Origin: Terriglobia bacterium
GTDB lineage: Bacteria > Acidobacteriota > Terriglobia > Bryobacterales > Bryobacteraceae
DNA length: 47,467 nucleotides
Assembly: GCA_025350105.1 (NCBI GenBank)
Contig: JANXYJ010000054.1
Location: 1-47,467 of the forward strand
Direction: 5' to 3'
A program made the position numbers and the translations under genes. Within the stretch, counting starts at the first letter, position 1; every line of letters starts with the position of its first letter. This document shows positions 1-47,467 of the stretch, piece after piece. The notes below the pieces were generated by a model that was not told the DNA's origin, made no database searches, and saw only the letters and a list, made by a program, of their open reading frames with translations.

Positions 1-850
1 TGTCGATCAGATCGCCTTCTTTAGAAATGCCTTCGCCGTAGATGATGTCGAACTCCGCTTCGCGGAACGGCGGCGCCATTTTGTTCTTCACGATTTTGAT
101 CTTGGTGCGATTGCCGGTAACCACTTCGCCTTCTTTAATCGCGGCGATGCGGCGAATGTCGGCCCTGACACTGGAATAAAATTTCAAAGCCCGGCCACCG
201 GTGGTGGTCTCCGGGCTGCCGAACATCACGCCGATTTTTTCGCGAATCTGGTTGATGAAAATCAAACACGTGTTTGATTTTGACACGATGCCGGTGAGTT
301 TGCGCATGGCCTGCGACATCAGCCGGGCGTGCACACCCATGAAGCTATCGCCCATTTCGCCATCCAACTCCGCCTTAGGTACAAGAGCTGCGACGGAGTC
401 TACCACCAGCACGTCAATCGATCCCGACGTGATCAATGCGTTGGTAATTTCGAGCGCCTGTTCACCGTAATCGGGCTGTGAGACCAGCAGATTATCCACA
501 TCCACGCCCAGCTTTTTCGCATAGACGGGATCGAGGGCGTGTTCGACGTCGATGTACGCCGCCATCCCGCCGACTTTCTGCGCCTCCGCCACCACTTGCA
601 ATGCAACCGTGGTTTTTCCCGAGGATTCAGGCCCAAAAATCTCGGAAATGCGCCCGCGCGGAAAGCCGCCAATGCCCAGCGCGTAATCCACCGAAATAGA
701 GCCCGACGAAATAGACGGCACCGCATTCACCGGCTGCCCGCCCAAGCGCAGAATGGAGCCTTTGCCGAACTGCTTTTCAATCTGGCCTAGTGTGGCGCTG
801 AGGGCACGCGCGCGTTCTTTTTCGTCCGGTTTTGCGTCGGCTCTATCCAT
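1..850 (-). CDS. recA: RecA recombinase (5' part, runs off the window)
   Basis: DNA-dependent ATPase for homologous recombination and the SOS response. About 283 N-terminal codons are present; the 3' end lies beyond base 1. The Walker A motif GPESSGKT is at residues 73-80, followed by the typical RecA segments [26 protein letters not shown] and [12 protein letters not shown]. The ATG at 848-850 is preceded, in the minus direction, by an AAAGGAG ribosome site about 10 nt away. The gene stands alone with a good promoter candidate about 100 nt upstream. No recognised LexA operator was found, though the operator of this phylum may differ from known ones. Identification is essentially certain. Confidence 0.98.
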
Positions 851-953
851 GGTGGGTGGGCTCCTTTGGTGGAACAGTACTCGGGGGGAGATCTTGATTA
901 TAGCGTGGCGAGTTGGGTTGGCCGAGAGAATTGGATAGCCCCGTCATACAAAT

Positions 954-982
954 ATTATACGGCGAAGAAAAGGCGAATGCAA
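954..982 (-). promoter_or_regulatory. Candidate sigma-70 promoter of recA
   Basis: On the minus strand a TTGCAT hexamer (977-982) is followed after exactly 17 bp by a perfect TATAAT (954-959). This predicts a start near 947 and a leader of about 97 nt before recA. The stretch 851-1173 holds nothing else I can recognise. Confidence 0.65.
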
Positions 983-1173
983 GTATGCCGCCATAATTTC
1001 GTTAGGTGCAACTCGGGTTTTCCTTAGGGAGAATGCTGGCATGCGGGCGTTACTTTGTTTGTGTGCCGGTACGAAAGAACTATTTGTACTGGTACTATCT
1101 AAGTAGATTCGGTATGCCAGCTCCCGCTTTTGCCCTAGAAGGGCGGCAAGAGTCCCAGTCGATAACCGATGGG

Positions 1174-1347
1174 ATGAAAGCCACCACAAAGCAACGCTGT
1201 GACGATCCGCCGAAATTGGGTTTCGTTGAGCGCTACAGACTTCTGCTTCTGACTAGCCCCTTGCTGATGGCCGTTCTGACCATCATATTCAGATCCGCCA
1301 GTAGGGACTTTCGGGAAGCAACTGATTTGATTTTTCCCCCAAGATGA
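1174..1347 (+). CDS. Small single-pass membrane protein, unknown
   Basis: A 57-residue protein starting at the ATG at 1174. A longer reading from 1006 is possible, but its extra N-terminus looks non-coding. There is one strongly hydrophobic segment (RLLLLTSPLLMAVLTIIF, about residues 21-38) after a charged, lysine-rich N-terminus. The stop overlaps the start of the next gene (ATGA at 1344-1347), which implies translational coupling. I do not recognise the family. The ribosome site is weak, so the start is uncertain. Confidence 0.45.
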   Translation: MKATTKQRCDDPPKLGFVERYRLLLLTSPLLMAVLTIIFRSASRDFREATDLIFPPR

Positions 1348-1655
1348 CTCCGCAGGCCGTTGCGGCAGTAGTGAGCAACGACACGACTGTAAAGCCGTCT
1401 CATCGAATTAATTTTTGCTGGGGTTGTCTCGGCGCTCTGATTGGCCCACTATTGTCCTTGTACAAAGCCGTTGAGGCGGGTCAACTACCAAGCCATATTT
1501 GGCTATATTATCCGGTTCTGGTGATCTGGATCTTGGTGTCTGGAGCCTTTGCCATTGCGTGGAAACCTGACTCGGAATGGAAAGCGATATGGGTGGGAGC
1601 ATCGGTCCCTGCCCTAGCCGCATCAATGATCGCAACGCCCTTGATTCATCAATAG
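1344..1655 (+). CDS. Small membrane protein, unknown
   Basis: A 103-residue protein with about three hydrophobic segments (around residues 26-40, 50-70 and 82-100), consistent with an inner-membrane protein. Its ATG overlaps the stop of the upstream small membrane-protein gene by four bases, so the two are probably made together and may form a complex. The 3' end abuts a convergent gene only 4 bp away. No motif or family is recognised. The amino-acid composition and the coupling make it more likely a real gene than a chance frame. Confidence 0.55.
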   Translation: MTPQAVAAVVSNDTTVKPSHRINFCWGCLGALIGPLLSLYKAVEAGQLPSHIWLYYPVLVIWILVSGAFAIAWKPDSEWKAIWVGASVPALAASMIATPLIHQ

Positions 1656-1659
1656 ATGT

Positions 1660-2076
1660 CTAGCCTTGCGCTAACCGCAAATCGTCTTCCAGTTCGTAGA
1701 TGCGATCTTCCAGCGGACGCGTAGGTGCGTTGGCGGCTTTGGCTTCCTCCAGCTTCCGCTTAGCGGTAGCCAAGCGTTTTTGCAGTCCGGCGACTTTGCG
1801 ATTGGGCTTGGCCGCTTCCACCACAGGCGCAGCTTTCTTGGCGGGCGCGGCTTTCTTGCTTGCCGTCTTGGCCCGGGCGTGCGCTTTGTAGCGAAACGCC
1901 GTGATGGCGGGCGGCGGTTTCAGGGGCTTGCCGAAGTCGGCGCGGTAATCGTCCCCAATGCGCGCGGCCTCCAATAACAAATCGCGGAAGCGGACCTCCA
2001 TGGCCTGCTTGGCTTTCAATCGCAGGCTATCGCCGCGTTCTTTCCACTCTTGATATTCGCTGATGATGTCGGGCAT
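1660..2076 (-). CDS. Lys/Ala-rich hypothetical protein with C-terminal coiled coil
   Basis: 138 residues. The N-terminal 60 residues are mixed helical (YQEWKERGDSLRLKAKQAM). A low-complexity Ala/Lys/Pro linker follows (about 68-90, KKAAPAKKAAP), and then a heptad-like charged coiled coil ends the protein (about 95-136). The basic linker suggests nucleic-acid binding or a nucleoid-associated role, but that is inference from composition only. The gene is convergent with the small membrane-protein pair and lies 27 bp from the thiG stop on the same strand. The family is not recognised. Confidence 0.6.
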   Translation of the reverse strand: MPDIISEYQEWKERGDSLRLKAKQAMEVRFRDLLLEAARIGDDYRADFGKPLKPPPAITAFRYKAHARAKTASKKAAPAKKAAPVVEAAKPNRKVAGLQKRLATAKRKLEEAKAANAPTRPLEDRIYELEDDLRLAQG

Positions 2077-2102
2077 GATTTATTTTTAGACTGATGTCAA
2101 GT

Positions 2103-2960
2103 CTACCGAATTACGCCCGCCAGCGGACTACTGGCCGAGGCGTACAGCTTCTTTGGCATCCGCCCCGCCAAAAACGCATGGCGGCCGGCTTGCACAGCCA
2201 GGTTCATGGCGGTGGCCATAGTGACGGAGTCCTCGGCTTCGGCAATCGCTGTGTTCATCAGGACGCCGTCGAAACCCAACTCCATGGCAATGGCGGCGTC
2301 GGAGGCGGTGCCCACGCCAGCGTCCACAATCAGTGGAACTTCGCTGATCATCTCGCGCATGATGCGCAGGTTGGTCAAATTCTGAATGCCCAGGCCGCTG
2401 CCGATGGGCGCGCCCAAAGGCATGACGGCGGCGGCTCCGGCGTCGATCAGGCGGCGGGCGTTCACCAGATCGTCATTGGTATACGGCAGTACGACGAACC
2501 CTTCCTTGGCCAGCACGCGGGTGGCTTCCACCAGGCCCTGGTTGTCGGGGAACAGGGTGCGTTCGTCGCCGATCACCTCCAGTTTGACCCAATTCGATAG
2601 GCCCACTTCGCGGCCCAGGCGAGCGGTACGGATGGCTTCCTCGGCGGTGTAACACGCGGCGGTGTTGGGCAGCAGCATGATCTTGCCGCGGTCAATGTAG
2701 TCGATGAGCGAATCACCGGAATGAACCGCGGACTTGTCAAGATTCACCCGGCGTACGGCGACGGTGACCACTTCCGCTCCGCTGGCCTGATGGCAACGCG
2801 CCATTTCCTGGAAACTGCGATATTTTCCGGTGCCCACAAAGAGGCGGGAATGAAACGGGCGGCCGGCGATGGTTAGAGTATCGATTGTTAAAGTATTGGT
2901 GGTTAAAGTATTGGTGGTTAGAGGATCGGTGTTGCGGGGGCCGGCGGCAGGGGGGTTCAT
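2103..2960 (-). CDS. thiG: Thiazole synthase ThiG
   Basis: Forms the thiazole-phosphate ring of thiamine from 1-deoxy-D-xylulose 5-phosphate, dehydroglycine and ThiS thiocarboxylate. Family landmarks are [10 protein letters not shown] (41-50), [11 protein letters not shown] (about 99-109), WVKLEVIGD (with Lys126 as the expected Schiff-base lysine), and the C-terminal [19 protein letters not shown]. At 285 residues it is about 25 longer than usual. The excess is an N-terminal pentapeptide repeat ([10 protein letters not shown]) encoded by a 15-bp tandem array. An AGGAG lies almost against the start codon. No thiS, thiO or thiE gene is adjacent, and no TPP riboswitch motif was recognised upstream. 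Confidence 0.95.
2872..2931. repeat. Four 15-bp tandem units at the 5' end of thiG
   Basis: Units GTTAGAGTATCGATT, GTTAAAGTATTGGTG (twice, identical) and GTTAGAGGATCGGTG run head to tail. Read on the minus strand they encode a repeated [10 protein letters not shown] peptide before the conserved ThiG fold. Confidence 0.9.
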
Positions 2961-3116
2961 ACTCCTAGTTTACTGCGCCTTTTGCGCCCGCAACCTACCC
3001 CAACCCGGCTTCAGATTTACCGGGCAAGATGCCCGCGTGAGCTCCGCGAAAACTCCGCCGTGCCCCTGTAGGAAATGCTTACCGATACCGATGTAGCGAA
3101 AGAGTGAATAAATAGG

Positions 3117-3150
3117 TCCGGCCAACACCAGGAGAGCCGGAGCGTCGTTT
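3117..3150 (+). promoter_or_regulatory. Hairpin in the cpaB leader
   Basis: TCCGGC (3117-3122) pairs with GCCGGA (3136-3141) and is followed within a few bases by a run of five T. It could be a weak attenuator or terminator ahead of cpaB. The stem is short, so this is tentative. The rest of 2961-3172 shows nothing clear. Confidence 0.3.
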
Positions 3151-3172
3151 TTGAAACCAGGGCAGCTTCATT

Positions 3173-3868
3173 ATGAAAAAAGACAGCTTAGTCAAACTTG
3201 TGGCGCTGGCATTGGTGGTGGCCACTGTCGCAACGGTGTTTTACGCGTTGTACATGAATAACCGGGCCAACGGCGCGGTTCCGGAAGCCACTTTGGTGGT
3301 GGCGGCGAAGCCCTTGAAACCAGGAATGGTGCTGGTGGCGGCGGACTTGAAGACGGTGGCGTGGCCAGCGGGTCAGTTGCCGAAAGACGGTTATCAAAAA
3401 CCGGAGCAGTTGGTGGGCAGCACGGTGTTCGATCCGATTGGCGAGCAGGAACCGGTGCTGGGCAGCCGGTTGGCGGCGGCGAAAGATCATGAAACCGGCG
3501 GCGTGCCGGCGGGTATGCGCGCGGTATCGGTGCACGTTACCGATTCCACGGGTGTTTTGGCGCTATTGCGCAGCGGGCAACGGGTGGACGTGCAGGTGGT
3601 GATGGGCCGGGGAAACGGCGGAGACACGCTGGTGCGCACGGCACTGGAAGATCTGGCGGTGTTTTCGGTGACGCCGCAAGCGGAGCAAAGCTCGCAGGGG
3701 CAGAATCTGCCGGTGGTGACGCTGCTGGCCAAGCCGGTGGAGGCAGACTTATTGGCCGCGGCCGATTCCGGCGCCCGGGTACGCTTGACGCTGCGCAATC
3801 CTCTGGATAAGGCTCCGCAGACGCACGGATTGCTGTCGTTGAGTACGGTAGTTCGCGGCGGGCAGTAA
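3173..3868 (+). CDS. cpaB: Flp pilus assembly protein CpaB/RcpC
   Basis: 231 residues. There is one N-terminal membrane anchor (about 8-28), then an SAF-like region (LVVAAKPLKPGMVLVAADL, about 41-60) and a CpaB/RcpC domain containing GMRAVSVHV. The family takes part in Flp/Tad pilus assembly in the periplasm, probably at the secretin-peptidoglycan level. It is followed after 27 bp by tadB and tadC on the same strand, so an operon is likely. The secretin (cpaC/rcpA) and ATPase (tadA/cpaF) genes that usually separate cpaB from tadB are missing here. Confidence 0.88.
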   Translation: MKKDSLVKLVALALVVATVATVFYALYMNNRANGAVPEATLVVAAKPLKPGMVLVAADLKTVAWPAGQLPKDGYQKPEQLVGSTVFDPIGEQEPVLGSRLAAAKDHETGGVPAGMRAVSVHVTDSTGVLALLRSGQRVDVQVVMGRGNGGDTLVRTALEDLAVFSVTPQAEQSSQGQNLPVVTLLAKPVEADLLAAADSGARVRLTLRNPLDKAPQTHGLLSLSTVVRGGQ

Positions 3869-3895
3869 GTGGCCGCAGAGTAAGCAGAGGCTTTC

Positions 3896-4897
3896 ATGAT
3901 TCTGGCCACTTCGCTCGCATTTTTCCTGCTGGCATTCCTGCTGGCGTCCATCGCGGCAGCGGTTTTATATTTGGCTTTTCTGAAAATGAAAGCCGAAGAG
4001 TCGGAAGCCGCGCAGACCGAGGCCGCGCAGCGGCATTTTCAACCGGTAAGCAGAAGTGATGGCGAGATTGGCCTGACCGGCGAACTTTCCCCGCTGTTGC
4101 GCTCGGAACGGCTGAGCACCATAAATTTTTGGGATCACGTGCTGGCCCGCTTTAACTTTGGCGAGTTGCTGCAAACCCAACTGGAACAGGCGGAGCTGGA
4201 CTGGTCGGTGGGCCGCATCACCAGTCTGATGTTGTTTCTGGGCATCATCCTGATGTCCATCTGCCTGCGGTTTCTGCCCATTTGGATGGCCCTTCCCATT
4301 GGCGCCGGTGCATCTTTTGCGCCGTACGGGTATATGCTGCACAAGCGTTCGGTCCGGTTCCAGAAATTTCGCGATCATTTTCCGGATACGCTCGACTCGC
4401 TGGCGCGGGCGCTGCGGGCTGGCTATCCTTTATCCACCGCCATGGATATGATTGCGGGCGAAGCGGCGGTACCGGTTTCCGGTGAACTGAAGCGAACCTC
4501 CACCGAAGCGAATTTAGGACGCGGGTGGCCGCAAGCGCTGCAAAACCTGGGCCAGCGGGTGCCACTGCTGGAAGTGAATACTTTTATTGCGGCGGTGCAG
4601 TTACATTCACGCACCGGCGGGCGTTTAAGCGAAGTGATGGGCAATCTGGCGGAGCAGATGCGCGAAAGCCTGGCGCTGCAAGGCGAAGTTCGCGCTTTGG
4701 CCGCGCACGGAAAACTCACCGGCCTGATTCTCACCATTTTGCCCATGGGAATTGCGGCGATGATGCTGTGGGTAAGCCCCGGCTATATGCACATTCTGGT
4801 GGAGCATCCGCTGGGCAAAACCCTGATTGCCGCGGCCATTGGTTGTTTGGTGCTGGCGCATTTTGTGATTCGCAAGATCGTGGACATTCAAGTATGA
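3896..4897 (+). CDS. tadB: Tad pilus inner-membrane platform protein TadB (T2SS F family)
   Basis: 333 residues. There is an N-terminal membrane segment (2-28), a central pair of hydrophobic segments (about 104-150), a cytoplasmic GspF-like domain with FPDTLDSLARALRAGYPLSTA, and two C-terminal membrane segments. It is one half of the TadB/TadC platform that docks to the assembly ATPase. AGAGG precedes the ATG by about 6 nt. The stop overlaps the tadC start (ATGA at 4894-4897), indicating coupled translation and probably a fixed ratio of the two proteins. Confidence 0.88.
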   Translation: MILATSLAFFLLAFLLASIAAAVLYLAFLKMKAEESEAAQTEAAQRHFQPVSRSDGEIGLTGELSPLLRSERLSTINFWDHVLARFNFGELLQTQLEQAELDWSVGRITSLMLFLGIILMSICLRFLPIWMALPIGAGASFAPYGYMLHKRSVRFQKFRDHFPDTLDSLARALRAGYPLSTAMDMIAGEAAVPVSGELKRTSTEANLGRGWPQALQNLGQRVPLLEVNTFIAAVQLHSRTGGRLSEVMGNLAEQMRESLALQGEVRALAAHGKLTGLILTILPMGIAAMMLWVSPGYMHILVEHPLGKTLIAAAIGCLVLAHFVIRKIVDIQV

Positions 4898-5814
4898 CCA
4901 TCAGCGTTCTCGCGGGCCTATTCGTCTTCGTGCTGTGCGCGGTCACCGCCGCCGGATACGCGCTGGTGCTGCGGCCGGCCCGCATCGAATCCACCCAACC
5001 CACGCTGCCGGCGTCGCTCTCCTTTGACCAGGGCGAGTTGTCCACCACGCAAGCGGCCTTGGTGGATCTGCTGCGGATGATTGGCGAAATGGTACCGGTG
5101 CGCGGCGGGCAGGAGGAAGTGCGGCAGCAACTATCGGCAGCGGGTTACCGCTGGCCTTCGGCGGCGGCGATTTTCCTGGGCATCAAAGCGGCCTCCGCAT
5201 TGCTGTTTGGCGTGAGCTTTGCCTGGCTTTCCATGTTGCAGAGCGGCGAAGTGGGCGGGGTGCTTCTGTCGGGAATGGCGGGTTTGGGGCTGGGTTTTTT
5301 GCTGCCTGACCGCGTTTTGCGCGCCTTGGCTACCTCACGCAGCACGCGCTTGCGGCAGGCTCTGCCGGCGGCGCTGGATCTGATGGTACTGGCGATTGAA
5401 GCGGGCCAAGGATTGGATGCGGCTATTTTGGATACCAGCCGGGGTTTGCGCGCGACGCATCCGGATCTGGCATCCGAATTTACCCAATTGCATCTGGAAC
5501 TGCGCACCACCACTACCCGCGTGGAAGCGCTGAAAAACTTCGCCTCGCGCGGCCGCGATTCGGAATTGCGAAAGTTCGCCAACTTGCTGATCGACACGGA
5601 TCGCTTCGGGACCAGCCTGGGTCCGGCGCTAAAAACCCACGCCCGCTATTTGCGCATTCGCTTTCGGCAGAAAGCCCAGGAAACGGCGCGGAAAATTGGG
5701 ATCAAACTGATCTTTCCGGTTTTCTTCCTGATTTTTCCTTCGGTGATTCTGGTGACGCTGGGGCCGGCGGTGATGCAATTGATGGGGTCACTCAACTCGA
5801 TGTTCGGCATTTAG
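4894..5814 (+). CDS. tadC: Tad pilus inner-membrane platform protein TadC (T2SS F family)
   Basis: 306 residues from the ATG overlapping the tadB stop. It has an N-terminal membrane segment, a second hydrophobic pair (about 88-130), the GspF-type segment LRQALPAALDLMVLAIEAGQGLDAA, and a C-terminal KLIFPVFFLIFPSVILVTLGP membrane hairpin typical of TadC. It should heterodimerise with TadB. A longer overlapping frame starting upstream in tadB is rejected because it reads tadB out of frame. Confidence 0.88.
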   Translation: MTISVLAGLFVFVLCAVTAAGYALVLRPARIESTQPTLPASLSFDQGELSTTQAALVDLLRMIGEMVPVRGGQEEVRQQLSAAGYRWPSAAAIFLGIKAASALLFGVSFAWLSMLQSGEVGGVLLSGMAGLGLGFLLPDRVLRALATSRSTRLRQALPAALDLMVLAIEAGQGLDAAILDTSRGLRATHPDLASEFTQLHLELRTTTTRVEALKNFASRGRDSELRKFANLLIDTDRFGTSLGPALKTHARYLRIRFRQKAQETARKIGIKLIFPVFFLIFPSVILVTLGPAVMQLMGSLNSMFGI

Positions 5815-5907
5815 CTGCAGGCGAACCGGCTTTTCTTCTACCTTCTTTTCCCGCACTCCGCTAGACTGGTCTAAGAGCGATTTACGCCGTCGCCTCCGTA
5901 CCAGCCT

Positions 5908-7350
5908 GTGAACACAAAACGAGTTTGGTCCAACGCAAGCGCCGCCTTTCTCAACACGGCTTTCCCCAGCGCGGCTTTTCCCCTTGCGACTCTTATCCTA
6001 GCGGCCGTCATCCTTTTTACTGGTTGCCGCTCGCTTTTGCCCGCCGATAAAAATCATCCACTGGAATTCGCCTATGTTGGTCCGGCCACCGCTACGTTGC
6101 GGCAGGATTTGGCAGCGCGGTCGGACACAGTCACGACGGTAAAGCACGGCGAACGGCTGGAAATCATCGATACCCGCAGAAGATTGGTTCGGGTAAAGGC
6201 GGCCGATGGCGCCACCGGGTGGATCGATGCCAATCTGCTGCTGACACAGGAGCAGATGCAGGAACTGACCCGCATTTCCGCTTTGGCAGGAGCCCTGCCA
6301 TCGCAAGGAAAAGCCAATGTAAGTGACGCGCTGAATGGGCACACCGAACCCTACCGCCAGGCGCCCAGCCTGTTCCAGGTGCCGGAGAACGGCAAGGTGG
6401 AAGTATTGGCGCACCGAATCGCGGCACGCGTGGGGCGAACTTCGCCGGTGGCGGTGGCGCTGCAGCCTAAACCGGTACCTAAACCAGCGGTGAAATCCAA
6501 GAAGGGCAAGCGCGAGGAGGCAGCCGCGCCGATTGCACCCGCTGCGGCAAACGCGAATACCGGCAACACCAAAGAGCCTGCTGCCCCGCCGGTCTTCGAG
6601 GACTGGAGCCTGGTGCGCAGCGAAGACGGCCAGGCTGGCTGGGCCTTGTCGCGCATGTTGTACATGGAGATTCCCGACGAGGTGATTCGCTACACCGGTG
6701 GCAACCGGGTGACGGCGTATCTGGATCTGGGCGAGGTGGAAGACGAGGGCCGCAACAAACACAACTGGGTGTGGACCACCACCAGCGGCCGCGGCAAGCC
6801 TTACGACTTTGACAGCTTCCGCGTGCTGATCTGGAATCCGGTAAAGCATCGTTATGAAACGGCGCTCGCCGAACACGACCTGGAAGGGCATTATCCGCTG
6901 AGGGCGCTGGGCGAGCCGGTACTGCAGGCCGCAACGATGCCGCCAACTTCGGAGGCAGGACCAGCGTCTGGGTCCGCCTCACCGTCAACACCGGTACAAG
7001 ACTCAGTGAAGCCAGTGCCGCCGAAAAACCTTTACGACCCCGTGAGGGGCCGCCGCTTTTCGCTGGCGGTGAAGGATCAGCGCGATGGACAAACTTATTT
7101 ACGCAGCTATGAATTACTGGGGCGGCGCGTAAAACTACTTGCGAAGGTTGCGATTGCGGCTGCGCCCGAAGTAGAAGCGCAAACCACCGGCGCGGCATCG
7201 CGTGCCGGGCTGGCCACTCACATAGCGGACCAAACACATAACCCAACACCTAACCAAACACATAACCAAACACATAACGACGCGACAAGCGAGACACCAA
7301 ATTCGCATGCGGGCTGGTGGGACCGCGCCAAGAGCTGGTTGGGCAAGTAG
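5908..7350 (+). CDS. SH3b-domain lipoprotein
   Basis: 480 residues from a GTG start. The signal peptide ends in a lipobox (LFTGC, Cys40), so the protein is probably lipid-anchored. A bacterial SH3-like domain covers about residues 58-112 (TVKHGERLEIIDTRRRLVRV...GATGWIDANLLL). A second, split SH3-like segment runs about 155-250, interrupted by a Lys/Pro/Ala linker. The C-terminal domain (about 255-410) is not recognised. The tail carries a QTHN tetrapeptide array. Bacterial SH3 domains often bind peptidoglycan, so an envelope role is likely, but the precise function is unknown. The signal peptide itself shows decayed 15-bp periodicity (5941-6000). Confidence 0.75.
   Translation: MNTKRVWSNASAAFLNTAFPSAAFPLATLILAAVILFTGCRSLLPADKNHPLEFAYVGPATATLRQDLAARSDTVTTVKHGERLEIIDTRRRLVRVKAADGATGWIDANLLLTQEQMQELTRISALAGALPSQGKANVSDALNGHTEPYRQAPSLFQVPENGKVEVLAHRIAARVGRTSPVAVALQPKPVPKPAVKSKKGKREEAAAPIAPAAANANTGNTKEPAAPPVFEDWSLVRSEDGQAGWALSRMLYMEIPDEVIRYTGGNRVTAYLDLGEVEDEGRNKHNWVWTTTSGRGKPYDFDSFRVLIWNPVKHRYETALAEHDLEGHYPLRALGEPVLQAATMPPTSEAGPASGSASPSTPVQDSVKPVPPKNLYDPVRGRRFSLAVKDQRDGQTYLRSYELLGRRVKLLAKVAIAAAPEVEAQTTGAASRAGLATHIADQTHNPTPNQTHNQTHNDATSETPNSHAGWWDRAKSWLGK
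5941..6000. repeat. Decayed 15-bp periodicity in a signal-peptide coding region
   Basis: Four consecutive 15-mers encode AAFLN, TAFPS, AAFPL and ATLIL. Only the middle units are clearly alike, so this is either an old tandem duplication or chance within a hydrophobic signal peptide. Confidence 0.45.
7231..7278. repeat. Four 12-bp tandem units
   Basis: Units CAAACACATAAC, CCAACACCTAAC, CAAACACATAAC and CAAACACATAAC encode QTHN-PTPN-QTHN-QTHN near the C-terminus of the SH3b lipoprotein. Confidence 0.9.
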
Positions 7351-7367
7351 ATTGTTTTCGAAGACCG

Positions 7368-7391
7368 GTTACTGCTTCTTGAAGTAGTAAC
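7368..7391. terminator. Perfect hairpin between convergent genes
   Basis: GTTACTGCTTC (7368-7378) and GAAGTAGTAAC (7381-7391) can pair over 11 positions, with one G-T pair. The hairpin spans the stop of the minus-strand barrel gene, 18 bp past the plus-strand stop. There is no T-run, so terminator function is only possible. Confidence 0.35.
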
Positions 7392-8364
7392 GAACCGCCA
7401 GAAACGGGCCGGTGACGGTGGCGGTGTTAAATTGTACGCCCTTGGGTGAGGTCTTGAAGTGCATGTAGCGGTCCCCCAGAATCACTTCCATGTGGCCCCT
7501 CCGGTAGGCGATTTCGCCTTCCGCGTCGACGATGGCGGGGCCGTGCAGAAGGCCAAAGCCTGAGCCCTTGGCTTCCCAACGAAAATGCCGGGAAACGGTT
7601 TGCTCAATGCCCAAACCGAAAGACGGCAGGTTCAACGAGTGGGTTCCCAACGCCTGGTTGGGCTGATAGGTGGTGAGGGTGTCGTCGGTTGGCGTGAAAT
7701 CGATCAACTGGTTGGTTACGCTGATGCGCTGGAATTCCCACAGCGTCTTCAAACGTACCTCAGAATTTTGGCGGCGCCAGAAGTAGGTCAAATAATCGTA
7801 GGAAAATTTGAAGTTTTCCAGCTTGTGGTAGGCCGAGACGGGGTCGCCCGCGGGGTTGATGGTTTGCGGCCCGGTGAACTCCACGCCATACAGGTTCAGG
7901 TTTTGATGGGCGTTGGTGCCGGAAGTGTGTTTTTCCTGAAAGTAGGAAACGCGAAGGGTGCCATTGGCGAGGGGAACATTCACCTTCATACCAAAGCCGT
8001 TGCGCGCCGGACTGGGGTATTTGAAATTGCCAGGGTCGTTCTGATTGTCGGCCTTGCCCTCCAGAATTTGCACGTTGCCGCCGGTACGCCAGTAAAAGGG
8101 CTCGATGGAGAATCCCGCGCCGGTGTTTACTTTCGATGGCACTTCGCGCGGGGCCGCCAGTTTGGCGCCGGTTTGAACCGTAGGCGTTTCGGCACCCGGC
8201 AATTGGGTATCAGCAGCGGGAGCCGGTGTCGCCGGAGCGGATGTTGCCGGAGCGGATGTTGCGGGAGCGGATGTTGGCCCAGGTGAGGGTGTTGGTGGGG
8301 CTTGTGCCTGGGACCAAACCGCAGGCGACAGCAGAGCAACACACAACATACCGGCATACAGCAT
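7369..8364 (-). CDS. Putative outer-membrane beta-barrel protein
   Basis: 331 residues from the ATG at 8362-8364, which gives a clean signal peptide (MLYAGMLCVALLSPAVWSQA). A Pro/Ala/Ser-rich linker follows (about 22-45, with a TSAPA repeat). The rest consists of alternating, aromatic-rich strands (FSIEPFYWRTG, LRVSYFQEKHTS, FKFSYDYLTYFWRRQ, FRWEAKGSGFGLLHG) and ends in AVRYYFKKQ, consistent with a small barrel. No family is recognised. The frame continues upstream to 8511, but that N-terminus is charged and would bury the signal peptide. Confidence 0.7.
   Translation of the reverse strand: MLYAGMLCVALLSPAVWSQAQAPPTPSPGPTSAPATSAPATSAPATPAPAADTQLPGAETPTVQTGAKLAAPREVPSKVNTGAGFSIEPFYWRTGGNVQILEGKADNQNDPGNFKYPSPARNGFGMKVNVPLANGTLRVSYFQEKHTSGTNAHQNLNLYGVEFTGPQTINPAGDPVSAYHKLENFKFSYDYLTYFWRRQNSEVRLKTLWEFQRISVTNQLIDFTPTDDTLTTYQPNQALGTHSLNLPSFGLGIEQTVSRHFRWEAKGSGFGLLHGPAIVDAEGEIAYRRGHMEVILGDRYMHFKTSPKGVQFNTATVTGPFLAVRYYFKKQ
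8231..8275. repeat. Three 15-bp tandem units
   Basis: GCCGGAGCGGATGTT twice, then GCGGGAGCGGATGTT. On the minus strand these encode the TSAPA linker of the beta-barrel candidate. Confidence 0.9.
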
Positions 8365-8464
8365 GGAAATGAGAGAGCTAGTAGAACGGGTCTTCAGGAG
8401 AAACCTCACACGAATTCGAAAGAATGTTTTATTGAGTTTAGCAAAGCCAGCAACCTCTTTAGGT

Positions 8465-10507
8465 TTAGTTCCCGATTGCCGTGCCCAGCGCCTGCGATCC
8501 GGCCACACCATTCAGGGTAAAGGTTACGGGCACAAAATCGTTGGCCGCGATTCCCTTGGGCACCACCACATTGAACTGATACAAGCCAACGTCGTACATG
8601 GTGGGGCCAGAAACATAAGGAGAGAGCCCGGCATAAAGGACCGTGGCCGGCACGCCGCCGATCGATATCTGAAAGGTCCCTTGCAACTGGCCAAGAAAAG
8701 TAAATGCCTGGCCAGCCTGCGGAGAGGCGGGTCCGGTTGGCGATTGCGCGGGGGCGAGCGCGCCAAAGCCGATGCCGTAAAGAATGATGACGTCACCCGC
8801 CTTGGCGGGCCGACGGCCGGCGGTAATGGCAGGCAGAACAAAGGTGCCATCGGCGAAGAATGCGGCCATATATTGCCCGCGAAGAGAATTCCAGCCTGGC
8901 GGCGCGGCCAGCAAAGGCTGTACCGGGTTCACCGTGAGTTTAAGCGCGGTGCTGCTGCCGTTGGCCGTGGTCACCACCACATCCTGCTTGCCAGTGGGAA
9001 CCGTGGACGGCAAAAGCGCATCGATTTGACCGGGGCTGACGTAAGTAAGATAGGCGGGCTGCCCGCCCACTGTAACCGAAACATCATCCAACTGGGTGGG
9101 GAAGTTACTGGCCAACAGGTCCGTGTAAACCCAGCTGCGCGCCTTGCTGGCCAGGTTGGTGCCGTAGATTTCGACCCAACTGCCGGGGGCCGAAGCGTTG
9201 CCTAAGGAGGGCGCAGCGCCGCCGAAATCCGACGCACTGATGATCCCGTTGGGATTGATAGCGGGTCCGCTTCCGGTAGTGATCGGCGTTGGCGTCAGCA
9301 AACGCACAATCGCATTGGTGGTATCGCTGACGTAGACATTTCCGCTGGCGTCCACCGCGATGCCGCGCGGAAAATTCATTCTGGCGGCCAACGCCACGTC
9401 GCCATCGCCGCTATAGCCGGGAAGGCCCAAGCCCGCAATGGTATGAATGGTGCCGTCGGTTGCCACCACGCGAATGCGCTGATTGAAGGTGTCCGCAATG
9501 TATAGGTTACCCGAGCCGTCGAAGGCAATCGCCTGCGGATAATTCAGTTTGGCCTTGGTGGCCGGGCCACCGTCGCCGGAAAATCCGCCGGTGCCGGTGC
9601 CGGCAACGGTCGAAATCGTGCCAATCGTCGCAGGCGCCACAGGCAGCGTGTACTTGCGAATCACATGATTATCGGTATCGGCGAAATACAGGTTGCCCTT
9701 GGAATCGAACGCGAGCCCTTGCGGACGATTGATCTGCGCCGCAGTGCCCAGGCCGCCGTCACCGGTATACTCCGGCGCCCCCGTACCAATCACTGTGTTG
9801 ATGTTCAGGTCCGTGCCCACTTTGCGGATGCGGTTGTTGTTCGTGTCGGCAATGAAGTAGCTGCCGTCACTGGCAATGGCCGCCGCGTAAGGAAAGTTCA
9901 GTTGCGCGCCGGTGGCCAGCGCCGCATCACCGGAATACCCGGCAACTTTGTTACCCGCGACGGAGCTGATGTTGCCGTTCGGGGCGACCAGGCGGATCAG
10001 GGCGTTGCCGGAATCCGCAAGGTAGACGCCCGCGGTTCCCGCAGCGATGTTGGTGGGGCTATGCAGTTGAGCCTTGGTGGCCGCCGCCCCATCGCCAGAA
10101 AGTCCGGCTCCTAAGGTGTTACTGCCGGCAAACGTATTGATGGTGCCGGTGCCGCCCGAGCCCACGGAAACCGTGCGCACCACGTGGTTCAATTCATCGG
10201 CGATGTAGAGCGTGTTGCCGGAAAGCGCCAGGCCCAGCGGCGCGTTCAATTTCGCCGCCGTGGCCGCACCGGCGTCGCCGGCAAAACCGCTGTTGATGGT
10301 CACTGCGCCCGTGGTACTGTCTGTGGTGGGGACCGATCCCACGACGGTGCTGATCTTATAGCCGGGCAGGGTCTGGCCATAACCTGGCACTTGCGAAAGC
10401 AAGGCGGCCAAGGGCAGACAGAGCGAGAACGGTACGAAAGACAGCTTTAAAAAAGACGGCTTTCGGGCGGAGCGAACAATAGATGGCTGAGAAACGGAAA
10501 ACTTCAT
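8465..10507 (-). CDS. Secreted NHL-repeat protein with Solibacter-type C-terminal domain
   Basis: 680 residues. A signal peptide (about 1-45, ending VPGYGQ) precedes about six NHL-type repeats between residues 50 and 405 (for example GLALSGNTLYIADELNHVVR and GIAVDASGNVYVSDTTNAIVR), each preceded by a GDGG/GDAA glycine-rich turn. They form a beta-propeller. The C-terminal ~250 residues (SWVEIYGTNLA, VTVGGQPAYLTYVSPGQI, GDVIILYGIGFG, LYQFNVVVP) match the repeat-rich C-terminal domain described from Candidatus Solibacter usitatus, which is strong taxonomic evidence. The ligand or enzymatic role is unknown; an extracellular binding function is inferred. Confidence 0.85.
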   Translation of the reverse strand: MKFSVSQPSIVRSARKPSFLKLSFVPFSLCLPLAALLSQVPGYGQTLPGYKISTVVGSVPTTDSTTGAVTINSGFAGDAGAATAAKLNAPLGLALSGNTLYIADELNHVVRTVSVGSGGTGTINTFAGSNTLGAGLSGDGAAATKAQLHSPTNIAAGTAGVYLADSGNALIRLVAPNGNISSVAGNKVAGYSGDAALATGAQLNFPYAAAIASDGSYFIADTNNNRIRKVGTDLNINTVIGTGAPEYTGDGGLGTAAQINRPQGLAFDSKGNLYFADTDNHVIRKYTLPVAPATIGTISTVAGTGTGGFSGDGGPATKAKLNYPQAIAFDGSGNLYIADTFNQRIRVVATDGTIHTIAGLGLPGYSGDGDVALAARMNFPRGIAVDASGNVYVSDTTNAIVRLLTPTPITTGSGPAINPNGIISASDFGGAAPSLGNASAPGSWVEIYGTNLASKARSWVYTDLLASNFPTQLDDVSVTVGGQPAYLTYVSPGQIDALLPSTVPTGKQDVVVTTANGSSTALKLTVNPVQPLLAAPPGWNSLRGQYMAAFFADGTFVLPAITAGRRPAKAGDVIILYGIGFGALAPAQSPTGPASPQAGQAFTFLGQLQGTFQISIGGVPATVLYAGLSPYVSGPTMYDVGLYQFNVVVPKGIAANDFVPVTFTLNGVAGSQALGTAIGN

Positions 10508-10661
10508 TCGATTAAGGAGTCCTGCGAAGTTGTTCTATGTATTGACGTTGCGTCTGGCAAATTCTGAGGGCCGCGACGGTCAAAGTCGAGAAAGCACTTT
10601 CTGACTGTACCATGTGCGGGTATTTTGCGGGCCGCGATTTGTAGGCCGAAGCCGGACATCC

Positions 10662-10689
10662 CTTACCAAACCAGCCTTACCAAACCAGC
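10662..10689. repeat. Two 14-bp tandem units
   Basis: CTTACCAAACCAGC occurs twice head to tail in the divergent intergenic region 10508-10723. Its period is not a multiple of three. The rest of the region shows no clear gene or hairpin. Confidence 0.85.
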
Positions 10690-10723
10690 CAACTGGCCAA
10701 GCGGACCCGTTATCATAAATTCC

Positions 10724-11284
10724 GTGAGCACCTCTGCGGAGTCTCCTTCCGGCAACGCCCCATCTACACCTCGCAAATCCCGTCCGCTGTTGCGCGTCGT
10801 TACCAGCGCGATACTGGCGGGCGTGGTCCTCTATCTGGTGTGGCTGCGCGGCCCGTTTCATTCCAAACCTAAACCAAGCAGCCAACCGCTACGGACACTG
10901 TCACCTTCGGCTGAAGGCGCCGCTGCCTTCGCCTGGCTTCCCCGTTTCCCGGGAGCGGTTACCGAAGACATCACCAATTCGGTGAATCACGAAAGGGTTT
11001 CGCGGAGCTTCCACTTCCGCGTGCCGCCTGCTGCCTCGGCGTCCGGCGACTCTTCCTCAACAGCCCGGTCTGCAACAGCCCCGCCGGCGACAGGCCAGTC
11101 GCCCGATGGCGGTGCGGTTCGCACCTACTACGAGACGCAATTGCGGGCGGCAGGTTTCACCGTTGTTGTTAAAAGTGACGGCGTACTGCACGCGGAAAGC
11201 CCGGACGGAAAACGCATCCTGGAAATGACAGTGGCGGCGAGCCAGGCCGGCGTGGAAGGCAATGTGGCGGCGGTGGAGAAGTAG
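10724..11284 (+). CDS. Hypothetical single-pass membrane-anchored protein
   Basis: About 186 residues from a GTG at 10724. An upstream in-frame start at 10625 would add a Pro-rich tail that overlaps the 14-bp repeat and is unlikely. One membrane segment (LLRVVTSAILAGVVLYLVWL, about residues 22-41) is followed by a periplasmic part with PRFPGAVTEDITNSV and a C-terminal segment VRTYYETQLRAAGFTVV. The latter resembles small periplasmic domains that begin with a helix and two strands. No known family is assigned. Confidence 0.6.
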   Translation: MSTSAESPSGNAPSTPRKSRPLLRVVTSAILAGVVLYLVWLRGPFHSKPKPSSQPLRTLSPSAEGAAAFAWLPRFPGAVTEDITNSVNHERVSRSFHFRVPPAASASGDSSSTARSATAPPATGQSPDGGAVRTYYETQLRAAGFTVVVKSDGVLHAESPDGKRILEMTVAASQAGVEGNVAAVEK

Positions 11285-11414
11285 GGTCTGTTTATTTGGG
11301 AGCTGGAAATAGCGGCCAGGAGAGAGTAGCATTGCCCGAACGGCGAAGCCCGCGAGTGATGGCCGCGATTTTAAGCGAGCGGCGCTAACGGCGGTACCTT
11401 TTCCCCGTATCCTC

Positions 11415-11459
11415 GTCCAATAAAGCGACAGCCAATAGAACGACGTCCAATAAAACGAC
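11415..11459. repeat. Three 15-bp tandem units upstream of the ECF sigma gene
   Basis: GTCCAATAAAGCGAC, AGCCAATAGAACGAC and GTCCAATAAAACGAC in the non-coding leader 11285-11501. Nothing else was recognised in that leader. Confidence 0.85.
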
Positions 11460-11501
11460 GTCGAAGAGATCGCAAGGAAGGCAGACGGAACAAGAGGTCA
11501 C

Positions 11502-12257
11502 GTGGCGCAGGTGGTGGTTTTGCCCGGTGTTGTTTTGCCCGGCGTTGTTTTGCCTAGTCGAGAGGCTGGAGCCCAAGCCGGTAGTGAAGCTCGAATCGAA
11601 AAAGCAACCGGAAGGCGGGGGGAGCGTAGGGTTACGGCGGGAGCGAATTCAGGCATCGCCCGCGCTGCGGCGACGGAGCGCGAGAAGGTGGACGAGGCCG
11701 GGTTGATCCGGGCGGCTCAGGCAGGGGACCGTGCGGCCTTCGATCAATTGGTGCGGACCTACGATCACAGCGTTTTGCGCTTGGCCAACAACATGTTACG
11801 GTCTCCGGAAGATGCCCGTGACGTGTATCAGGAAACGTTTTTGCGCGTGTACCGGAACCTGCACACCTTCCGCTTCGATTGCAGTTTTCACACCTGGGTT
11901 TATCGTATTGCGACGAATTTATGTTTGGATCAGCTGCGGAAGCGCAAGGTGCGGCGGGAGGAACCGGTGATTCAGGTGACACCGGAGGGAACCCGCGACC
12001 GGCTGGATACTGTGGCCGAGGAACATGCCGATGGCGATCCGCTGCGGAGCTTGTATAGCGGGCAGATCCGGCGGCGGGTGCGCGAGGCGCTGGGTGAATT
12101 GACGCCGCGCGAGCGGATGGTTTTCGAACTGCGGCACTATGAAGGTCTGCGGTTGAAAAATATTGGCGAGATTGTAGGAACCACGGAAGAGGCCGCGAAG
12201 AACTGTCTGTTCCGCGCGACACAGAAGATGCGGGCAGCCTTAGTGGAGTTTGCTTAA
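11502..12257 (+). CDS. ECF-family RNA polymerase sigma factor
   Basis: 251 residues from GTG 11502, supported by an AAGAGG ribosome site about 5 nt upstream. Region 2 spans about 65-135 (LIRAAQAGDRAAFDQLVRTYDH, ARDVYQETFLRVYRNLHTF, FHTWVYRIATNLCLDQLRKRK). Region 4 spans about 185-245 (ALGELTPRERMVFELRHYEGL, LKNIGEIVGTTEEAAKNCLF). The first ~60 residues are an unusual extension containing a VLPGV repeat from a 15-bp array. An internal GTG at 11688 would remove it but lacks spacing for a ribosome site. The next gene encodes a zinc-finger anti-sigma candidate, the standard arrangement. Confidence 0.92.
   Translation: MAQVVVLPGVVLPGVVLPSREAGAQAGSEARIEKATGRRGERRVTAGANSGIARAAATEREKVDEAGLIRAAQAGDRAAFDQLVRTYDHSVLRLANNMLRSPEDARDVYQETFLRVYRNLHTFRFDCSFHTWVYRIATNLCLDQLRKRKVRREEPVIQVTPEGTRDRLDTVAEEHADGDPLRSLYSGQIRRRVREALGELTPRERMVFELRHYEGLRLKNIGEIVGTTEEAAKNCLFRATQKMRAALVEFA
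11517..11557. repeat. 15-bp tandem array in the sigma-factor N-terminus
   Basis: GTTTTGCCCGGTGTT and GTTTTGCCCGGCGTT plus a partial third unit encode VLPGV-VLPGV-VLPS. Confidence 0.88.
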
Positions 12258-12307
12258 GCGGCAAGCTGGAAACAAATTCGCCCGGCGGCGAAATGCGAGG
12301 AATTTCC

Positions 12308-13336
12308 ATGAATACAGAAAATGGTGAAGCAAATTGTGAACCGGTCCGGAAGCAGTTCGCGCTGCTGCTGTATGGCGAGTTGAGCTTCGACCAGGAAGAG
12401 CAGGTGGAGGCGCATCTGGATACGTGCGCCGAGTGCCGACAGTCGCTGGCCAAGCAGCAGACTCTGCATGAAGCGGTGAGTGCCGCGGCGGTGACCGCAT
12501 CGCCCTTCTTGCTGGAGCAGAACCGCGCGCAGTTAAGTGAACGCCTGGACCATGAAGGGCTGGATCCACATGCAAGAACGCCACAAAACAAAAGCTGGTG
12601 GCGTGATTTAGCCGGGGCCTTGCAGGTGGGTTGGGCGAATCCATTTGCGCAGCATGCTGGATTGCGGCCGGTTTTTCAACCAATTCTGGCGCTTGCGCTG
12701 GTGGCTACGGGATTTGTGGGCGCGAGAATGTTGCCGGATAGCTTCAGCATGCCGGGAAATCAAGCTGGACTTTTGGGTAACGCGCGGGTGCGCAACGTGG
12801 CGGCGGATGGAGATGGGCGGGTTCGGATCATCATCGATCAAACCCAGGAACGGACCATCACCGGAAGGATGAGCGATAAGGACATCAAAGCGCTGTTGAT
12901 GTCCGCGGCCAAGGACGCGCCGGATGCCGATTTACGGGCGCAAACGGTAACCATTCTGAGTGAAGCGAATTCAGTAGGAGAGGTTCACGACGCATACAAC
13001 GACGCATACAACAACGATGTTCGGCAAGCGCTGCTGTTTGCTTTGGCCAACGATCACAGTGAAAATGTGCGGGCCGTGGCGATGAAAGGGCTGCGCCGCT
13101 ATGCCGAGGACCCGGCCGTGCAGGGCGCGTTGGCACAGGTCTTGTTGGCTGAGGGCAATGCGCGAGTGCGTACGGACGCCATCGATATGATGTTGAGCAC
13201 GCGGCGGGGGCCGGTGCTGGACCGCCACATCATCGGCGCGCTGCAGGAATTGATGGATCGCGAAGACAACGGCTATGTTCGCGACCAGTGCCGGCGCATG
13301 CTGGAAGCGTTAAAGGCATCTCCGGAAACTTACTAG
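12308..13336 (+). CDS. Zinc-finger anti-sigma factor candidate with HEAT-like repeats
   Basis: 342 residues from ATG 12308 (GAGGAA about 6 nt upstream). The N-terminus has a ZAS-type anti-sigma motif H-x3-C-x2-C (HLDTCAEC, about 35-42). A single hydrophobic segment follows (about 122-137, PILALALVATGFVGARML). The C-terminal part (about 180-340) is helical and HEAT-like, with paired units such as RQALLFALANDHSENVRAVAMKGLRRYA. It lies 50 bp after the ECF sigma gene and should sequester that sigma factor at the membrane. The periplasmic HEAT-like domain would be the sensor or a partner-binding domain. That arrangement is inferred. Confidence 0.82.
   Translation: MNTENGEANCEPVRKQFALLLYGELSFDQEEQVEAHLDTCAECRQSLAKQQTLHEAVSAAAVTASPFLLEQNRAQLSERLDHEGLDPHARTPQNKSWWRDLAGALQVGWANPFAQHAGLRPVFQPILALALVATGFVGARMLPDSFSMPGNQAGLLGNARVRNVAADGDGRVRIIIDQTQERTITGRMSDKDIKALLMSAAKDAPDADLRAQTVTILSEANSVGEVHDAYNDAYNNDVRQALLFALANDHSENVRAVAMKGLRRYAEDPAVQGALAQVLLAEGNARVRTDAIDMMLSTRRGPVLDRHIIGALQELMDREDNGYVRDQCRRMLEALKASPETY
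12989..13012. repeat. Two 12-bp tandem units
   Basis: GACGCATACAAC repeated twice encodes DAYN-DAYN between the membrane segment and the HEAT-like part of the anti-sigma candidate. Confidence 0.85.
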
Positions 13337-13445
13337 AAGCCGGTTGAAAAAAAGGGATTTTCGGCACGCCCTAACCGTCGCCGCTGGGGTGCGATCTGTT
13401 CCTGCTGGTGGCTGTTCTTGGTGAATCAGTTTGAGGATGAGGTTT

Positions 13446-14312
13446 ATGAAAAACATTCTTGTGGGTACTTCCGTTCTTGCGTTGGGTAGTTTGCTGTGGG
13501 GCCAGACTCCTGTGCAGCCAACGCCGCCAACGCCGCCGACCCCACCCGCTTTGCCGGAAGTGCGTGCATTCCCGTTCGGGCGCGGCGGATTTCTGGGCAT
13601 AGGCATTCGCGAAGTCACGGCGGAACGCGCCAAGGAGCTGCACCTTAAAGAAGAAGCGGGCGTGGAGGTTACGGCCGTGCGCAGTGACAGTCCCGCGGAA
13701 AAGGCCGGACTGAAAACCGGCGACGTGGTGCTGCAATACAATGGTACACGAGTGGAAGGGTTTGAACAGTTTTCGCGGATGGTGCGGGAGACTCCGGTGG
13801 GGCGCGAGGCGCGGTTATTGGTGTTTCGCCGGGGAGCCGATCAAAGTTTCAGCGAGCAGACCATCAACGTGAAGATTGCCCAACGCGGCGCGCCGTTTGT
13901 GGTGAGCGATGGCCAGTTCCGCATGCCCGATATTCCGCGCATGTTTCAAGGCACGCGCAGCGCGATGCTGGGTGTGGAGGCCGAAGCGCTGGAAGGCCAA
14001 CTGGCGGATTTTTTTGGGGTGAAGGAAGGTGTGCTGGTGCGCTCTGTGATTAAGGGCTCAGCCGCGGAGAAGGCCGGGGTCAAGGCGGGCGATGTCATCA
14101 CCAAAGTGGACGCGGCGAAGGTGGCCACCTCGGCGGACATCACCGCACGTTTGCGGGCATTGGCGGGGAAATCGGTTGCAGTAACTCTGTTGCGCGAACA
14201 CAAAGAGATGACGCTGATGGTAACCATGATGGTAAACGCGGAAGCGCCCGAACGCGGGCAAAGGTTCGGGCGCGCCGAACCGGTGCACTTTATTTTTGTC
14301 GATAGCCAGTAG
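13446..14312 (+). CDS. Periplasmic protein with two PDZ domains
   Basis: 288 residues from ATG 13446, which follows a GAGGATGAGG ribosome site. The signal peptide ends near WGQ, and a PTPPTPP linker follows. PDZ1 covers about residues 40-125 (GFLGIGIREVTAE, VTAVRSDSPAEKAGLKTGDVV). PDZ2 covers about 165-255 (VLVRSVIKGSAAEKAGVKAGDVI). There is no trypsin-like catalytic domain, so it is not an HtrA protease. It follows the sigma/anti-sigma pair by 109 bp on the same strand and may act in the same envelope-stress pathway, for example in substrate or signal binding. That link is inferred. Confidence 0.82.
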   Translation: MKNILVGTSVLALGSLLWGQTPVQPTPPTPPTPPALPEVRAFPFGRGGFLGIGIREVTAERAKELHLKEEAGVEVTAVRSDSPAEKAGLKTGDVVLQYNGTRVEGFEQFSRMVRETPVGREARLLVFRRGADQSFSEQTINVKIAQRGAPFVVSDGQFRMPDIPRMFQGTRSAMLGVEAEALEGQLADFFGVKEGVLVRSVIKGSAAEKAGVKAGDVITKVDAAKVATSADITARLRALAGKSVAVTLLREHKEMTLMVTMMVNAEAPERGQRFGRAEPVHFIFVDSQ

Positions 14313-14320
14313 TTTGCTGA

Positions 14321-14380
14321 AGCCGTGTCTATTTGAGGCGTGTCTGTTCAAGCCGTGTCTGTTCAAGCCGTGTTGGTTGA
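14321..14380. repeat. Four 15-bp tandem units between convergent genes
   Basis: AGCCGTGTCTATTTG, AGGCGTGTCTGTTCA, AGCCGTGTCTGTTCA and AGCCGTGTTGGTTGA fill nearly the whole gap between the PDZ gene and the convergent flagellar-cluster gene. Confidence 0.9.
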
Positions 14381-14393
14381 ACAAGCGATAACA

Positions 14394-14906
14394 TCAGTCG
14401 CTGGACAGTTCCGAACCATCGCCGCCAGATCCAACCGCAGCAGAGTTGGCGCGCCGCAGGGAATTGGCGGTGACGGTTTTGAACACCGGCCTCTGCGGCG
14501 CGGGCGCAACGCCGGTCATCTGCTGGACCCGGATCAGCAGTTCCACTTCTTTGCGCGGCACGGCAAGAGCCGCCGCGATGTGCGAAACGTCTTCTCCCCG
14601 CCGCAATAAGCGCATCGCCTGCACTCGCTTATTCAGATTGAAGCCGGCGCGCACGCTGCTGGAAGAAGACGGGTACGCCATGGCGCCCGAATCCATTGCG
14701 CCAGCTTCCAGCAGCAGCGGTTGCTCGGCTTGCTGCAGGCGCTCTGCAATGGCCTGAACAAGTTGATCCTGGTGGCGGGCGGCAATTTGAATGTCCCGCT
14801 TCAAACTGAAGAACAGATACAGGCCGGCCAGCAGGGCTGCGGCCAACAGGGCGTAGCCAATCAGGAAGCTGTGATAGGTTGCGGTTGCCATAGTGGATGG
14901 GTTCAT
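14394..14906 (-). CDS. Membrane protein with C-terminal DUF6115/SwrB-like helix-turn-helix
   Basis: 170 residues. It has one N-terminal membrane segment (about 13-33), a coiled-coil stretch (about 36-62), a Ser-rich linker, and a segment QAMRLLRRGEDVSHIAAALAVPRKEVELLI (about 96-125). This resembles the short helix-turn-helix of DUF2802/DUF6115 proteins found beside flagellar genes; Bacillus SwrB, which promotes assembly of the export apparatus, is of this kind. It is the last gene of the flhA-flhF-fliA-fliY run. The role in flagellar assembly is inferred from position and this weak similarity. Confidence 0.6.
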   Translation of the reverse strand: MNPSTMATATYHSFLIGYALLAAALLAGLYLFFSLKRDIQIAARHQDQLVQAIAERLQQAEQPLLLEAGAMDSGAMAYPSSSSSVRAGFNLNKRVQAMRLLRRGEDVSHIAAALAVPRKEVELLIRVQQMTGVAPAPQRPVFKTVTANSLRRANSAAVGSGGDGSELSSD

Positions 14907-14946
14907 TCGTTCTTGTTAGCGGAGCGTTCGCAAACGCTCGTGGTTC

Positions 14947-15921
14947 TTAACGGAGCGTGCGCAAACGCTCCTGGCGGCTGGACACCGATTGTATGCGGAC
15001 GCCGAAATTTCCTTCCACCACCACCACTTCGCCGCGGGCGATTACGCAATTGTTCACCACCACCTCCACCGGCTCCTGTATGGTGCGGTTCAGTTCGATG
15101 ATGGATCCGGTGGTGAGCTTCAGCACATCCTTTAGCGACACCTCGGCACTACCGAAAGACACGCTCACCGGCAGTTCGACGTCGAGCAAAAGATCAAATG
15201 TCTTGGATTTACCAGCGGCCAAGACAGCGGCGTCATTGGTTCCACTTCCGCCGGTTCCGCTTCCGCCGGTTCCACTTGCGCGGCTTCCACTTGCGCGGCT
15301 TCCACTTTCGCCGGCGGCGGCGCGCGAGGAAGGTGGTTCCGGCATATGGCTGGCAGCGGTCAGTTTGCTCAAAGACTCCAGCAGCGAGTTTTCGATTGCG
15401 ACAAAGATGATTGCGGGAGTTTCGCCCAATAGCAGCGTAAGGCTGCCCCATTGGGCATTCTCAGGTGCACTGTCGTGATTGTCAACGGCTTTGCCGTCGT
15501 GATTGCCAACGGCTTTGCCGTCTTTGGGGGTGACCTCGCGGCCGGCTCGTGCGGAGAGATCTTGTGCCAGCCCGCCCAATGCCTGACTGAGGGTTTCCAG
15601 ATACGAAGAGCGGATGGAATCGGCATCGGTGTCCTCCGGGCCTAACCCAGCCGCGCGCAGAATATGGGTTCCGGCTGCCGTCCAATCGGTTTCCGCGCTG
15701 GCCAGCCAGAGCGCGCCGTCCAGGCCCGCAAGCGGCTGCTTCCACAAAAGGGCACCAGGTAAGGGCGCCTGAGAAGAAGTATTGACTTCCAGTCCAGGCT
15801 TCTCCCCCACCATGGTTTCAAATACCAAAACCAGACGTGCGGAGAACTCCCGCAGCAGCTCTTCAAATAACTGCCGGCTGGGTTCGGTAGGGGGCACATC
15901 CGAATGGGGAGCGTCAGACAA
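14947..15921 (-). CDS. FliN/FliY-like flagellar switch protein with N-terminal extension
   Basis: 324 residues. The C-terminal ~85 residues form a SpoA (FliN) domain (LLLDVELPVSVSFGSAEVSLKDVLKL, VVVNNCVIARGEVVVVEGNFGVRI). The N-terminal ~200 residues resemble a CheC/FliM-like alpha/beta region but are poorly conserved. The join is a Gly/Ser/Arg linker made of five 15-bp units, and a second array (2x24 bp) lies in the middle domain. It probably belongs to the C-ring, regulating rotor switching or export docking. A separate short fliN is present at 25.4 kb, so there are two SpoA proteins. The gene starts 3 bp after the fliA stop. Confidence 0.85.
   Translation of the reverse strand: MSDAPHSDVPPTEPSRQLFEELLREFSARLVLVFETMVGEKPGLEVNTSSQAPLPGALLWKQPLAGLDGALWLASAETDWTAAGTHILRAAGLGPEDTDADSIRSSYLETLSQALGGLAQDLSARAGREVTPKDGKAVGNHDGKAVDNHDSAPENAQWGSLTLLLGETPAIIFVAIENSLLESLSKLTAASHMPEPPSSRAAAGESGSRASGSRASGTGGSGTGGSGTNDAAVLAAGKSKTFDLLLDVELPVSVSFGSAEVSLKDVLKLTTGSIIELNRTIQEPVEVVVNNCVIARGEVVVVEGNFGVRIQSVSSRQERLRTLR
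15238..15312. repeat. Five 15-bp tandem units
   Basis: GGTTCCACTTCCGCC, GGTTCCGCTTCCGCC, GGTTCCACTTGCGCG, GCTTCCACTTGCGCG and GCTTCCACTTTCGCC encode SGTGG/SGSRA on the minus strand, in the linker before the SpoA domain. Confidence 0.92.
15472..15519. repeat. Two 24-bp tandem units
   Basis: Two copies differ at one base and encode DGKAVGNH-DGKAVDNH on the minus strand in the FliY-like protein. Confidence 0.9.
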
Positions 15922-15924
15922 AGT

Positions 15925-16953
15925 TTAAAGTCCCCGTGGCGTGGGCCAACGCTTTTCCATGTAGGCGCGCAGCCGCAGGATGGCCTGCGATTTCAACTGA
16001 GAAATGCGCGATTCGTGCAGCTTCAGAATTTTGGAGATCTCGCGTAAAGTGAGCTCTTCGTGATAGTACAGGCTCAACACGGTTTTTTCCACATCCGGCA
16101 TTTTGGAAATAGCCTCGGCCAACAGGCGCTTTAATTCGCTGCGTTCCAGGAGCCGCGAAGGCCAAGCCTCTTCGTCGTCGGAGACAAATTTGAGCAGGTC
16201 GCGGCTGTCCTCGTCGGCCGAGGCGTTTTCGAGACTGCCCAGGTTCAAACCGCGGATCTCAACCAGCCATTCGTGATAGGCCTCCAGCTTCAGGCCCAAT
16301 TCTTGGGCGATTTCTTCTTCCGATGGAGTGCGGTGCAGCCGGCGCTCCACGCTGGCAATGGCCGCTTCGATTTGTTTGGCGCGTTTGCGCTGCTGGCGGG
16401 GCGCCCAGTCAAGGCCGCGCAGGCTATCGAGGATGGCGCCGCGAATTTTATATTCGGCGTAAGTCTTCAGCTTGACGTTATGGGCGGAGTCGAAACGATC
16501 GATGGCGGAAATGAGACCCACCACGCCGGTGGAAATCAGATCGTCGAGCGCAACGCTTTCCGGCAAACGGTCGTGAATGCGGCGCGCAATCAAGCGCACC
16601 TGGGGGAGATGCTCCAAAATCAGTGCATCGCGTTCCTGCGGCGCCAGGGGCAGGCGGTCACCATTTTGATAAGCGCCATTTTGATAGGCGCTATTGTGAA
16701 AAGGGTTATTTTGGGAAGGGTTGCAGGTGAGGATGTTTGGGGGATAGGTTTCCGGTGCCGGTGAAGCCTCGCCTGGATCGTTCTCGAGAGTGACGTCGAC
16801 TTCGCCCATCGCCATCTCCTGGCCGACGGGCTCCAGAAGACCAATCTCCGCAGGATCGTCCCGCTTGGCTGCCGCCACCGGCGCGGCGAAGTTGCGGGGC
16901 GCTGTGTCCGGAGCTGTTTCCCGGGTGGTCTCTCGTCGTGTTGCCTGTTTCAT
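15925..16953 (-). CDS. fliA: Flagellar sigma factor FliA (sigma-28/WhiG type)
   Basis: 342 residues. The conserved part begins near residue 100. Region 2 contains LPQVRLIARRIHDRLPESVALDDLISTGVVGLISAIDRFD and FKTYAEYKIRGAILDSLRGLDW-type residues (here LKTYAEYKIRGAIL, then DSLRGLDW). Region 3 is RRLHRTPSEEEIAQELGL. Region 4 is MPDVEKTVLSLYYHEELTLREIS. It should direct RNA polymerase to late flagellar and chemotaxis promoters. The ~100-residue N-terminal extension is unusual for FliA (normally about 240-260 residues); it is low-complexity and includes an AYQNG repeat. The start overlaps the flhF stop by 4 bp. Confidence 0.93.
   Translation of the reverse strand: MKQATRRETTRETAPDTAPRNFAAPVAAAKRDDPAEIGLLEPVGQEMAMGEVDVTLENDPGEASPAPETYPPNILTCNPSQNNPFHNSAYQNGAYQNGDRLPLAPQERDALILEHLPQVRLIARRIHDRLPESVALDDLISTGVVGLISAIDRFDSAHNVKLKTYAEYKIRGAILDSLRGLDWAPRQQRKRAKQIEAAIASVERRLHRTPSEEEIAQELGLKLEAYHEWLVEIRGLNLGSLENASADEDSRDLLKFVSDDEEAWPSRLLERSELKRLLAEAISKMPDVEKTVLSLYYHEELTLREISKILKLHESRISQLKSQAILRLRAYMEKRWPTPRGL
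16661..16690. repeat. Two clear 15-bp tandem units (two more decayed) in fliA
   Basis: CCATTTTGATAAGCG and CCATTTTGATAGGCG, then weaker copies to about 16720. On the minus strand they encode AYQNG-AYQNG in the FliA extension. Confidence 0.8.
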
Positions 16954-18314
16954 ACGCCAACTCCCGCAGCGAAGGATTTAGAAATTTCCCGAATGCCGCC
17001 GCGGCGCGCCACCAGTGGTTGCGGCTGGGCGGGGGGTTGCGATGGCTTTGGAGTTTGCTGGTCGATGGCCGGGGAAACCGGCAACGCCGCGTTTTCACCG
17101 GCCCTGTCGGCAAGCGACGTCGTGTACAGGGCACTTGCGGCCAAGCTTTTGGCGTCCAGCAGGCGCGCGGCCAGTCCCGGTTTTGTGGCTGGTTCCAGAT
17201 GATCGGGAATCTGTTGCCCGGTGGAGAAAAAGGAAAGCGGCAAGGCGCAGCGCGCGGCCATGTTCACCAAAGCGCCTACCCGGTCGGTCTCATCCAGGCG
17301 CGTGAACAACAGTTTGGCGGGCTCAAAAATAGCGTATTGATCCGCGGTGCGCGCCAGGTCCGCCGGTTTCATGGAGGCCGGAAGAACCAGATGAGTGTCG
17401 GTCTCCGGGTGCGCGGAAAGCATGCGAGCCAAATCAAACCCCTCATCCATCTCGTCGCGGGCCAGACCGGGTGTATCCACGAACACAAATTCCTTGTTGC
17501 GGTGTTCTTCAAGAACCTGCTCCAGCGCATGGGCGGTTTCCACCACCGTGCAACCGATGCCCAGGATCGAAGCCAGCACACGCAACTGATCCGCCGCGGC
17601 GATGCGATGCACGTCAGTGGAAATGATGTGGGAAGGGCGCCGCGCGGCCAGCCCGTAACGCGCCGCCAGCTTCACCAGAGTGGTGGTTTTTCCCGCCCCC
17701 GGCGGCCCCACCAGCACCACCACCGCGCGCGGAACCCGCTTGCGCCCCAGGGTGGCATCGACTTGGAAAATGTCCTCGAGCGCCGCCCCGTCGGCCACCC
17801 GCCGCGCCAGTTCCGGATCCAGTTCAGCTTGCACCAAGGCCTGGTACAACTCCGGCTGCTGCACGTGCACGGCCAGGTTCGCGTTGGTCGCCGCGCGCAA
17901 CACCTGGGCCATGCGCTCCATGTCACGCCGCAAGCTGGCCAGATCCTGCGTCAGGTGACCGGCGCTGGCGGCATGATTCTGCGGCGTGCCGTTCTGAAAT
18001 GGAGTGCTTTGCCCTGGAGTGTTCTGAAATGAGGTGTTCTGAAATGCCATATCCTGCTGGGCCACCCGATCTAACGGCAAAGGCGGCGGAAACGGCTGCG
18101 CCGAAACCGCTGGTTCGAGCGCTGTGCGCACAGCGGTCCCTCGCCCCGCCGGCGTGGTTCCGGTAACACCGAAGACCACTTCGAATGCTCCCAACGAACG
18201 GGCGGCGCCGGTGGTGGGCTTTGCGTTGACCAGCAGAGCTTCCTCGCCGAGTTCTTTGCGCGCCATTTCCATGGCGGACTCGACGGTCGCCGAAAAATAG
18301 CTTTTGAGCTTCAT
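16950..18314 (-). CDS. flhF: Flagellar SRP-type GTPase FlhF
   Basis: 454 residues. The N-terminal B domain starts MKLKSYFSATVESAMEMAR. A Pro/Gln/Asn-rich linker (about 70-118) holds a QNT pentapeptide array. The NG GTPase domain has the P-loop GPPGAGKT (203-210), STDVHRIAAADQL, and DTPG (280-283). FlhF localises early flagellar components and sets flagellar number. In most bacteria flhG (a MinD-like ATPase regulator) follows flhF, but here fliA follows directly with a 4-bp overlap, so FlhG is absent from this position. Confidence 0.95.
   Translation of the reverse strand: MKLKSYFSATVESAMEMARKELGEEALLVNAKPTTGAARSLGAFEVVFGVTGTTPAGRGTAVRTALEPAVSAQPFPPPLPLDRVAQQDMAFQNTSFQNTPGQSTPFQNGTPQNHAASAGHLTQDLASLRRDMERMAQVLRAATNANLAVHVQQPELYQALVQAELDPELARRVADGAALEDIFQVDATLGRKRVPRAVVVLVGPPGAGKTTTLVKLAARYGLAARRPSHIISTDVHRIAAADQLRVLASILGIGCTVVETAHALEQVLEEHRNKEFVFVDTPGLARDEMDEGFDLARMLSAHPETDTHLVLPASMKPADLARTADQYAIFEPAKLLFTRLDETDRVGALVNMAARCALPLSFFSTGQQIPDHLEPATKPGLAARLLDAKSLAASALYTTSLADRAGENAALPVSPAIDQQTPKPSQPPAQPQPLVARRGGIREISKSFAAGVGV
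17991..18050. repeat. Four 15-bp tandem units in the FlhF linker
   Basis: GTTCTGAAATGGAGT, GCTTTGCCCTGGAGT, GTTCTGAAATGAGGT and GTTCTGAAATGCCAT. On the minus strand they encode FQNTS-FQNTP-GQSTP-FQNGT. Confidence 0.9.
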
Positions 18315-18364
18315 ACGGCTGGGCTTTTCATATCGTTGTTTGGTTGGTCGGTCAGCGACTGGAT

Positions 18365-18424
18365 TTGGCTGACCGGTGTTTTGCTGATCGGTGTTTGGCT
18401 GATCGGTGTTTGGCTAATCGGTAA
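18365..18424. repeat. Four 15-bp tandem units between flhA and flhF
   Basis: TTGGCTGACCGGTGT, TTTGCTGATCGGTGT, TTGGCTGATCGGTGT and TTGGCTAATCGGTAA. They lie in the 174-bp gap between the flhA stop and the flhF start, within the likely transcript. The rest of the gap shows no gene. Confidence 0.92.
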
Positions 18425-18488
18425 GAGACCGGGCTGGAATGGTCCGAAAAAAGACCAGACTTGTGCCCGTTGCTTTCCCCGCACCGAT

Positions 18489-20747
18489 CTATTCCCCACG
18501 GATAACCCCCAAGGACACTACCCGGACTCCGGTGGGTATTTCGTTATGCGAGAGCAAGGACAAATTAGGCAAAGCGCTTTCCAGAATCTGGCGGAAAAAA
18601 AAGCGGCCGGCGGAGTTTCCAATCACCGCCATGGGCGAATCCACTGACCCCACCGCGCGGCTGACGCGGTCCACCACTTCACGGATTTTCTGCGGCGGCA
18701 AATTCAGGTTGCTGCCGTTTTCGTGATGCTCAATGGCGCTCTCCACCGTTTGCTCAAGTTTGGGATCGAGAAAGAACGCAGGCAATTCGCCGGCCTGGTT
18801 CATATAGGGCTTGACCAGCAGACGCCGGATGGCCTGCCGGACGTATTCGGTGAGCAGCACTGGATTCTTGGTCATCGCCGCTGCCTCGCCCAGGCTTTCC
18901 ATGATGGTGAGCGAGTCGCGAATGGAGACCCGTTCCCGCAACAGGTTTTGCAAAACTTTCTGCACGGTTGCTAAGGGGAGCAATTTCGGCACCAGATCTT
19001 CGATGACGCGGGGATTTTCCTCCGCCACCCGATCCAGGATTTTCTTTGCGTCTTGCCTGGAAAGTAGTTCGTGCGCATGCCGCCGGACTAGCTCCGCCAA
19101 GTGCGTGCCCAGAATCCCGATGGCGTCCACCACCGTGTAACCCCTGGCGCGGGCTTGCTCGGCTTCATGCGCTCCAATCCACACCGCAGGAATGCCAAAC
19201 GCAGGCTCACGCGTTTTAATCCCGTCCATTTGCGGCGGTGCGGAGGTGCTGGCATGCACGCCCGAGTGAATCGCCAGCTCGCAGTTCTGGACCAATTCGA
19301 AGCGGCCAATCTCGGCGCCCTTTAGGAGAATGACGTACTCCCTGGCCTTCAGCGCCAGGTTATCGGTGACCCGCACCGGGGGAACCAGATAGCCGTAATC
19401 GGTGGCCATCTGTTTGCGTATTCCGGCAATGCGGCGCAGCAACGGGGAATTCTGGCCGCCGTCCACCAACTTCACCAAGCCCAGTCCCACTTCGACGGCA
19501 AGCGGTTCTACTTTGAGAACCGTTTCGAGACTTTCTTTGTTCTGAGCGGCGTTCTGCGCAGCCTGTGCTGGCTGCGCTTTTTCCGCCTGTTCCTGGACCT
19601 GATCCTGCATGCGCCAGCCGGCATAGCCCACAGCGGAGCCCAACACCAAAAACGGAATGGTCGGCAGGCCGGGAAAAATCGCCAGCGCCAGCAAAACGCC
19701 TCCGGCCAGCATCAAAGGCTGCGGGTTGCTGAAAATTTGCCGCCGCATCTCCGCGCCGAGCTGGTTGTCGGAAGTGGCGCGGGTGACGATCAAACCGCCC
19801 GATACCGAGATCATCAACGCGGGAATCACCGTCACCAGCCCATCGCCAATGGTGAGGATGGTATAGGTTTGCAGCGCGCGCTGCAGGTCCATGCCATGTT
19901 GAAAAACGCCGATCAAAAAACCCGCGACGATGTTGATGGTGGTGATCAGGATGCTGGCCACCGCATCGCGCTGGGTGAAGCGCGAAGCGCCGTCCATGGC
20001 GCCGTAAAATTCGGCCTCCGCCGCCAGACCTTTGCGGCGCGCGCGGGCTTCGGTTTCATCAATCAGGCCGGCGTTCAGATCGGCGTCAATCGACATCTGT
20101 TTGCCCGGCAAGGCGTCCAAAGTGAAGCGGGCGGTGACTTCCGAGATGCGCACCGCGCCATGGTTGATCACCACATATTGAATGGCGATCAGCACCAAAA
20201 AGATCACCACGCCGATGATGTAGTTGCCGCCCACGACGAAGTTGCCGAAGGCTTCAATCACTTGGCCGGCCGCACGCGTGCCGCCGTTGCCACCGAGCAG
20301 GATGAGCCGGGTGGAAGAAATATTGAGCGCCAAGCGAAACAGAGTCAGCAAAAGCAGTGCGGTGGGGAATACGTTGAACTCACTGGGCTTGGTGATGTAC
20401 ATCGAGACCAGCAGGACGATGACGGAAATGGTGATGTTGGCGCTGATCAGCAGATCCAGCAAGAAGCTGGGCAGCGGCGTGATCATCGCCATCACGATGC
20501 CCAGGACCGCCAACGGAAAGCTCAGCTCCGCTACGCCGCCAAAGCGGGCCAGGAAGGAACCAGTTGGTGGCCCGGCCCTTTTCGCGGCGATGGGTTTGAC
20601 GATAGGTTTAACGATAGGCTTAACGGGCGGTGGCGTTTTCTTGGCGCCCTTCGGAGCGGAGTCCGGGGCAGAGACCGGTCCTAACGCTTTCTTGGCAGCG
20701 GCGGAAACGGGGGCCGAAACTGGAATGATGGGTGCGGGAGCCGCCAT
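18489..20747 (-). CDS. flhA: Flagellar export gate protein FlhA
   Basis: 752 residues, about 50-60 more than usual because of a Pro/Lys-rich N-terminus with a VKPI repeat. About eight membrane segments lie between residues 65 and 380 (AELSFPLAVLGIVMAMITPL, ITISVIVLLVSMYITKP). The conserved cytoplasmic FHIPEP-type loop includes LDALPGKQMSIDADLNAGLI and EAEFYGAMDGASRF. The large C-terminal cytoplasmic domain binds export chaperones. FlhA is the proton-driven core of the flagellar type III export gate. It is probably transcribed with flhF and fliA downstream. Confidence 0.97.
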   Translation of the reverse strand: MAAPAPIIPVSAPVSAAAKKALGPVSAPDSAPKGAKKTPPPVKPIVKPIVKPIAAKRAGPPTGSFLARFGGVAELSFPLAVLGIVMAMITPLPSFLLDLLISANITISVIVLLVSMYITKPSEFNVFPTALLLLTLFRLALNISSTRLILLGGNGGTRAAGQVIEAFGNFVVGGNYIIGVVIFLVLIAIQYVVINHGAVRISEVTARFTLDALPGKQMSIDADLNAGLIDETEARARRKGLAAEAEFYGAMDGASRFTQRDAVASILITTINIVAGFLIGVFQHGMDLQRALQTYTILTIGDGLVTVIPALMISVSGGLIVTRATSDNQLGAEMRRQIFSNPQPLMLAGGVLLALAIFPGLPTIPFLVLGSAVGYAGWRMQDQVQEQAEKAQPAQAAQNAAQNKESLETVLKVEPLAVEVGLGLVKLVDGGQNSPLLRRIAGIRKQMATDYGYLVPPVRVTDNLALKAREYVILLKGAEIGRFELVQNCELAIHSGVHASTSAPPQMDGIKTREPAFGIPAVWIGAHEAEQARARGYTVVDAIGILGTHLAELVRRHAHELLSRQDAKKILDRVAEENPRVIEDLVPKLLPLATVQKVLQNLLRERVSIRDSLTIMESLGEAAAMTKNPVLLTEYVRQAIRRLLVKPYMNQAGELPAFFLDPKLEQTVESAIEHHENGSNLNLPPQKIREVVDRVSRAVGSVDSPMAVIGNSAGRFFFRQILESALPNLSLLSHNEIPTGVRVVSLGVIRGE
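20593..20628. repeat. Three 12-bp tandem units in the FlhA N-terminus
   Basis: GGTTTGACGATA, GGTTTAACGATA and GGCTTAACGGGC. On the minus strand they encode VKPI-VKPI-VKPI. Confidence 0.85.
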
Positions 20748-20864
20748 GCTTGGCGGATGTGGTGCAGGTGGCGGGCCAAGGAGAAGTCAGGCGGGGGAGG
20801 ATTGTTGGTGGTGGATTGTTCTGAAGTGCTGTACCCCGGGGTCTACGCCGTGATGGGATCAGTG

Positions 20865-20954
20865 AAAAAAACAGCCGCCTGCCCTGCGGGTTCTCTGTGA
20901 CGGCCATGGGGGCTGGGAAACAGATCCCCGCGGAAATGGCTGGGCAGGCGGCTG
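20865..20954 (-). terminator. Large stem-loop with U-run between the BON gene and flhA
   Basis: On the minus strand, CAGCCGCCTGCCC (20942-20954) pairs perfectly with GGGCAGGCGGCTG (20872-20884), followed directly by seven T (20865-20871). The 57-nt interior has further pairing (GCGGG with CCCGC, TCTG with CAGA). This fits a terminator after the BON gene, but it is long enough to be an attenuator or structured leader for flhA, which starts about 120 nt downstream. No gene lies in 20748-21024. Confidence 0.7.
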
Positions 20955-21024
20955 AGGACAATTTAACGGAGGGTTTTGTCCAAAAGTTCTTGCCGGAAAA
21001 CGTCGGTCTAAAGCGACCGCGAGC

Positions 21025-21558
21025 TTACTTCTCCGTCTGCAGATTGTTGGTCACCGAGAAGACTCCCGGTACGCTGTTGGCGGCCAGGAACGCGTGTGTG
21101 CGGTCGCCGTCATTCAGCACGGTGCCGTCCAGCGTCACGTTGCCGTTCTTCACAATGATCCGGATGGCCGGATGTACACCCCAGAAGTAGCGGTCGAGCG
21201 GCGTGGCGCGGGCCAAGGTGCGGAAGGTGGCCAGGCGGATCCGATCGTCGAAGGGTGAGAGCGGCAGGACTTCGATCTGATCGTCCAAGCGCGCCACTCC
21301 GGCCAGTGACTTCACGGCCTGTTCGGCGTTGTACTTATCGATGGGGCGGACCACTTCGCCGCTGAGCGTCACCACGCCATTGGCGTCCACGGCGTAGTTC
21401 AGATTGTCGAACACACCGATGTAGGGCAGCATCAGCAACTCGTGGCGAACCTGTTGCTCGAGCGTCAGCGGCGCTTGCGGGCCGCGTGCCAATGCAGAGC
21501 CAGAAAGCCCCGTCAGGGCCAGTGCCAGTCCCAAGAATGTTTGCGGTAAGCTTTTCAT
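21025..21558 (-). CDS. Periplasmic BON-domain protein
   Basis: 177 residues from the ATG preceded by AGGAGG 10 nt upstream. A longer frame from 21657 is rejected. There is a signal peptide (MKSLPQTFLGLALALTGLSGSALA) and then two BON domains (about 35-100 and 103-175), each with the NGVVTLSGEV or NGNVTLDGTV strand motif. OsmY-like BON proteins bind phospholipid and protect the envelope in stress. It splits the flagellar run between flhB and flhA on the same strand. A long 35-bp repeat array and a hairpin lie in front of it, suggesting it is a separate transcription unit. Confidence 0.82.
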   Translation of the reverse strand: MKSLPQTFLGLALALTGLSGSALARGPQAPLTLEQQVRHELLMLPYIGVFDNLNYAVDANGVVTLSGEVVRPIDKYNAEQAVKSLAGVARLDDQIEVLPLSPFDDRIRLATFRTLARATPLDRYFWGVHPAIRIIVKNGNVTLDGTVLNDGDRTHAFLAANSVPGVFSVTNNLQTEK

Positions 21559-21646
21559 GTTTCTTAATCCTCCTCGAATGGTTTTTGTGATTGTCCTGTC
21601 CAACGCGTCTCTTTCGCGGGTTCTTACGATCCAATCCGGAATGTTC

Positions 21647-21762
21647 TTACGCCTCATTCTTGAATCGGCGTTTAACTACCGTTACGCCTGATTTTTGAAT
21701 CGGCGTTTACTACCGTTACGCCTCAGTTTTGAATCGGCGTTTAACTACCGTTACGCCTGATT
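21647..21762. repeat. 35-bp direct repeat, three and a third copies, upstream of the BON gene
   Basis: Copies at 21647-21681, 21682-21715 (one base shorter) and 21716-21750, plus the first 12 bases of a fourth, share the core TTGAATCGGCGTTTA and the joint CTACCGTTACGCCT. They lie 90-200 bp upstream of the BON start and could be repeated regulator-binding sites. There are no spacers, so this is not CRISPR. Confidence 0.92.
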
Positions 21763-21814
21763 GGACGCGCGACTTCGCTGCAGGTTGCATAAATTCACAC
21801 AAGAGAAAGTTTGC

Positions 21815-21844
21815 ACAAAAGTGGTGCTTTTCGGCCACTTTTGT
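21815..21844 (-). terminator. Hairpin after flhB
   Basis: ACAAAAGTGG (21815-21824) and CCACTTTTGT (21835-21844) form a perfect 10-bp stem with a 10-nt loop, 18 bp downstream of the flhB stop. A weaker outer stem (CACAA/TTGTG) may extend it. It is a possible terminator ending the fliO-flhB run. Confidence 0.5.
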
Positions 21845-21862
21845 AAGATTTGTGTAAAACCA

Positions 21863-22924
21863 TCAGCCCGGTATGCGGCCGCCCATCAGCTTGTAGATGT
21901 AGGCCAGAATTTCAGCCACCGCGCGATAAAGTTCCAGTGGAATTTCCTGGCCCACTTCGGCCGATTTGTACAGCGCGCGGGCGAGCGGGGCATTTTCGAC
22001 AATCGGCACCTGATGCTGCAGCGCCAGCTTGCGAATGCGCTGGGCCAGGTAGTCGCGGCCTTTGGCCACAACTTTCGGCGCCGCTCCGGTTTCGGCGGAA
22101 TAGCGAATGGCAACGGCGTAGTGGGTGGGGTTGACGATGACGGCGGTAGCCTTGGGCACATCGGACATCATTTTTTTGCGCGCCATATCGCGCTGGATGC
22201 GCCGGATGCGCGCCTTCATCTGCGGATTGCCCTGCGCCTCCTTGGCTTCTTCCTTCACCTCCTGCTTGGTCATCTTCAGCTTGTTGAGGAAGCGGCGGCG
22301 CTGCAGCACCAGATCGACCGCACCCACCAGCAGAAACAGCGCCCCGATGCGCCAAAGCAGCATTTTGTAGGTTTCGACAATGCGCAGCAAAGCGGCGCGC
22401 GGATTCATTGAGGCTAAGCCCAAAATTTGCTGCAGGTTTTCCGAAATTTCGTAATACACCACCCAGGTGATTACCGGCATTAGAACCAAGGCCTGCCCCA
22501 GCGCCGTTAAATTCTGCGTGGGCAGCGAACTGATTTTGCCGAGGAAATTCAGCCGGCTTAGGTCCGGCGCCAGCTTGGGCGCGGCAATTGCGAAGTTGGT
22601 TACGCCCAGTTGCGCAAGCACCACCATCACTACCAACGCCGCGCCGCCCAGCAGGAGCGGTGTGAACTGCGGCAGCAGATATTGCTGGACCAAAGGGAGC
22701 AACGACGAAGCCGTAAGCTCCGTCGTAAACGCCTTGCGCAGAAGCACGCGGGTGAACCGCAGACACGCGAAAAACCACCCGCCCCCGAAACTGACCAGCA
22801 ACGAGAGAAAGACCAGGAACTGCACGGCGGCGATAAATTCCTTGCTTTGCGGAAAGTCGCCTTTCTTGCGCGTGTCGTCTAAACGCCGCTGCGTGGGCTG
22901 TTCTGTGTGTTGCGCGTCCGCCAT
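21863..22924 (-). CDS. flhB: Flagellar export gate/substrate-switch protein FlhB
   Basis: 353 residues. The N-terminus is EQPTQRRLDDTRKKGDFPQSKE. Four membrane segments lie between about 31 and 205. A basic linker (QRRRFLNKLKMTKQEVKEEAKE) follows, and the NPTH autocleavage motif is at 265-268, after which the cytoplasmic domain controls the switch from rod/hook to filament export. All expected features are intact. It lies 22 bp after fliR, at the end of the fliO-P-Q-R-flhB run. Confidence 0.97.
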   Translation of the reverse strand: MADAQHTEQPTQRRLDDTRKKGDFPQSKEFIAAVQFLVFLSLLVSFGGGWFFACLRFTRVLLRKAFTTELTASSLLPLVQQYLLPQFTPLLLGGAALVVMVVLAQLGVTNFAIAAPKLAPDLSRLNFLGKISSLPTQNLTALGQALVLMPVITWVVYYEISENLQQILGLASMNPRAALLRIVETYKMLLWRIGALFLLVGAVDLVLQRRRFLNKLKMTKQEVKEEAKEAQGNPQMKARIRRIQRDMARKKMMSDVPKATAVIVNPTHYAVAIRYSAETGAAPKVVAKGRDYLAQRIRKLALQHQVPIVENAPLARALYKSAEVGQEIPLELYRAVAEILAYIYKLMGGRIPG

Positions 22925-22946
22925 GTGAACTTACTGCCCTGCGCTT

Positions 22947-23738
22947 TTATTTGTCAACGCTAGCCCACAGCGCCGCCAGCGTCTCGCGCGATGCGCTCTC
23001 AAAAAGATGCGCGATCACCGGCGCCATCACCGCCAGCAGCAGCAGCGCCGCCAGCATCTTCAGCGGAAAGGCCAGCGAAAGCATTTGCAGCTGTTGCTGC
23101 ATGCGGCCCAGCAGCGCCAGCGATAGATCGATCAACAACAGCAGAGCGATCATCGGCATGGCTAGTCTTAGTGCCAGCGAAAACATGCCGGACCCTAAGT
23201 GCACAATGCCATCCACGCTGACGGCGGTGAGGGTCCACGATCCGGCGGGGAATTTTTCGAAGCTGGCCGCCAGAATGCGGAACAATTGGCGGTCCACGCC
23301 CAACGTGAAAATCAACAGGCCCGTCATCAATCCGCTGATTACCTGCAGTACCCCGGCATCCGCCTGACTGGTAGGGTCAATCGTCGTGGCATAGCCGTAG
23401 CCTGCCTGCACACCGATCAATTGCGCCGCCACCTCAAAGCCTTCGGTAAGCAAGTTCACCGCCAGCCCCATGGTGAATCCAAAACCCATTTCGGCCAACA
23501 CGGTGGTGGTTAGCTCGCCTATAGTGGGCAGCGTATTCGGCGGTTGCGGCCATACCGGAAACAGGGCGAAGGTGATGGTCATTGCCAGCACCGCACGTAC
23601 CATCTGCGGCGCATTGCGCAAGGCAGGCAAGGGGAGAAACGCCACCAGTCCGCCCACGCGGCCCAGCACAAACAGGAAAGCGAAGAGCGTGCTCAGCGGC
23701 AGTCCCAAGGTGAGCCCGTTGCTGTCTACTAGTTCCAT
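22947..23738 (-). CDS. fliR: Flagellar export gate protein FliR
   Basis: 263 residues from ATG 23736-23738; a longer frame to 23831 is rejected. It is very hydrophobic, with about six membrane segments and the FliR landmarks VGGLVAFLPLPALRNAP, MGFGFTMGLAVNLLTEGFEVAAQLIGVQAGYGYA and MPMIALLLLIDLSLALLGRM. It joins FliP and FliQ in the export-gate channel. It is separated by 23 bp from fliQ and 22 bp from flhB. Confidence 0.95.
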   Translation of the reverse strand: MELVDSNGLTLGLPLSTLFAFLFVLGRVGGLVAFLPLPALRNAPQMVRAVLAMTITFALFPVWPQPPNTLPTIGELTTTVLAEMGFGFTMGLAVNLLTEGFEVAAQLIGVQAGYGYATTIDPTSQADAGVLQVISGLMTGLLIFTLGVDRQLFRILAASFEKFPAGSWTLTAVSVDGIVHLGSGMFSLALRLAMPMIALLLLIDLSLALLGRMQQQLQMLSLAFPLKMLAALLLLAVMAPVIAHLFESASRETLAALWASVDK

Positions 23739-23761
23739 CGTCCAGGGGCAGTCCAGGCATT

Positions 23762-24031
23762 CTAGTGAGCAAAGCGCCCCAAATCGCCAAACAACGAAGT
23801 GGTGTAGCTGATCAACTTGGCCAGCATCCATGGCGCGGCCAACAGCAATGCGGCCAGAAACGCCCCCAAGCGCGGCACGGCGCTGAAACTGGCGTCTTGA
23901 ATGGAGGTGATGATCTGCGCCAGGCTGATGACGATGCCGGCGATAAAGCCAATGGCCAGCAGCGGCAAGCTGAGCCAGAAGGTGATCATGAACAGCCCGC
24001 GAATCAGTTCAACGACAGTGGAATTGGTCAT
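23762..24031 (-). CDS. fliQ: Flagellar export gate protein FliQ
   Basis: 89 residues with two membrane hairpin segments (about 15-40 and 52-75), and the conserved LPLLAIGFIAGIVISLAQIITSIQDASFS. The family length is about 89. The ATG at 24029-24031 overlaps the fliP stop (TGATG). A GTG one codon earlier is possible. Confidence 0.95.
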   Translation of the reverse strand: MTNSTVVELIRGLFMITFWLSLPLLAIGFIAGIVISLAQIITSIQDASFSAVPRLGAFLAALLLAAPWMLAKLISYTTSLFGDLGRFAH

Positions 24032-24774
24032 CACGAGTAGAAGCTTTTTACCAGCGAACCCACCACTAAGTTCCAGCCATCCACCAACACAAACAGGAGA
24101 ATTTTGAAGGGCGCGGAAACCATCACCGGCGGTAACTGCACCATGCCAACTGCAAGGGTGACGGAGGCGACCACCAGATCGATCACCAGAAACGGCAAAA
24201 ACAGAACCGCGCCAATTTGAAACGACGCCTTCAGTTCGCTCAGCACATAAGCGGGAACCAGCGCCGAGAGGGGCACATCAGCAGGCTTGGCCGGCAGGGG
24301 CGCATGCGAAATTTCCAGGAACAGCCGGATGTCTTTTTCCCGCGCAAACTTCAGCAGAAAGGTTTTGATGGGTCCTGATGAGCGTTCCCAGGCCTCGCCC
24401 GCCGTGATCTGGCCTTTTTCAAGCGGAGCCCAACCAGCCTGGTAAACCTGCTGCGCCACCGGCTGCATCACAATCAGCGAAAGGAAAAGAGCTAGCCCGG
24501 CCAGCACCTGATTGGACGGCGTCGTCTGCGTACCCAATGCTTGGCGCAAAAAATGCAGCACCACGGTGATGCGCAGGAACGGAGTGGCGGACATCAATAT
24601 CGCGGGCAGCAGTGACAGCAACGTCATCAACACCACGATCTGCATGGGGACGCTTACGCTGCCGCCGTTTTTGCTTTGCACCAGTGTAATGCCCAGCAGT
24701 GAGTCAGGCGTTGCGTTGGCCGGGGCTGCCAGCGCAGCCACCGATAGCGTCAGCAGGAGCAACAGAGCCTTCAT
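24031..24774 (-). CDS. fliP: Flagellar export gate protein FliP
   Basis: 247 residues from ATG 24772-24774, which overlaps the fliO stop. A cleavable signal-like N-terminus (MKALLLLLTLSVAALAAPANA) is typical of FliP. The FliP signature follows: LLSLLPAILMSATPFLRITVVLHFLRQALGTQTTPSNQVL, plus VPAYVLSELKASFQIGAVLFLPFLVIDLVVAS in the second half. A frame reaching 24948 merely reads fliO out of frame. Confidence 0.96.
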   Translation of the reverse strand: MKALLLLLTLSVAALAAPANATPDSLLGITLVQSKNGGSVSVPMQIVVLMTLLSLLPAILMSATPFLRITVVLHFLRQALGTQTTPSNQVLAGLALFLSLIVMQPVAQQVYQAGWAPLEKGQITAGEAWERSSGPIKTFLLKFAREKDIRLFLEISHAPLPAKPADVPLSALVPAYVLSELKASFQIGAVLFLPFLVIDLVVASVTLAVGMVQLPPVMVSAPFKILLFVLVDGWNLVVGSLVKSFYS

Positions 24775-25286
24775 GCGCGGATCCCATTCATCGGCGGCTG
24801 TTGGGCAGGCCGTTGCATAGGTTGTGGCATTGGCTGCGGCATCGGCTGTGGCATCGGCTGTGGCGTGGAGGGGTCCAGGACGGCATTGCCTAAGTCCGCG
24901 GTGTTTCCTAAATCCGCGGCGTTTCCTAAATCCGCTACCAGGGCACACCCCTGCGGATGGGTGGCCACCAGAAGATTGCGCTGGCCAATGCGCACCACGT
25001 GCAGCAAGTGTTGCGGCGTCAGCGCCAACCGGTCCAGGCTGGTAATTTTGCGGCGATCAGTATTACCGGTTTCCCGGTGAAGGCGCAGCCAGCGGCGGGC
25101 AGCGGCACTCACTTTCTTTGTCACGGTCCTAAGTCCATCACTCTCCGCAGGTGCCCCCGCCTCGCCTCCCGTAATCCCGGCACTAAACCAGCTGGCCCTG
25201 CGCAGGGCCCACATGGCAGCCGCCAGCAAACCCATCACCAACGCCACCGCGCCTAGCTCGCGCAACCAATCCCAATCAGCGTCCAT
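24771..25286 (-). CDS. fliO: FliO-like flagellar protein
   Basis: 171 residues from ATG 25284-25286. It has one membrane segment (about 9-30) and a short basic cytoplasmic beta-rich domain with the FliO/T3SS-type pattern LRLHRETGNTDRRKITSLDRL and HLLHVVRIGQRNLLVATHPQGCALVADLG. FliO helps stabilise FliP. The C-terminal ~50 residues are almost wholly tandem repeats: ADLGNx3, then PQPM x4. Another 18-bp array lies at the start. It overlaps fliP by 4 bp. Identity rests on structure and position because FliO is poorly conserved. Confidence 0.82.
   Translation of the reverse strand: MDADWDWLRELGAVALVMGLLAAAMWALRRASWFSAGITGGEAGAPAESDGLRTVTKKVSAAARRWLRLHRETGNTDRRKITSLDRLALTPQHLLHVVRIGQRNLLVATHPQGCALVADLGNAADLGNTADLGNAVLDPSTPQPMPQPMPQPMPQPMQRPAQQPPMNGIRA
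24812..24871. repeat. Four to five 12-bp tandem units in fliO
   Basis: GTTGCATAGGTT, GTGGCATTGGCT, GCGGCATCGGCT, GTGGCATCGGCT and GTGGCGTGGAGG. On the minus strand they encode PQPM repeats. Confidence 0.9.
24884..24937. repeat. Three 18-bp tandem units in fliO
   Basis: CATTGCCTAAGTCCGCGG, TGTTTCCTAAATCCGCGG and CGTTTCCTAAATCCGCTA encode ADLGN(A/T) on the minus strand. Confidence 0.9.
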
Positions 25287-25290
25287 TTTT

Positions 25291-25341
25291 ACCAACAGCT
25301 TCCCGTTTACCAACAGCTTCCCGTTTACCAATACCTTCGGG
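25291..25341. repeat. 18-bp tandem array just upstream of fliO
   Basis: ACCAACAGCTTCCCGTTT occurs twice, plus a partial third copy, ending 5 bp before the chosen fliO start. Read from an upstream TTG it would encode VNGKLL repeats; it is more probably a leader. The repeat contains GGGAAG on the sense strand. Confidence 0.88.
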
Positions 25342-25387
25342 CTCTCTCAAGCGGCCTCCTGGCATGTTTACCAAAGTCTTCAAGCCC

Positions 25388-25633
25388 CTAGCTCTCCGTG
25401 AAATCGGTGATGCGCACACCCACGGTCTCCTCGATGATGACGATTTCGCCTGACCCAATCGGCGAGCCTCCAATCACGATGTCGATGTTTTCCCCTGCCG
25501 AACGCGGCATTTTGATCACGCTGCCCCGTCCCAGCTCCAGCAGGTCCCGCACCGTCATGATCTTGCGGTCCAGTTCCACTTCCACTTGAATGAGGACATC
25601 ACTCAGGTGATTGATTTCTTCAAGCGCGGTCAT
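25388..25633 (-). CDS. fliN: Flagellar motor switch protein FliN (single SpoA domain)
   Basis: 81 residues, essentially only the SpoA domain: LSDVLIQVEVELDRKIMTVRDLLELGRGSVI, then GSPIGSGEIVIIEETVGVRITDF. FliN forms the base of the C-ring and docks FliH. It lies about 100 bp upstream of fliO and 43 bp downstream of flgE. A second, larger SpoA protein is encoded at 15 kb. Confidence 0.93.
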   Translation of the reverse strand: MTALEEINHLSDVLIQVEVELDRKIMTVRDLLELGRGSVIKMPRSAGENIDIVIGGSPIGSGEIVIIEETVGVRITDFTES

Positions 25634-25676
25634 GCCGGTTGTTCATTCTTCTTATGAATACTCATGTCGAAACCCA

Positions 25677-26921
25677 CTACTGCTTCAGGTTGATGGTGTC
25701 CTGGCTCAGCTGATCCACCGTGGTGATTACCTTGGCGTTGGCCTGGTAACCGCGCTGGTAGACAATCAGACTGGTGAATTCCTTGGCGATATCCACCGTG
25801 GAAGACTCGAGCGCACCGGCCTGCACAAAACCGCGCCCGCCCGTATTGGGCAAACCCACCACTGGGTCGGAGGTCAACCCTCCCACCTGGTAATCGTTAT
25901 GCCCCACCGCCACCAGCGACTGCGGATTGCGCATGCTGGCCAAAGCCACTTGCCCCACCTGAACCTGTTTGCCATTGGAATAGCTGGCCATGATGAGCCC
26001 TCCATTTGCCATCGCCACTCCGGTGAGGTTGGCGCTGGCGGCGCCATCCTGCGAAACCGCCGACGGATTGGAGGGCTCGGCGAACTGCGTGATCAGCGGC
26101 GTGGCTCCTTTGTATAAATTCCAGTTGATGTTCAAATCCGCGGCACCGTCCACTAGTCCAGTGGCTTTAATTACCAGTGGCGCCGCCGTGGCGGCCGGCG
26201 CCGTCAGGTTGCCGCTCGCGTCGAAAGTCAGAGTGCCCGTCACCGGCGTCGGGGCTCCGGTGGTATCGGCGGCGGGAAGACCAACCGAATAATTCCATTG
26301 ATTGGCCGTGGCGGTTTTAGTGAAGGTGAAGGTCGCAATGTGCGCAATACCCAGCGAGTCATAGACCTGCTCGGAAGTGGAAAAAGTCCCATTGGCCGAT
26401 CCATTGATGGCACTGGCATCCAGGTTCAAACTGACCGAGGCGTTCTGCGTCGCAATGGGTGCGGCCAACGTACCAATGGGTACGACAATATTTCCAATCG
26501 CTGCGTTGGTGTTTAAGACCCCGTTGGTGGCGCTCCAGCCTTGCAACATCTCGCCGGTGGGGGTTATTACCTGTCCTTTGGCGTCCACTTCGAAAGTTCC
26601 ATCACGGGAGTATTGGGTGGCCCCGCCGGGCGTCTTCACAATGAAGAACCCGTCGCCCTGAATGGCAGCGTCCAACGGCCCAGTGGCACTTTGCGTGGCA
26701 CCTTGCGTGAACGTGTGAATGGTGATGGGCACATCCACGCCGAAGCCTACCTGCGTCGATCCATTTAACCCGCCGATCGATTGCGAAACCAGGTCATGAA
26801 AAGACATGGTCCCCGCTTTGAAGCCTGTGGTATTCAAGTTGGCCAGATTGTTGCCCACCACGTCTATGGCCATGGTATTTGCGTTCAGCCCGGAAAGCGC
26901 CGTGTTAAATGATGTGAACAT
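25677..26921 (-). CDS. flgE: Flagellar hook protein FlgE
   Basis: 414 residues. The N-terminal rod/hook signature is SFNTALSGLNANTMAIDVVGNNLANLNTTGFK, a D1-type region contains GDGFFIVKTPGGATQYSRDGTFEVD, and the C-terminal coiled-coil segment ends in YQRGYQANAKVITTVDQLSQDTINL. It polymerises into the hook after export. It is preceded by an unusual 15-bp array in the flgD-flgE gap. Confidence 0.95.
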   Translation of the reverse strand: MFTSFNTALSGLNANTMAIDVVGNNLANLNTTGFKAGTMSFHDLVSQSIGGLNGSTQVGFGVDVPITIHTFTQGATQSATGPLDAAIQGDGFFIVKTPGGATQYSRDGTFEVDAKGQVITPTGEMLQGWSATNGVLNTNAAIGNIVVPIGTLAAPIATQNASVSLNLDASAINGSANGTFSTSEQVYDSLGIAHIATFTFTKTATANQWNYSVGLPAADTTGAPTPVTGTLTFDASGNLTAPAATAAPLVIKATGLVDGAADLNINWNLYKGATPLITQFAEPSNPSAVSQDGAASANLTGVAMANGGLIMASYSNGKQVQVGQVALASMRNPQSLVAVGHNDYQVGGLTSDPVVGLPNTGGRGFVQAGALESSTVDIAKEFTSLIVYQRGYQANAKVITTVDQLSQDTINLKQ

Positions 26922-26970
26922 GAAATCCTTCTCCTGTTAAATTTGCGGACCGCAATTTTTGAACAACATT

Positions 26971-27075
26971 GCGAACCAGTCCTGCGCGAGCCAACCTGGT
27001 GCGAGTCAAGCTTGTGCGCAGCAAGCTGGTTTGAAGCAAGCTGGTTTGAAACAAGCTGGTTTGAAGCACGATTAG
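26971..27075. repeat. Array of about seven 15-bp units between flgD and flgE
   Basis: Clear units start at 26986, 27001, 27016, 27031 and 27046, with GCAAGCTGGTTTGAA as the best-conserved joint. Decayed units begin at 26971 and 27061, the last running past the flgD stop. It fills most of the 150-bp gap between two hook genes. Confidence 0.93.
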
Positions 27076-27473
27076 ACTCCCGCCGTGCTTTGGCCCGTGC
27101 TGGTCTTGCCATTGCTCACCTGCAGCAAGGCCAGAATTTTGTTCAAATCCTGCGTGCTCTGCGTATCTTGTTCGAGCGTGGTGAATTGCGCCAGCTGGGT
27201 CACAAAAGACGTTCCGTCGGCGGGATTTTGCGGATCCTGATTCTTCAACTGCGCCACCAGCAATTGCAGGAACACGCTTTCATTGGCCAGGCCGCCGGCG
27301 GGAACGGTGGTTCCCGTCGTTGTCCCAGGTGTGGTTCCCGCCGGTGTTCCTGGTGTCGATCCCGCTGCGGCGGTCCGTAGCGTTGCCGACATGCGAGCCA
27401 GGTTTAAAGCGCCCCCTTTTACCGCTGGAATCGGTATGCGGGATAGCGAGTCGAGAAGCGGTGTGATGTTCAT
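27072..27473 (-). CDS. flgD: Short FlgD-type hook-cap scaffold protein
   Basis: 133 residues. A Thr/Gly/Pro linker (about 37-60) precedes the FlgD N-terminal signature ESVFLQLLVAQLKNQDPQNPADGTSFVTQLAQFTTLEQ. The usual C-terminal tudor/Ig-like FlgD region is missing, so the protein is about 90 residues shorter than typical FlgD. There is no sign of frameshift; it ends in a normal stop at the repeat array. FlgD caps the growing hook. It sits between fliK and flgE, as expected. Confidence 0.9.
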   Translation of the reverse strand: MNITPLLDSLSRIPIPAVKGGALNLARMSATLRTAAAGSTPGTPAGTTPGTTTGTTVPAGGLANESVFLQLLVAQLKNQDPQNPADGTSFVTQLAQFTTLEQDTQSTQDLNKILALLQVSNGKTSTGQSTAGV

Positions 27474-27553
27474 GAATGTGAGGTCCTTTCGTAAATCGAC
27501 GCGTAGCGTAGGGCTGACTGCGTCACCTTGAAACTGCTGCGTGAATCTGTTCC

Positions 27554-27600
27554 TGCGTCATACTGTGGCTGCGTCAAGCGGTGGCTGCGTCAAGCGAGCT
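27554..27600. repeat. Three 16-bp units at the 3' end of fliK
   Basis: TGCGTCA recurs at 27554, 27570 and 27586 within 16-bp near-repeats (TGCGTCAAGCGGTGGC-type). The array straddles the fliK stop, and its period is not a multiple of three. Confidence 0.75.
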
Positions 27601-29685
27601 GGTCATCCAATCCTGAGAAACCATCCGCGGAGCGGGATGCCCCCGCGGTCCGGCGGCCGGTTGCCGATGATTTGGCTGCTGCGGGTCTTGTTGTGGTTGC
27701 CGGCGTGAACCGCTGAATCCGCCTTGGCCCTGGCCCTCCTGCGGGCTGGTATTCTGATCAGCGTTTTGCGCGCTGTTTGAATCGCGGTTTTGATGATTCT
27801 GCCCCGGCCCATTTTGAGAACTGCCGGCGGCCGCCGCCTGTGCCAGGGCGTTTAGCCCGGAGCCTGAATCCGCCAAGCCGTTGTGGGGCAAAAATGTTTC
27901 GGTGTGAAATCCGGCTTTGTCCAGCGATTGCACCAGATTCGGCAAGCTTTGCCGCAAGGAGCTCTGCAGCGCCCCGTCGGCCGTTCGCACCGCGACCTGC
28001 ACTGCGCCCCTGCGTTGGCTGATTTGCAAATCCACCGGTGCCGCATCACTGGGGCTGACGCGCACCGTCAGATCATGCAGCCGCACAACAGAAGATGCGG
28101 CGGCCGGTGGCGTGTCTCGCCTCATTGAGTTTGCCGCAGAAGCGGAGCCGGTTGCAGTGATCTGCGCTGGTACATGCGCAGCAACCTGAGCGAATGATCC
28201 TGTACTACCCAGTGCCAGCGGGGCCTGAAGCGCGGCCTTACCCGGCCCCTCACCGGACTCCGGCTCGCGCTGGGAATCGGAATCTTGCCAAGCCTGACCG
28301 GAAGAGGCATTTGTACCGCTCTGATGATCAGCGGCTGCTAATACCATGCCTCCGCCGCCGGTTGCTCCGTTCGTATCGCCGGTGATGTTACCTGTACTAG
28401 TGTTGCTGACGGTGTTGCCGACGGTTTTGCCGAGCGTGTTGCCTCCGTCGCCAGGGAAGTGCACGCGGGAAAGAGCATCGGTTGGCGATTCAGTTTGCGG
28501 CTGGGTTTGCGATGCGGGTTGCAATGTTTGTTGCACTGTTTGTTGCACTGAAGTGTCCCGCACATGCGGAGTCAGCAGCGCTGCAAACGCCAGGTCACCC
28601 ATGGTCATCGCGGAGGTGCCGGACACCGCGGCGGTGGTAACCGAGAGATTGCCTGGTTCACCGTTAGCCGCTTGTCCAGACGATGCCAAGCCCGAGGTAG
28701 CCTTACCGCCCGCATCGGCAGGACTCGAAGCCAACGGGCTCCCGGATGAGAGCGCTCGTCCACATGTATTGAAACCAGATGAATTGAAACCAGATGAATT
28801 GAAAACACCTAGGGGAGAGGATGCAAAAGCATCATAACCCGCACCACGAGAATCTGCACCCAGGCATGCTGCCAGATTCTTTTCGGAATCCGTCATTGCT
28901 TTCAGTCCGCTCCCTTTCAGCCCGCTCCCGCCGGAAGTGCCCAATGTGGGAGCTAAGCCAAAAGGGCCGCCAGCGTTTGCCAACTCGCCGGCGTTTGTAC
29001 CATCTCCAGACGTGGGGTTCTGCAGATTTCCTGGCGCGAATCTACTCTGCGATTTCCCCGTCGCAGCAGGCCCCAGCGAAGTCCCTCCCAACATGGATTG
29101 GATCAGCGCATCGGCAATCTGCGACGGCGAGGCCGCGAATGGCAGTGTGGAGCTTCCCGGCATGGAACCACCTGCGTTGCCGCCGTTATGGTCGGCCGCC
29201 CCCGGATGATCCGCTTGGTTGGCACTTGCGTCCTTCGCACGAACATCAGCACCAACACCGGCACCAACATCGGACAGACTCCCGCCGGTTACCAACTGGC
29301 CCTGCTGTTGCAGCAGAAGGTTCACCAGGCTGGCAAAAGCGGACTGTGATTCGGTTGGCCGCTCCGTCTCCGTCACTTGACTCCCTTCGCCGGCGTTGTG
29401 AGGCGCCTTCGGAGACGTGGCTTTGTTGGTTTGCCGGCCGCGGGCAGATCTTACTAAGCCAGGCCGTTGCAAATCAGCCGGCGGTTGCGAGTACGAAGGA
29501 CGCTTTACAGGCGATGAATAGGCCAGCCCATGCTCAGCCAGCCCATGCGCAAAAAGAAGCCCTGCCCCAGCATCGCGATTCGCCCACCGCACCCCAAGCG
29601 CACCAAGCGAAATGGCGGGCTTCAACGCACGATCAGGAAAACCCGCAGCGGGATTTGCACCGGTGATGTTCACGGTGGGATGCAC
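27574..29685 (-). CDS. fliK: Flagellar hook-length control protein FliK
   Basis: 703 residues, from a GTG at 29685 (a second in-frame GTG lies at 29673). Most of the protein is Gly/Ser/Gln-rich low-complexity sequence, as expected for the FliK ruler. The conserved Flg_hook domain is at about residues 535-625 (LHDLTVRVSPSDAAPVDLQISQRRGAVQVAVRTADGAL, QSLPNLVQSLDKAGFHTETFLPHNG). At least five separate tandem arrays are embedded in the ruler part, so its length may vary between strains, which would bear on hook length. It is divergent from flgF. Confidence 0.9.
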   Translation of the reverse strand: MHPTVNITGANPAAGFPDRALKPAISLGALGVRWANRDAGAGLLFAHGLAEHGLAYSSPVKRPSYSQPPADLQRPGLVRSARGRQTNKATSPKAPHNAGEGSQVTETERPTESQSAFASLVNLLLQQQGQLVTGGSLSDVGAGVGADVRAKDASANQADHPGAADHNGGNAGGSMPGSSTLPFAASPSQIADALIQSMLGGTSLGPAATGKSQSRFAPGNLQNPTSGDGTNAGELANAGGPFGLAPTLGTSGGSGLKGSGLKAMTDSEKNLAACLGADSRGAGYDAFASSPLGVFNSSGFNSSGFNTCGRALSSGSPLASSPADAGGKATSGLASSGQAANGEPGNLSVTTAAVSGTSAMTMGDLAFAALLTPHVRDTSVQQTVQQTLQPASQTQPQTESPTDALSRVHFPGDGGNTLGKTVGNTVSNTSTGNITGDTNGATGGGGMVLAAADHQSGTNASSGQAWQDSDSQREPESGEGPGKAALQAPLALGSTGSFAQVAAHVPAQITATGSASAANSMRRDTPPAAASSVVRLHDLTVRVSPSDAAPVDLQISQRRGAVQVAVRTADGALQSSLRQSLPNLVQSLDKAGFHTETFLPHNGLADSGSGLNALAQAAAAGSSQNGPGQNHQNRDSNSAQNADQNTSPQEGQGQGGFSGSRRQPQQDPQQPNHRQPAAGPRGHPAPRMVSQDWMTSSLDAATA
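28400..28447. repeat. Four 12-bp tandem units in fliK
   Basis: GTGTTGCTGACG, GTGTTGCCGACG, GTTTTGCCGAGC and GTGTTGCCTCCG encode GNT/GKT/SNT tetrapeptides on the minus strand. Confidence 0.85.
28493..28552. repeat. Five 12-bp tandem units in fliK
   Basis: GTTTGCGGCTGG, GTTTGCGATGCG, GGTTGCAATGTT, TGTTGCACTGTT and TGTTGCACTGAA encode a VQQT/LQPASQTQPQ repeat. Confidence 0.85.
28765..28809. repeat. Three 15-bp tandem units in fliK
   Basis: TGTATTGAAACCAGA, TGAATTGAAACCAGA and TGAATTGAAAACACC encode FNSSG-FNSSG-FNTCG on the minus strand. Confidence 0.9.
28901..28930. repeat. Two 15-bp tandem units in fliK
   Basis: TTCAGTCCGCTCCCT and TTCAGCCCGCTCCCG encode GSGLK-GSGLK on the minus strand. Confidence 0.8.
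29242..29273. repeat. 12-bp tandem array in fliK
   Basis: AACATCAGCACC and AACACCGGCACC, then a partial AACATCGG, encode a GAGVGADV repeat on the minus strand. Confidence 0.75.
29522..29551. repeat. Two 15-bp tandem units in fliK
   Basis: GCCAGCCCATGCTCA and GCCAGCCCATGCGCA encode HGLAE-HGLAY on the minus strand. Confidence 0.85.
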
Positions 29686-29806
29686 TGCAGTTCAGTGCCC
29701 ACTGGCGGTTTATGCATTTCCTGCATGATTCCCGCAAGGTGCTTGCAGGGTTATGAAGCATTTGGCAAAGCTCAGGGCAATCACGAAGCAAGCGCAAAAC
29801 GGGATT

Positions 29807-29823
29807 TGGTTCAAAACGAACCA
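29807..29823. promoter_or_regulatory. Inverted repeat in the fliK-flgF divergent region
   Basis: TGGTTC-AAAAC-GAACCA, a 6-bp palindrome with a 5-bp centre, lies in the ~300-bp gap 29686-29989 that must contain promoters for both flagellar runs. It could be an operator or a small hairpin. I could not identify a sigma-28 or sigma-54 promoter in this gap. Confidence 0.35.
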
Positions 29824-29989
29824 GGATCTTTCGTTCCGTTTCGACGAATGACGTCCCTTATGAATTCATATCGGTTGGAAACAGGGTGGTTTGAACACCA
29901 ACGCGCAACGGTGCGTGAATTGCATTGTCTCTCCCGAAACGCTTTCCACGAAGCGTCCTAGGAAACCTTCCAGGCAAGCAAACCATTTT

Positions 29990-30808
29990 ATGGACCCACT
30001 TATGATCGCCGCCGCCAGCGGAATGAAAGCACGTTTGGAATCGCTGGATATGTTGGCCAACAATCTGGCCAACACAGGAACCGCCGGATTTAAGGCTGAC
30101 CGCGAATTCTACAACTTGTATGAGCAGCAACTCCCGCTGATTGAGAATCGCTGGACGGATTTTTCGCAAGGCAGCGTGATCCCTACAGGTAATCCATTAG
30201 ACCTGGCGCTCTCCGGACCCGGCTTCTTCGCACTGAACGGATTGAATGGAATCGTATACACGCGCAACGGTTCGTTTCGAGTATCAAAGAACAACCAATT
30301 GGAATCGGTTGAAGGCTATACGCTGCGCAATATTCTGGGGCCGGATCCGGGAAAGCCCATCACGATCGATCCCAGCAAGCCTGTGCTGATTGACAAGACC
30401 GGCACGGTGAAACAGGACGGGGAGACTCTAGGCAAGTTGGAGATTGACCGGATTCCCAATGCAGCGGGCAACACGGGAAATATCTCAGTAACCGGCGCGG
30501 CAGAGGTCGCGCCGGCAAACCCGGCCCAACCGAGCATTGCCCAACAGACCGCCGCTCAACAGAACACCGCTTCCAGCGTCAAACTCGGCAATAGCTATTT
30601 CATGTTGAACATCAACACTGCGGCCCCCGTGCCGGAAGAGCAAACCGAAGTTCTGCAAGGGCAACTGGAACAATCCAACGTTCCCCTATCCGATTCCGCG
30701 GTCCGCCTGATGAGCGTGATGCGGCAATTTGAAATGCTGCAAAAAGCGTTAAGCGTGGGGACGCAGATGAACAAGGAAGCGATCCAGGACGTCGCCCGGC
30801 CCAGCTAA
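29990..30808 (+). CDS. flgF: Flagellar proximal/distal rod protein FlgF
   Basis: 272 residues from ATG 29990; a longer frame from 29891 adds an unrelated Cys-rich tail. The rod signature is IAAASGMKARLESLDMLANNLANTGTAGFK, the D1 region has LALSGPGFFALNGLNGIVYTRNGSF, and the C-terminus is LEQSNVPLSDSAVRLMSVMRQFEMLQKAL. An Ala/Gln-rich insertion (about 180-205) is unusual. It is the first gene of flgF-G-A-H-I-J. Confidence 0.9.
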   Translation: MDPLMIAAASGMKARLESLDMLANNLANTGTAGFKADREFYNLYEQQLPLIENRWTDFSQGSVIPTGNPLDLALSGPGFFALNGLNGIVYTRNGSFRVSKNNQLESVEGYTLRNILGPDPGKPITIDPSKPVLIDKTGTVKQDGETLGKLEIDRIPNAAGNTGNISVTGAAEVAPANPAQPSIAQQTAAQQNTASSVKLGNSYFMLNINTAAPVPEEQTEVLQGQLEQSNVPLSDSAVRLMSVMRQFEMLQKALSVGTQMNKEAIQDVARPS

Positions 30809-30821
30809 AGCAAACGAACCA

Positions 30822-30893
30822 GAAGTAAGGGAATCAAAGTTAAGGAATCGAAGTTAAGGGAATAGAAGTTAAGGGAATAGAAGTTAGGGAATC
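30822..30893. repeat. Five 14-15-bp purine-rich units before flgG
   Basis: Units of the type GAAGTTAAGGGAATA (lengths 14, 14, 15, 15, 14) fill the gap between the flgF stop (30808) and the flgG start (30911). Each carries an AAGG(G)AA stretch resembling a ribosome-binding site. Confidence 0.93.
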
Positions 30894-30910
30894 GAAGGCA
30901 GTTAATCCAT

Positions 30911-31702
30911 ATGATCAGGGCACTCTACAGCGCCGGCAGCGGCATGAACGCACAGCAGATGAGCATAGACAACATCGCCCACAACCTGGCGAACGCAAGC
31001 ACGGTGGGGTTCAAGGCCCGGCGAACGCAGTTTCAGGATTTGCTGTACCAAAGCTTTCTGCAACCCGGCGCCGCTTCCAGCGCGCAGACCGTCATTCCCA
31101 GCGGCTTGCAGTTGGGCTTGGGAGCAAGACCCTCGGCTAACTCAATCATTTTGATGCAAGGCAGTTTTCAGCAAACCAGCAATCCGCTGGATCTGGTGAT
31201 TGCGGGCAACGGCTTTTTTCAGATTCGCAAGCCGGATGGCACCACGGCCTACACGCGCGCGGGCAATTTTCAACTGGACCGCGACGGCAATGTGGTGAAT
31301 GCGCAAGGCTATTCGCTGGAGCCGCAAATCACCATCAACGCCCAGGCGCAATCGATTACCGTGGGCGGGGACGGCACGGTGAGTTATACACTTCCCTCGC
31401 AAGCGGCTTCCCAGGTAGCCGGGCAGATTCAGTTGGCCAATTTCACCAACCCGGGCGGGCTGAACAGTCTGGGCAATGGCCTGTTTATGCCGACCGACGC
31501 CAGCGGCGACGCCACGGTGGGCAACCCGGGCGGCCAGGAAGGCATGGGTGCGCTGCAGCAGGGCTACGTCGAAGCGTCCAACGTCAGCGTGGTAGAGGAG
31601 TTCATCAACATGATTGTCAGCCAGCGTGCGTATGAGGCCAATACGAAAGTGGCCAAGGCGGCGGACGAAATGTACCAGCAGGTGAACAACGTTATTCAAT
31701 AG
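30911..31702 (+). CDS. flgG: Flagellar distal rod protein FlgG
   Basis: 263 residues, the normal length. The N-terminus is LYSAGSGMNAQQMSIDNIAHNLANASTVGFKARR, with GNGFFQIRKPDGTTAYTRAGNFQLD and the C-terminal VEEFINMIVSQRAYEANTKVAKAADEMYQQ. It forms the distal rod. The flgA start follows after 4 bp. Confidence 0.97.
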   Translation: MIRALYSAGSGMNAQQMSIDNIAHNLANASTVGFKARRTQFQDLLYQSFLQPGAASSAQTVIPSGLQLGLGARPSANSIILMQGSFQQTSNPLDLVIAGNGFFQIRKPDGTTAYTRAGNFQLDRDGNVVNAQGYSLEPQITINAQAQSITVGGDGTVSYTLPSQAASQVAGQIQLANFTNPGGLNSLGNGLFMPTDASGDATVGNPGGQEGMGALQQGYVEASNVSVVEEFINMIVSQRAYEANTKVAKAADEMYQQVNNVIQ

Positions 31703-31706
31703 TCTT

Positions 31707-32456
31707 ATGCGGACACAGCTCCTATTCGCGCTGGCGGTCTTCGCTCCGCGGGGCCTTTTGCTGGGCTGCGCGGCGCTGGAGGCGGACCAGATTCACGCGC
31801 GCGATTTAGCCGCTGTGGTGAGCGAATTTTCGAGTGTGGATCCGGAAACGATTGTCGCGCCCGCGCCGGTGGCTGGTGTCACGCGGGTGATGCGCAGCGG
31901 CGAACTGTTGAGTCTGGCCAAACGCTTTCGTCTGAGCTTGCCAGCGGTGCTGAGCGAAATCTGCTTCGAGCGTGCAGCGGAGCCGTTGACCGAAGTTCAT
32001 TTGCAGCCGGTGCTCGAACAATCTCTGGGTGTTTCAGACGTCGAGATTCTGGATTTCAGCCACCTGCGAATTCCCCACAACGCGGTGCTCGAGTTTCCGC
32101 GTTCGTCGTTGCTTTCCTCCGGCTATTGGCGCGGACGTGTGGTCTACGATGGCAACCGCGTGGTGCCGGTTTGGGTCAAGATCAAACCGCTAACGGCCGG
32201 TCCGGCCATGGTCAATGGAGGTGACAAAGCCGATCACTTCGATAAAACACGTGGCGACAAAACAGGCGGCGACGCGGTCGACCGCGGGGACAGAGTGGAG
32301 GTTGAAGTCCAAAGCGGTCCGGCACGTTTGAGCTTTGAAGCACACGCCGAGACCACGGGCCGCGCGGGCGACTCCATCTTAGTCCGCAATCCGGAAAACG
32401 GCCGCCTGTTTCAGGCTCGCGTGGTGGGCAAAGGCAAGGTGCTGGTGCAACGTTAG
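31707..32456 (+). CDS. flgA: FlgA, P-ring assembly chaperone
   Basis: 249 residues. The N-terminus is a hydrophobic export signal (LLFALAVFAPRGLLLGCAALEA). It contains a lipobox-like LLGC but could equally be cut after LEA. The SAF-like C-terminal domain carries VEVEVQSGPARLSFEAHAETTGRAGDSILVRNPENGRLFQARVVGKGKV, the region typical of FlgA. An insertion rich in Asp/Gly/Lys (about 173-195) is unusual. FlgA helps FlgI polymerise in the periplasm, and flgI lies two genes downstream. Confidence 0.9.
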   Translation: MRTQLLFALAVFAPRGLLLGCAALEADQIHARDLAAVVSEFSSVDPETIVAPAPVAGVTRVMRSGELLSLAKRFRLSLPAVLSEICFERAAEPLTEVHLQPVLEQSLGVSDVEILDFSHLRIPHNAVLEFPRSSLLSSGYWRGRVVYDGNRVVPVWVKIKPLTAGPAMVNGGDKADHFDKTRGDKTGGDAVDRGDRVEVEVQSGPARLSFEAHAETTGRAGDSILVRNPENGRLFQARVVGKGKVLVQR

Positions 32457-32521
32457 CCGTTGCCATCGAGCATCACACAAGAGATAGAATTCGCACAAAA
32501 TCAGCCAACCATTTCACACAA

Positions 32522-33328
32522 ATGACGAATACCAAACTCTGCAAAATCATCCTTCTTGCATTCGTGCTTCTAACGGTCCAAGCATGGGCTCCTCTGATGG
32601 CGAAGTCCGCCGTGCAGACACCGCCGCAAGTGGCGGCGGACTCCCCCGTAGCGGCCCCCGCTGTGCCCGCCCCGATGCCAGCCGTCGCGCCGAATGACAT
32701 GAACCGTGTCGTGCCAACGGTGGTCGTGCTAACGGTGGTCGTGCCAACCGTCAATCCCCCAAGCGGAGCACCCGCCGGTTCACCCGGTTCCATCTTTATG
32801 CCGGTGGGCCGTTTGGTCGATTCCACGCGCGATTTCCGAGCCAGCCAGGTGGATGACCTCATCACGGTCGTGGTGAGCGAAAGCGCATCGGCGGTTTCCT
32901 CTGGCGTGACCAACAGCTCGCGCAAATCGTCCGCCAACGCCGGGATTACTTCCTTGGCCGGTCCGCTGAAAGCGGCCAGCGCGCTCACCAGTTTGTTGAC
33001 CACCACGGGCAATCAGCAACTGCAGGGCACCGGCCAGACCAGCCGCAATATGACCTTGACCACCACGCTTTCGGCGCGGGTGATCGGGGTCACCAGCAAC
33101 GGCACGCTGATCATCGAAGGCCGGCGCGAGATCGCGGTCAATTCAGAAAAGCAAGCCGTGATTGTGCGGGGCTTGGTTCGTCCGGAAGATCTGACCACGG
33201 GCAACACTATCGCCTCCACGCGCATCGCCGACCTGCGCATTGCAGTGAACGGCAAAGGCGTGGTGGGTGACGCCGTGCGCCGGCCCAATATTCTGTATCG
33301 CATCATGCTGGGGCTGCTGCCGTTTTAG
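32522..33328 (+). CDS. flgH: Flagellar L-ring protein FlgH
   Basis: 268 residues. The N-terminal hydrophobic signal (about 9-27) is followed by a Pro/Val-rich linker with a VVPTV repeat. The FlgH domain covers about 95-268 (LVDSTRDFRASQVDDLITVVVSESASA, LTTTLSARVIGVTSNGTLIIEGRREI, GLVRPEDLTTGNTIASTRIADLRI). FlgH is usually an outer-membrane lipoprotein, but no lipobox Cys is present: the only Cys is residue 7, before the hydrophobic core. How the L-ring is anchored here is open. The flgI start follows after 7 bp. Confidence 0.95.
   Translation: MTNTKLCKIILLAFVLLTVQAWAPLMAKSAVQTPPQVAADSPVAAPAVPAPMPAVAPNDMNRVVPTVVVLTVVVPTVNPPSGAPAGSPGSIFMPVGRLVDSTRDFRASQVDDLITVVVSESASAVSSGVTNSSRKSSANAGITSLAGPLKAASALTSLLTTTGNQQLQGTGQTSRNMTLTTTLSARVIGVTSNGTLIIEGRREIAVNSEKQAVIVRGLVRPEDLTTGNTIASTRIADLRIAVNGKGVVGDAVRRPNILYRIMLGLLPF
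32708..32752. repeat. Three 15-bp tandem units in flgH
   Basis: GTCGTGCCAACGGTG, GTCGTGCTAACGGTG and GTCGTGCCAACCGTC encode VVPTV-VVLTV-VVPTV in the N-terminal linker. Confidence 0.92.
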
Positions 33329-33335
33329 GTTTTTC

Positions 33336-34484
33336 ATGCGACGGTATTTTCTAGCACTACTGGTTTCGGTCACGCTGCCCTCTCTCACCTGGGGAGGTGC
33401 TCCGACGCTGGCGGGCGCCCGGCTGAAAGATCTGGCGTCGCTTGAAGGCGTGCGCGATAACCAGTTGATGGGCTACGGGGTGGTGGTGGGCTTGGCAGGC
33501 ACCGGCGACAAGCGGCAAACCGTTTTTTCGGTGCAGGCGCTGACCAATATTCTGCGCCGTATGGGCGTGACGGTGGATCCGGCGGCCATTCAGGTGCGCA
33601 ACATTGCAGCGGTGATGGTCACTGCCAACCTGCCGGCTTTCGCGCAGCCGGGCACCAAGATCGACATTACCGCGTCGGCGATTGGCGACGCGGCGAATCT
33701 GCAGGGGGGCATGCTGTTGATGACGTCGCTCAAAGGCGCCGATGGCGAAGTCTACGCCGTAGCGCAAGGGCCCATTGTCACGGGCGGTTTTGCGGCGGGC
33801 CGGGGCGGTGCCGCGCAAAGCGTGAATCATCCCACCGTGGGGCGTTTGCCCGATGGTGCGATCGTCGAAAAAATGCCGCCCAGCGTTCTGCTTTCCTCCA
33901 CTGGTACTTCCGGCAGCAGTTCCACTCATTTGAAGTGGCAGCTGCGGCAGGCCGATTTCACCACCGCCGCGCGCATTGCCGAAGCGTTGAACAAGCGCTT
34001 CGCCAAAGAGGGAACCAGCGTGGTTGCCAAAGCCGAAAGTTCGGCCCTGGTTGCAGTCGATGTCCCGCCGGCTTTTTCCGCCAGGCTGGTTGAGTTTGTG
34101 GCTGAAATGGAAGCGCTGAATATTGAGCCGGACCGCCACGAAAAAATCATCGTGAACGAACGCAGCGGCACCATCGTGTTGGGCAAGGACGTGCGCATTT
34201 CGCCGGTCTCGATTCTACATGGCTCGCTCACCGTCGAAATTCAAACCCAGCTCGACGTCTCGCAGCCGGAGCCGCTCAGCAACGGCCAAACTGTGGTGGT
34301 ACCGAACACGACGGTGAAGGCGAAAGAAGCCAGGCCGCAAAGCGTGCTGCTGAAGAACGGCGCCACGGTGGAGGATCTGGTGCGCGGCTTGCAGGCGATC
34401 GGCTCCAGCGCCCGCGACATTATTTCCATTCTTCAAAGCATGAAGGCCGCCGGGGCCATCGATGCTGTGATCGAGGTCATTTAA
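33336..34484 (+). CDS. flgI: Flagellar P-ring protein FlgI
   Basis: 382 residues from ATG 33336; a frame from 33267 reads flgH out of frame. There is a signal peptide (MRRYFLALLVSVTLPSLTWG), then the FlgI hallmarks ARLKDLASLEGVRDNQLMGYGVVVGLAGTGD, FSVQALTNILRRMGV, ARIAEALNKRF and ERSGTIVLGKDVRISPVSILHGSLTVEI. The C-terminal VLLKNGATVEDLVRGLQAIGSSARDIISILQSMKAAGAI is intact. The protein forms the periplasmic P-ring around the rod. Confidence 0.98.
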   Translation: MRRYFLALLVSVTLPSLTWGGAPTLAGARLKDLASLEGVRDNQLMGYGVVVGLAGTGDKRQTVFSVQALTNILRRMGVTVDPAAIQVRNIAAVMVTANLPAFAQPGTKIDITASAIGDAANLQGGMLLMTSLKGADGEVYAVAQGPIVTGGFAAGRGGAAQSVNHPTVGRLPDGAIVEKMPPSVLLSSTGTSGSSSTHLKWQLRQADFTTAARIAEALNKRFAKEGTSVVAKAESSALVAVDVPPAFSARLVEFVAEMEALNIEPDRHEKIIVNERSGTIVLGKDVRISPVSILHGSLTVEIQTQLDVSQPEPLSNGQTVVVPNTTVKAKEARPQSVLLKNGATVEDLVRGLQAIGSSARDIISILQSMKAAGAIDAVIEVI

Positions 34485-34489
34485 ATCTC

Positions 34490-34843
34490 ATGTCCAATTC
34501 ACTTTCCGCTGTTCTCCCTACTTCTGGAGTTTCTTCGGGTACGGCCGATGCCCTGCTGGGCTCCGGACAGGCTGCTCCCACCAACGCCAAACAGGCGGCA
34601 GAGCAGTTTGAGAGCCTGCTGCTGGCGCAGATGCTGAATTCCATTCATGAAGCCGAGTCCACCGGCCTCGATGGAGAGGAGAACAGCAGCGGGTCCAGTG
34701 CGGTGGTGCAAGATATGGCGAATCAACAATTTGCGCAGATGCTTTCCCAAAAGGGAGGGGTTGGCATAAGCCGTTTGGTAGTGGATGGCTTGCGTGAAAA
34801 AACCGGAAACAACGGGCACCCCGCACAAAAGAACAAAGTTTAA
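34490..34843 (+). CDS. flgJ: FlgJ-type rod-binding protein (N-terminal domain only)
   Basis: 117 residues. It contains the rod-binding domain (AEQFESLLLAQMLNSIHEAE, VQDMANQQFAQMLSQKGGVGISRLV). The C-terminal glucosaminidase/muramidase domain of proteobacterial FlgJ is absent, as in many other phyla, so another enzyme must open the peptidoglycan for the rod. It starts 6 bp after flgI and is the last gene of the run. Confidence 0.92.
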   Translation: MSNSLSAVLPTSGVSSGTADALLGSGQAAPTNAKQAAEQFESLLLAQMLNSIHEAESTGLDGEENSSGSSAVVQDMANQQFAQMLSQKGGVGISRLVVDGLREKTGNNGHPAQKNKV

Positions 34844-34888
34844 TCACATTGTTAGGGGCGAAGACGCCCATGGGCGAAAATTCTTCAT

Positions 34889-34916
34889 TGACGCCTTGCG
34901 CTGGTTGTGTATAATT
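34889..34916 (+). promoter_or_regulatory. Near-consensus promoter predicting a leaderless cytochrome mRNA
   Basis: TTGACG (34889-34894), 16-bp spacer, perfect TATAAT (34911-34916). Transcription would begin at about 34922-34923, the A or T of the cytochrome ATG itself, so no ribosome site would be present. Confidence 0.75.
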
Positions 34917-34921
34917 CTTCC

Positions 34922-35278
34922 ATGCGCTTACTTGCCGTTCTATTAGCTTTAGCCATGGGCCTGACCGTCTCCGCTCAGGAAGAGAAGAAGAAGGCCGCCC
35001 CTGGTCCGCCGAAAAACCTGAAAGTTCTGCCCGCTGACGTCGACATTCGCGCCACCATGGGTGCGTTCCGCGCCGCGCTTGGCGTTGAATGCGTTTACTG
35101 CCACGTGCAGGGCGATTTCGCTAGCGATGACAACCCCAAGAAGAACACAGCCCGCGCCATGATCCGTATGGCCGGCGACATCAACTCACGCTTCCCTGAT
35201 GGCAAACGGCACGTCAGCTGCTACACCTGCCACCGCGGCAAGGTTGAGCCGGATATGGCTCCGCCGGCTGCTCAGTAA
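34922..35278 (+). CDS. Small periplasmic di-haem c-type cytochrome
   Basis: 118 residues from ATG 34922. A cleavable signal (MRLLAVLLALAMGLTVSAQ) is followed by two haem-binding motifs, CVYCH (57-61) and CYTCH (100-104). The pattern LKVLPADVDIRATMGAFRAALGVECVYCHVQGDFASDDNPKK matches the photosynthetic reaction-centre cytochrome family, which in Acidobacteriota occurs as short stand-alone proteins unconnected with photosynthesis. It probably carries electrons in the periplasm; its partners are unknown. It is followed by a strong terminator, so it forms a one-gene unit. Confidence 0.9.
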   Translation: MRLLAVLLALAMGLTVSAQEEKKKAAPGPPKNLKVLPADVDIRATMGAFRAALGVECVYCHVQGDFASDDNPKKNTARAMIRMAGDINSRFPDGKRHVSCYTCHRGKVEPDMAPPAAQ

Positions 35279-35306
35279 GCCACAGTTCAGTTTGGTATCG
35301 CGAAAG

Positions 35307-35337
35307 CGCGTCAGGCAGGTTGCCTGGCGCGTTTTTT
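35307..35337 (+). terminator. Rho-independent terminator after the cytochrome gene
   Basis: CGCGTCAGGCA (35307-35317) pairs with TGCCTGGCGCG (35321-35331) around a 3-nt loop, with one G-T pair, followed by six T and more T-rich sequence. The rest of 35338-35510 shows no gene. Confidence 0.92.
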
Positions 35338-35510
35338 GTTTTTTAGGGTCCTACTATTTTGGCGAATCCAGGTGTGGATGAACCGCTGGTGTATCCCTGC
35401 GCAAAAAATTTCCGCGCCCGGCCCCAGCATTGTGGGGCTGATTAGGTGGAGTTTGACGGTTTCGAGTGAGGAACGAACTTTTCGCGGAGTTGCCTAAATA
35501 GGGCCGCAGC

Positions 35511-35948
35511 TTAGGCCCGCTCGGTCGCAATCGTGTAGTCGTACCACTCGACGATCTTGCCGTCTTTTAGGAAGAACACTCCCACGCCGTGCCAGGATTT
35601 CAGTTGAAAATTTCTGAAATGATCCACACGTTCGTTGAAAACCATAGGGCCCCGGGCCCAGCTTTCACGCACTTCGAAATGATCCACGTTGTTGAGAAAG
35701 CGCATGATGGCTTCGGTGACGGCGGCCTTGCCCAGGTTGGGTTCCATGGTTTCGGTAACACGATAGGCGGCGTTGTCGGCGAAGAACGCCATCAGTTGAT
35801 CCAGGTTGTGGTTAGGCCAAGCCGCGCAAAAATCGCTGACGATTTTCAGGTTGGCCTTTTCGGCCGAGCTGTTCTCGGCCGCTGCGGCGGGGATGGCCAG
35901 AGCCGCCACTCCGGCTGTGATCGCATGTCGGCGGGAAATGCGTTTCAT
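35511..35948 (-). CDS. SnoaL/limonene-epoxide-hydrolase-like secreted protein
   Basis: 145 residues. The N-terminus SRRHAITAGVAALAIPAAAAE fits a twin-arginine signal peptide. The rest fits an NTF2-like fold of the SnoaL/limonene-1,2-epoxide hydrolase type (IVSDFCAAWPNHNLDQLMAFFADNAAYRV, GKAAVTEAIMRFLNNVDHFEV, FHGVGVF-type strand, DGKIVEWYDYT). Many NTF2-like proteins of this size are not hydrolases, so the reaction is unassigned. Confidence 0.75.
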   Translation of the reverse strand: MKRISRRHAITAGVAALAIPAAAAENSSAEKANLKIVSDFCAAWPNHNLDQLMAFFADNAAYRVTETMEPNLGKAAVTEAIMRFLNNVDHFEVRESWARGPMVFNERVDHFRNFQLKSWHGVGVFFLKDGKIVEWYDYTIATERA

Positions 35949-36335
35949 GATTTGTCTACTCTATCACCATGGTTTGTCACCAGGAGACAATATCGATAGA
36001 AATGCCCCTCTCCTCCAACTACGGTGAGGCCTGGAAACCGTATCAGGAGTGGGCCGACGCGCCGCAGAACCGGACCAGCGGCCACCCACCGACATTCACG
36101 GCGGACATGGACGCTTTGTATCGGGCCTAACCGAAAAGAAGGGCCCGCGGGCGATGGACTGCGGCTTCGCGCTTCTGCAGGCTCTGTATGAGCGTCCTTT
36201 GACCCAGTTGACGAATGCAGCTGCTTCCGCCTCTGTCGTCAAAGCTTGACCGGTTTGACATTTCTCCGAAATCAGGGGCTGGTACTTTTAACCTCGACCA
36301 GCTTGAATTTCAGCACGCAACGGAGAAAATCAAAA
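35949..36335. other. Intergenic region, possible gene remnant
   Basis: About 390 bp between the divergent SnoaL-like and PhoX-like genes. A 42-residue frame at 36002-36130 (ending GHPPTFTADMDALYRA) reads like the C-terminal end of a larger protein but has no upstream continuation, so it may be a gene fragment. GGAGAAA before 36336 is the ribosome site of the next gene. Nothing else is recognised. Confidence 0.35.
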
Positions 36336-37958
36336 ATGTTTAAAACGTTCACGCGGGCCTTGCCCGTTTTTTTGGCGGCCAATCTATGGACGATCACTGC
36401 CTTTGCAGCCGACCCCACCTACCCTTCCAATGTGGATGCGAATGCGAAAGTCCCGGGAATGGTAGCCCCCAACATCCTCTCGCCTGAACTGGTGGAGACG
36501 TTGTTGGCCACCGGTTCGATGAAGCTAGAAAACCCGTCCGGCATCATCAAATACTACGGCTACAACGATGACGGGACGTTCCTTCCCACCACGCCGGGCA
36601 GCGCCGTGGAAGCTCACAAAACGGAACCCGACAAGAACACTTACTTGGTATTGGACGACCAAAAGGGCGCGGACCCGTCGTACAACTATGGCAAGCATTT
36701 CCTGTATCAGGGCCACGAAACGGGCCAACAGGGCTACATCACGCGCATCAATCTGGACGCCGTGGATGCGAAACACAAAATCACGCTGCTGGCCACCAAT
36801 GAATCCAGCGGCGCGAAGCTCCCGGTGTTTGACGGCAGCATGTTCTATCCGTTTTCCCAGCATTTGCTCTTCTCCGCTGAAAGCGGCGCGGCCAGCGGCA
36901 TCTGGCAAGCCAGTCTCGATTTTCCGTCCAAAGTGGACAACCTGACCGGCATCATGGGCCAGGGTGGCTATGAAGGAATGCAGGCCGACAACCAGGGCCG
37001 CATCATCATTGTGGAAGATGTAGGCGGATCGTCGGGCGCGGTGAACACGTCGGCGAAGCGGCCCAACAGCTTCGTCTACCGTTTCGTTCCCTACGATACG
37101 GCGAACCTGCAAGCGGGTGGCATTCTGCAAGTGCTGCAAGTGAAGTCGCTCGATGGCACGCCGATGTCGTTCAACAAGTATGCGAGCGCGGATGCGGCCA
37201 TTCTGTCGCAGGACGAGAAGGACCTGCACACCTACGGCAAGAAGTTCGACACCACCTGGATCACTATCCACGATACGAAGGTGAATGGCATGGCTGCGTT
37301 CGATGCGAACGCGTTGGCCAAGGCGAAAAACGGAACACCGTTCAAACGGCCCGAAAATGGCCAGTTCCGCCCGGGTTGGCACTTCAGCCAATTCTTCTTC
37401 GACGAAACCGGCGACACCAACGCGAACAGCCAGGCCAACGCGGGTTACGGCGGATGGGGCTCCATCATGAAGCTCGAATTGGATGAGGACAACACGGGGC
37501 AGATTTCGGTGTTCTACAACTGCGACAAAGCCCATTCGGGTTTTGACAACGTGGCGTTCTGGGACGATGCCCGCGTGGTATTCGTGGAAGACGCCGGCGA
37601 TACACTGCACACGCAACGCGCCGCGCTGGACTCGGCGTATCTGTTCGATCTAGATGTGGACTACAGCGCCGGCGCACAGCCCGTGCGTATTCTGGCCGAG
37701 GGCCGCGATCCATCAGCTACCATCGATTCGCTGCTACTAGGGGGAGGCTTCACCGGCGCCTTCGTGAATGAAGGCGATAACGAAATCACCGGCTGGCATC
37801 TTTCCGATGGCGATTCCACCGTAAGGGGTTTGATGGGAACGAAAGTGCCGAAGCCGTTCCGGAGCGGATGGCGCTTGTTCTGGAACCAACAACACGGCGA
37901 CAACAACGCTTGGGAGATTCTGAGCGCGCAAAAAGCCAACGTGGATCTGGACCGCTAG
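36336..37958 (+). CDS. Secreted PhoX-like (DUF839) protein
   Basis: 540 residues from ATG 36336 (GGAGAAA upstream). There is a signal peptide (MFKTFTRALPVFLAANLWTITAFA), and the rest is beta-propeller-like with DUF839/PhoX-type pieces: KNTYLVLDDQKGADPSYNYGKHFLYQGHE, GGYEGMQADNQGRIIIVEDVGG, FDNVAFWDDARVVFVEDAGDTLHTQ. PhoX enzymes are calcium/iron phosphatases. Whether the metal ligands are present cannot be settled by eye, so it may be a non-enzymatic propeller. It is monocistronic, followed by a 14-bp repeat and a terminator. Confidence 0.72.
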   Translation: MFKTFTRALPVFLAANLWTITAFAADPTYPSNVDANAKVPGMVAPNILSPELVETLLATGSMKLENPSGIIKYYGYNDDGTFLPTTPGSAVEAHKTEPDKNTYLVLDDQKGADPSYNYGKHFLYQGHETGQQGYITRINLDAVDAKHKITLLATNESSGAKLPVFDGSMFYPFSQHLLFSAESGAASGIWQASLDFPSKVDNLTGIMGQGGYEGMQADNQGRIIIVEDVGGSSGAVNTSAKRPNSFVYRFVPYDTANLQAGGILQVLQVKSLDGTPMSFNKYASADAAILSQDEKDLHTYGKKFDTTWITIHDTKVNGMAAFDANALAKAKNGTPFKRPENGQFRPGWHFSQFFFDETGDTNANSQANAGYGGWGSIMKLELDEDNTGQISVFYNCDKAHSGFDNVAFWDDARVVFVEDAGDTLHTQRAALDSAYLFDLDVDYSAGAQPVRILAEGRDPSATIDSLLLGGGFTGAFVNEGDNEITGWHLSDGDSTVRGLMGTKVPKPFRSGWRLFWNQQHGDNNAWEILSAQKANVDLDR

Positions 37959-37970
37959 AAGTCACAATCA

Positions 37971-38007
37971 ACAACAGACTCCAGACAACAGACTCCAGAC
38001 AACAGAC
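37971..38007. repeat. 14-bp tandem array after the PhoX-like gene
   Basis: ACAACAGACTCCAG occurs twice, plus a nine-base third copy, between the stop codon and the terminator. Confidence 0.9.
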
Positions 38008-38008
38008 G

Positions 38009-38040
38009 GCCCGGCGGAAGCGATTCTGCCGGGCTTTCTT
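38009..38040 (+). terminator. Terminator with GCGA tetraloop
   Basis: GCCCGGCGGAA (38009-38019) and TTCTGCCGGGC (38024-38034) close on a GCGA tetraloop, with one G-T pair, followed by TTTCTT. It ends the PhoX-like transcript just before the convergent PilZ gene. Confidence 0.85.
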
Positions 38041-38070
38041 GCGTCAAGACCTTTCATTCACTTCAAGCCG

Positions 38071-38370
38071 TTAGACCCGTTTGCGCACGAACTCATAGCG
38101 CTCTAGCGTAGCGGCGTAGCTGGAGTCAGGATCGGTGCGCGTGATTTTGCCCACGCAGCGAACCCGCACTTCGATCTTCGAGCCCGTCACTTTCGGCAGT
38201 GTGATGTAGTATTCAATCGACTCCCCTATTTCGAAAGGCGTGGGAGCCACGAACAGCACCCCGCCGGAACTTACGTTTTTGGTTTCGCCTTGCTCCCGTG
38301 TGCGGTCCTGCAACACAACCTCAAAGGGGAGACGCAGATCGAAACGTTGATGTTTTCTGTGCTCTATCAC
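38071..38370 (-). CDS. Single-domain PilZ protein
   Basis: 99 residues from a GTG start. The c-di-GMP-binding signature is complete: RKHQR (Arg5 and Arg9 of RxxxR) and NVSSGG (Asn32-x-Ser34-x-x-Gly37). Stand-alone PilZ proteins act as c-di-GMP effectors, often on motility or pili. Flagellar and Tad pilus genes are in the same window but not adjacent, so the target is unknown. Confidence 0.88.
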   Translation of the reverse strand: MIEHRKHQRFDLRLPFEVVLQDRTREQGETKNVSSGGVLFVAPTPFEIGESIEYYITLPKVTGSKIEVRVRCVGKITRTDPDSSYAATLERYEFVRKRV

Positions 38371-38457
38371 CGTGATCTAAGTGTATTGGGGGAGGGCATC
38401 ATACACAATAGGGGAGCGGCCCAAATGCGGGTGGTTTTGTAATGGTACTTTATTCAA

Positions 38458-39147
38458 ATGAGTGCAGAATATGTAGTTACGCCTCCGCCGGTGGTGGGGT
38501 TGCCGGTTGTGGGAAGCAGCGAAAAGTTCCCCGTGAGACGGATTTATTGCGTGGGACGCAACTACGCGGCGCATGCGCGCGAGTTCGGGCACGACGAAAA
38601 ACTGCCGCCGTTCTTCTTCGCCAAAGCCGCGGATATGATTGTGCCGGATGGCGCCACTGTGCCCTATCCGCCGCTGACGCAGAACTATCATCACGAGGTG
38701 GAGCTGGTGGCGGCAATTGGAAAAGGTGGCGCGAATATTGCGGCTGATAAAGCGCTGGAGCACGTGTATGGCTACGCGGTGGGTTTCGATATGACGCGCA
38801 GAGATGTCCAGCAGGCCGCGGCCAAAAACGGCAAGCCGTGGGAGGTGGGCAAATCGTTCGACAACTCCGCGCCGTGCGGCCCGGTGTATCCGGTGGCGCA
38901 AGTGGGGCACATCACCAGCGGCAAGATTCAGATCACGGTGAACGGCCAAGTGCGGCAAAGCTCTGACATCAATTTGATGATTTGGGACGTGGCGCACATC
39001 ATTGAACATCTTTCGCAGCAAGTGACGCTCGGGCCGGGTGACTTGATTTTCACCGGTACGCCGGAGGGCGTAAGCGCGGTGGTGAAGGGCGACGTGATGG
39101 TGGGCAGCGTGGAGACGCTGGGGACGCTGACGGTAAAGGTTGGTTGA
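38458..39147 (+). CDS. Fumarylacetoacetate hydrolase family enzyme
   Basis: 229 residues. The FAH fold has the metal-ligand pattern HHEVEL (Glu80, Glu82) and GFDMTRRD (Asp111), plus IYCVGRNYAAHARE, GKSFDNSAPCGP, DINLMIWDVAHIIEHLS and GDLIFTGTPEGVS. It is most like fumarylpyruvate/acylpyruvate hydrolases, which cleave C-C bonds in aromatic or tyrosine catabolism, or oxaloacetate-type substrates. The exact substrate cannot be told from sequence. dtd starts 3 bp downstream, so they are likely co-transcribed. Confidence 0.88.
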   Translation: MSAEYVVTPPPVVGLPVVGSSEKFPVRRIYCVGRNYAAHAREFGHDEKLPPFFFAKAADMIVPDGATVPYPPLTQNYHHEVELVAAIGKGGANIAADKALEHVYGYAVGFDMTRRDVQQAAAKNGKPWEVGKSFDNSAPCGPVYPVAQVGHITSGKIQITVNGQVRQSSDINLMIWDVAHIIEHLSQQVTLGPGDLIFTGTPEGVSAVVKGDVMVGSVETLGTLTVKVG

Positions 39148-39150
39148 TTT

Positions 39151-39654
39151 GTGCGCGCTCTGATCCAACGCGTGACCAGCGCCAGCGTGACGGTGGATGG
39201 ACAGATTACGGGGCAGATTAAGAATGGTCTGCTGGTGCTGCTGGGCGTGGCCAAGCCCGACACCGCGGCGGATACGAATTATCTGGTCGAGAAGGTTCTG
39301 AATCTGCGCGTGTTCAATGATAGTGCGGGAAGGATGAACCTGAGTCTATTGGACACTGGCGGCGGGCTGTTGTGTGTTTCGCAATTCACTCTGTATGGAG
39401 ACACACGCAAAGGAAGAAGGCCAGGCTTTGACGCGGCCGCTCCACCGGAACAAGCTCGCGCGCTGTATGAGTATTTCGTGGCCGCTGCACGGCGTGCTGG
39501 CGTGCAGGTTGAGACCGGCATCTTTCAGGCGGACATGAAAGTGGCGCTGGTGAATGATGGGCCGGTGACGTTGATGTTGGAGAGCATAACCAAAATCGAC
39601 GGCGCCGGGCTGACTTCAACAACGCCGCCGCTCCCAAGCCACGATTCGACCTAA
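39151..39654 (+). CDS. dtd: D-aminoacyl-tRNA deacylase
   Basis: 167 residues from GTG 39151. It removes D-amino acids from mischarged tRNA. Hallmarks are [25 protein letters not shown] (77-84, active site) and NDGPVT (135-140). The C-terminal ~20 residues after the family end are a Thr/Pro/Ser tail. The last codons overlap the convergent downstream gene by 4 bp (CTAA shared). Confidence 0.95.
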
Positions 39655-40136
39655 CTCCAAGGCGATTTCGGAGTGTGTTGGGCAAGACGTTGAGTGCTTG
39701 CTCTTAAGGCATCACGGTGTTCCTGTGTGGTGTAAGTGTGTTTATGAACGACACAATGGTATGTCCCCCTAGTTCCGTTTCCGGGTGCTAGCGCGATGAG
39801 CTTGTGGCTTTCTCCCCAACATACAGGGCAGTACGGAATGTTTTTGCCTTGCGCTCGCTCTGACTGCCGAACAAGAAATTGTCCGTCGGGTTCCATGTTA
39901 AGGTCAGATTCTATCTCTTGCTGGCGCTTGTCGTCTGTTAGCGTCGCCTGAAGGTTGCGGTTATCTTCTTGCGCATCAACGAGGGCTTGACGAGTTTGAA
40001 TAAGAAGGCCTTGTAGCTCGAGAAGTCGAGCCGCGACGTCTTGTGGATCAACATGTTCACGCTTAAGCAATTCTAGGGCGCCTTGAATCAGCTTGAACCC
40101 TGCTGTCGCTGCCGAGAGTCCCTCCGCAATAGCCAT
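39651..40136 (-). CDS. Hypothetical protein with coiled coil and Cys/His cluster
   Basis: 161 residues with an AGGAGG ribosome site 5 nt before the ATG. An N-terminal helical region is followed by a coiled coil (about 30-80, [29 protein letters not shown]). The C-terminal segment has [16 protein letters not shown] and RDALRAS, resembling a small zinc ribbon (Cys-x2-Cys ... Cys-x3-His). No family is recognised. Similar two-part proteins occur on mobile elements, but nothing here proves transfer. Confidence 0.7.
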
Positions 40137-40164
40137 AATTGCCTCCTGTGCAAAACCAATTCAA

Positions 40165-41154
40165 TCATTTGCTGCGCTGAATCAATTCCACCGCTACTCC
40201 ATTGGGATCTTCGACAAAAACGTTGCGTGACATTGGTCCCATTTGGATCGGTGCGCCACCGGCGGTGATCACTTTCACTCCGGCGGCTTTCAGCTTTTTC
40301 AGCATGCCGTCGACATCGTCCACGCGCAATGAAATTGCCACGGAGCCGGGGTCAGGGATGCGCAGGCGGAAAGGCTTGCGGGCGATGTTGCTAAATTCGT
40401 AAAGCTCCAAGCGAGCATTGGTTCCGGGTACGTTGCCCACGCTCTGTTTCGCCTCGCCCGAATGCGCGCCCACCATTTCCAGAATGGCGGGATTCGAGCC
40501 GAAATTGGCTCTCAGGCGAATATCAAAACCCAGCAGGCCGTTGTAGAACGCAAGCGTCTTTTCGGTATTCTCCACCGTGAGGCCCATGTTGGCACTGATG
40601 ACATTACCTGCGGGGGCGTCGGCTGGAATAGGCTCCTGCTGCAGTACTTCGAGGATGTAGCCATCGGGATCGCGCACCAGTACGCTGCGCAGGTTGGGGT
40701 TTAGCTTCACCGGTTGGCCGTGGCGGCTGATGATCTGCGCGCCAGCTTTTTTGAGTGCGTTGAAAGTGGCATCCAGGTCACGCACCCGAAAAGTGATGTC
40801 GGCTGCGCCGGGGTCCCAGTGATTGGGCTCACCTTCCTTGCGCTCAATGCCGGTGAATTCGGTGAGCTCCAGGCCAAAGGCCGCGCCGGGAATTTTGAAA
40901 GTCGCCGCGCGGAACTTGGCCGACTTGCCTTGAGGAAAAGCGGCGGTGTTCACTAAGCTGAGCACGGCCGGATTCGCGTTGGGCGCGGCCAGGGGAGCGT
41001 TCAGCTCCAGGCCAAACACGGTTCTATAAAACGTGACCGCTTCGTTCAGATTCTCCACGCCATGAATGAAATTCTGCACACCGGTGACGCTTTGGGCCTG
41101 CACCGCGGCGGCGCCCAAGAGGGTGAAGAGACCAAGGGAAAGAATATTTCGCAT
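40165..41154 (-). CDS. Secreted protein with two VOC (glyoxalase/bleomycin) domains
   Basis: 329 residues. The signal peptide is MRNILSLGLFTLLGAAAVQAQ. Two tandem VOC domains follow, about 24-158 (NLNEAVTFYRTVFGLELN ... VLVRDPDGYILEVLQQE) and 178-326 (NTEKTLAFYNGLLGFDIRL ... VFVEDPNGVAVELIQRS). The fold usually binds a divalent metal and can act as a dioxygenase, isomerase or resistance protein. The second-domain DPNG/VELIQ end is canonical. Secreted VOC proteins are common in Acidobacteriota but their substrates are not known. Confidence 0.85.
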   Translation of the reverse strand: MRNILSLGLFTLLGAAAVQAQSVTGVQNFIHGVENLNEAVTFYRTVFGLELNAPLAAPNANPAVLSLVNTAAFPQGKSAKFRAATFKIPGAAFGLELTEFTGIERKEGEPNHWDPGAADITFRVRDLDATFNALKKAGAQIISRHGQPVKLNPNLRSVLVRDPDGYILEVLQQEPIPADAPAGNVISANMGLTVENTEKTLAFYNGLLGFDIRLRANFGSNPAILEMVGAHSGEAKQSVGNVPGTNARLELYEFSNIARKPFRLRIPDPGSVAISLRVDDVDGMLKKLKAAGVKVITAGGAPIQMGPMSRNVFVEDPNGVAVELIQRSK

Positions 41155-41236
41155 AAGTCCTAAGTTCCTTTCGCGATGGTAGCAGAAAAGGGGGCAGAAA
41201 AACGCGGTGTGCTATGATGACTTTGAGTACGTTTGT

Positions 41237-41312
41237 GGGCCTGTGGCGCAGTTGGGAGCGCGCTTCCATGGCATGGAAGAGGTCGACGGTTCGAACCCGG
41301 CCAGGTCCACCA
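41237..41312 (+). tRNA. tRNA-Ala (anticodon GGC)
   Basis: 76 nt folding into a complete cloverleaf. The acceptor arms are GGGCCTG/CAGGTCC, the D stem GCGC/GCGC, the anticodon stem CTTCC/GGAAG with loop ATGGCAT (anticodon GGC), and the T loop is TTCGAAC. The 3' CCA is encoded. The T stem has one A-G mismatch and the acceptor one G-T pair. Confidence 0.95.
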
Positions 41313-41806
41313 AATGTTTCAAACACTTACGGGCCTCGGCCCGCCAAGTTCCTCGCCCGTGGAGTCCAACTGGAGTCCAAAACCCATTTGATGCACGGGC
41401 AGCCATGGGCACCGTGTCAATTCTCGATGGTGCCCCCGACTAGGCTTTCGCCGTCAACGTCATCCAAGGAATGGGCAGTGTGGGCACCGTTTTCCACGCT
41501 TGTTGTTTGCTGGAGACGACAACAATCACTTTCCAATATGAGGACGTTGCCCATCGCTTCGGGCTGATGATCAGCCGGCGGAATGGCTCGCCTTCGCCGA
41601 AGGCTGCCCGGCTGCCCCCGACGCGGGCCGGGGACTCGGTCAGAACATTTTGGGGTCGTCGTGTTGGGCGGCCCCAGGATGCCGTAAGCGTGCCAATGAT
41701 CCGGCGTTGCCGATTCTACGCCGTGCCTAAAGGAATCGAGAAGTGTCGCTAAACAGTTCTCACAGGTGCCGGGCGCTGCAATTTACGCCACGCGTTTGAA
41801 AATCCC

Positions 41807-41917
41807 CGGCTCAGAATTCAATTCGAGCCGCCCGCATTCGAACCGCGCAAGCGCAGCGGCCGCACGTTGGCCGAGATAGTCCGGCTGAGGCGTTTCGGAC
41901 GCGTTCAAGACACTAGT
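41807..41917. repeat. ~110-bp direct repeat, left copy
   Basis: Closely matches 46001-46110 in the same orientation, including an identical stretch from the second base of CGAACCGCGCAAGCGCAGCG onwards. Here it reads as an open frame (EPRKRSGRTLAEIVRLRRFGR), suggesting it derives from coding sequence. The two copies flank the TonB-dependent receptor. Confidence 0.9.
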
Positions 41918-42134
41918 AGCGCAGAACCATTGCTAGAGACTTCCGCAAACAATGTCGCATCCGCCCAAATCTGCAATGAATTGTACCCCGGAGCGCTCCA
42001 ACTCAGGCGATGCCAACCCGCTGCGAAACCGTTACGATCAACGCCACGCTGAGTAGCAAGCTTCCTTTAGTCGGCATAAGTGATTGATCCCATCCGAGTA
42101 TGTCAGACCCACCCTCGGTTTGCGGTGTAACACC

Positions 42135-42154
42135 GGTCACGTTCAACAGTGACC
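42135..42154. promoter_or_regulatory. Inverted repeat upstream of the receptor gene
   Basis: GGTCAC-N8-GTGACC, 170 bp before the start. It could be an operator or a small hairpin. An adjacent CGGTG-TAA-CACCG hairpin precedes it. Confidence 0.35.
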
Positions 42155-42324
42155 CGCATCACACTCGGCAGTAACAATTTGGAGTACGCTCATTCGCAAC
42201 GCTCGCCACAGTTGAAGAGGGATTGAGTCGTGGTCGCGATCAAGCTAGTCTCCGGCCAAGCCCCTCAACGTAGGCGGATTCACTTGAGCGTCGCGGGTTT
42301 CGATTTGAAGTTAAGGGGACAAAC

Positions 42325-45300
42325 ATGCGAATTAACTCAGGGAACGCGCTGGTGTGCAGGCTCGCCGTTTTGCTTTTGCTGGGTCTTCCTGCGTTTCCGC
42401 AGGCTGAACTCGGCCGCATCACCGGGATTGTCACTGACCCTAGTGGTGCCAGTGTGCCATCCGCAACCGTAACCGTCATTGACTCCCAAAGAGGTGAATC
42501 ACGTGTGCTGACCACGGACACCGCCGGCGCCTACTTTGCGACAACGCTGCTTCCTAGCACGTACACGGTGCGGATCGAATTCAAAAATTTCAAGACGGCG
42601 GAGCGTCAGAATGTAGTCGTGGAGACGGGCCAGGAGGTGCGCGTCGACTCCGTGCTCCAAACCGGCGACTCGGCGGAACGAGTGACGGTGGTTGAAGCGC
42701 TGCCGCTGGTAGATACATCTGACGCCGTCCTTGGAGGGACATTGAGCAATGCAGTCATCAACGATCTGCCTCTCAACGGCCGCGACTATCAGTCTTTGCT
42801 GACCATTCGCCCGGGTGTATTTCAGTACGCAGGCGGCGGATCCTGGACGCAGAGCACCAATGGCGTCCGTCCTGACGCAAATGGCTGGTTGGTAGACGGC
42901 CAATTGAACGCGGATCCGAGCAACGGCAGAAGCGTCATCGGTGTTCAAACTCCTCTTACGGACGTGGCCACCGTTTTGCCGATTGACGCCATCCAGGAAT
43001 TCAGCACGCAGATAAGTCCCAAGGCAGAAATCGGCTGGAAGACCGGCGCTACGGTAAACGTGGGTATCAAATCCGGCACTAACGTATTGCACGGCACAAT
43101 TTACGCTTTTGGCCGCAACGCCGATTGGGATGCGCGCAACTATTTCAATCCCACACCAAGCCCGCAGATACCGTTGAACCTGGAGCAATATGGTGCTTCC
43201 GTGGGTGGCCCCATCAAGAAAAACAAGTTGTTCTACTTCGCAAATTTTGAGAATTACCACAATGAGCTGGGCGTTCCTCAAACGATCAGCGCTCCAGAGA
43301 CGATCTCCACGGGCAGCGCAAAAAACAGCATCCCGGATGCGTTGGCGGCTCTTGCAGCGAAAGGAATTCCGATCAGCGCTGTCAGCCAAAGTCTGCTGAA
43401 ACTGTACCCCGCAAACCCCAACACCAGCACGCCGCTGCAGACAGCGTTCAGCAACACCAACGATAGCTACAACGGAATTGGGAAGGTGAACTACCGCATC
43501 AATGATCACCATATTATCAGTGGATTTTTGTACTGGAGCCAGTATGACGGCCGCGGGGAAGACAAAATCTATATCAATCCAACATTTTTGGCGTACGTTC
43601 CCGTCAGAACCGTGGCGAACAACTATAACTGGACCTACACGCCTGGCGCGACGATGGTTAATGAAGTCAGATTCGGCTTCAACCGTTCAACCCAGGGAAC
43701 CTATAACGGCGACATCGGCAAACTGGCAACCTCGTACGGGCTTAACACGGGGGTGACGGACCCAACCAGCGGCGGATTGCCGCAGGTCAGAATCAAGGGG
43801 TTTACCTCCATCGGCTCCCGCAACGGCCCGCCCAGTTTCGATGGACCAAATCCGTTTTATCGGGCAGCGGACAATTTCTCGTATTTCCACGGTAACCACG
43901 GCTTTAAATTCGGCGGCGAACTCGCCCGCGCGGATACGAATGCCGACGGTAAGGATGGCTCGCGCGGCGTGATCATTTTCGCTCCGGGCAATGCCTTTCC
44001 GGGCTCCACCGCGCTTGAAGACTTTCTCGCAGGGAAGCCGGATTCAGGCTCGCTTCCGTTCGGCAGCAAGCCTTATCGGGACGTAAGGAGGTGGCAGACG
44101 GCATTTTTCGCTCAGGACGACTGGCGCATTGCACGCCGGGTGACACTCAATTTGGGCTTGCGCTACGAATACGCCCAGGCGCCGCACGAATTGAACAATA
44201 ACCTCGGGAACTTCGATCCAATCCTGGGTCTGGTGCAGGAAGGCAAACAATTTAGTTCTATCTATCATGCTGACCGTAAACAATTTTCGCCGCGGCTCGG
44301 GGTCGCGTGGGACCTCAGCGGAAAGGGGACCACGGTGTTGCGCGCAGGGTTTAGCCGTATGTACGAAACGGTGAACATCGGCTACCTGGCCGGCAATCTC
44401 GGCACCAACCCAACTGGAGCCCTACTGAACGGCGTACCCGGACCGGGCAATATTGCCAGATCTACGGCAAGCTACGATGGATCACAGCTCAATTGGCCGC
44501 TGCAGCCAGGCGCAACAGCAACAGTGTTCCCAAACGGGGCCACGGGCGCGGCCTCCTGCAGTACGGATTCCCCTTGCAATATCAATAGCATCGATCCCAA
44601 TTTCAAGACTCCAACCGTCACCAACTGGACGGTGGGTATTCAGCACGCGTTCACCAACAATCTGTCCCTGGAGGTGGCGTTTGTACGTAATCACGGCGGC
44701 GATTTGCTGGGTGTCATCAATCAGAATGCGCCCCCCGTAGGCGCGGGATTCTGCGCAAATTCTCCGCTGACGCCGGCACAAATCGCGGCTGGGTGCAAGC
44801 CGGGTTCGCCCGTGACCGATCCGACCGCCGCCAGCACGGCATTTGAACAAGCTGCCCGGCCGTTCAACACGAAATTCCCTTACCTGCAGAACATCATCAA
44901 AATCGGGAACTATGACCGCTCCAACTACAACGGCCTGCAGGCGACTCTAACAAAGCGGGTTTCGCACGGGTTGTCGGTCATCGCCGGTTATACCTATTCG
45001 CACGCGCTTGACTCAGGTTCACTGAACGCATTCTATTTGCTGCCGCTGAACAGCGCCAGTGGCAGCCACGCCAGTGAGTATGCCAGCAGCGACTTCGACT
45101 TGCGCCATCGCCTGACCGTCGCCTTCACGTATGCTCTTCCTGGAAGAAAGTCACCCGGACAGTTGCTTCAAGGCTGGCAGGTGAGCGGGATCGTGACCGT
45201 GCAAAGCGCGCAGCCCTGGACCGGCATCGACACCGGCAACGACCTGAGCGGCACTGGAAATAACGGATACCGAAATGGTGGCGGCACCAGTGGCGATCGC

Positions 45301-45807
45301 TGGAATTTCTACGGCAAGTACGCGGATTTCAAGCCTGGGACCACCACCGCAATCGCATATTTCGCCGGCGCCAGCAACGCGAAGTGTCTGGCCCAAGCCA
45401 CGGCCAACGGTCCGGGCGCCGTCGCCTCGCTTACGAATTTTGGATGTTACGCGCAGGGCAGCTCAATCCTGATTCCTCCCGCGCCGGGAACCCTAGGCAA
45501 TATGGCCCGCAACTCTTTTCGGGATCTCGGGTTTAAGAACGTGAATGCGTCGATTTACAAAAACTGGAAGTTTAAGGAGCGCTACAACGCTCAGTTCCGC
45601 GCCGAATTCTTCAATGTCTTTAATCACCCCAACTTTATGAACCCGTACGGGGGCGTAAGCGGCTATGGCAGCGGAGCCACTGCCGATCCTTCGAATCCCA
45701 ACCTGTTTGGCTGCAGTTGCGCCACGCCGGACGTAGGAGCGGGCAATCCTGTAATTGGCTCGGGCAGCATGCGGGCGATCCAGCTGGGCTTCAAATTTAT
45801 TTTCTGA
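42325..45807 (+). CDS. Oar-like TonB-dependent receptor
   Basis: 1160 residues from ATG 42325, with AAGGGGAC upstream. A signal peptide (about 1-27, ending AFPQA) is followed by an N-terminal carboxypeptidase-regulatory-like domain (about 30-112, GRITGIVTDPSGASVPSATVTV). A plug-like region (about 115-245) contains LPLNGRDYQSLLTIRPGV and VLPIDAIQEFSTQ, and a long barrel ends in LGFKFIF, with the terminal Phe expected for outer-membrane insertion. This is the large TonB-dependent receptor type abundant in Acidobacteriota, usually tied to uptake of complex carbohydrates or peptides. The substrate is not deducible, and no glycan-processing gene lies beside it. It is bracketed by the ~110-bp direct repeats. 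Confidence 0.93.
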   Translation: MRINSGNALVCRLAVLLLLGLPAFPQAELGRITGIVTDPSGASVPSATVTVIDSQRGESRVLTTDTAGAYFATTLLPSTYTVRIEFKNFKTAERQNVVVETGQEVRVDSVLQTGDSAERVTVVEALPLVDTSDAVLGGTLSNAVINDLPLNGRDYQSLLTIRPGVFQYAGGGSWTQSTNGVRPDANGWLVDGQLNADPSNGRSVIGVQTPLTDVATVLPIDAIQEFSTQISPKAEIGWKTGATVNVGIKSGTNVLHGTIYAFGRNADWDARNYFNPTPSPQIPLNLEQYGASVGGPIKKNKLFYFANFENYHNELGVPQTISAPETISTGSAKNSIPDALAALAAKGIPISAVSQSLLKLYPANPNTSTPLQTAFSNTNDSYNGIGKVNYRINDHHIISGFLYWSQYDGRGEDKIYINPTFLAYVPVRTVANNYNWTYTPGATMVNEVRFGFNRSTQGTYNGDIGKLATSYGLNTGVTDPTSGGLPQVRIKGFTSIGSRNGPPSFDGPNPFYRAADNFSYFHGNHGFKFGGELARADTNADGKDGSRGVIIFAPGNAFPGSTALEDFLAGKPDSGSLPFGSKPYRDVRRWQTAFFAQDDWRIARRVTLNLGLRYEYAQAPHELNNNLGNFDPILGLVQEGKQFSSIYHADRKQFSPRLGVAWDLSGKGTTVLRAGFSRMYETVNIGYLAGNLGTNPTGALLNGVPGPGNIARSTASYDGSQLNWPLQPGATATVFPNGATGAASCSTDSPCNINSIDPNFKTPTVTNWTVGIQHAFTNNLSLEVAFVRNHGGDLLGVINQNAPPVGAGFCANSPLTPAQIAAGCKPGSPVTDPTAASTAFEQAARPFNTKFPYLQNIIKIGNYDRSNYNGLQATLTKRVSHGLSVIAGYTYSHALDSGSLNAFYLLPLNSASGSHASEYASSDFDLRHRLTVAFTYALPGRKSPGQLLQGWQVSGIVTVQSAQPWTGIDTGNDLSGTGNNGYRNGGGTSGDRWNFYGKYADFKPGTTTAIAYFAGASNAKCLAQATANGPGAVASLTNFGCYAQGSSILIPPAPGTLGNMARNSFRDLGFKNVNASIYKNWKFKERYNAQFRAEFFNVFNHPNFMNPYGGVSGYGSGATADPSNPNLFGCSCATPDVGAGNPVIGSGSMRAIQLGFKFIF

Positions 45808-45883
45808 GGTACACAGATGAGGTTCACCGCCAGGTTGGGGCGGCGGGAACGGCCAATGCCGATAGCAAATTCTCAGGTGAGTC

Positions 45884-46111
45884 ATGAAAACTCTAGGTAG
45901 GCGTGTGGAGACGCTGGAACTCAGCTTGGGAGTTACCCCCTCAGCTGCCGCCCTCCACGCGCATGAAACGTTGGAACAAATACGCAAATCGAGATCAACT
46001 CGGCTCGGAATTCAATTCGAGCCGCGCGCAGTCGAACCGCGCAAGCGCAGCGGCCGCACGTTTGGCCGAGATAATAAGGGAGAGGCGTTTCGGACGCGCT
46101 CAAAACGCTAA
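45884..46111 (+). CDS. Possible small hypothetical protein ending in the direct repeat
   Basis: A 75-residue frame. The first ~38 residues (MKTLGRRVETLELSLGV...ALHAHETLEQIRKSR) have a helical, coiled-coil-like character seen in many short phage-like or accessory proteins. The rest is the right copy of the ~110-bp repeat, read out of frame relative to the left copy because of one extra T. It is therefore probably a degraded or rearranged gene. Confidence 0.35.
   Translation: MKTLGRRVETLELSLGVTPSAAALHAHETLEQIRKSRSTRLGIQFEPRAVEPRKRSGRTFGRDNKGEAFRTRSKR
46001..46110. repeat. ~110-bp direct repeat, right copy
   Basis: Same orientation as 41807-41917, about 4.2 kb away. It has an extra T (GTTTGG versus GTTGG) that shifts the frame. 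In the alternative frame it reads AARLAEIIRERRFGRAQ, matching the left copy's LAEIVRLRRFGRVQ. Confidence 0.9.
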
Positions 46112-46310
46112 TGCGTGACGATAATACGTCTTAACGGACGTGGGTGTAGTGCCAACTCTTATGACGCCCTTTCTCAGCAATCTTCGGAGCAGCCGACCAC
46201 ACGGAGAGAGCCCAACATTCCTAATAATCCGACTTGTGGACAACTTGGCCGACGCGGGGCTTGTAACCGGCGATTTTGCCTTCCCGTTGCGCTAGATCGT
46301 TTGAGAATCC

Positions 46311-47329
46311 TTATTTAGTTACCACGAGAATCGAGAACGAATCCGGCACCATCGGACCTCGGGCTGCCGGCGCGTTACCAGCGGGCGGCGCCGGAGCAGG
46401 AGCGTAATCCGCCGCGATCAGCAGGATTCGGTTCGTCTTGCTATCCCAGACCATCTGTTTGGCGCTTTCCTTGGTCTGCACGGTCTGTTCCACTGCAAAG
46501 CTGGTCGGACTATTTTCCTTGACGATGGTCAGAGTGCCATCGACGTTAGCACTATACGTTTCCATCGTAGTCGGGTTGAAGATGGCGGAATCAACACCGG
46601 CACCGATGGGTAAGGCATCGATAACCTTTCCGTCTTTGGCCCTGAGCATCACCATCATCTGTGGTTGACGGCAGCCAGCGAAGAGGAGTTGGTCTTTGAT
46701 ATCAATCGCCAGCCCGGAGCATCTGCCGCCTTTACCCGCAAGCGGGTAGTGAGCAGACACGGTCATGGTCTTCGCGTCATTAGCAGCGACATTATCCGTG
46801 GGCTCGCGGATATCAACATACACATGGCCTTTGCCATCGGTAACGGCCTGCTCCGGCATCCGTTCGAGGTCGATTGTGCCAAGAACCGAGCCATCCACCG
46901 CGTTGATCACGGTCGCATTCGGCGCGATGTGGCTGAAAATGTACACTCGTTCGTTAAATCGATCGAACAGGATGGCATCCGGGCCGCCTTGCACATCGAT
47001 TGTTTTGATCGTCTTCAGCGACTTGGTGCCCACATGACGACAGGTTTGCTGCTGGCGAACCCGTGTCCTGATTTCGGATCGACCACAACGCCATTGGCCG
47101 CCGCATCGGGAATCTCGCCAGCTGGCTCAAGAGTATCCAGGTTGAAGACAGTGATTCGACCAGGGTTCTTGCGCGGGATATACAAACGGCGCGCGATGAT
47201 GTCGGCAAAAGCGGTGTCGAATGTGCCCGCGCCGCCAACCCTGACCGTCTTTGAGACCCGATAGAGCCCTCCGTTCGGCGGCTGTTGGGCTAGTCCGACC
47301 AGCGCCAACATCGCGAGCCCGAGTGTCCA
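46311..47329 (-). pseudogene. YncE-like beta-propeller protein, 5'-truncated and frameshifted
   Basis: The C-terminal part (46311-47033) continues the N-terminal part (to 47329) only after a frameshift. The N-terminal frame ends ...GHGFASSKPVVMW and the C-terminal frame resumes TKSLKTIKTIDVQGGPDAILFDR. Restoring one A (GGGACACC for GGGCACC) near 47034 would join them as VVMW-D-TKSLK. Repeats such as TVFNLDTLEPAGEI and GVVVDPKSGHGFAS are typical of YncE-like/surface-antigen propellers. The start is lost: only the end of a signal peptide (LGLAMLALVGLAQQ) remains before the IS end. Either a real pseudogene or, for the frameshift alone, a sequencing error. Confidence 0.8.
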
Positions 47330-47467
47330 TGGACTGACCCCCAAACTTGAGACAAAGTAATTTGACACACTTTGCAGGGAAAGGGACTGCAAGTGGCGAA
47401 GAAGCGAGCGGGGAGATATCCCCTGGCATTCCGGAAGATGGCGGTGGAGCGGCTGAAGGGCTGCGAC
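47330..47467 (+). mobile_element. Left end of an IS3-like insertion sequence (runs off the window)
   Basis: Starts with TGGACTGACCCCCAAACTT, which resembles IS3-family terminal repeats, and is followed 45 bp later by the start of a transposase OrfA-type frame. It lies in the signal-peptide region of the beta-propeller gene. The right end and target duplication are outside the window, so the exact boundary is approximate. Confidence 0.65.
47393..47467 (+). CDS. Transposase OrfA N-terminus, IS3-like (partial)
   Basis: 25 codons from a GTG start, running off the window: VAKKRAGRYPLAFRKMAVER and then LKGCD. The basic start and the Y-P-x-x-F-R-x-x-A-V-E-R pattern are typical of the helix-turn-helix beginning of IS3-family OrfA (transposase, HTH_Tnp_1 type). 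The assignment to IS3 rather than a related family is provisional. Confidence 0.65.
   Translation, partial: MAKKRAGRYPLAFRKMAVERLKGCD

What the first reader, a model, noticed from the sequence alone, without database searches (positions are those of the whole stretch)
2872..38007. Widespread short tandem arrays with a modal 15-bp unit across the chromosome segment
I count about thirty head-to-tail arrays in 35 kb. About half have a 15-bp period; others are 12, 14, 16, 18, 24 or 35 bp. Inside genes the period is always a multiple of three (12, 15, 18, 24) and the arrays sit in linkers, signal regions or termini (thiG, flhA, flhF, fliA, fliO, fliK, flgH, the sigma factor). Between genes 14-, 16- and 35-bp periods also occur. 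The unit sequences are unrelated to each other, so this is not a dispersed repeat family but a local duplication process, with selection filtering for frame inside genes. That the 15-bp period dominates outside genes as well suggests the process itself favours about one and a half helical turns. The accessory 38-47 kb part is almost free of arrays, which fits later arrival.
Basis: partly seen in the sequence, partly recalled or inferred. Interest (0 to 1): 0.85.

Follow-up and report, generated by a model that had tools for sequence, protein, structure and literature searches.

The report
Lineage-specific excess of short tandem duplications
This soil bacterium's genome is dotted with short head-to-tail DNA duplications of about 12-18 letters, most often 15, in and between genes, more densely than in its relatives and most densely in this stretch; genes keep almost only those that preserve the reading frame.

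Summary
TRF finds 28 separate arrays (score >=50) in the window, 12 with a 15-bp period, against 0.22 per dinucleotide shuffle. The window is a contig of a 4.74-Mb acidobacterial draft genome. In 1.20 Mb sampled from the rest of it the density is 16.8 per 100 kb, against 6.5 in 901 kb of same-genus genomes and 6.6 in 1.31 Mb of loci mostly from other phyla. So there is a lineage-specific excess, and the window is a hotspot: 22 arrays in 20 kb, against a mean of 3.45 and a maximum of 10 in 40 other stretches. Coding periods are multiples of three in 96 of 100, noncoding in 41 of 97. Units are largely unrelated. Two-copy arrays carry excess flanking microhomology, pointing to slippage between short direct repeats, with frame filtering in genes. 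That 15 bp dominates outside genes is only weakly supported: 15 is the mode of a broad 12-18-bp hump (16 of 97; P=0.03 against flat). The array-free 38-47 kb fits the genome average, so it does not show later arrival. Closest known parallel: Borg tandem repeats. The cause of the excess was not found.

The parts
2870..2931 (.). 15-bp array, 4.1 copies, in the thiG ORF (N-terminal end of the protein)
   Evidence: TRF; ThiG Pfam
7229..7278 (.). 12-bp array, 4.2 copies, near the C-terminus of an SH3-domain protein ORF 5908-7350
   Evidence: TRF; Pfam
8219..8276 (.). 15-bp array, 3.9 copies, in ORF 7369-8511 (no Pfam match)
   Evidence: TRF
10661..10690 (.). 14-bp array, 2.1 perfect copies, at the 5' end of a weakly supported TTG ORF 10625-11284
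   Evidence: TRF
11414..11462 (.). 15-bp array, 3.3 copies, intergenic, upstream of a sigma-70 gene
   Evidence: TRF
11517..11554 (.). 15-bp array, 2.5 copies, first 20 codons of the sigma-70-family ORF 11502-12257; 5 of 6 ortholog rows have no residues here (start uncertain)
   Evidence: TRF
12987..13016 (.). 12-bp array, 2.5 copies, in a zinc-finger/HEAT ORF; 11 aa against 5 aa in 6 of 6 ortholog rows
   Evidence: TRF
14320..14373 (.). 15-bp array, 3.6 copies, intergenic between convergent genes
   Evidence: TRF
14916..14974 (.). 31-bp array, 1.9 copies, at a gene edge
   Evidence: TRF
15238..15314 (.). 15-bp array, 5.1 copies, Gly/Ser/Thr/Ala linker of a FliN-type protein; 26 aa against 0-18 aa in 19 ortholog rows
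   Evidence: TRF
15472..15522 (.). 24-bp array, 2.1 copies, same FliN-type gene; 17 aa against 0-8 aa in 19 ortholog rows (5 or 6 in 17 of them)
   Evidence: TRF
16661..16703 (.). 15-bp array, 2.9 copies, N-terminal part of a FliA-like sigma factor; 15 aa against 6-14 aa in 19 ortholog rows, so not a clear insertion
   Evidence: TRF
18364..18422 (.). 15-bp array, 3.9 copies, intergenic between flhA and the flhF-like (SRP54 GTPase) gene
   Evidence: TRF
20588..20625 (.). 12-bp array, 3.2 copies, FlhA N-terminal extension (PVKPIVKPIVKPIA); 14 aa against 0-3 aa in 19 of 19 ortholog rows
   Evidence: TRF
21647..21762 (.). 35-bp array, 3.3 copies, intergenic
   Evidence: TRF
24815..24864 (.). 12-bp array, 4.2 copies, in the extended N-terminal part of the fliP ORF (or an overlapping fliO-like ORF, strand -); not an insertion against 4 of 6 ortholog rows
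   Evidence: TRF
24881..24935 (.). 18-bp array, 3.1 copies, same place, same caveat
   Evidence: TRF
25288..25331 (.). 18-bp array, 2.4 perfect copies, called intergenic but at the start of a possible fliO-like ORF 24771-25331
   Evidence: TRF
27020..27068 (.). 15-bp array, 3.3 copies, intergenic between flgE-like and flgD-like genes
   Evidence: TRF
27307..27365 (.). 24-bp array, 2.5 copies, N-terminal part of the flgD-like gene; 20 aa against 13-54 aa in 7 ortholog rows, so not a clear insertion
   Evidence: TRF
27553..27596 (.). 16-bp array, 2.8 copies, at the 3' edge of the fliK-like gene
   Evidence: TRF
28400..28443 (.). 12-bp array, 3.7 copies, fliK-like gene (Pfam hit below the curated cut-off)
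   Evidence: TRF
28518..28550 (.). 12-bp array, 2.8 copies, fliK-like gene
   Evidence: TRF
28760..28804 (.). 15-bp array, 3.0 copies, fliK-like gene
   Evidence: TRF
28899..28929 (.). 15-bp array, 2.1 copies, fliK-like gene
   Evidence: TRF
30821..30897 (.). 15/29-bp array, 5.3 copies at 15 bp, intergenic between two flagellar rod genes
   Evidence: TRF
32708..32748 (.). 15-bp array, 2.7 copies, N-terminal part of the flgH ORF (start uncertain; not a clear insertion)
   Evidence: TRF
37971..38007 (.). 14-bp array, 2.6 perfect copies, intergenic, the last array >=50 in the window
   Evidence: TRF

Best explanation
The arrays are independent, locally born minisatellites. In this lineage a slippage-like process duplicates short stretches of about 12-18 bp (mode 15) more often than in its relatives, often where short direct repeats of a few bases already lie about that far apart; further slippage or unequal exchange then adds copies (inferred). 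Between genes any length survives. Inside genes almost only lengths divisible by three survive, with a lean towards protein ends and disorder-prone residues, and the repeated peptide is then kept by purifying selection while copies diverge mainly at third codon positions. Shown: excess, difference from same-genus samples, largely unrelated units, frame filter, microhomology excess, codon-position asymmetry, and insertion relative to orthologs for some arrays. Inferred: that production rather than retention is raised, and slippage as the step. Unknown: the molecular cause, and why this segment is several times denser than the genome mean.
For: Density 16.8 per 100 kb in 1.20 Mb (75 stretches) of the own genome outside the window, against 6.5 in 52 same-genus stretches and 6.6 in 74 loci mostly of other phyla. 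Noncoding arrays are raised too, so protein selection alone cannot explain it: 102 in 148,867 noncoding bases, 68.5 per 100 kb, against about 19 for the genus and about 34 for the other loci (edge plus intergenic). Units largely unrelated. Frame filter 96 of 100 coding against 41 of 97 noncoding. Strict two-copy perfect arrays: flanking match >=3 nt in 7 of 25 noncoding (1.55 expected, P=6e-4) and 10 of 27 coding (2.13 expected, P=2e-5). Copies within coding arrays differ at codon positions 1/2/3 at 12.0/9.6/23.1%. T, N, Q, G, P, S (and V, K) enriched; H, F, R, W, M, I, L, Y depleted; first and last fifths of proteins hold 34 and 27 of 114. Insertions against orthologs for 4 arrays in 3 genes (FlhA, a FliN-type protein, a zinc-finger/HEAT protein). 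Range of ages: 46 of 230 arrays perfect, median match 91%.
Against: Large flanking matches (6-13 nt) could be remains of a third copy rather than seeds. Of 10 window coding arrays with orthologs, 6 are not clear insertions: one lies at an uncertain gene start and 5 have similar-length or unalignable sequence in orthologs. Copy-number variation within a population could not be tested. No close sister genome was found (nearest FlhA about 76% identical in amino acids), so no birth event was seen. PolA with its 5' nuclease domain, RecJ, MutL and Ku are present, so no broken factor was found.
Confidence: 0.66

Rival explanations
1. Retention rather than production: this lineage has weak selection (small effective population), so ordinary duplications persist longer, and linker-rich proteins tolerate them.
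For: Low GC (57.3% own against 60.7% and 59.3% in the two pooled genus samples); arrays lean to protein ends and disorder-prone residues; own PolA is slightly more divergent from relatives (66-69%) than the two groups of relatives are from each other (69-72%).
Against: Copies inside genes show purifying selection (23% third-position against 10-12% first/second-position differences), and the frame filter is very strong. Weak selection alone would not obviously give a 12-18 bp hump.
Confidence: 0.17
2. A length-defined duplication step: two offset nicks about 12-18 bp apart are opened, filled in and rejoined (for example by Ku-type end joining), giving tandem copies of about 15 bp without needing seeds.
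For: Hump centred on 15 bp in coding and noncoding DNA with similar 12:15:18 proportions (Fisher P=0.30); Ku is present in this genome.
Against: Microhomology is in clear excess; Ku is also present in 19 of 22 same-genus relatives, whose pooled samples lack the excess; arrays of 3 or more copies need a second process.
Confidence: 0.1
3. Loss of mismatch repair (MutS) raised repeat instability.
For: MutS1 is over the cut-off in 37 of 41 genomes but not found in this one.
Against: gdhA (next to mutS in 4 of 5 relatives looked at) and the leuA-type ortholog (near mutS in 3 of 5) are also not found here, so this is probably an assembly gap, although gdhA and mutS are apart in G011. MutL is intact. 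G010 also lacks MutS1 yet has 4 arrays in 85 kb. Mismatch repair is not known to correct 15-nt loops (recalled).
Confidence: 0.03
4. Functional elements: protein-binding iterons between genes and selected peptide repeats inside them.
For: Arrays lie between genes and in flagellar and regulatory genes; a small upper tail of unit similarity (108 against 51 of 2775 pairs).
Against: No shared motif evident, units fold no better than shuffled units, and a second flagellar contig (with fliG) of this genome has only 2 arrays in 17.5 kb.
Confidence: 0.03
5. Assembly artefact or contaminant contig.
For: The genome is a 206-contig draft; window pieces lie at or just above the own genome's 90th percentile of tetranucleotide distance.
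Against: Distance 0.035-0.046 lies within the own range (90th percentile 0.044, maximum 0.079) and below all pieces of 8 relatives compared (0.075-0.26). The frame filter and codon-position asymmetry would not arise by misassembly. Automatic assembly collapsed repeats in the Borg work (PMC9879509, section 6 part 1).
Confidence: 0.01

Closest known systems
Tandem repeats of Borg elements of Methanoperedens (PMC9879509; abstract, section 6 part 1, sections 9 and 10, section 21 part 1 and found passages read)
   Same: Genome-specific, independently born arrays with unrelated units; in genes divisible by three, between genes mostly not; partial flanking repeats as possible seeds; disorder-promoting residues; A-enrichment on the coding strand of in-gene arrays (here 26.8 against 21.3%); host or relatives poor in them.
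   Different: Borg counts are perfect repeats of >=3 units and >=50 nt. Here the host is a bacterial chromosome, arrays are mostly imperfect, units centre on 12-18 bp, noncoding units show no extra A/T skew, and period-15 arrays mostly have 2-5 copies.
Prokaryotic satellites surveyed by Subirana and Messeguer (PMC6749651; abstract and section 4 part 1 read)
   Same: Some species, such as Methanosarcina, have many satellites; Methanobrevibacter ruminantium has 36 long-repeat satellites that are scattered and mutually unrelated; many lengths are multiples of three.
   Different: Different taxa and detection criteria; no Acidobacteriota entry in Table 1 (species with more than 20 satellites); a 15-bp centre is not described in the part read.
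Short repeats of Ca. Solibacter usitatus Ellin6076 (PMC3174227; section 6 and found passages read)
   Same: An acidobacterium reported to have 8.7-fold more repeats than Ellin345, most of them short.
   Different: All repeat kinds pooled; no unit-length spectrum or frame analysis in the text read.

Membership tests
Slippage-born minisatellites (local, independent origin) | Head-to-tail copies well above chance | tested here: met
   28 against 0.22 per shuffle
Slippage-born minisatellites (local, independent origin) | Units unrelated between loci | tested here: met
   75 period-15 units; 108 of 2775 pairs at 10 or more matches against 51 of 2775 shuffled, a small upper tail
Slippage-born minisatellites (local, independent origin) | Short direct repeats at the ends of the duplicated unit | tested here: met
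   Excess microhomology in two-copy arrays; decayed third copies remain a partial confound
Slippage-born minisatellites (local, independent origin) | Copy-number variation between close strains | not testable with these tools
   No close sister genome found and no reads held; nearest FlhA about 76% identical
Borg-like genome-wide repeat formation | In-gene unit lengths divisible by three | tested here: met
   96 of 100 outside the window, 17 of 18 inside
Borg-like genome-wide repeat formation | Perfect repeats, recently formed | tested here: not met
   46 of 230 perfect, median match 91%
Borg-like genome-wide repeat formation | A-enriched units | tested here: inconclusive
   Coding-strand A 26.8% in in-gene arrays against 21.3% in host genes, similar in ratio to the Borg figures; noncoding units only GC-poorer (48.7 against 54.2%) without extra A/T skew
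Dispersed repeat family (REP/MITE/CRISPR type) | Shared unit sequence at many loci | tested here: not met
   period-15 units only

The most novel reading that the evidence does not exclude
This lineage carries a duplication process with an intrinsic length of about 15 bp (about one and a half helical turns) that acts on coding and noncoding DNA alike and is strongest in particular chromosomal segments: a heritable, region-biased generator of in-frame protein linkers.
Probability: 0.15. Interest if true: 0.65.

Novelty: new member of a known kind. Interest (0 to 1): 0.42.

Why it matters
It gives a bacterial chromosome with a Borg-like abundance of short tandem repeats, with same-genus genomes as a lower-density control. 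Coding and noncoding length spectra can be compared directly, which separates what mutation offers from what selection keeps, and a raised rate, if that is the cause, could be mapped to a gene by comparing relatives. It also shows new linker peptides in conserved flagellar proteins.

Tried and rejected
Flap-nuclease loss (recalled yeast rad27 / E. coli polA-type duplications): rejected as simple absence, since PolA is full length with its 5' nuclease domain and the first 400 alignment columns, as printed, look intact apart from a 4-residue insertion (the G023 rows there were read in a wrong frame and are ignored). RecJ and MutL present. Ku present, but also in relatives. MutS1 not found, but gdhA and a leuA-type gene that lie near it in several relatives are not found either, so not interpretable. 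Hairpin-driven duplication: units fold no better than shuffled ones. Flagellar genes as a class: the fliG contig has 2 arrays in 17.5 kb, and the flagellar regions of 13 relatives average 8.7 per 100 kb (the non-flagellar genus stretches of that.7). Contaminant contig: tetranucleotides fit. A first microhomology simulation (noncoding) was spoiled by N runs and was redone without them. Literature: nine searches listed no paper whose title or shown abstract describes a 15-bp duplication habit in Acidobacteriota; only the library held was searched.

Limits: the own-genome sample was chosen by contig number (often contig starts) plus stretches round polA, mutL, Ku, recJ and mutS-like genes, not at random. 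Twenty of the 52 same-genus stretches are flagellar regions. Six further acidobacterial loci (L002-L007, 123 kb, 9 arrays) and the short loci L102-L131 and L232-L243 were left out of the group counts, the former because at least two duplicate genus records. The 74 other loci are flhA regions and include one acidobacterial contig. Genes were called by my own codon-usage script with longest-ORF starts, so some arrays counted as coding may lie upstream of the true start (fliP, flgH and the sigma factor in the window). Five arrays in a gene-poor start of one contig (L198, first 3.7 kb) were dropped from the 97-array noncoding count; four of them have period 15. With them it is 20 of 102. The hotspot P value is for the best sliding 20 kb, uncorrected for that choice.

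Full report
What was checked. TRF on the window gives 57 overlapping rows at score 30. At score 50, after merging overlaps, there are 28 arrays, 12 of them with period 15; fifty dinucleotide shuffles gave 11 arrays in all, 0.22 per shuffle. The 5-kb profile is 1, 2, 6, 4, 4, 8, 2, 1, 0, 0.

Where it comes from. The window is contig C175 of a 4.74-Mb, 206-contig draft genome. Its FlhA is nearest to Acidobacteriota MAGs, among them Ca. Sulfopaludibacter (71%) and Bryobacteraceae (66%) records; the same-genus genome G003 has a contig of the same length as the Ca. Sulfopaludibacter record, so the genus is probably that one (inference). The window's tetranucleotide profile fits the rest of its genome (distance 0.035-0.046; own stretches: median 0.030, 90th percentile 0.044, maximum 0.079; pieces of 8 same-genus genomes 0.075-0.26), so it is not an obvious contaminant.

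Is the density unusual? Outside the window, 75 stretches of the same genome (1,201,834 bases) hold 202 arrays, 16.8 per 100 kb. Fifty-two stretches of same-genus genomes (900,973 bases) hold 59, 6.5 per 100 kb; 74 flhA-centred loci mostly of other phyla (1,310,392 bases) hold 86, 6.6 per 100 kb; eight family- and order-level stretches (143,448 bases) hold 3. The non-relative loci above 54% GC have 5.0 per 100 kb. Period-15 arrays number 64 in the own sample, 9 in the genus and 7 in the other loci. Per noncoding base the other loci (about 34 per 100 kb) are closer to the own genome (about 69) than the genus is (about 19). Single relatives vary from 0 to 12.9 per 100 kb, with 25 in one 20-kb sample. 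The excess is thus about 2.6-fold against the genus overall. The window stands higher still: its best 20 kb has 22 arrays, while 40 other 20-kb stretches have a mean of 3.45 and a maximum of 10 (negative-binomial P=1.5e-6, uncorrected for choosing the best 20 kb). A second flagellar contig with fliG has only 2 arrays in 17.5 kb, and the flagellar regions of 13 relatives average 8.7 per 100 kb, so being flagellar is not the whole reason.

Length spectrum. In genes (own sample): 12 (14), 15 (44), 18 (17), 21 (5), 24 (4) and others; 96 of 100 divisible by three. Outside genes or at their edges, after dropping five arrays in a gene-poor start of one contig: 11 (3), 12 (7), 13 (14), 14 (7), 15 (16), 16 (10), 17 (4), 18 (11) and others, n=97; 41 divisible by three. 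The difference in divisibility has P=9e-18, and the 12:15:18 proportions do not differ between classes (P=0.30). This fits one mutational length distribution with frame filtering in genes. Within 12-18 bp, 15 is in mild excess outside genes (16 of 69, P=0.03; with the window, where it was first seen, 20 of 76, P=0.004). A TRF-free count of exact matches of 13 bases or more at each spacing also peaks at 15 in a 920-kb part of the sample (coding 21 of 69, noncoding 15 of 91). The share of 12-18 bp among noncoding arrays is higher than in the other loci (69 of 97 against 12 of 33, P=7e-4).

Mechanism. For strict two-copy perfect arrays I measured how far the match runs past one unit and compared it with artificial duplications of the same DNA. 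Three or more extra bases occur in 7 of 25 noncoding arrays (1.55 expected) and 10 of 27 coding arrays (2.13 expected). This favours slippage or misannealing between short direct repeats; remains of third copies are a partial confound. Units do not fold better than shuffled ones (112 coding, 99 noncoding). Noncoding units are GC-poorer than random noncoding DNA (48.7 against 54.2%). Arrays show a range of ages (46 of 230 perfect, median match 91%).

Selection in genes. Copies in coding arrays differ more at third codon positions (23.1%) than at first (12.0%) or second (9.6%). T, N, Q, G, P and S are enriched, with V and K slightly, and arrays lean to protein ends (34, 21, 19, 13, 27 by fifths). 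Coding-strand A is 26.8% in arrays against 21.3% in their genes. Against orthologs, the FlhA array has 14 aa where 19 of 19 ortholog rows have 0-3; the 24-bp FliN-type array 17 aa against 0-8 in 19 rows (5 or 6 in 17); the 15-bp FliN-type array 26 aa against 0-18; a zinc-finger/HEAT protein 11 aa against 5 in 6 of 6. One more, at an uncertain gene start, is absent in 5 of 6. The other 5 of the 10 arrays with orthologs are not clear insertions, and 8 coding arrays had too few orthologs in the loci held to test (at least two pairs of rows are the same genome).

Candidate causes. PolA with the 5' nuclease domain, RecJ, MutL and Ku are present. MutS1 is not found here while over the cut-off in 37 of 41 genomes searched, but gdhA, next to mutS in 4 of 5 relatives, and the leuA-type ortholog, near it in 3 of 5, are not found either, so an assembly gap is likely; G010, also without MutS1, has few arrays. 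No cause is established.

Comparison with the literature. The nearest description is that of Borg tandem repeats (PMC9879509): unrelated units, in-gene lengths divisible by three, flanking partial repeats, disorder-promoting residues, A-enrichment, near absence in the host. This works like that, but differs in being mostly imperfect, chromosomal and bacterial. A survey of prokaryotic satellites (PMC6749651) names species with many satellites, some of them scattered and unrelated, and the Solibacter genome paper (PMC3174227) reports many short repeats in another acidobacterium without a length spectrum in the text read. I rate this a new member of a known kind, with an interesting length spectrum and an unexplained hotspot.

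Noticed in passing
L198:1-3746 (G000:C11): Contig start without called genes, with four 15-bp arrays of different units, among them a perfect array of 7.9 copies at the very contig end; arrays may cause contig breaks and so be undercounted.
   Followed up: partly
G000 whole genome: MutS1, gdhA and a leuA-type ortholog, near one another in several relatives, are not found in this 96.5% complete draft; MutS1 and gdhA are also not found in G010.
   Followed up: partly
L249, polA gene: PolA of this genome has a 4-residue insertion in the 5' nuclease domain relative to five relatives.
   Followed up: no
window:42325-45807: Large outer-membrane beta-barrel protein with a carboxypeptidase-regulatory-like domain in the part without arrays of score >=50.
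   Followed up: no
window:34907-35278: Small ORF after the flagellar genes matching the photosynthetic reaction-centre cytochrome c family (CytoC_RC), perhaps a multihaem cytochrome relative.
   Followed up: no
window:8465-10507: NHL-repeat beta-propeller protein with a TIG domain; no array of score >=50 inside it although arrays lie on both sides.
   Followed up: no
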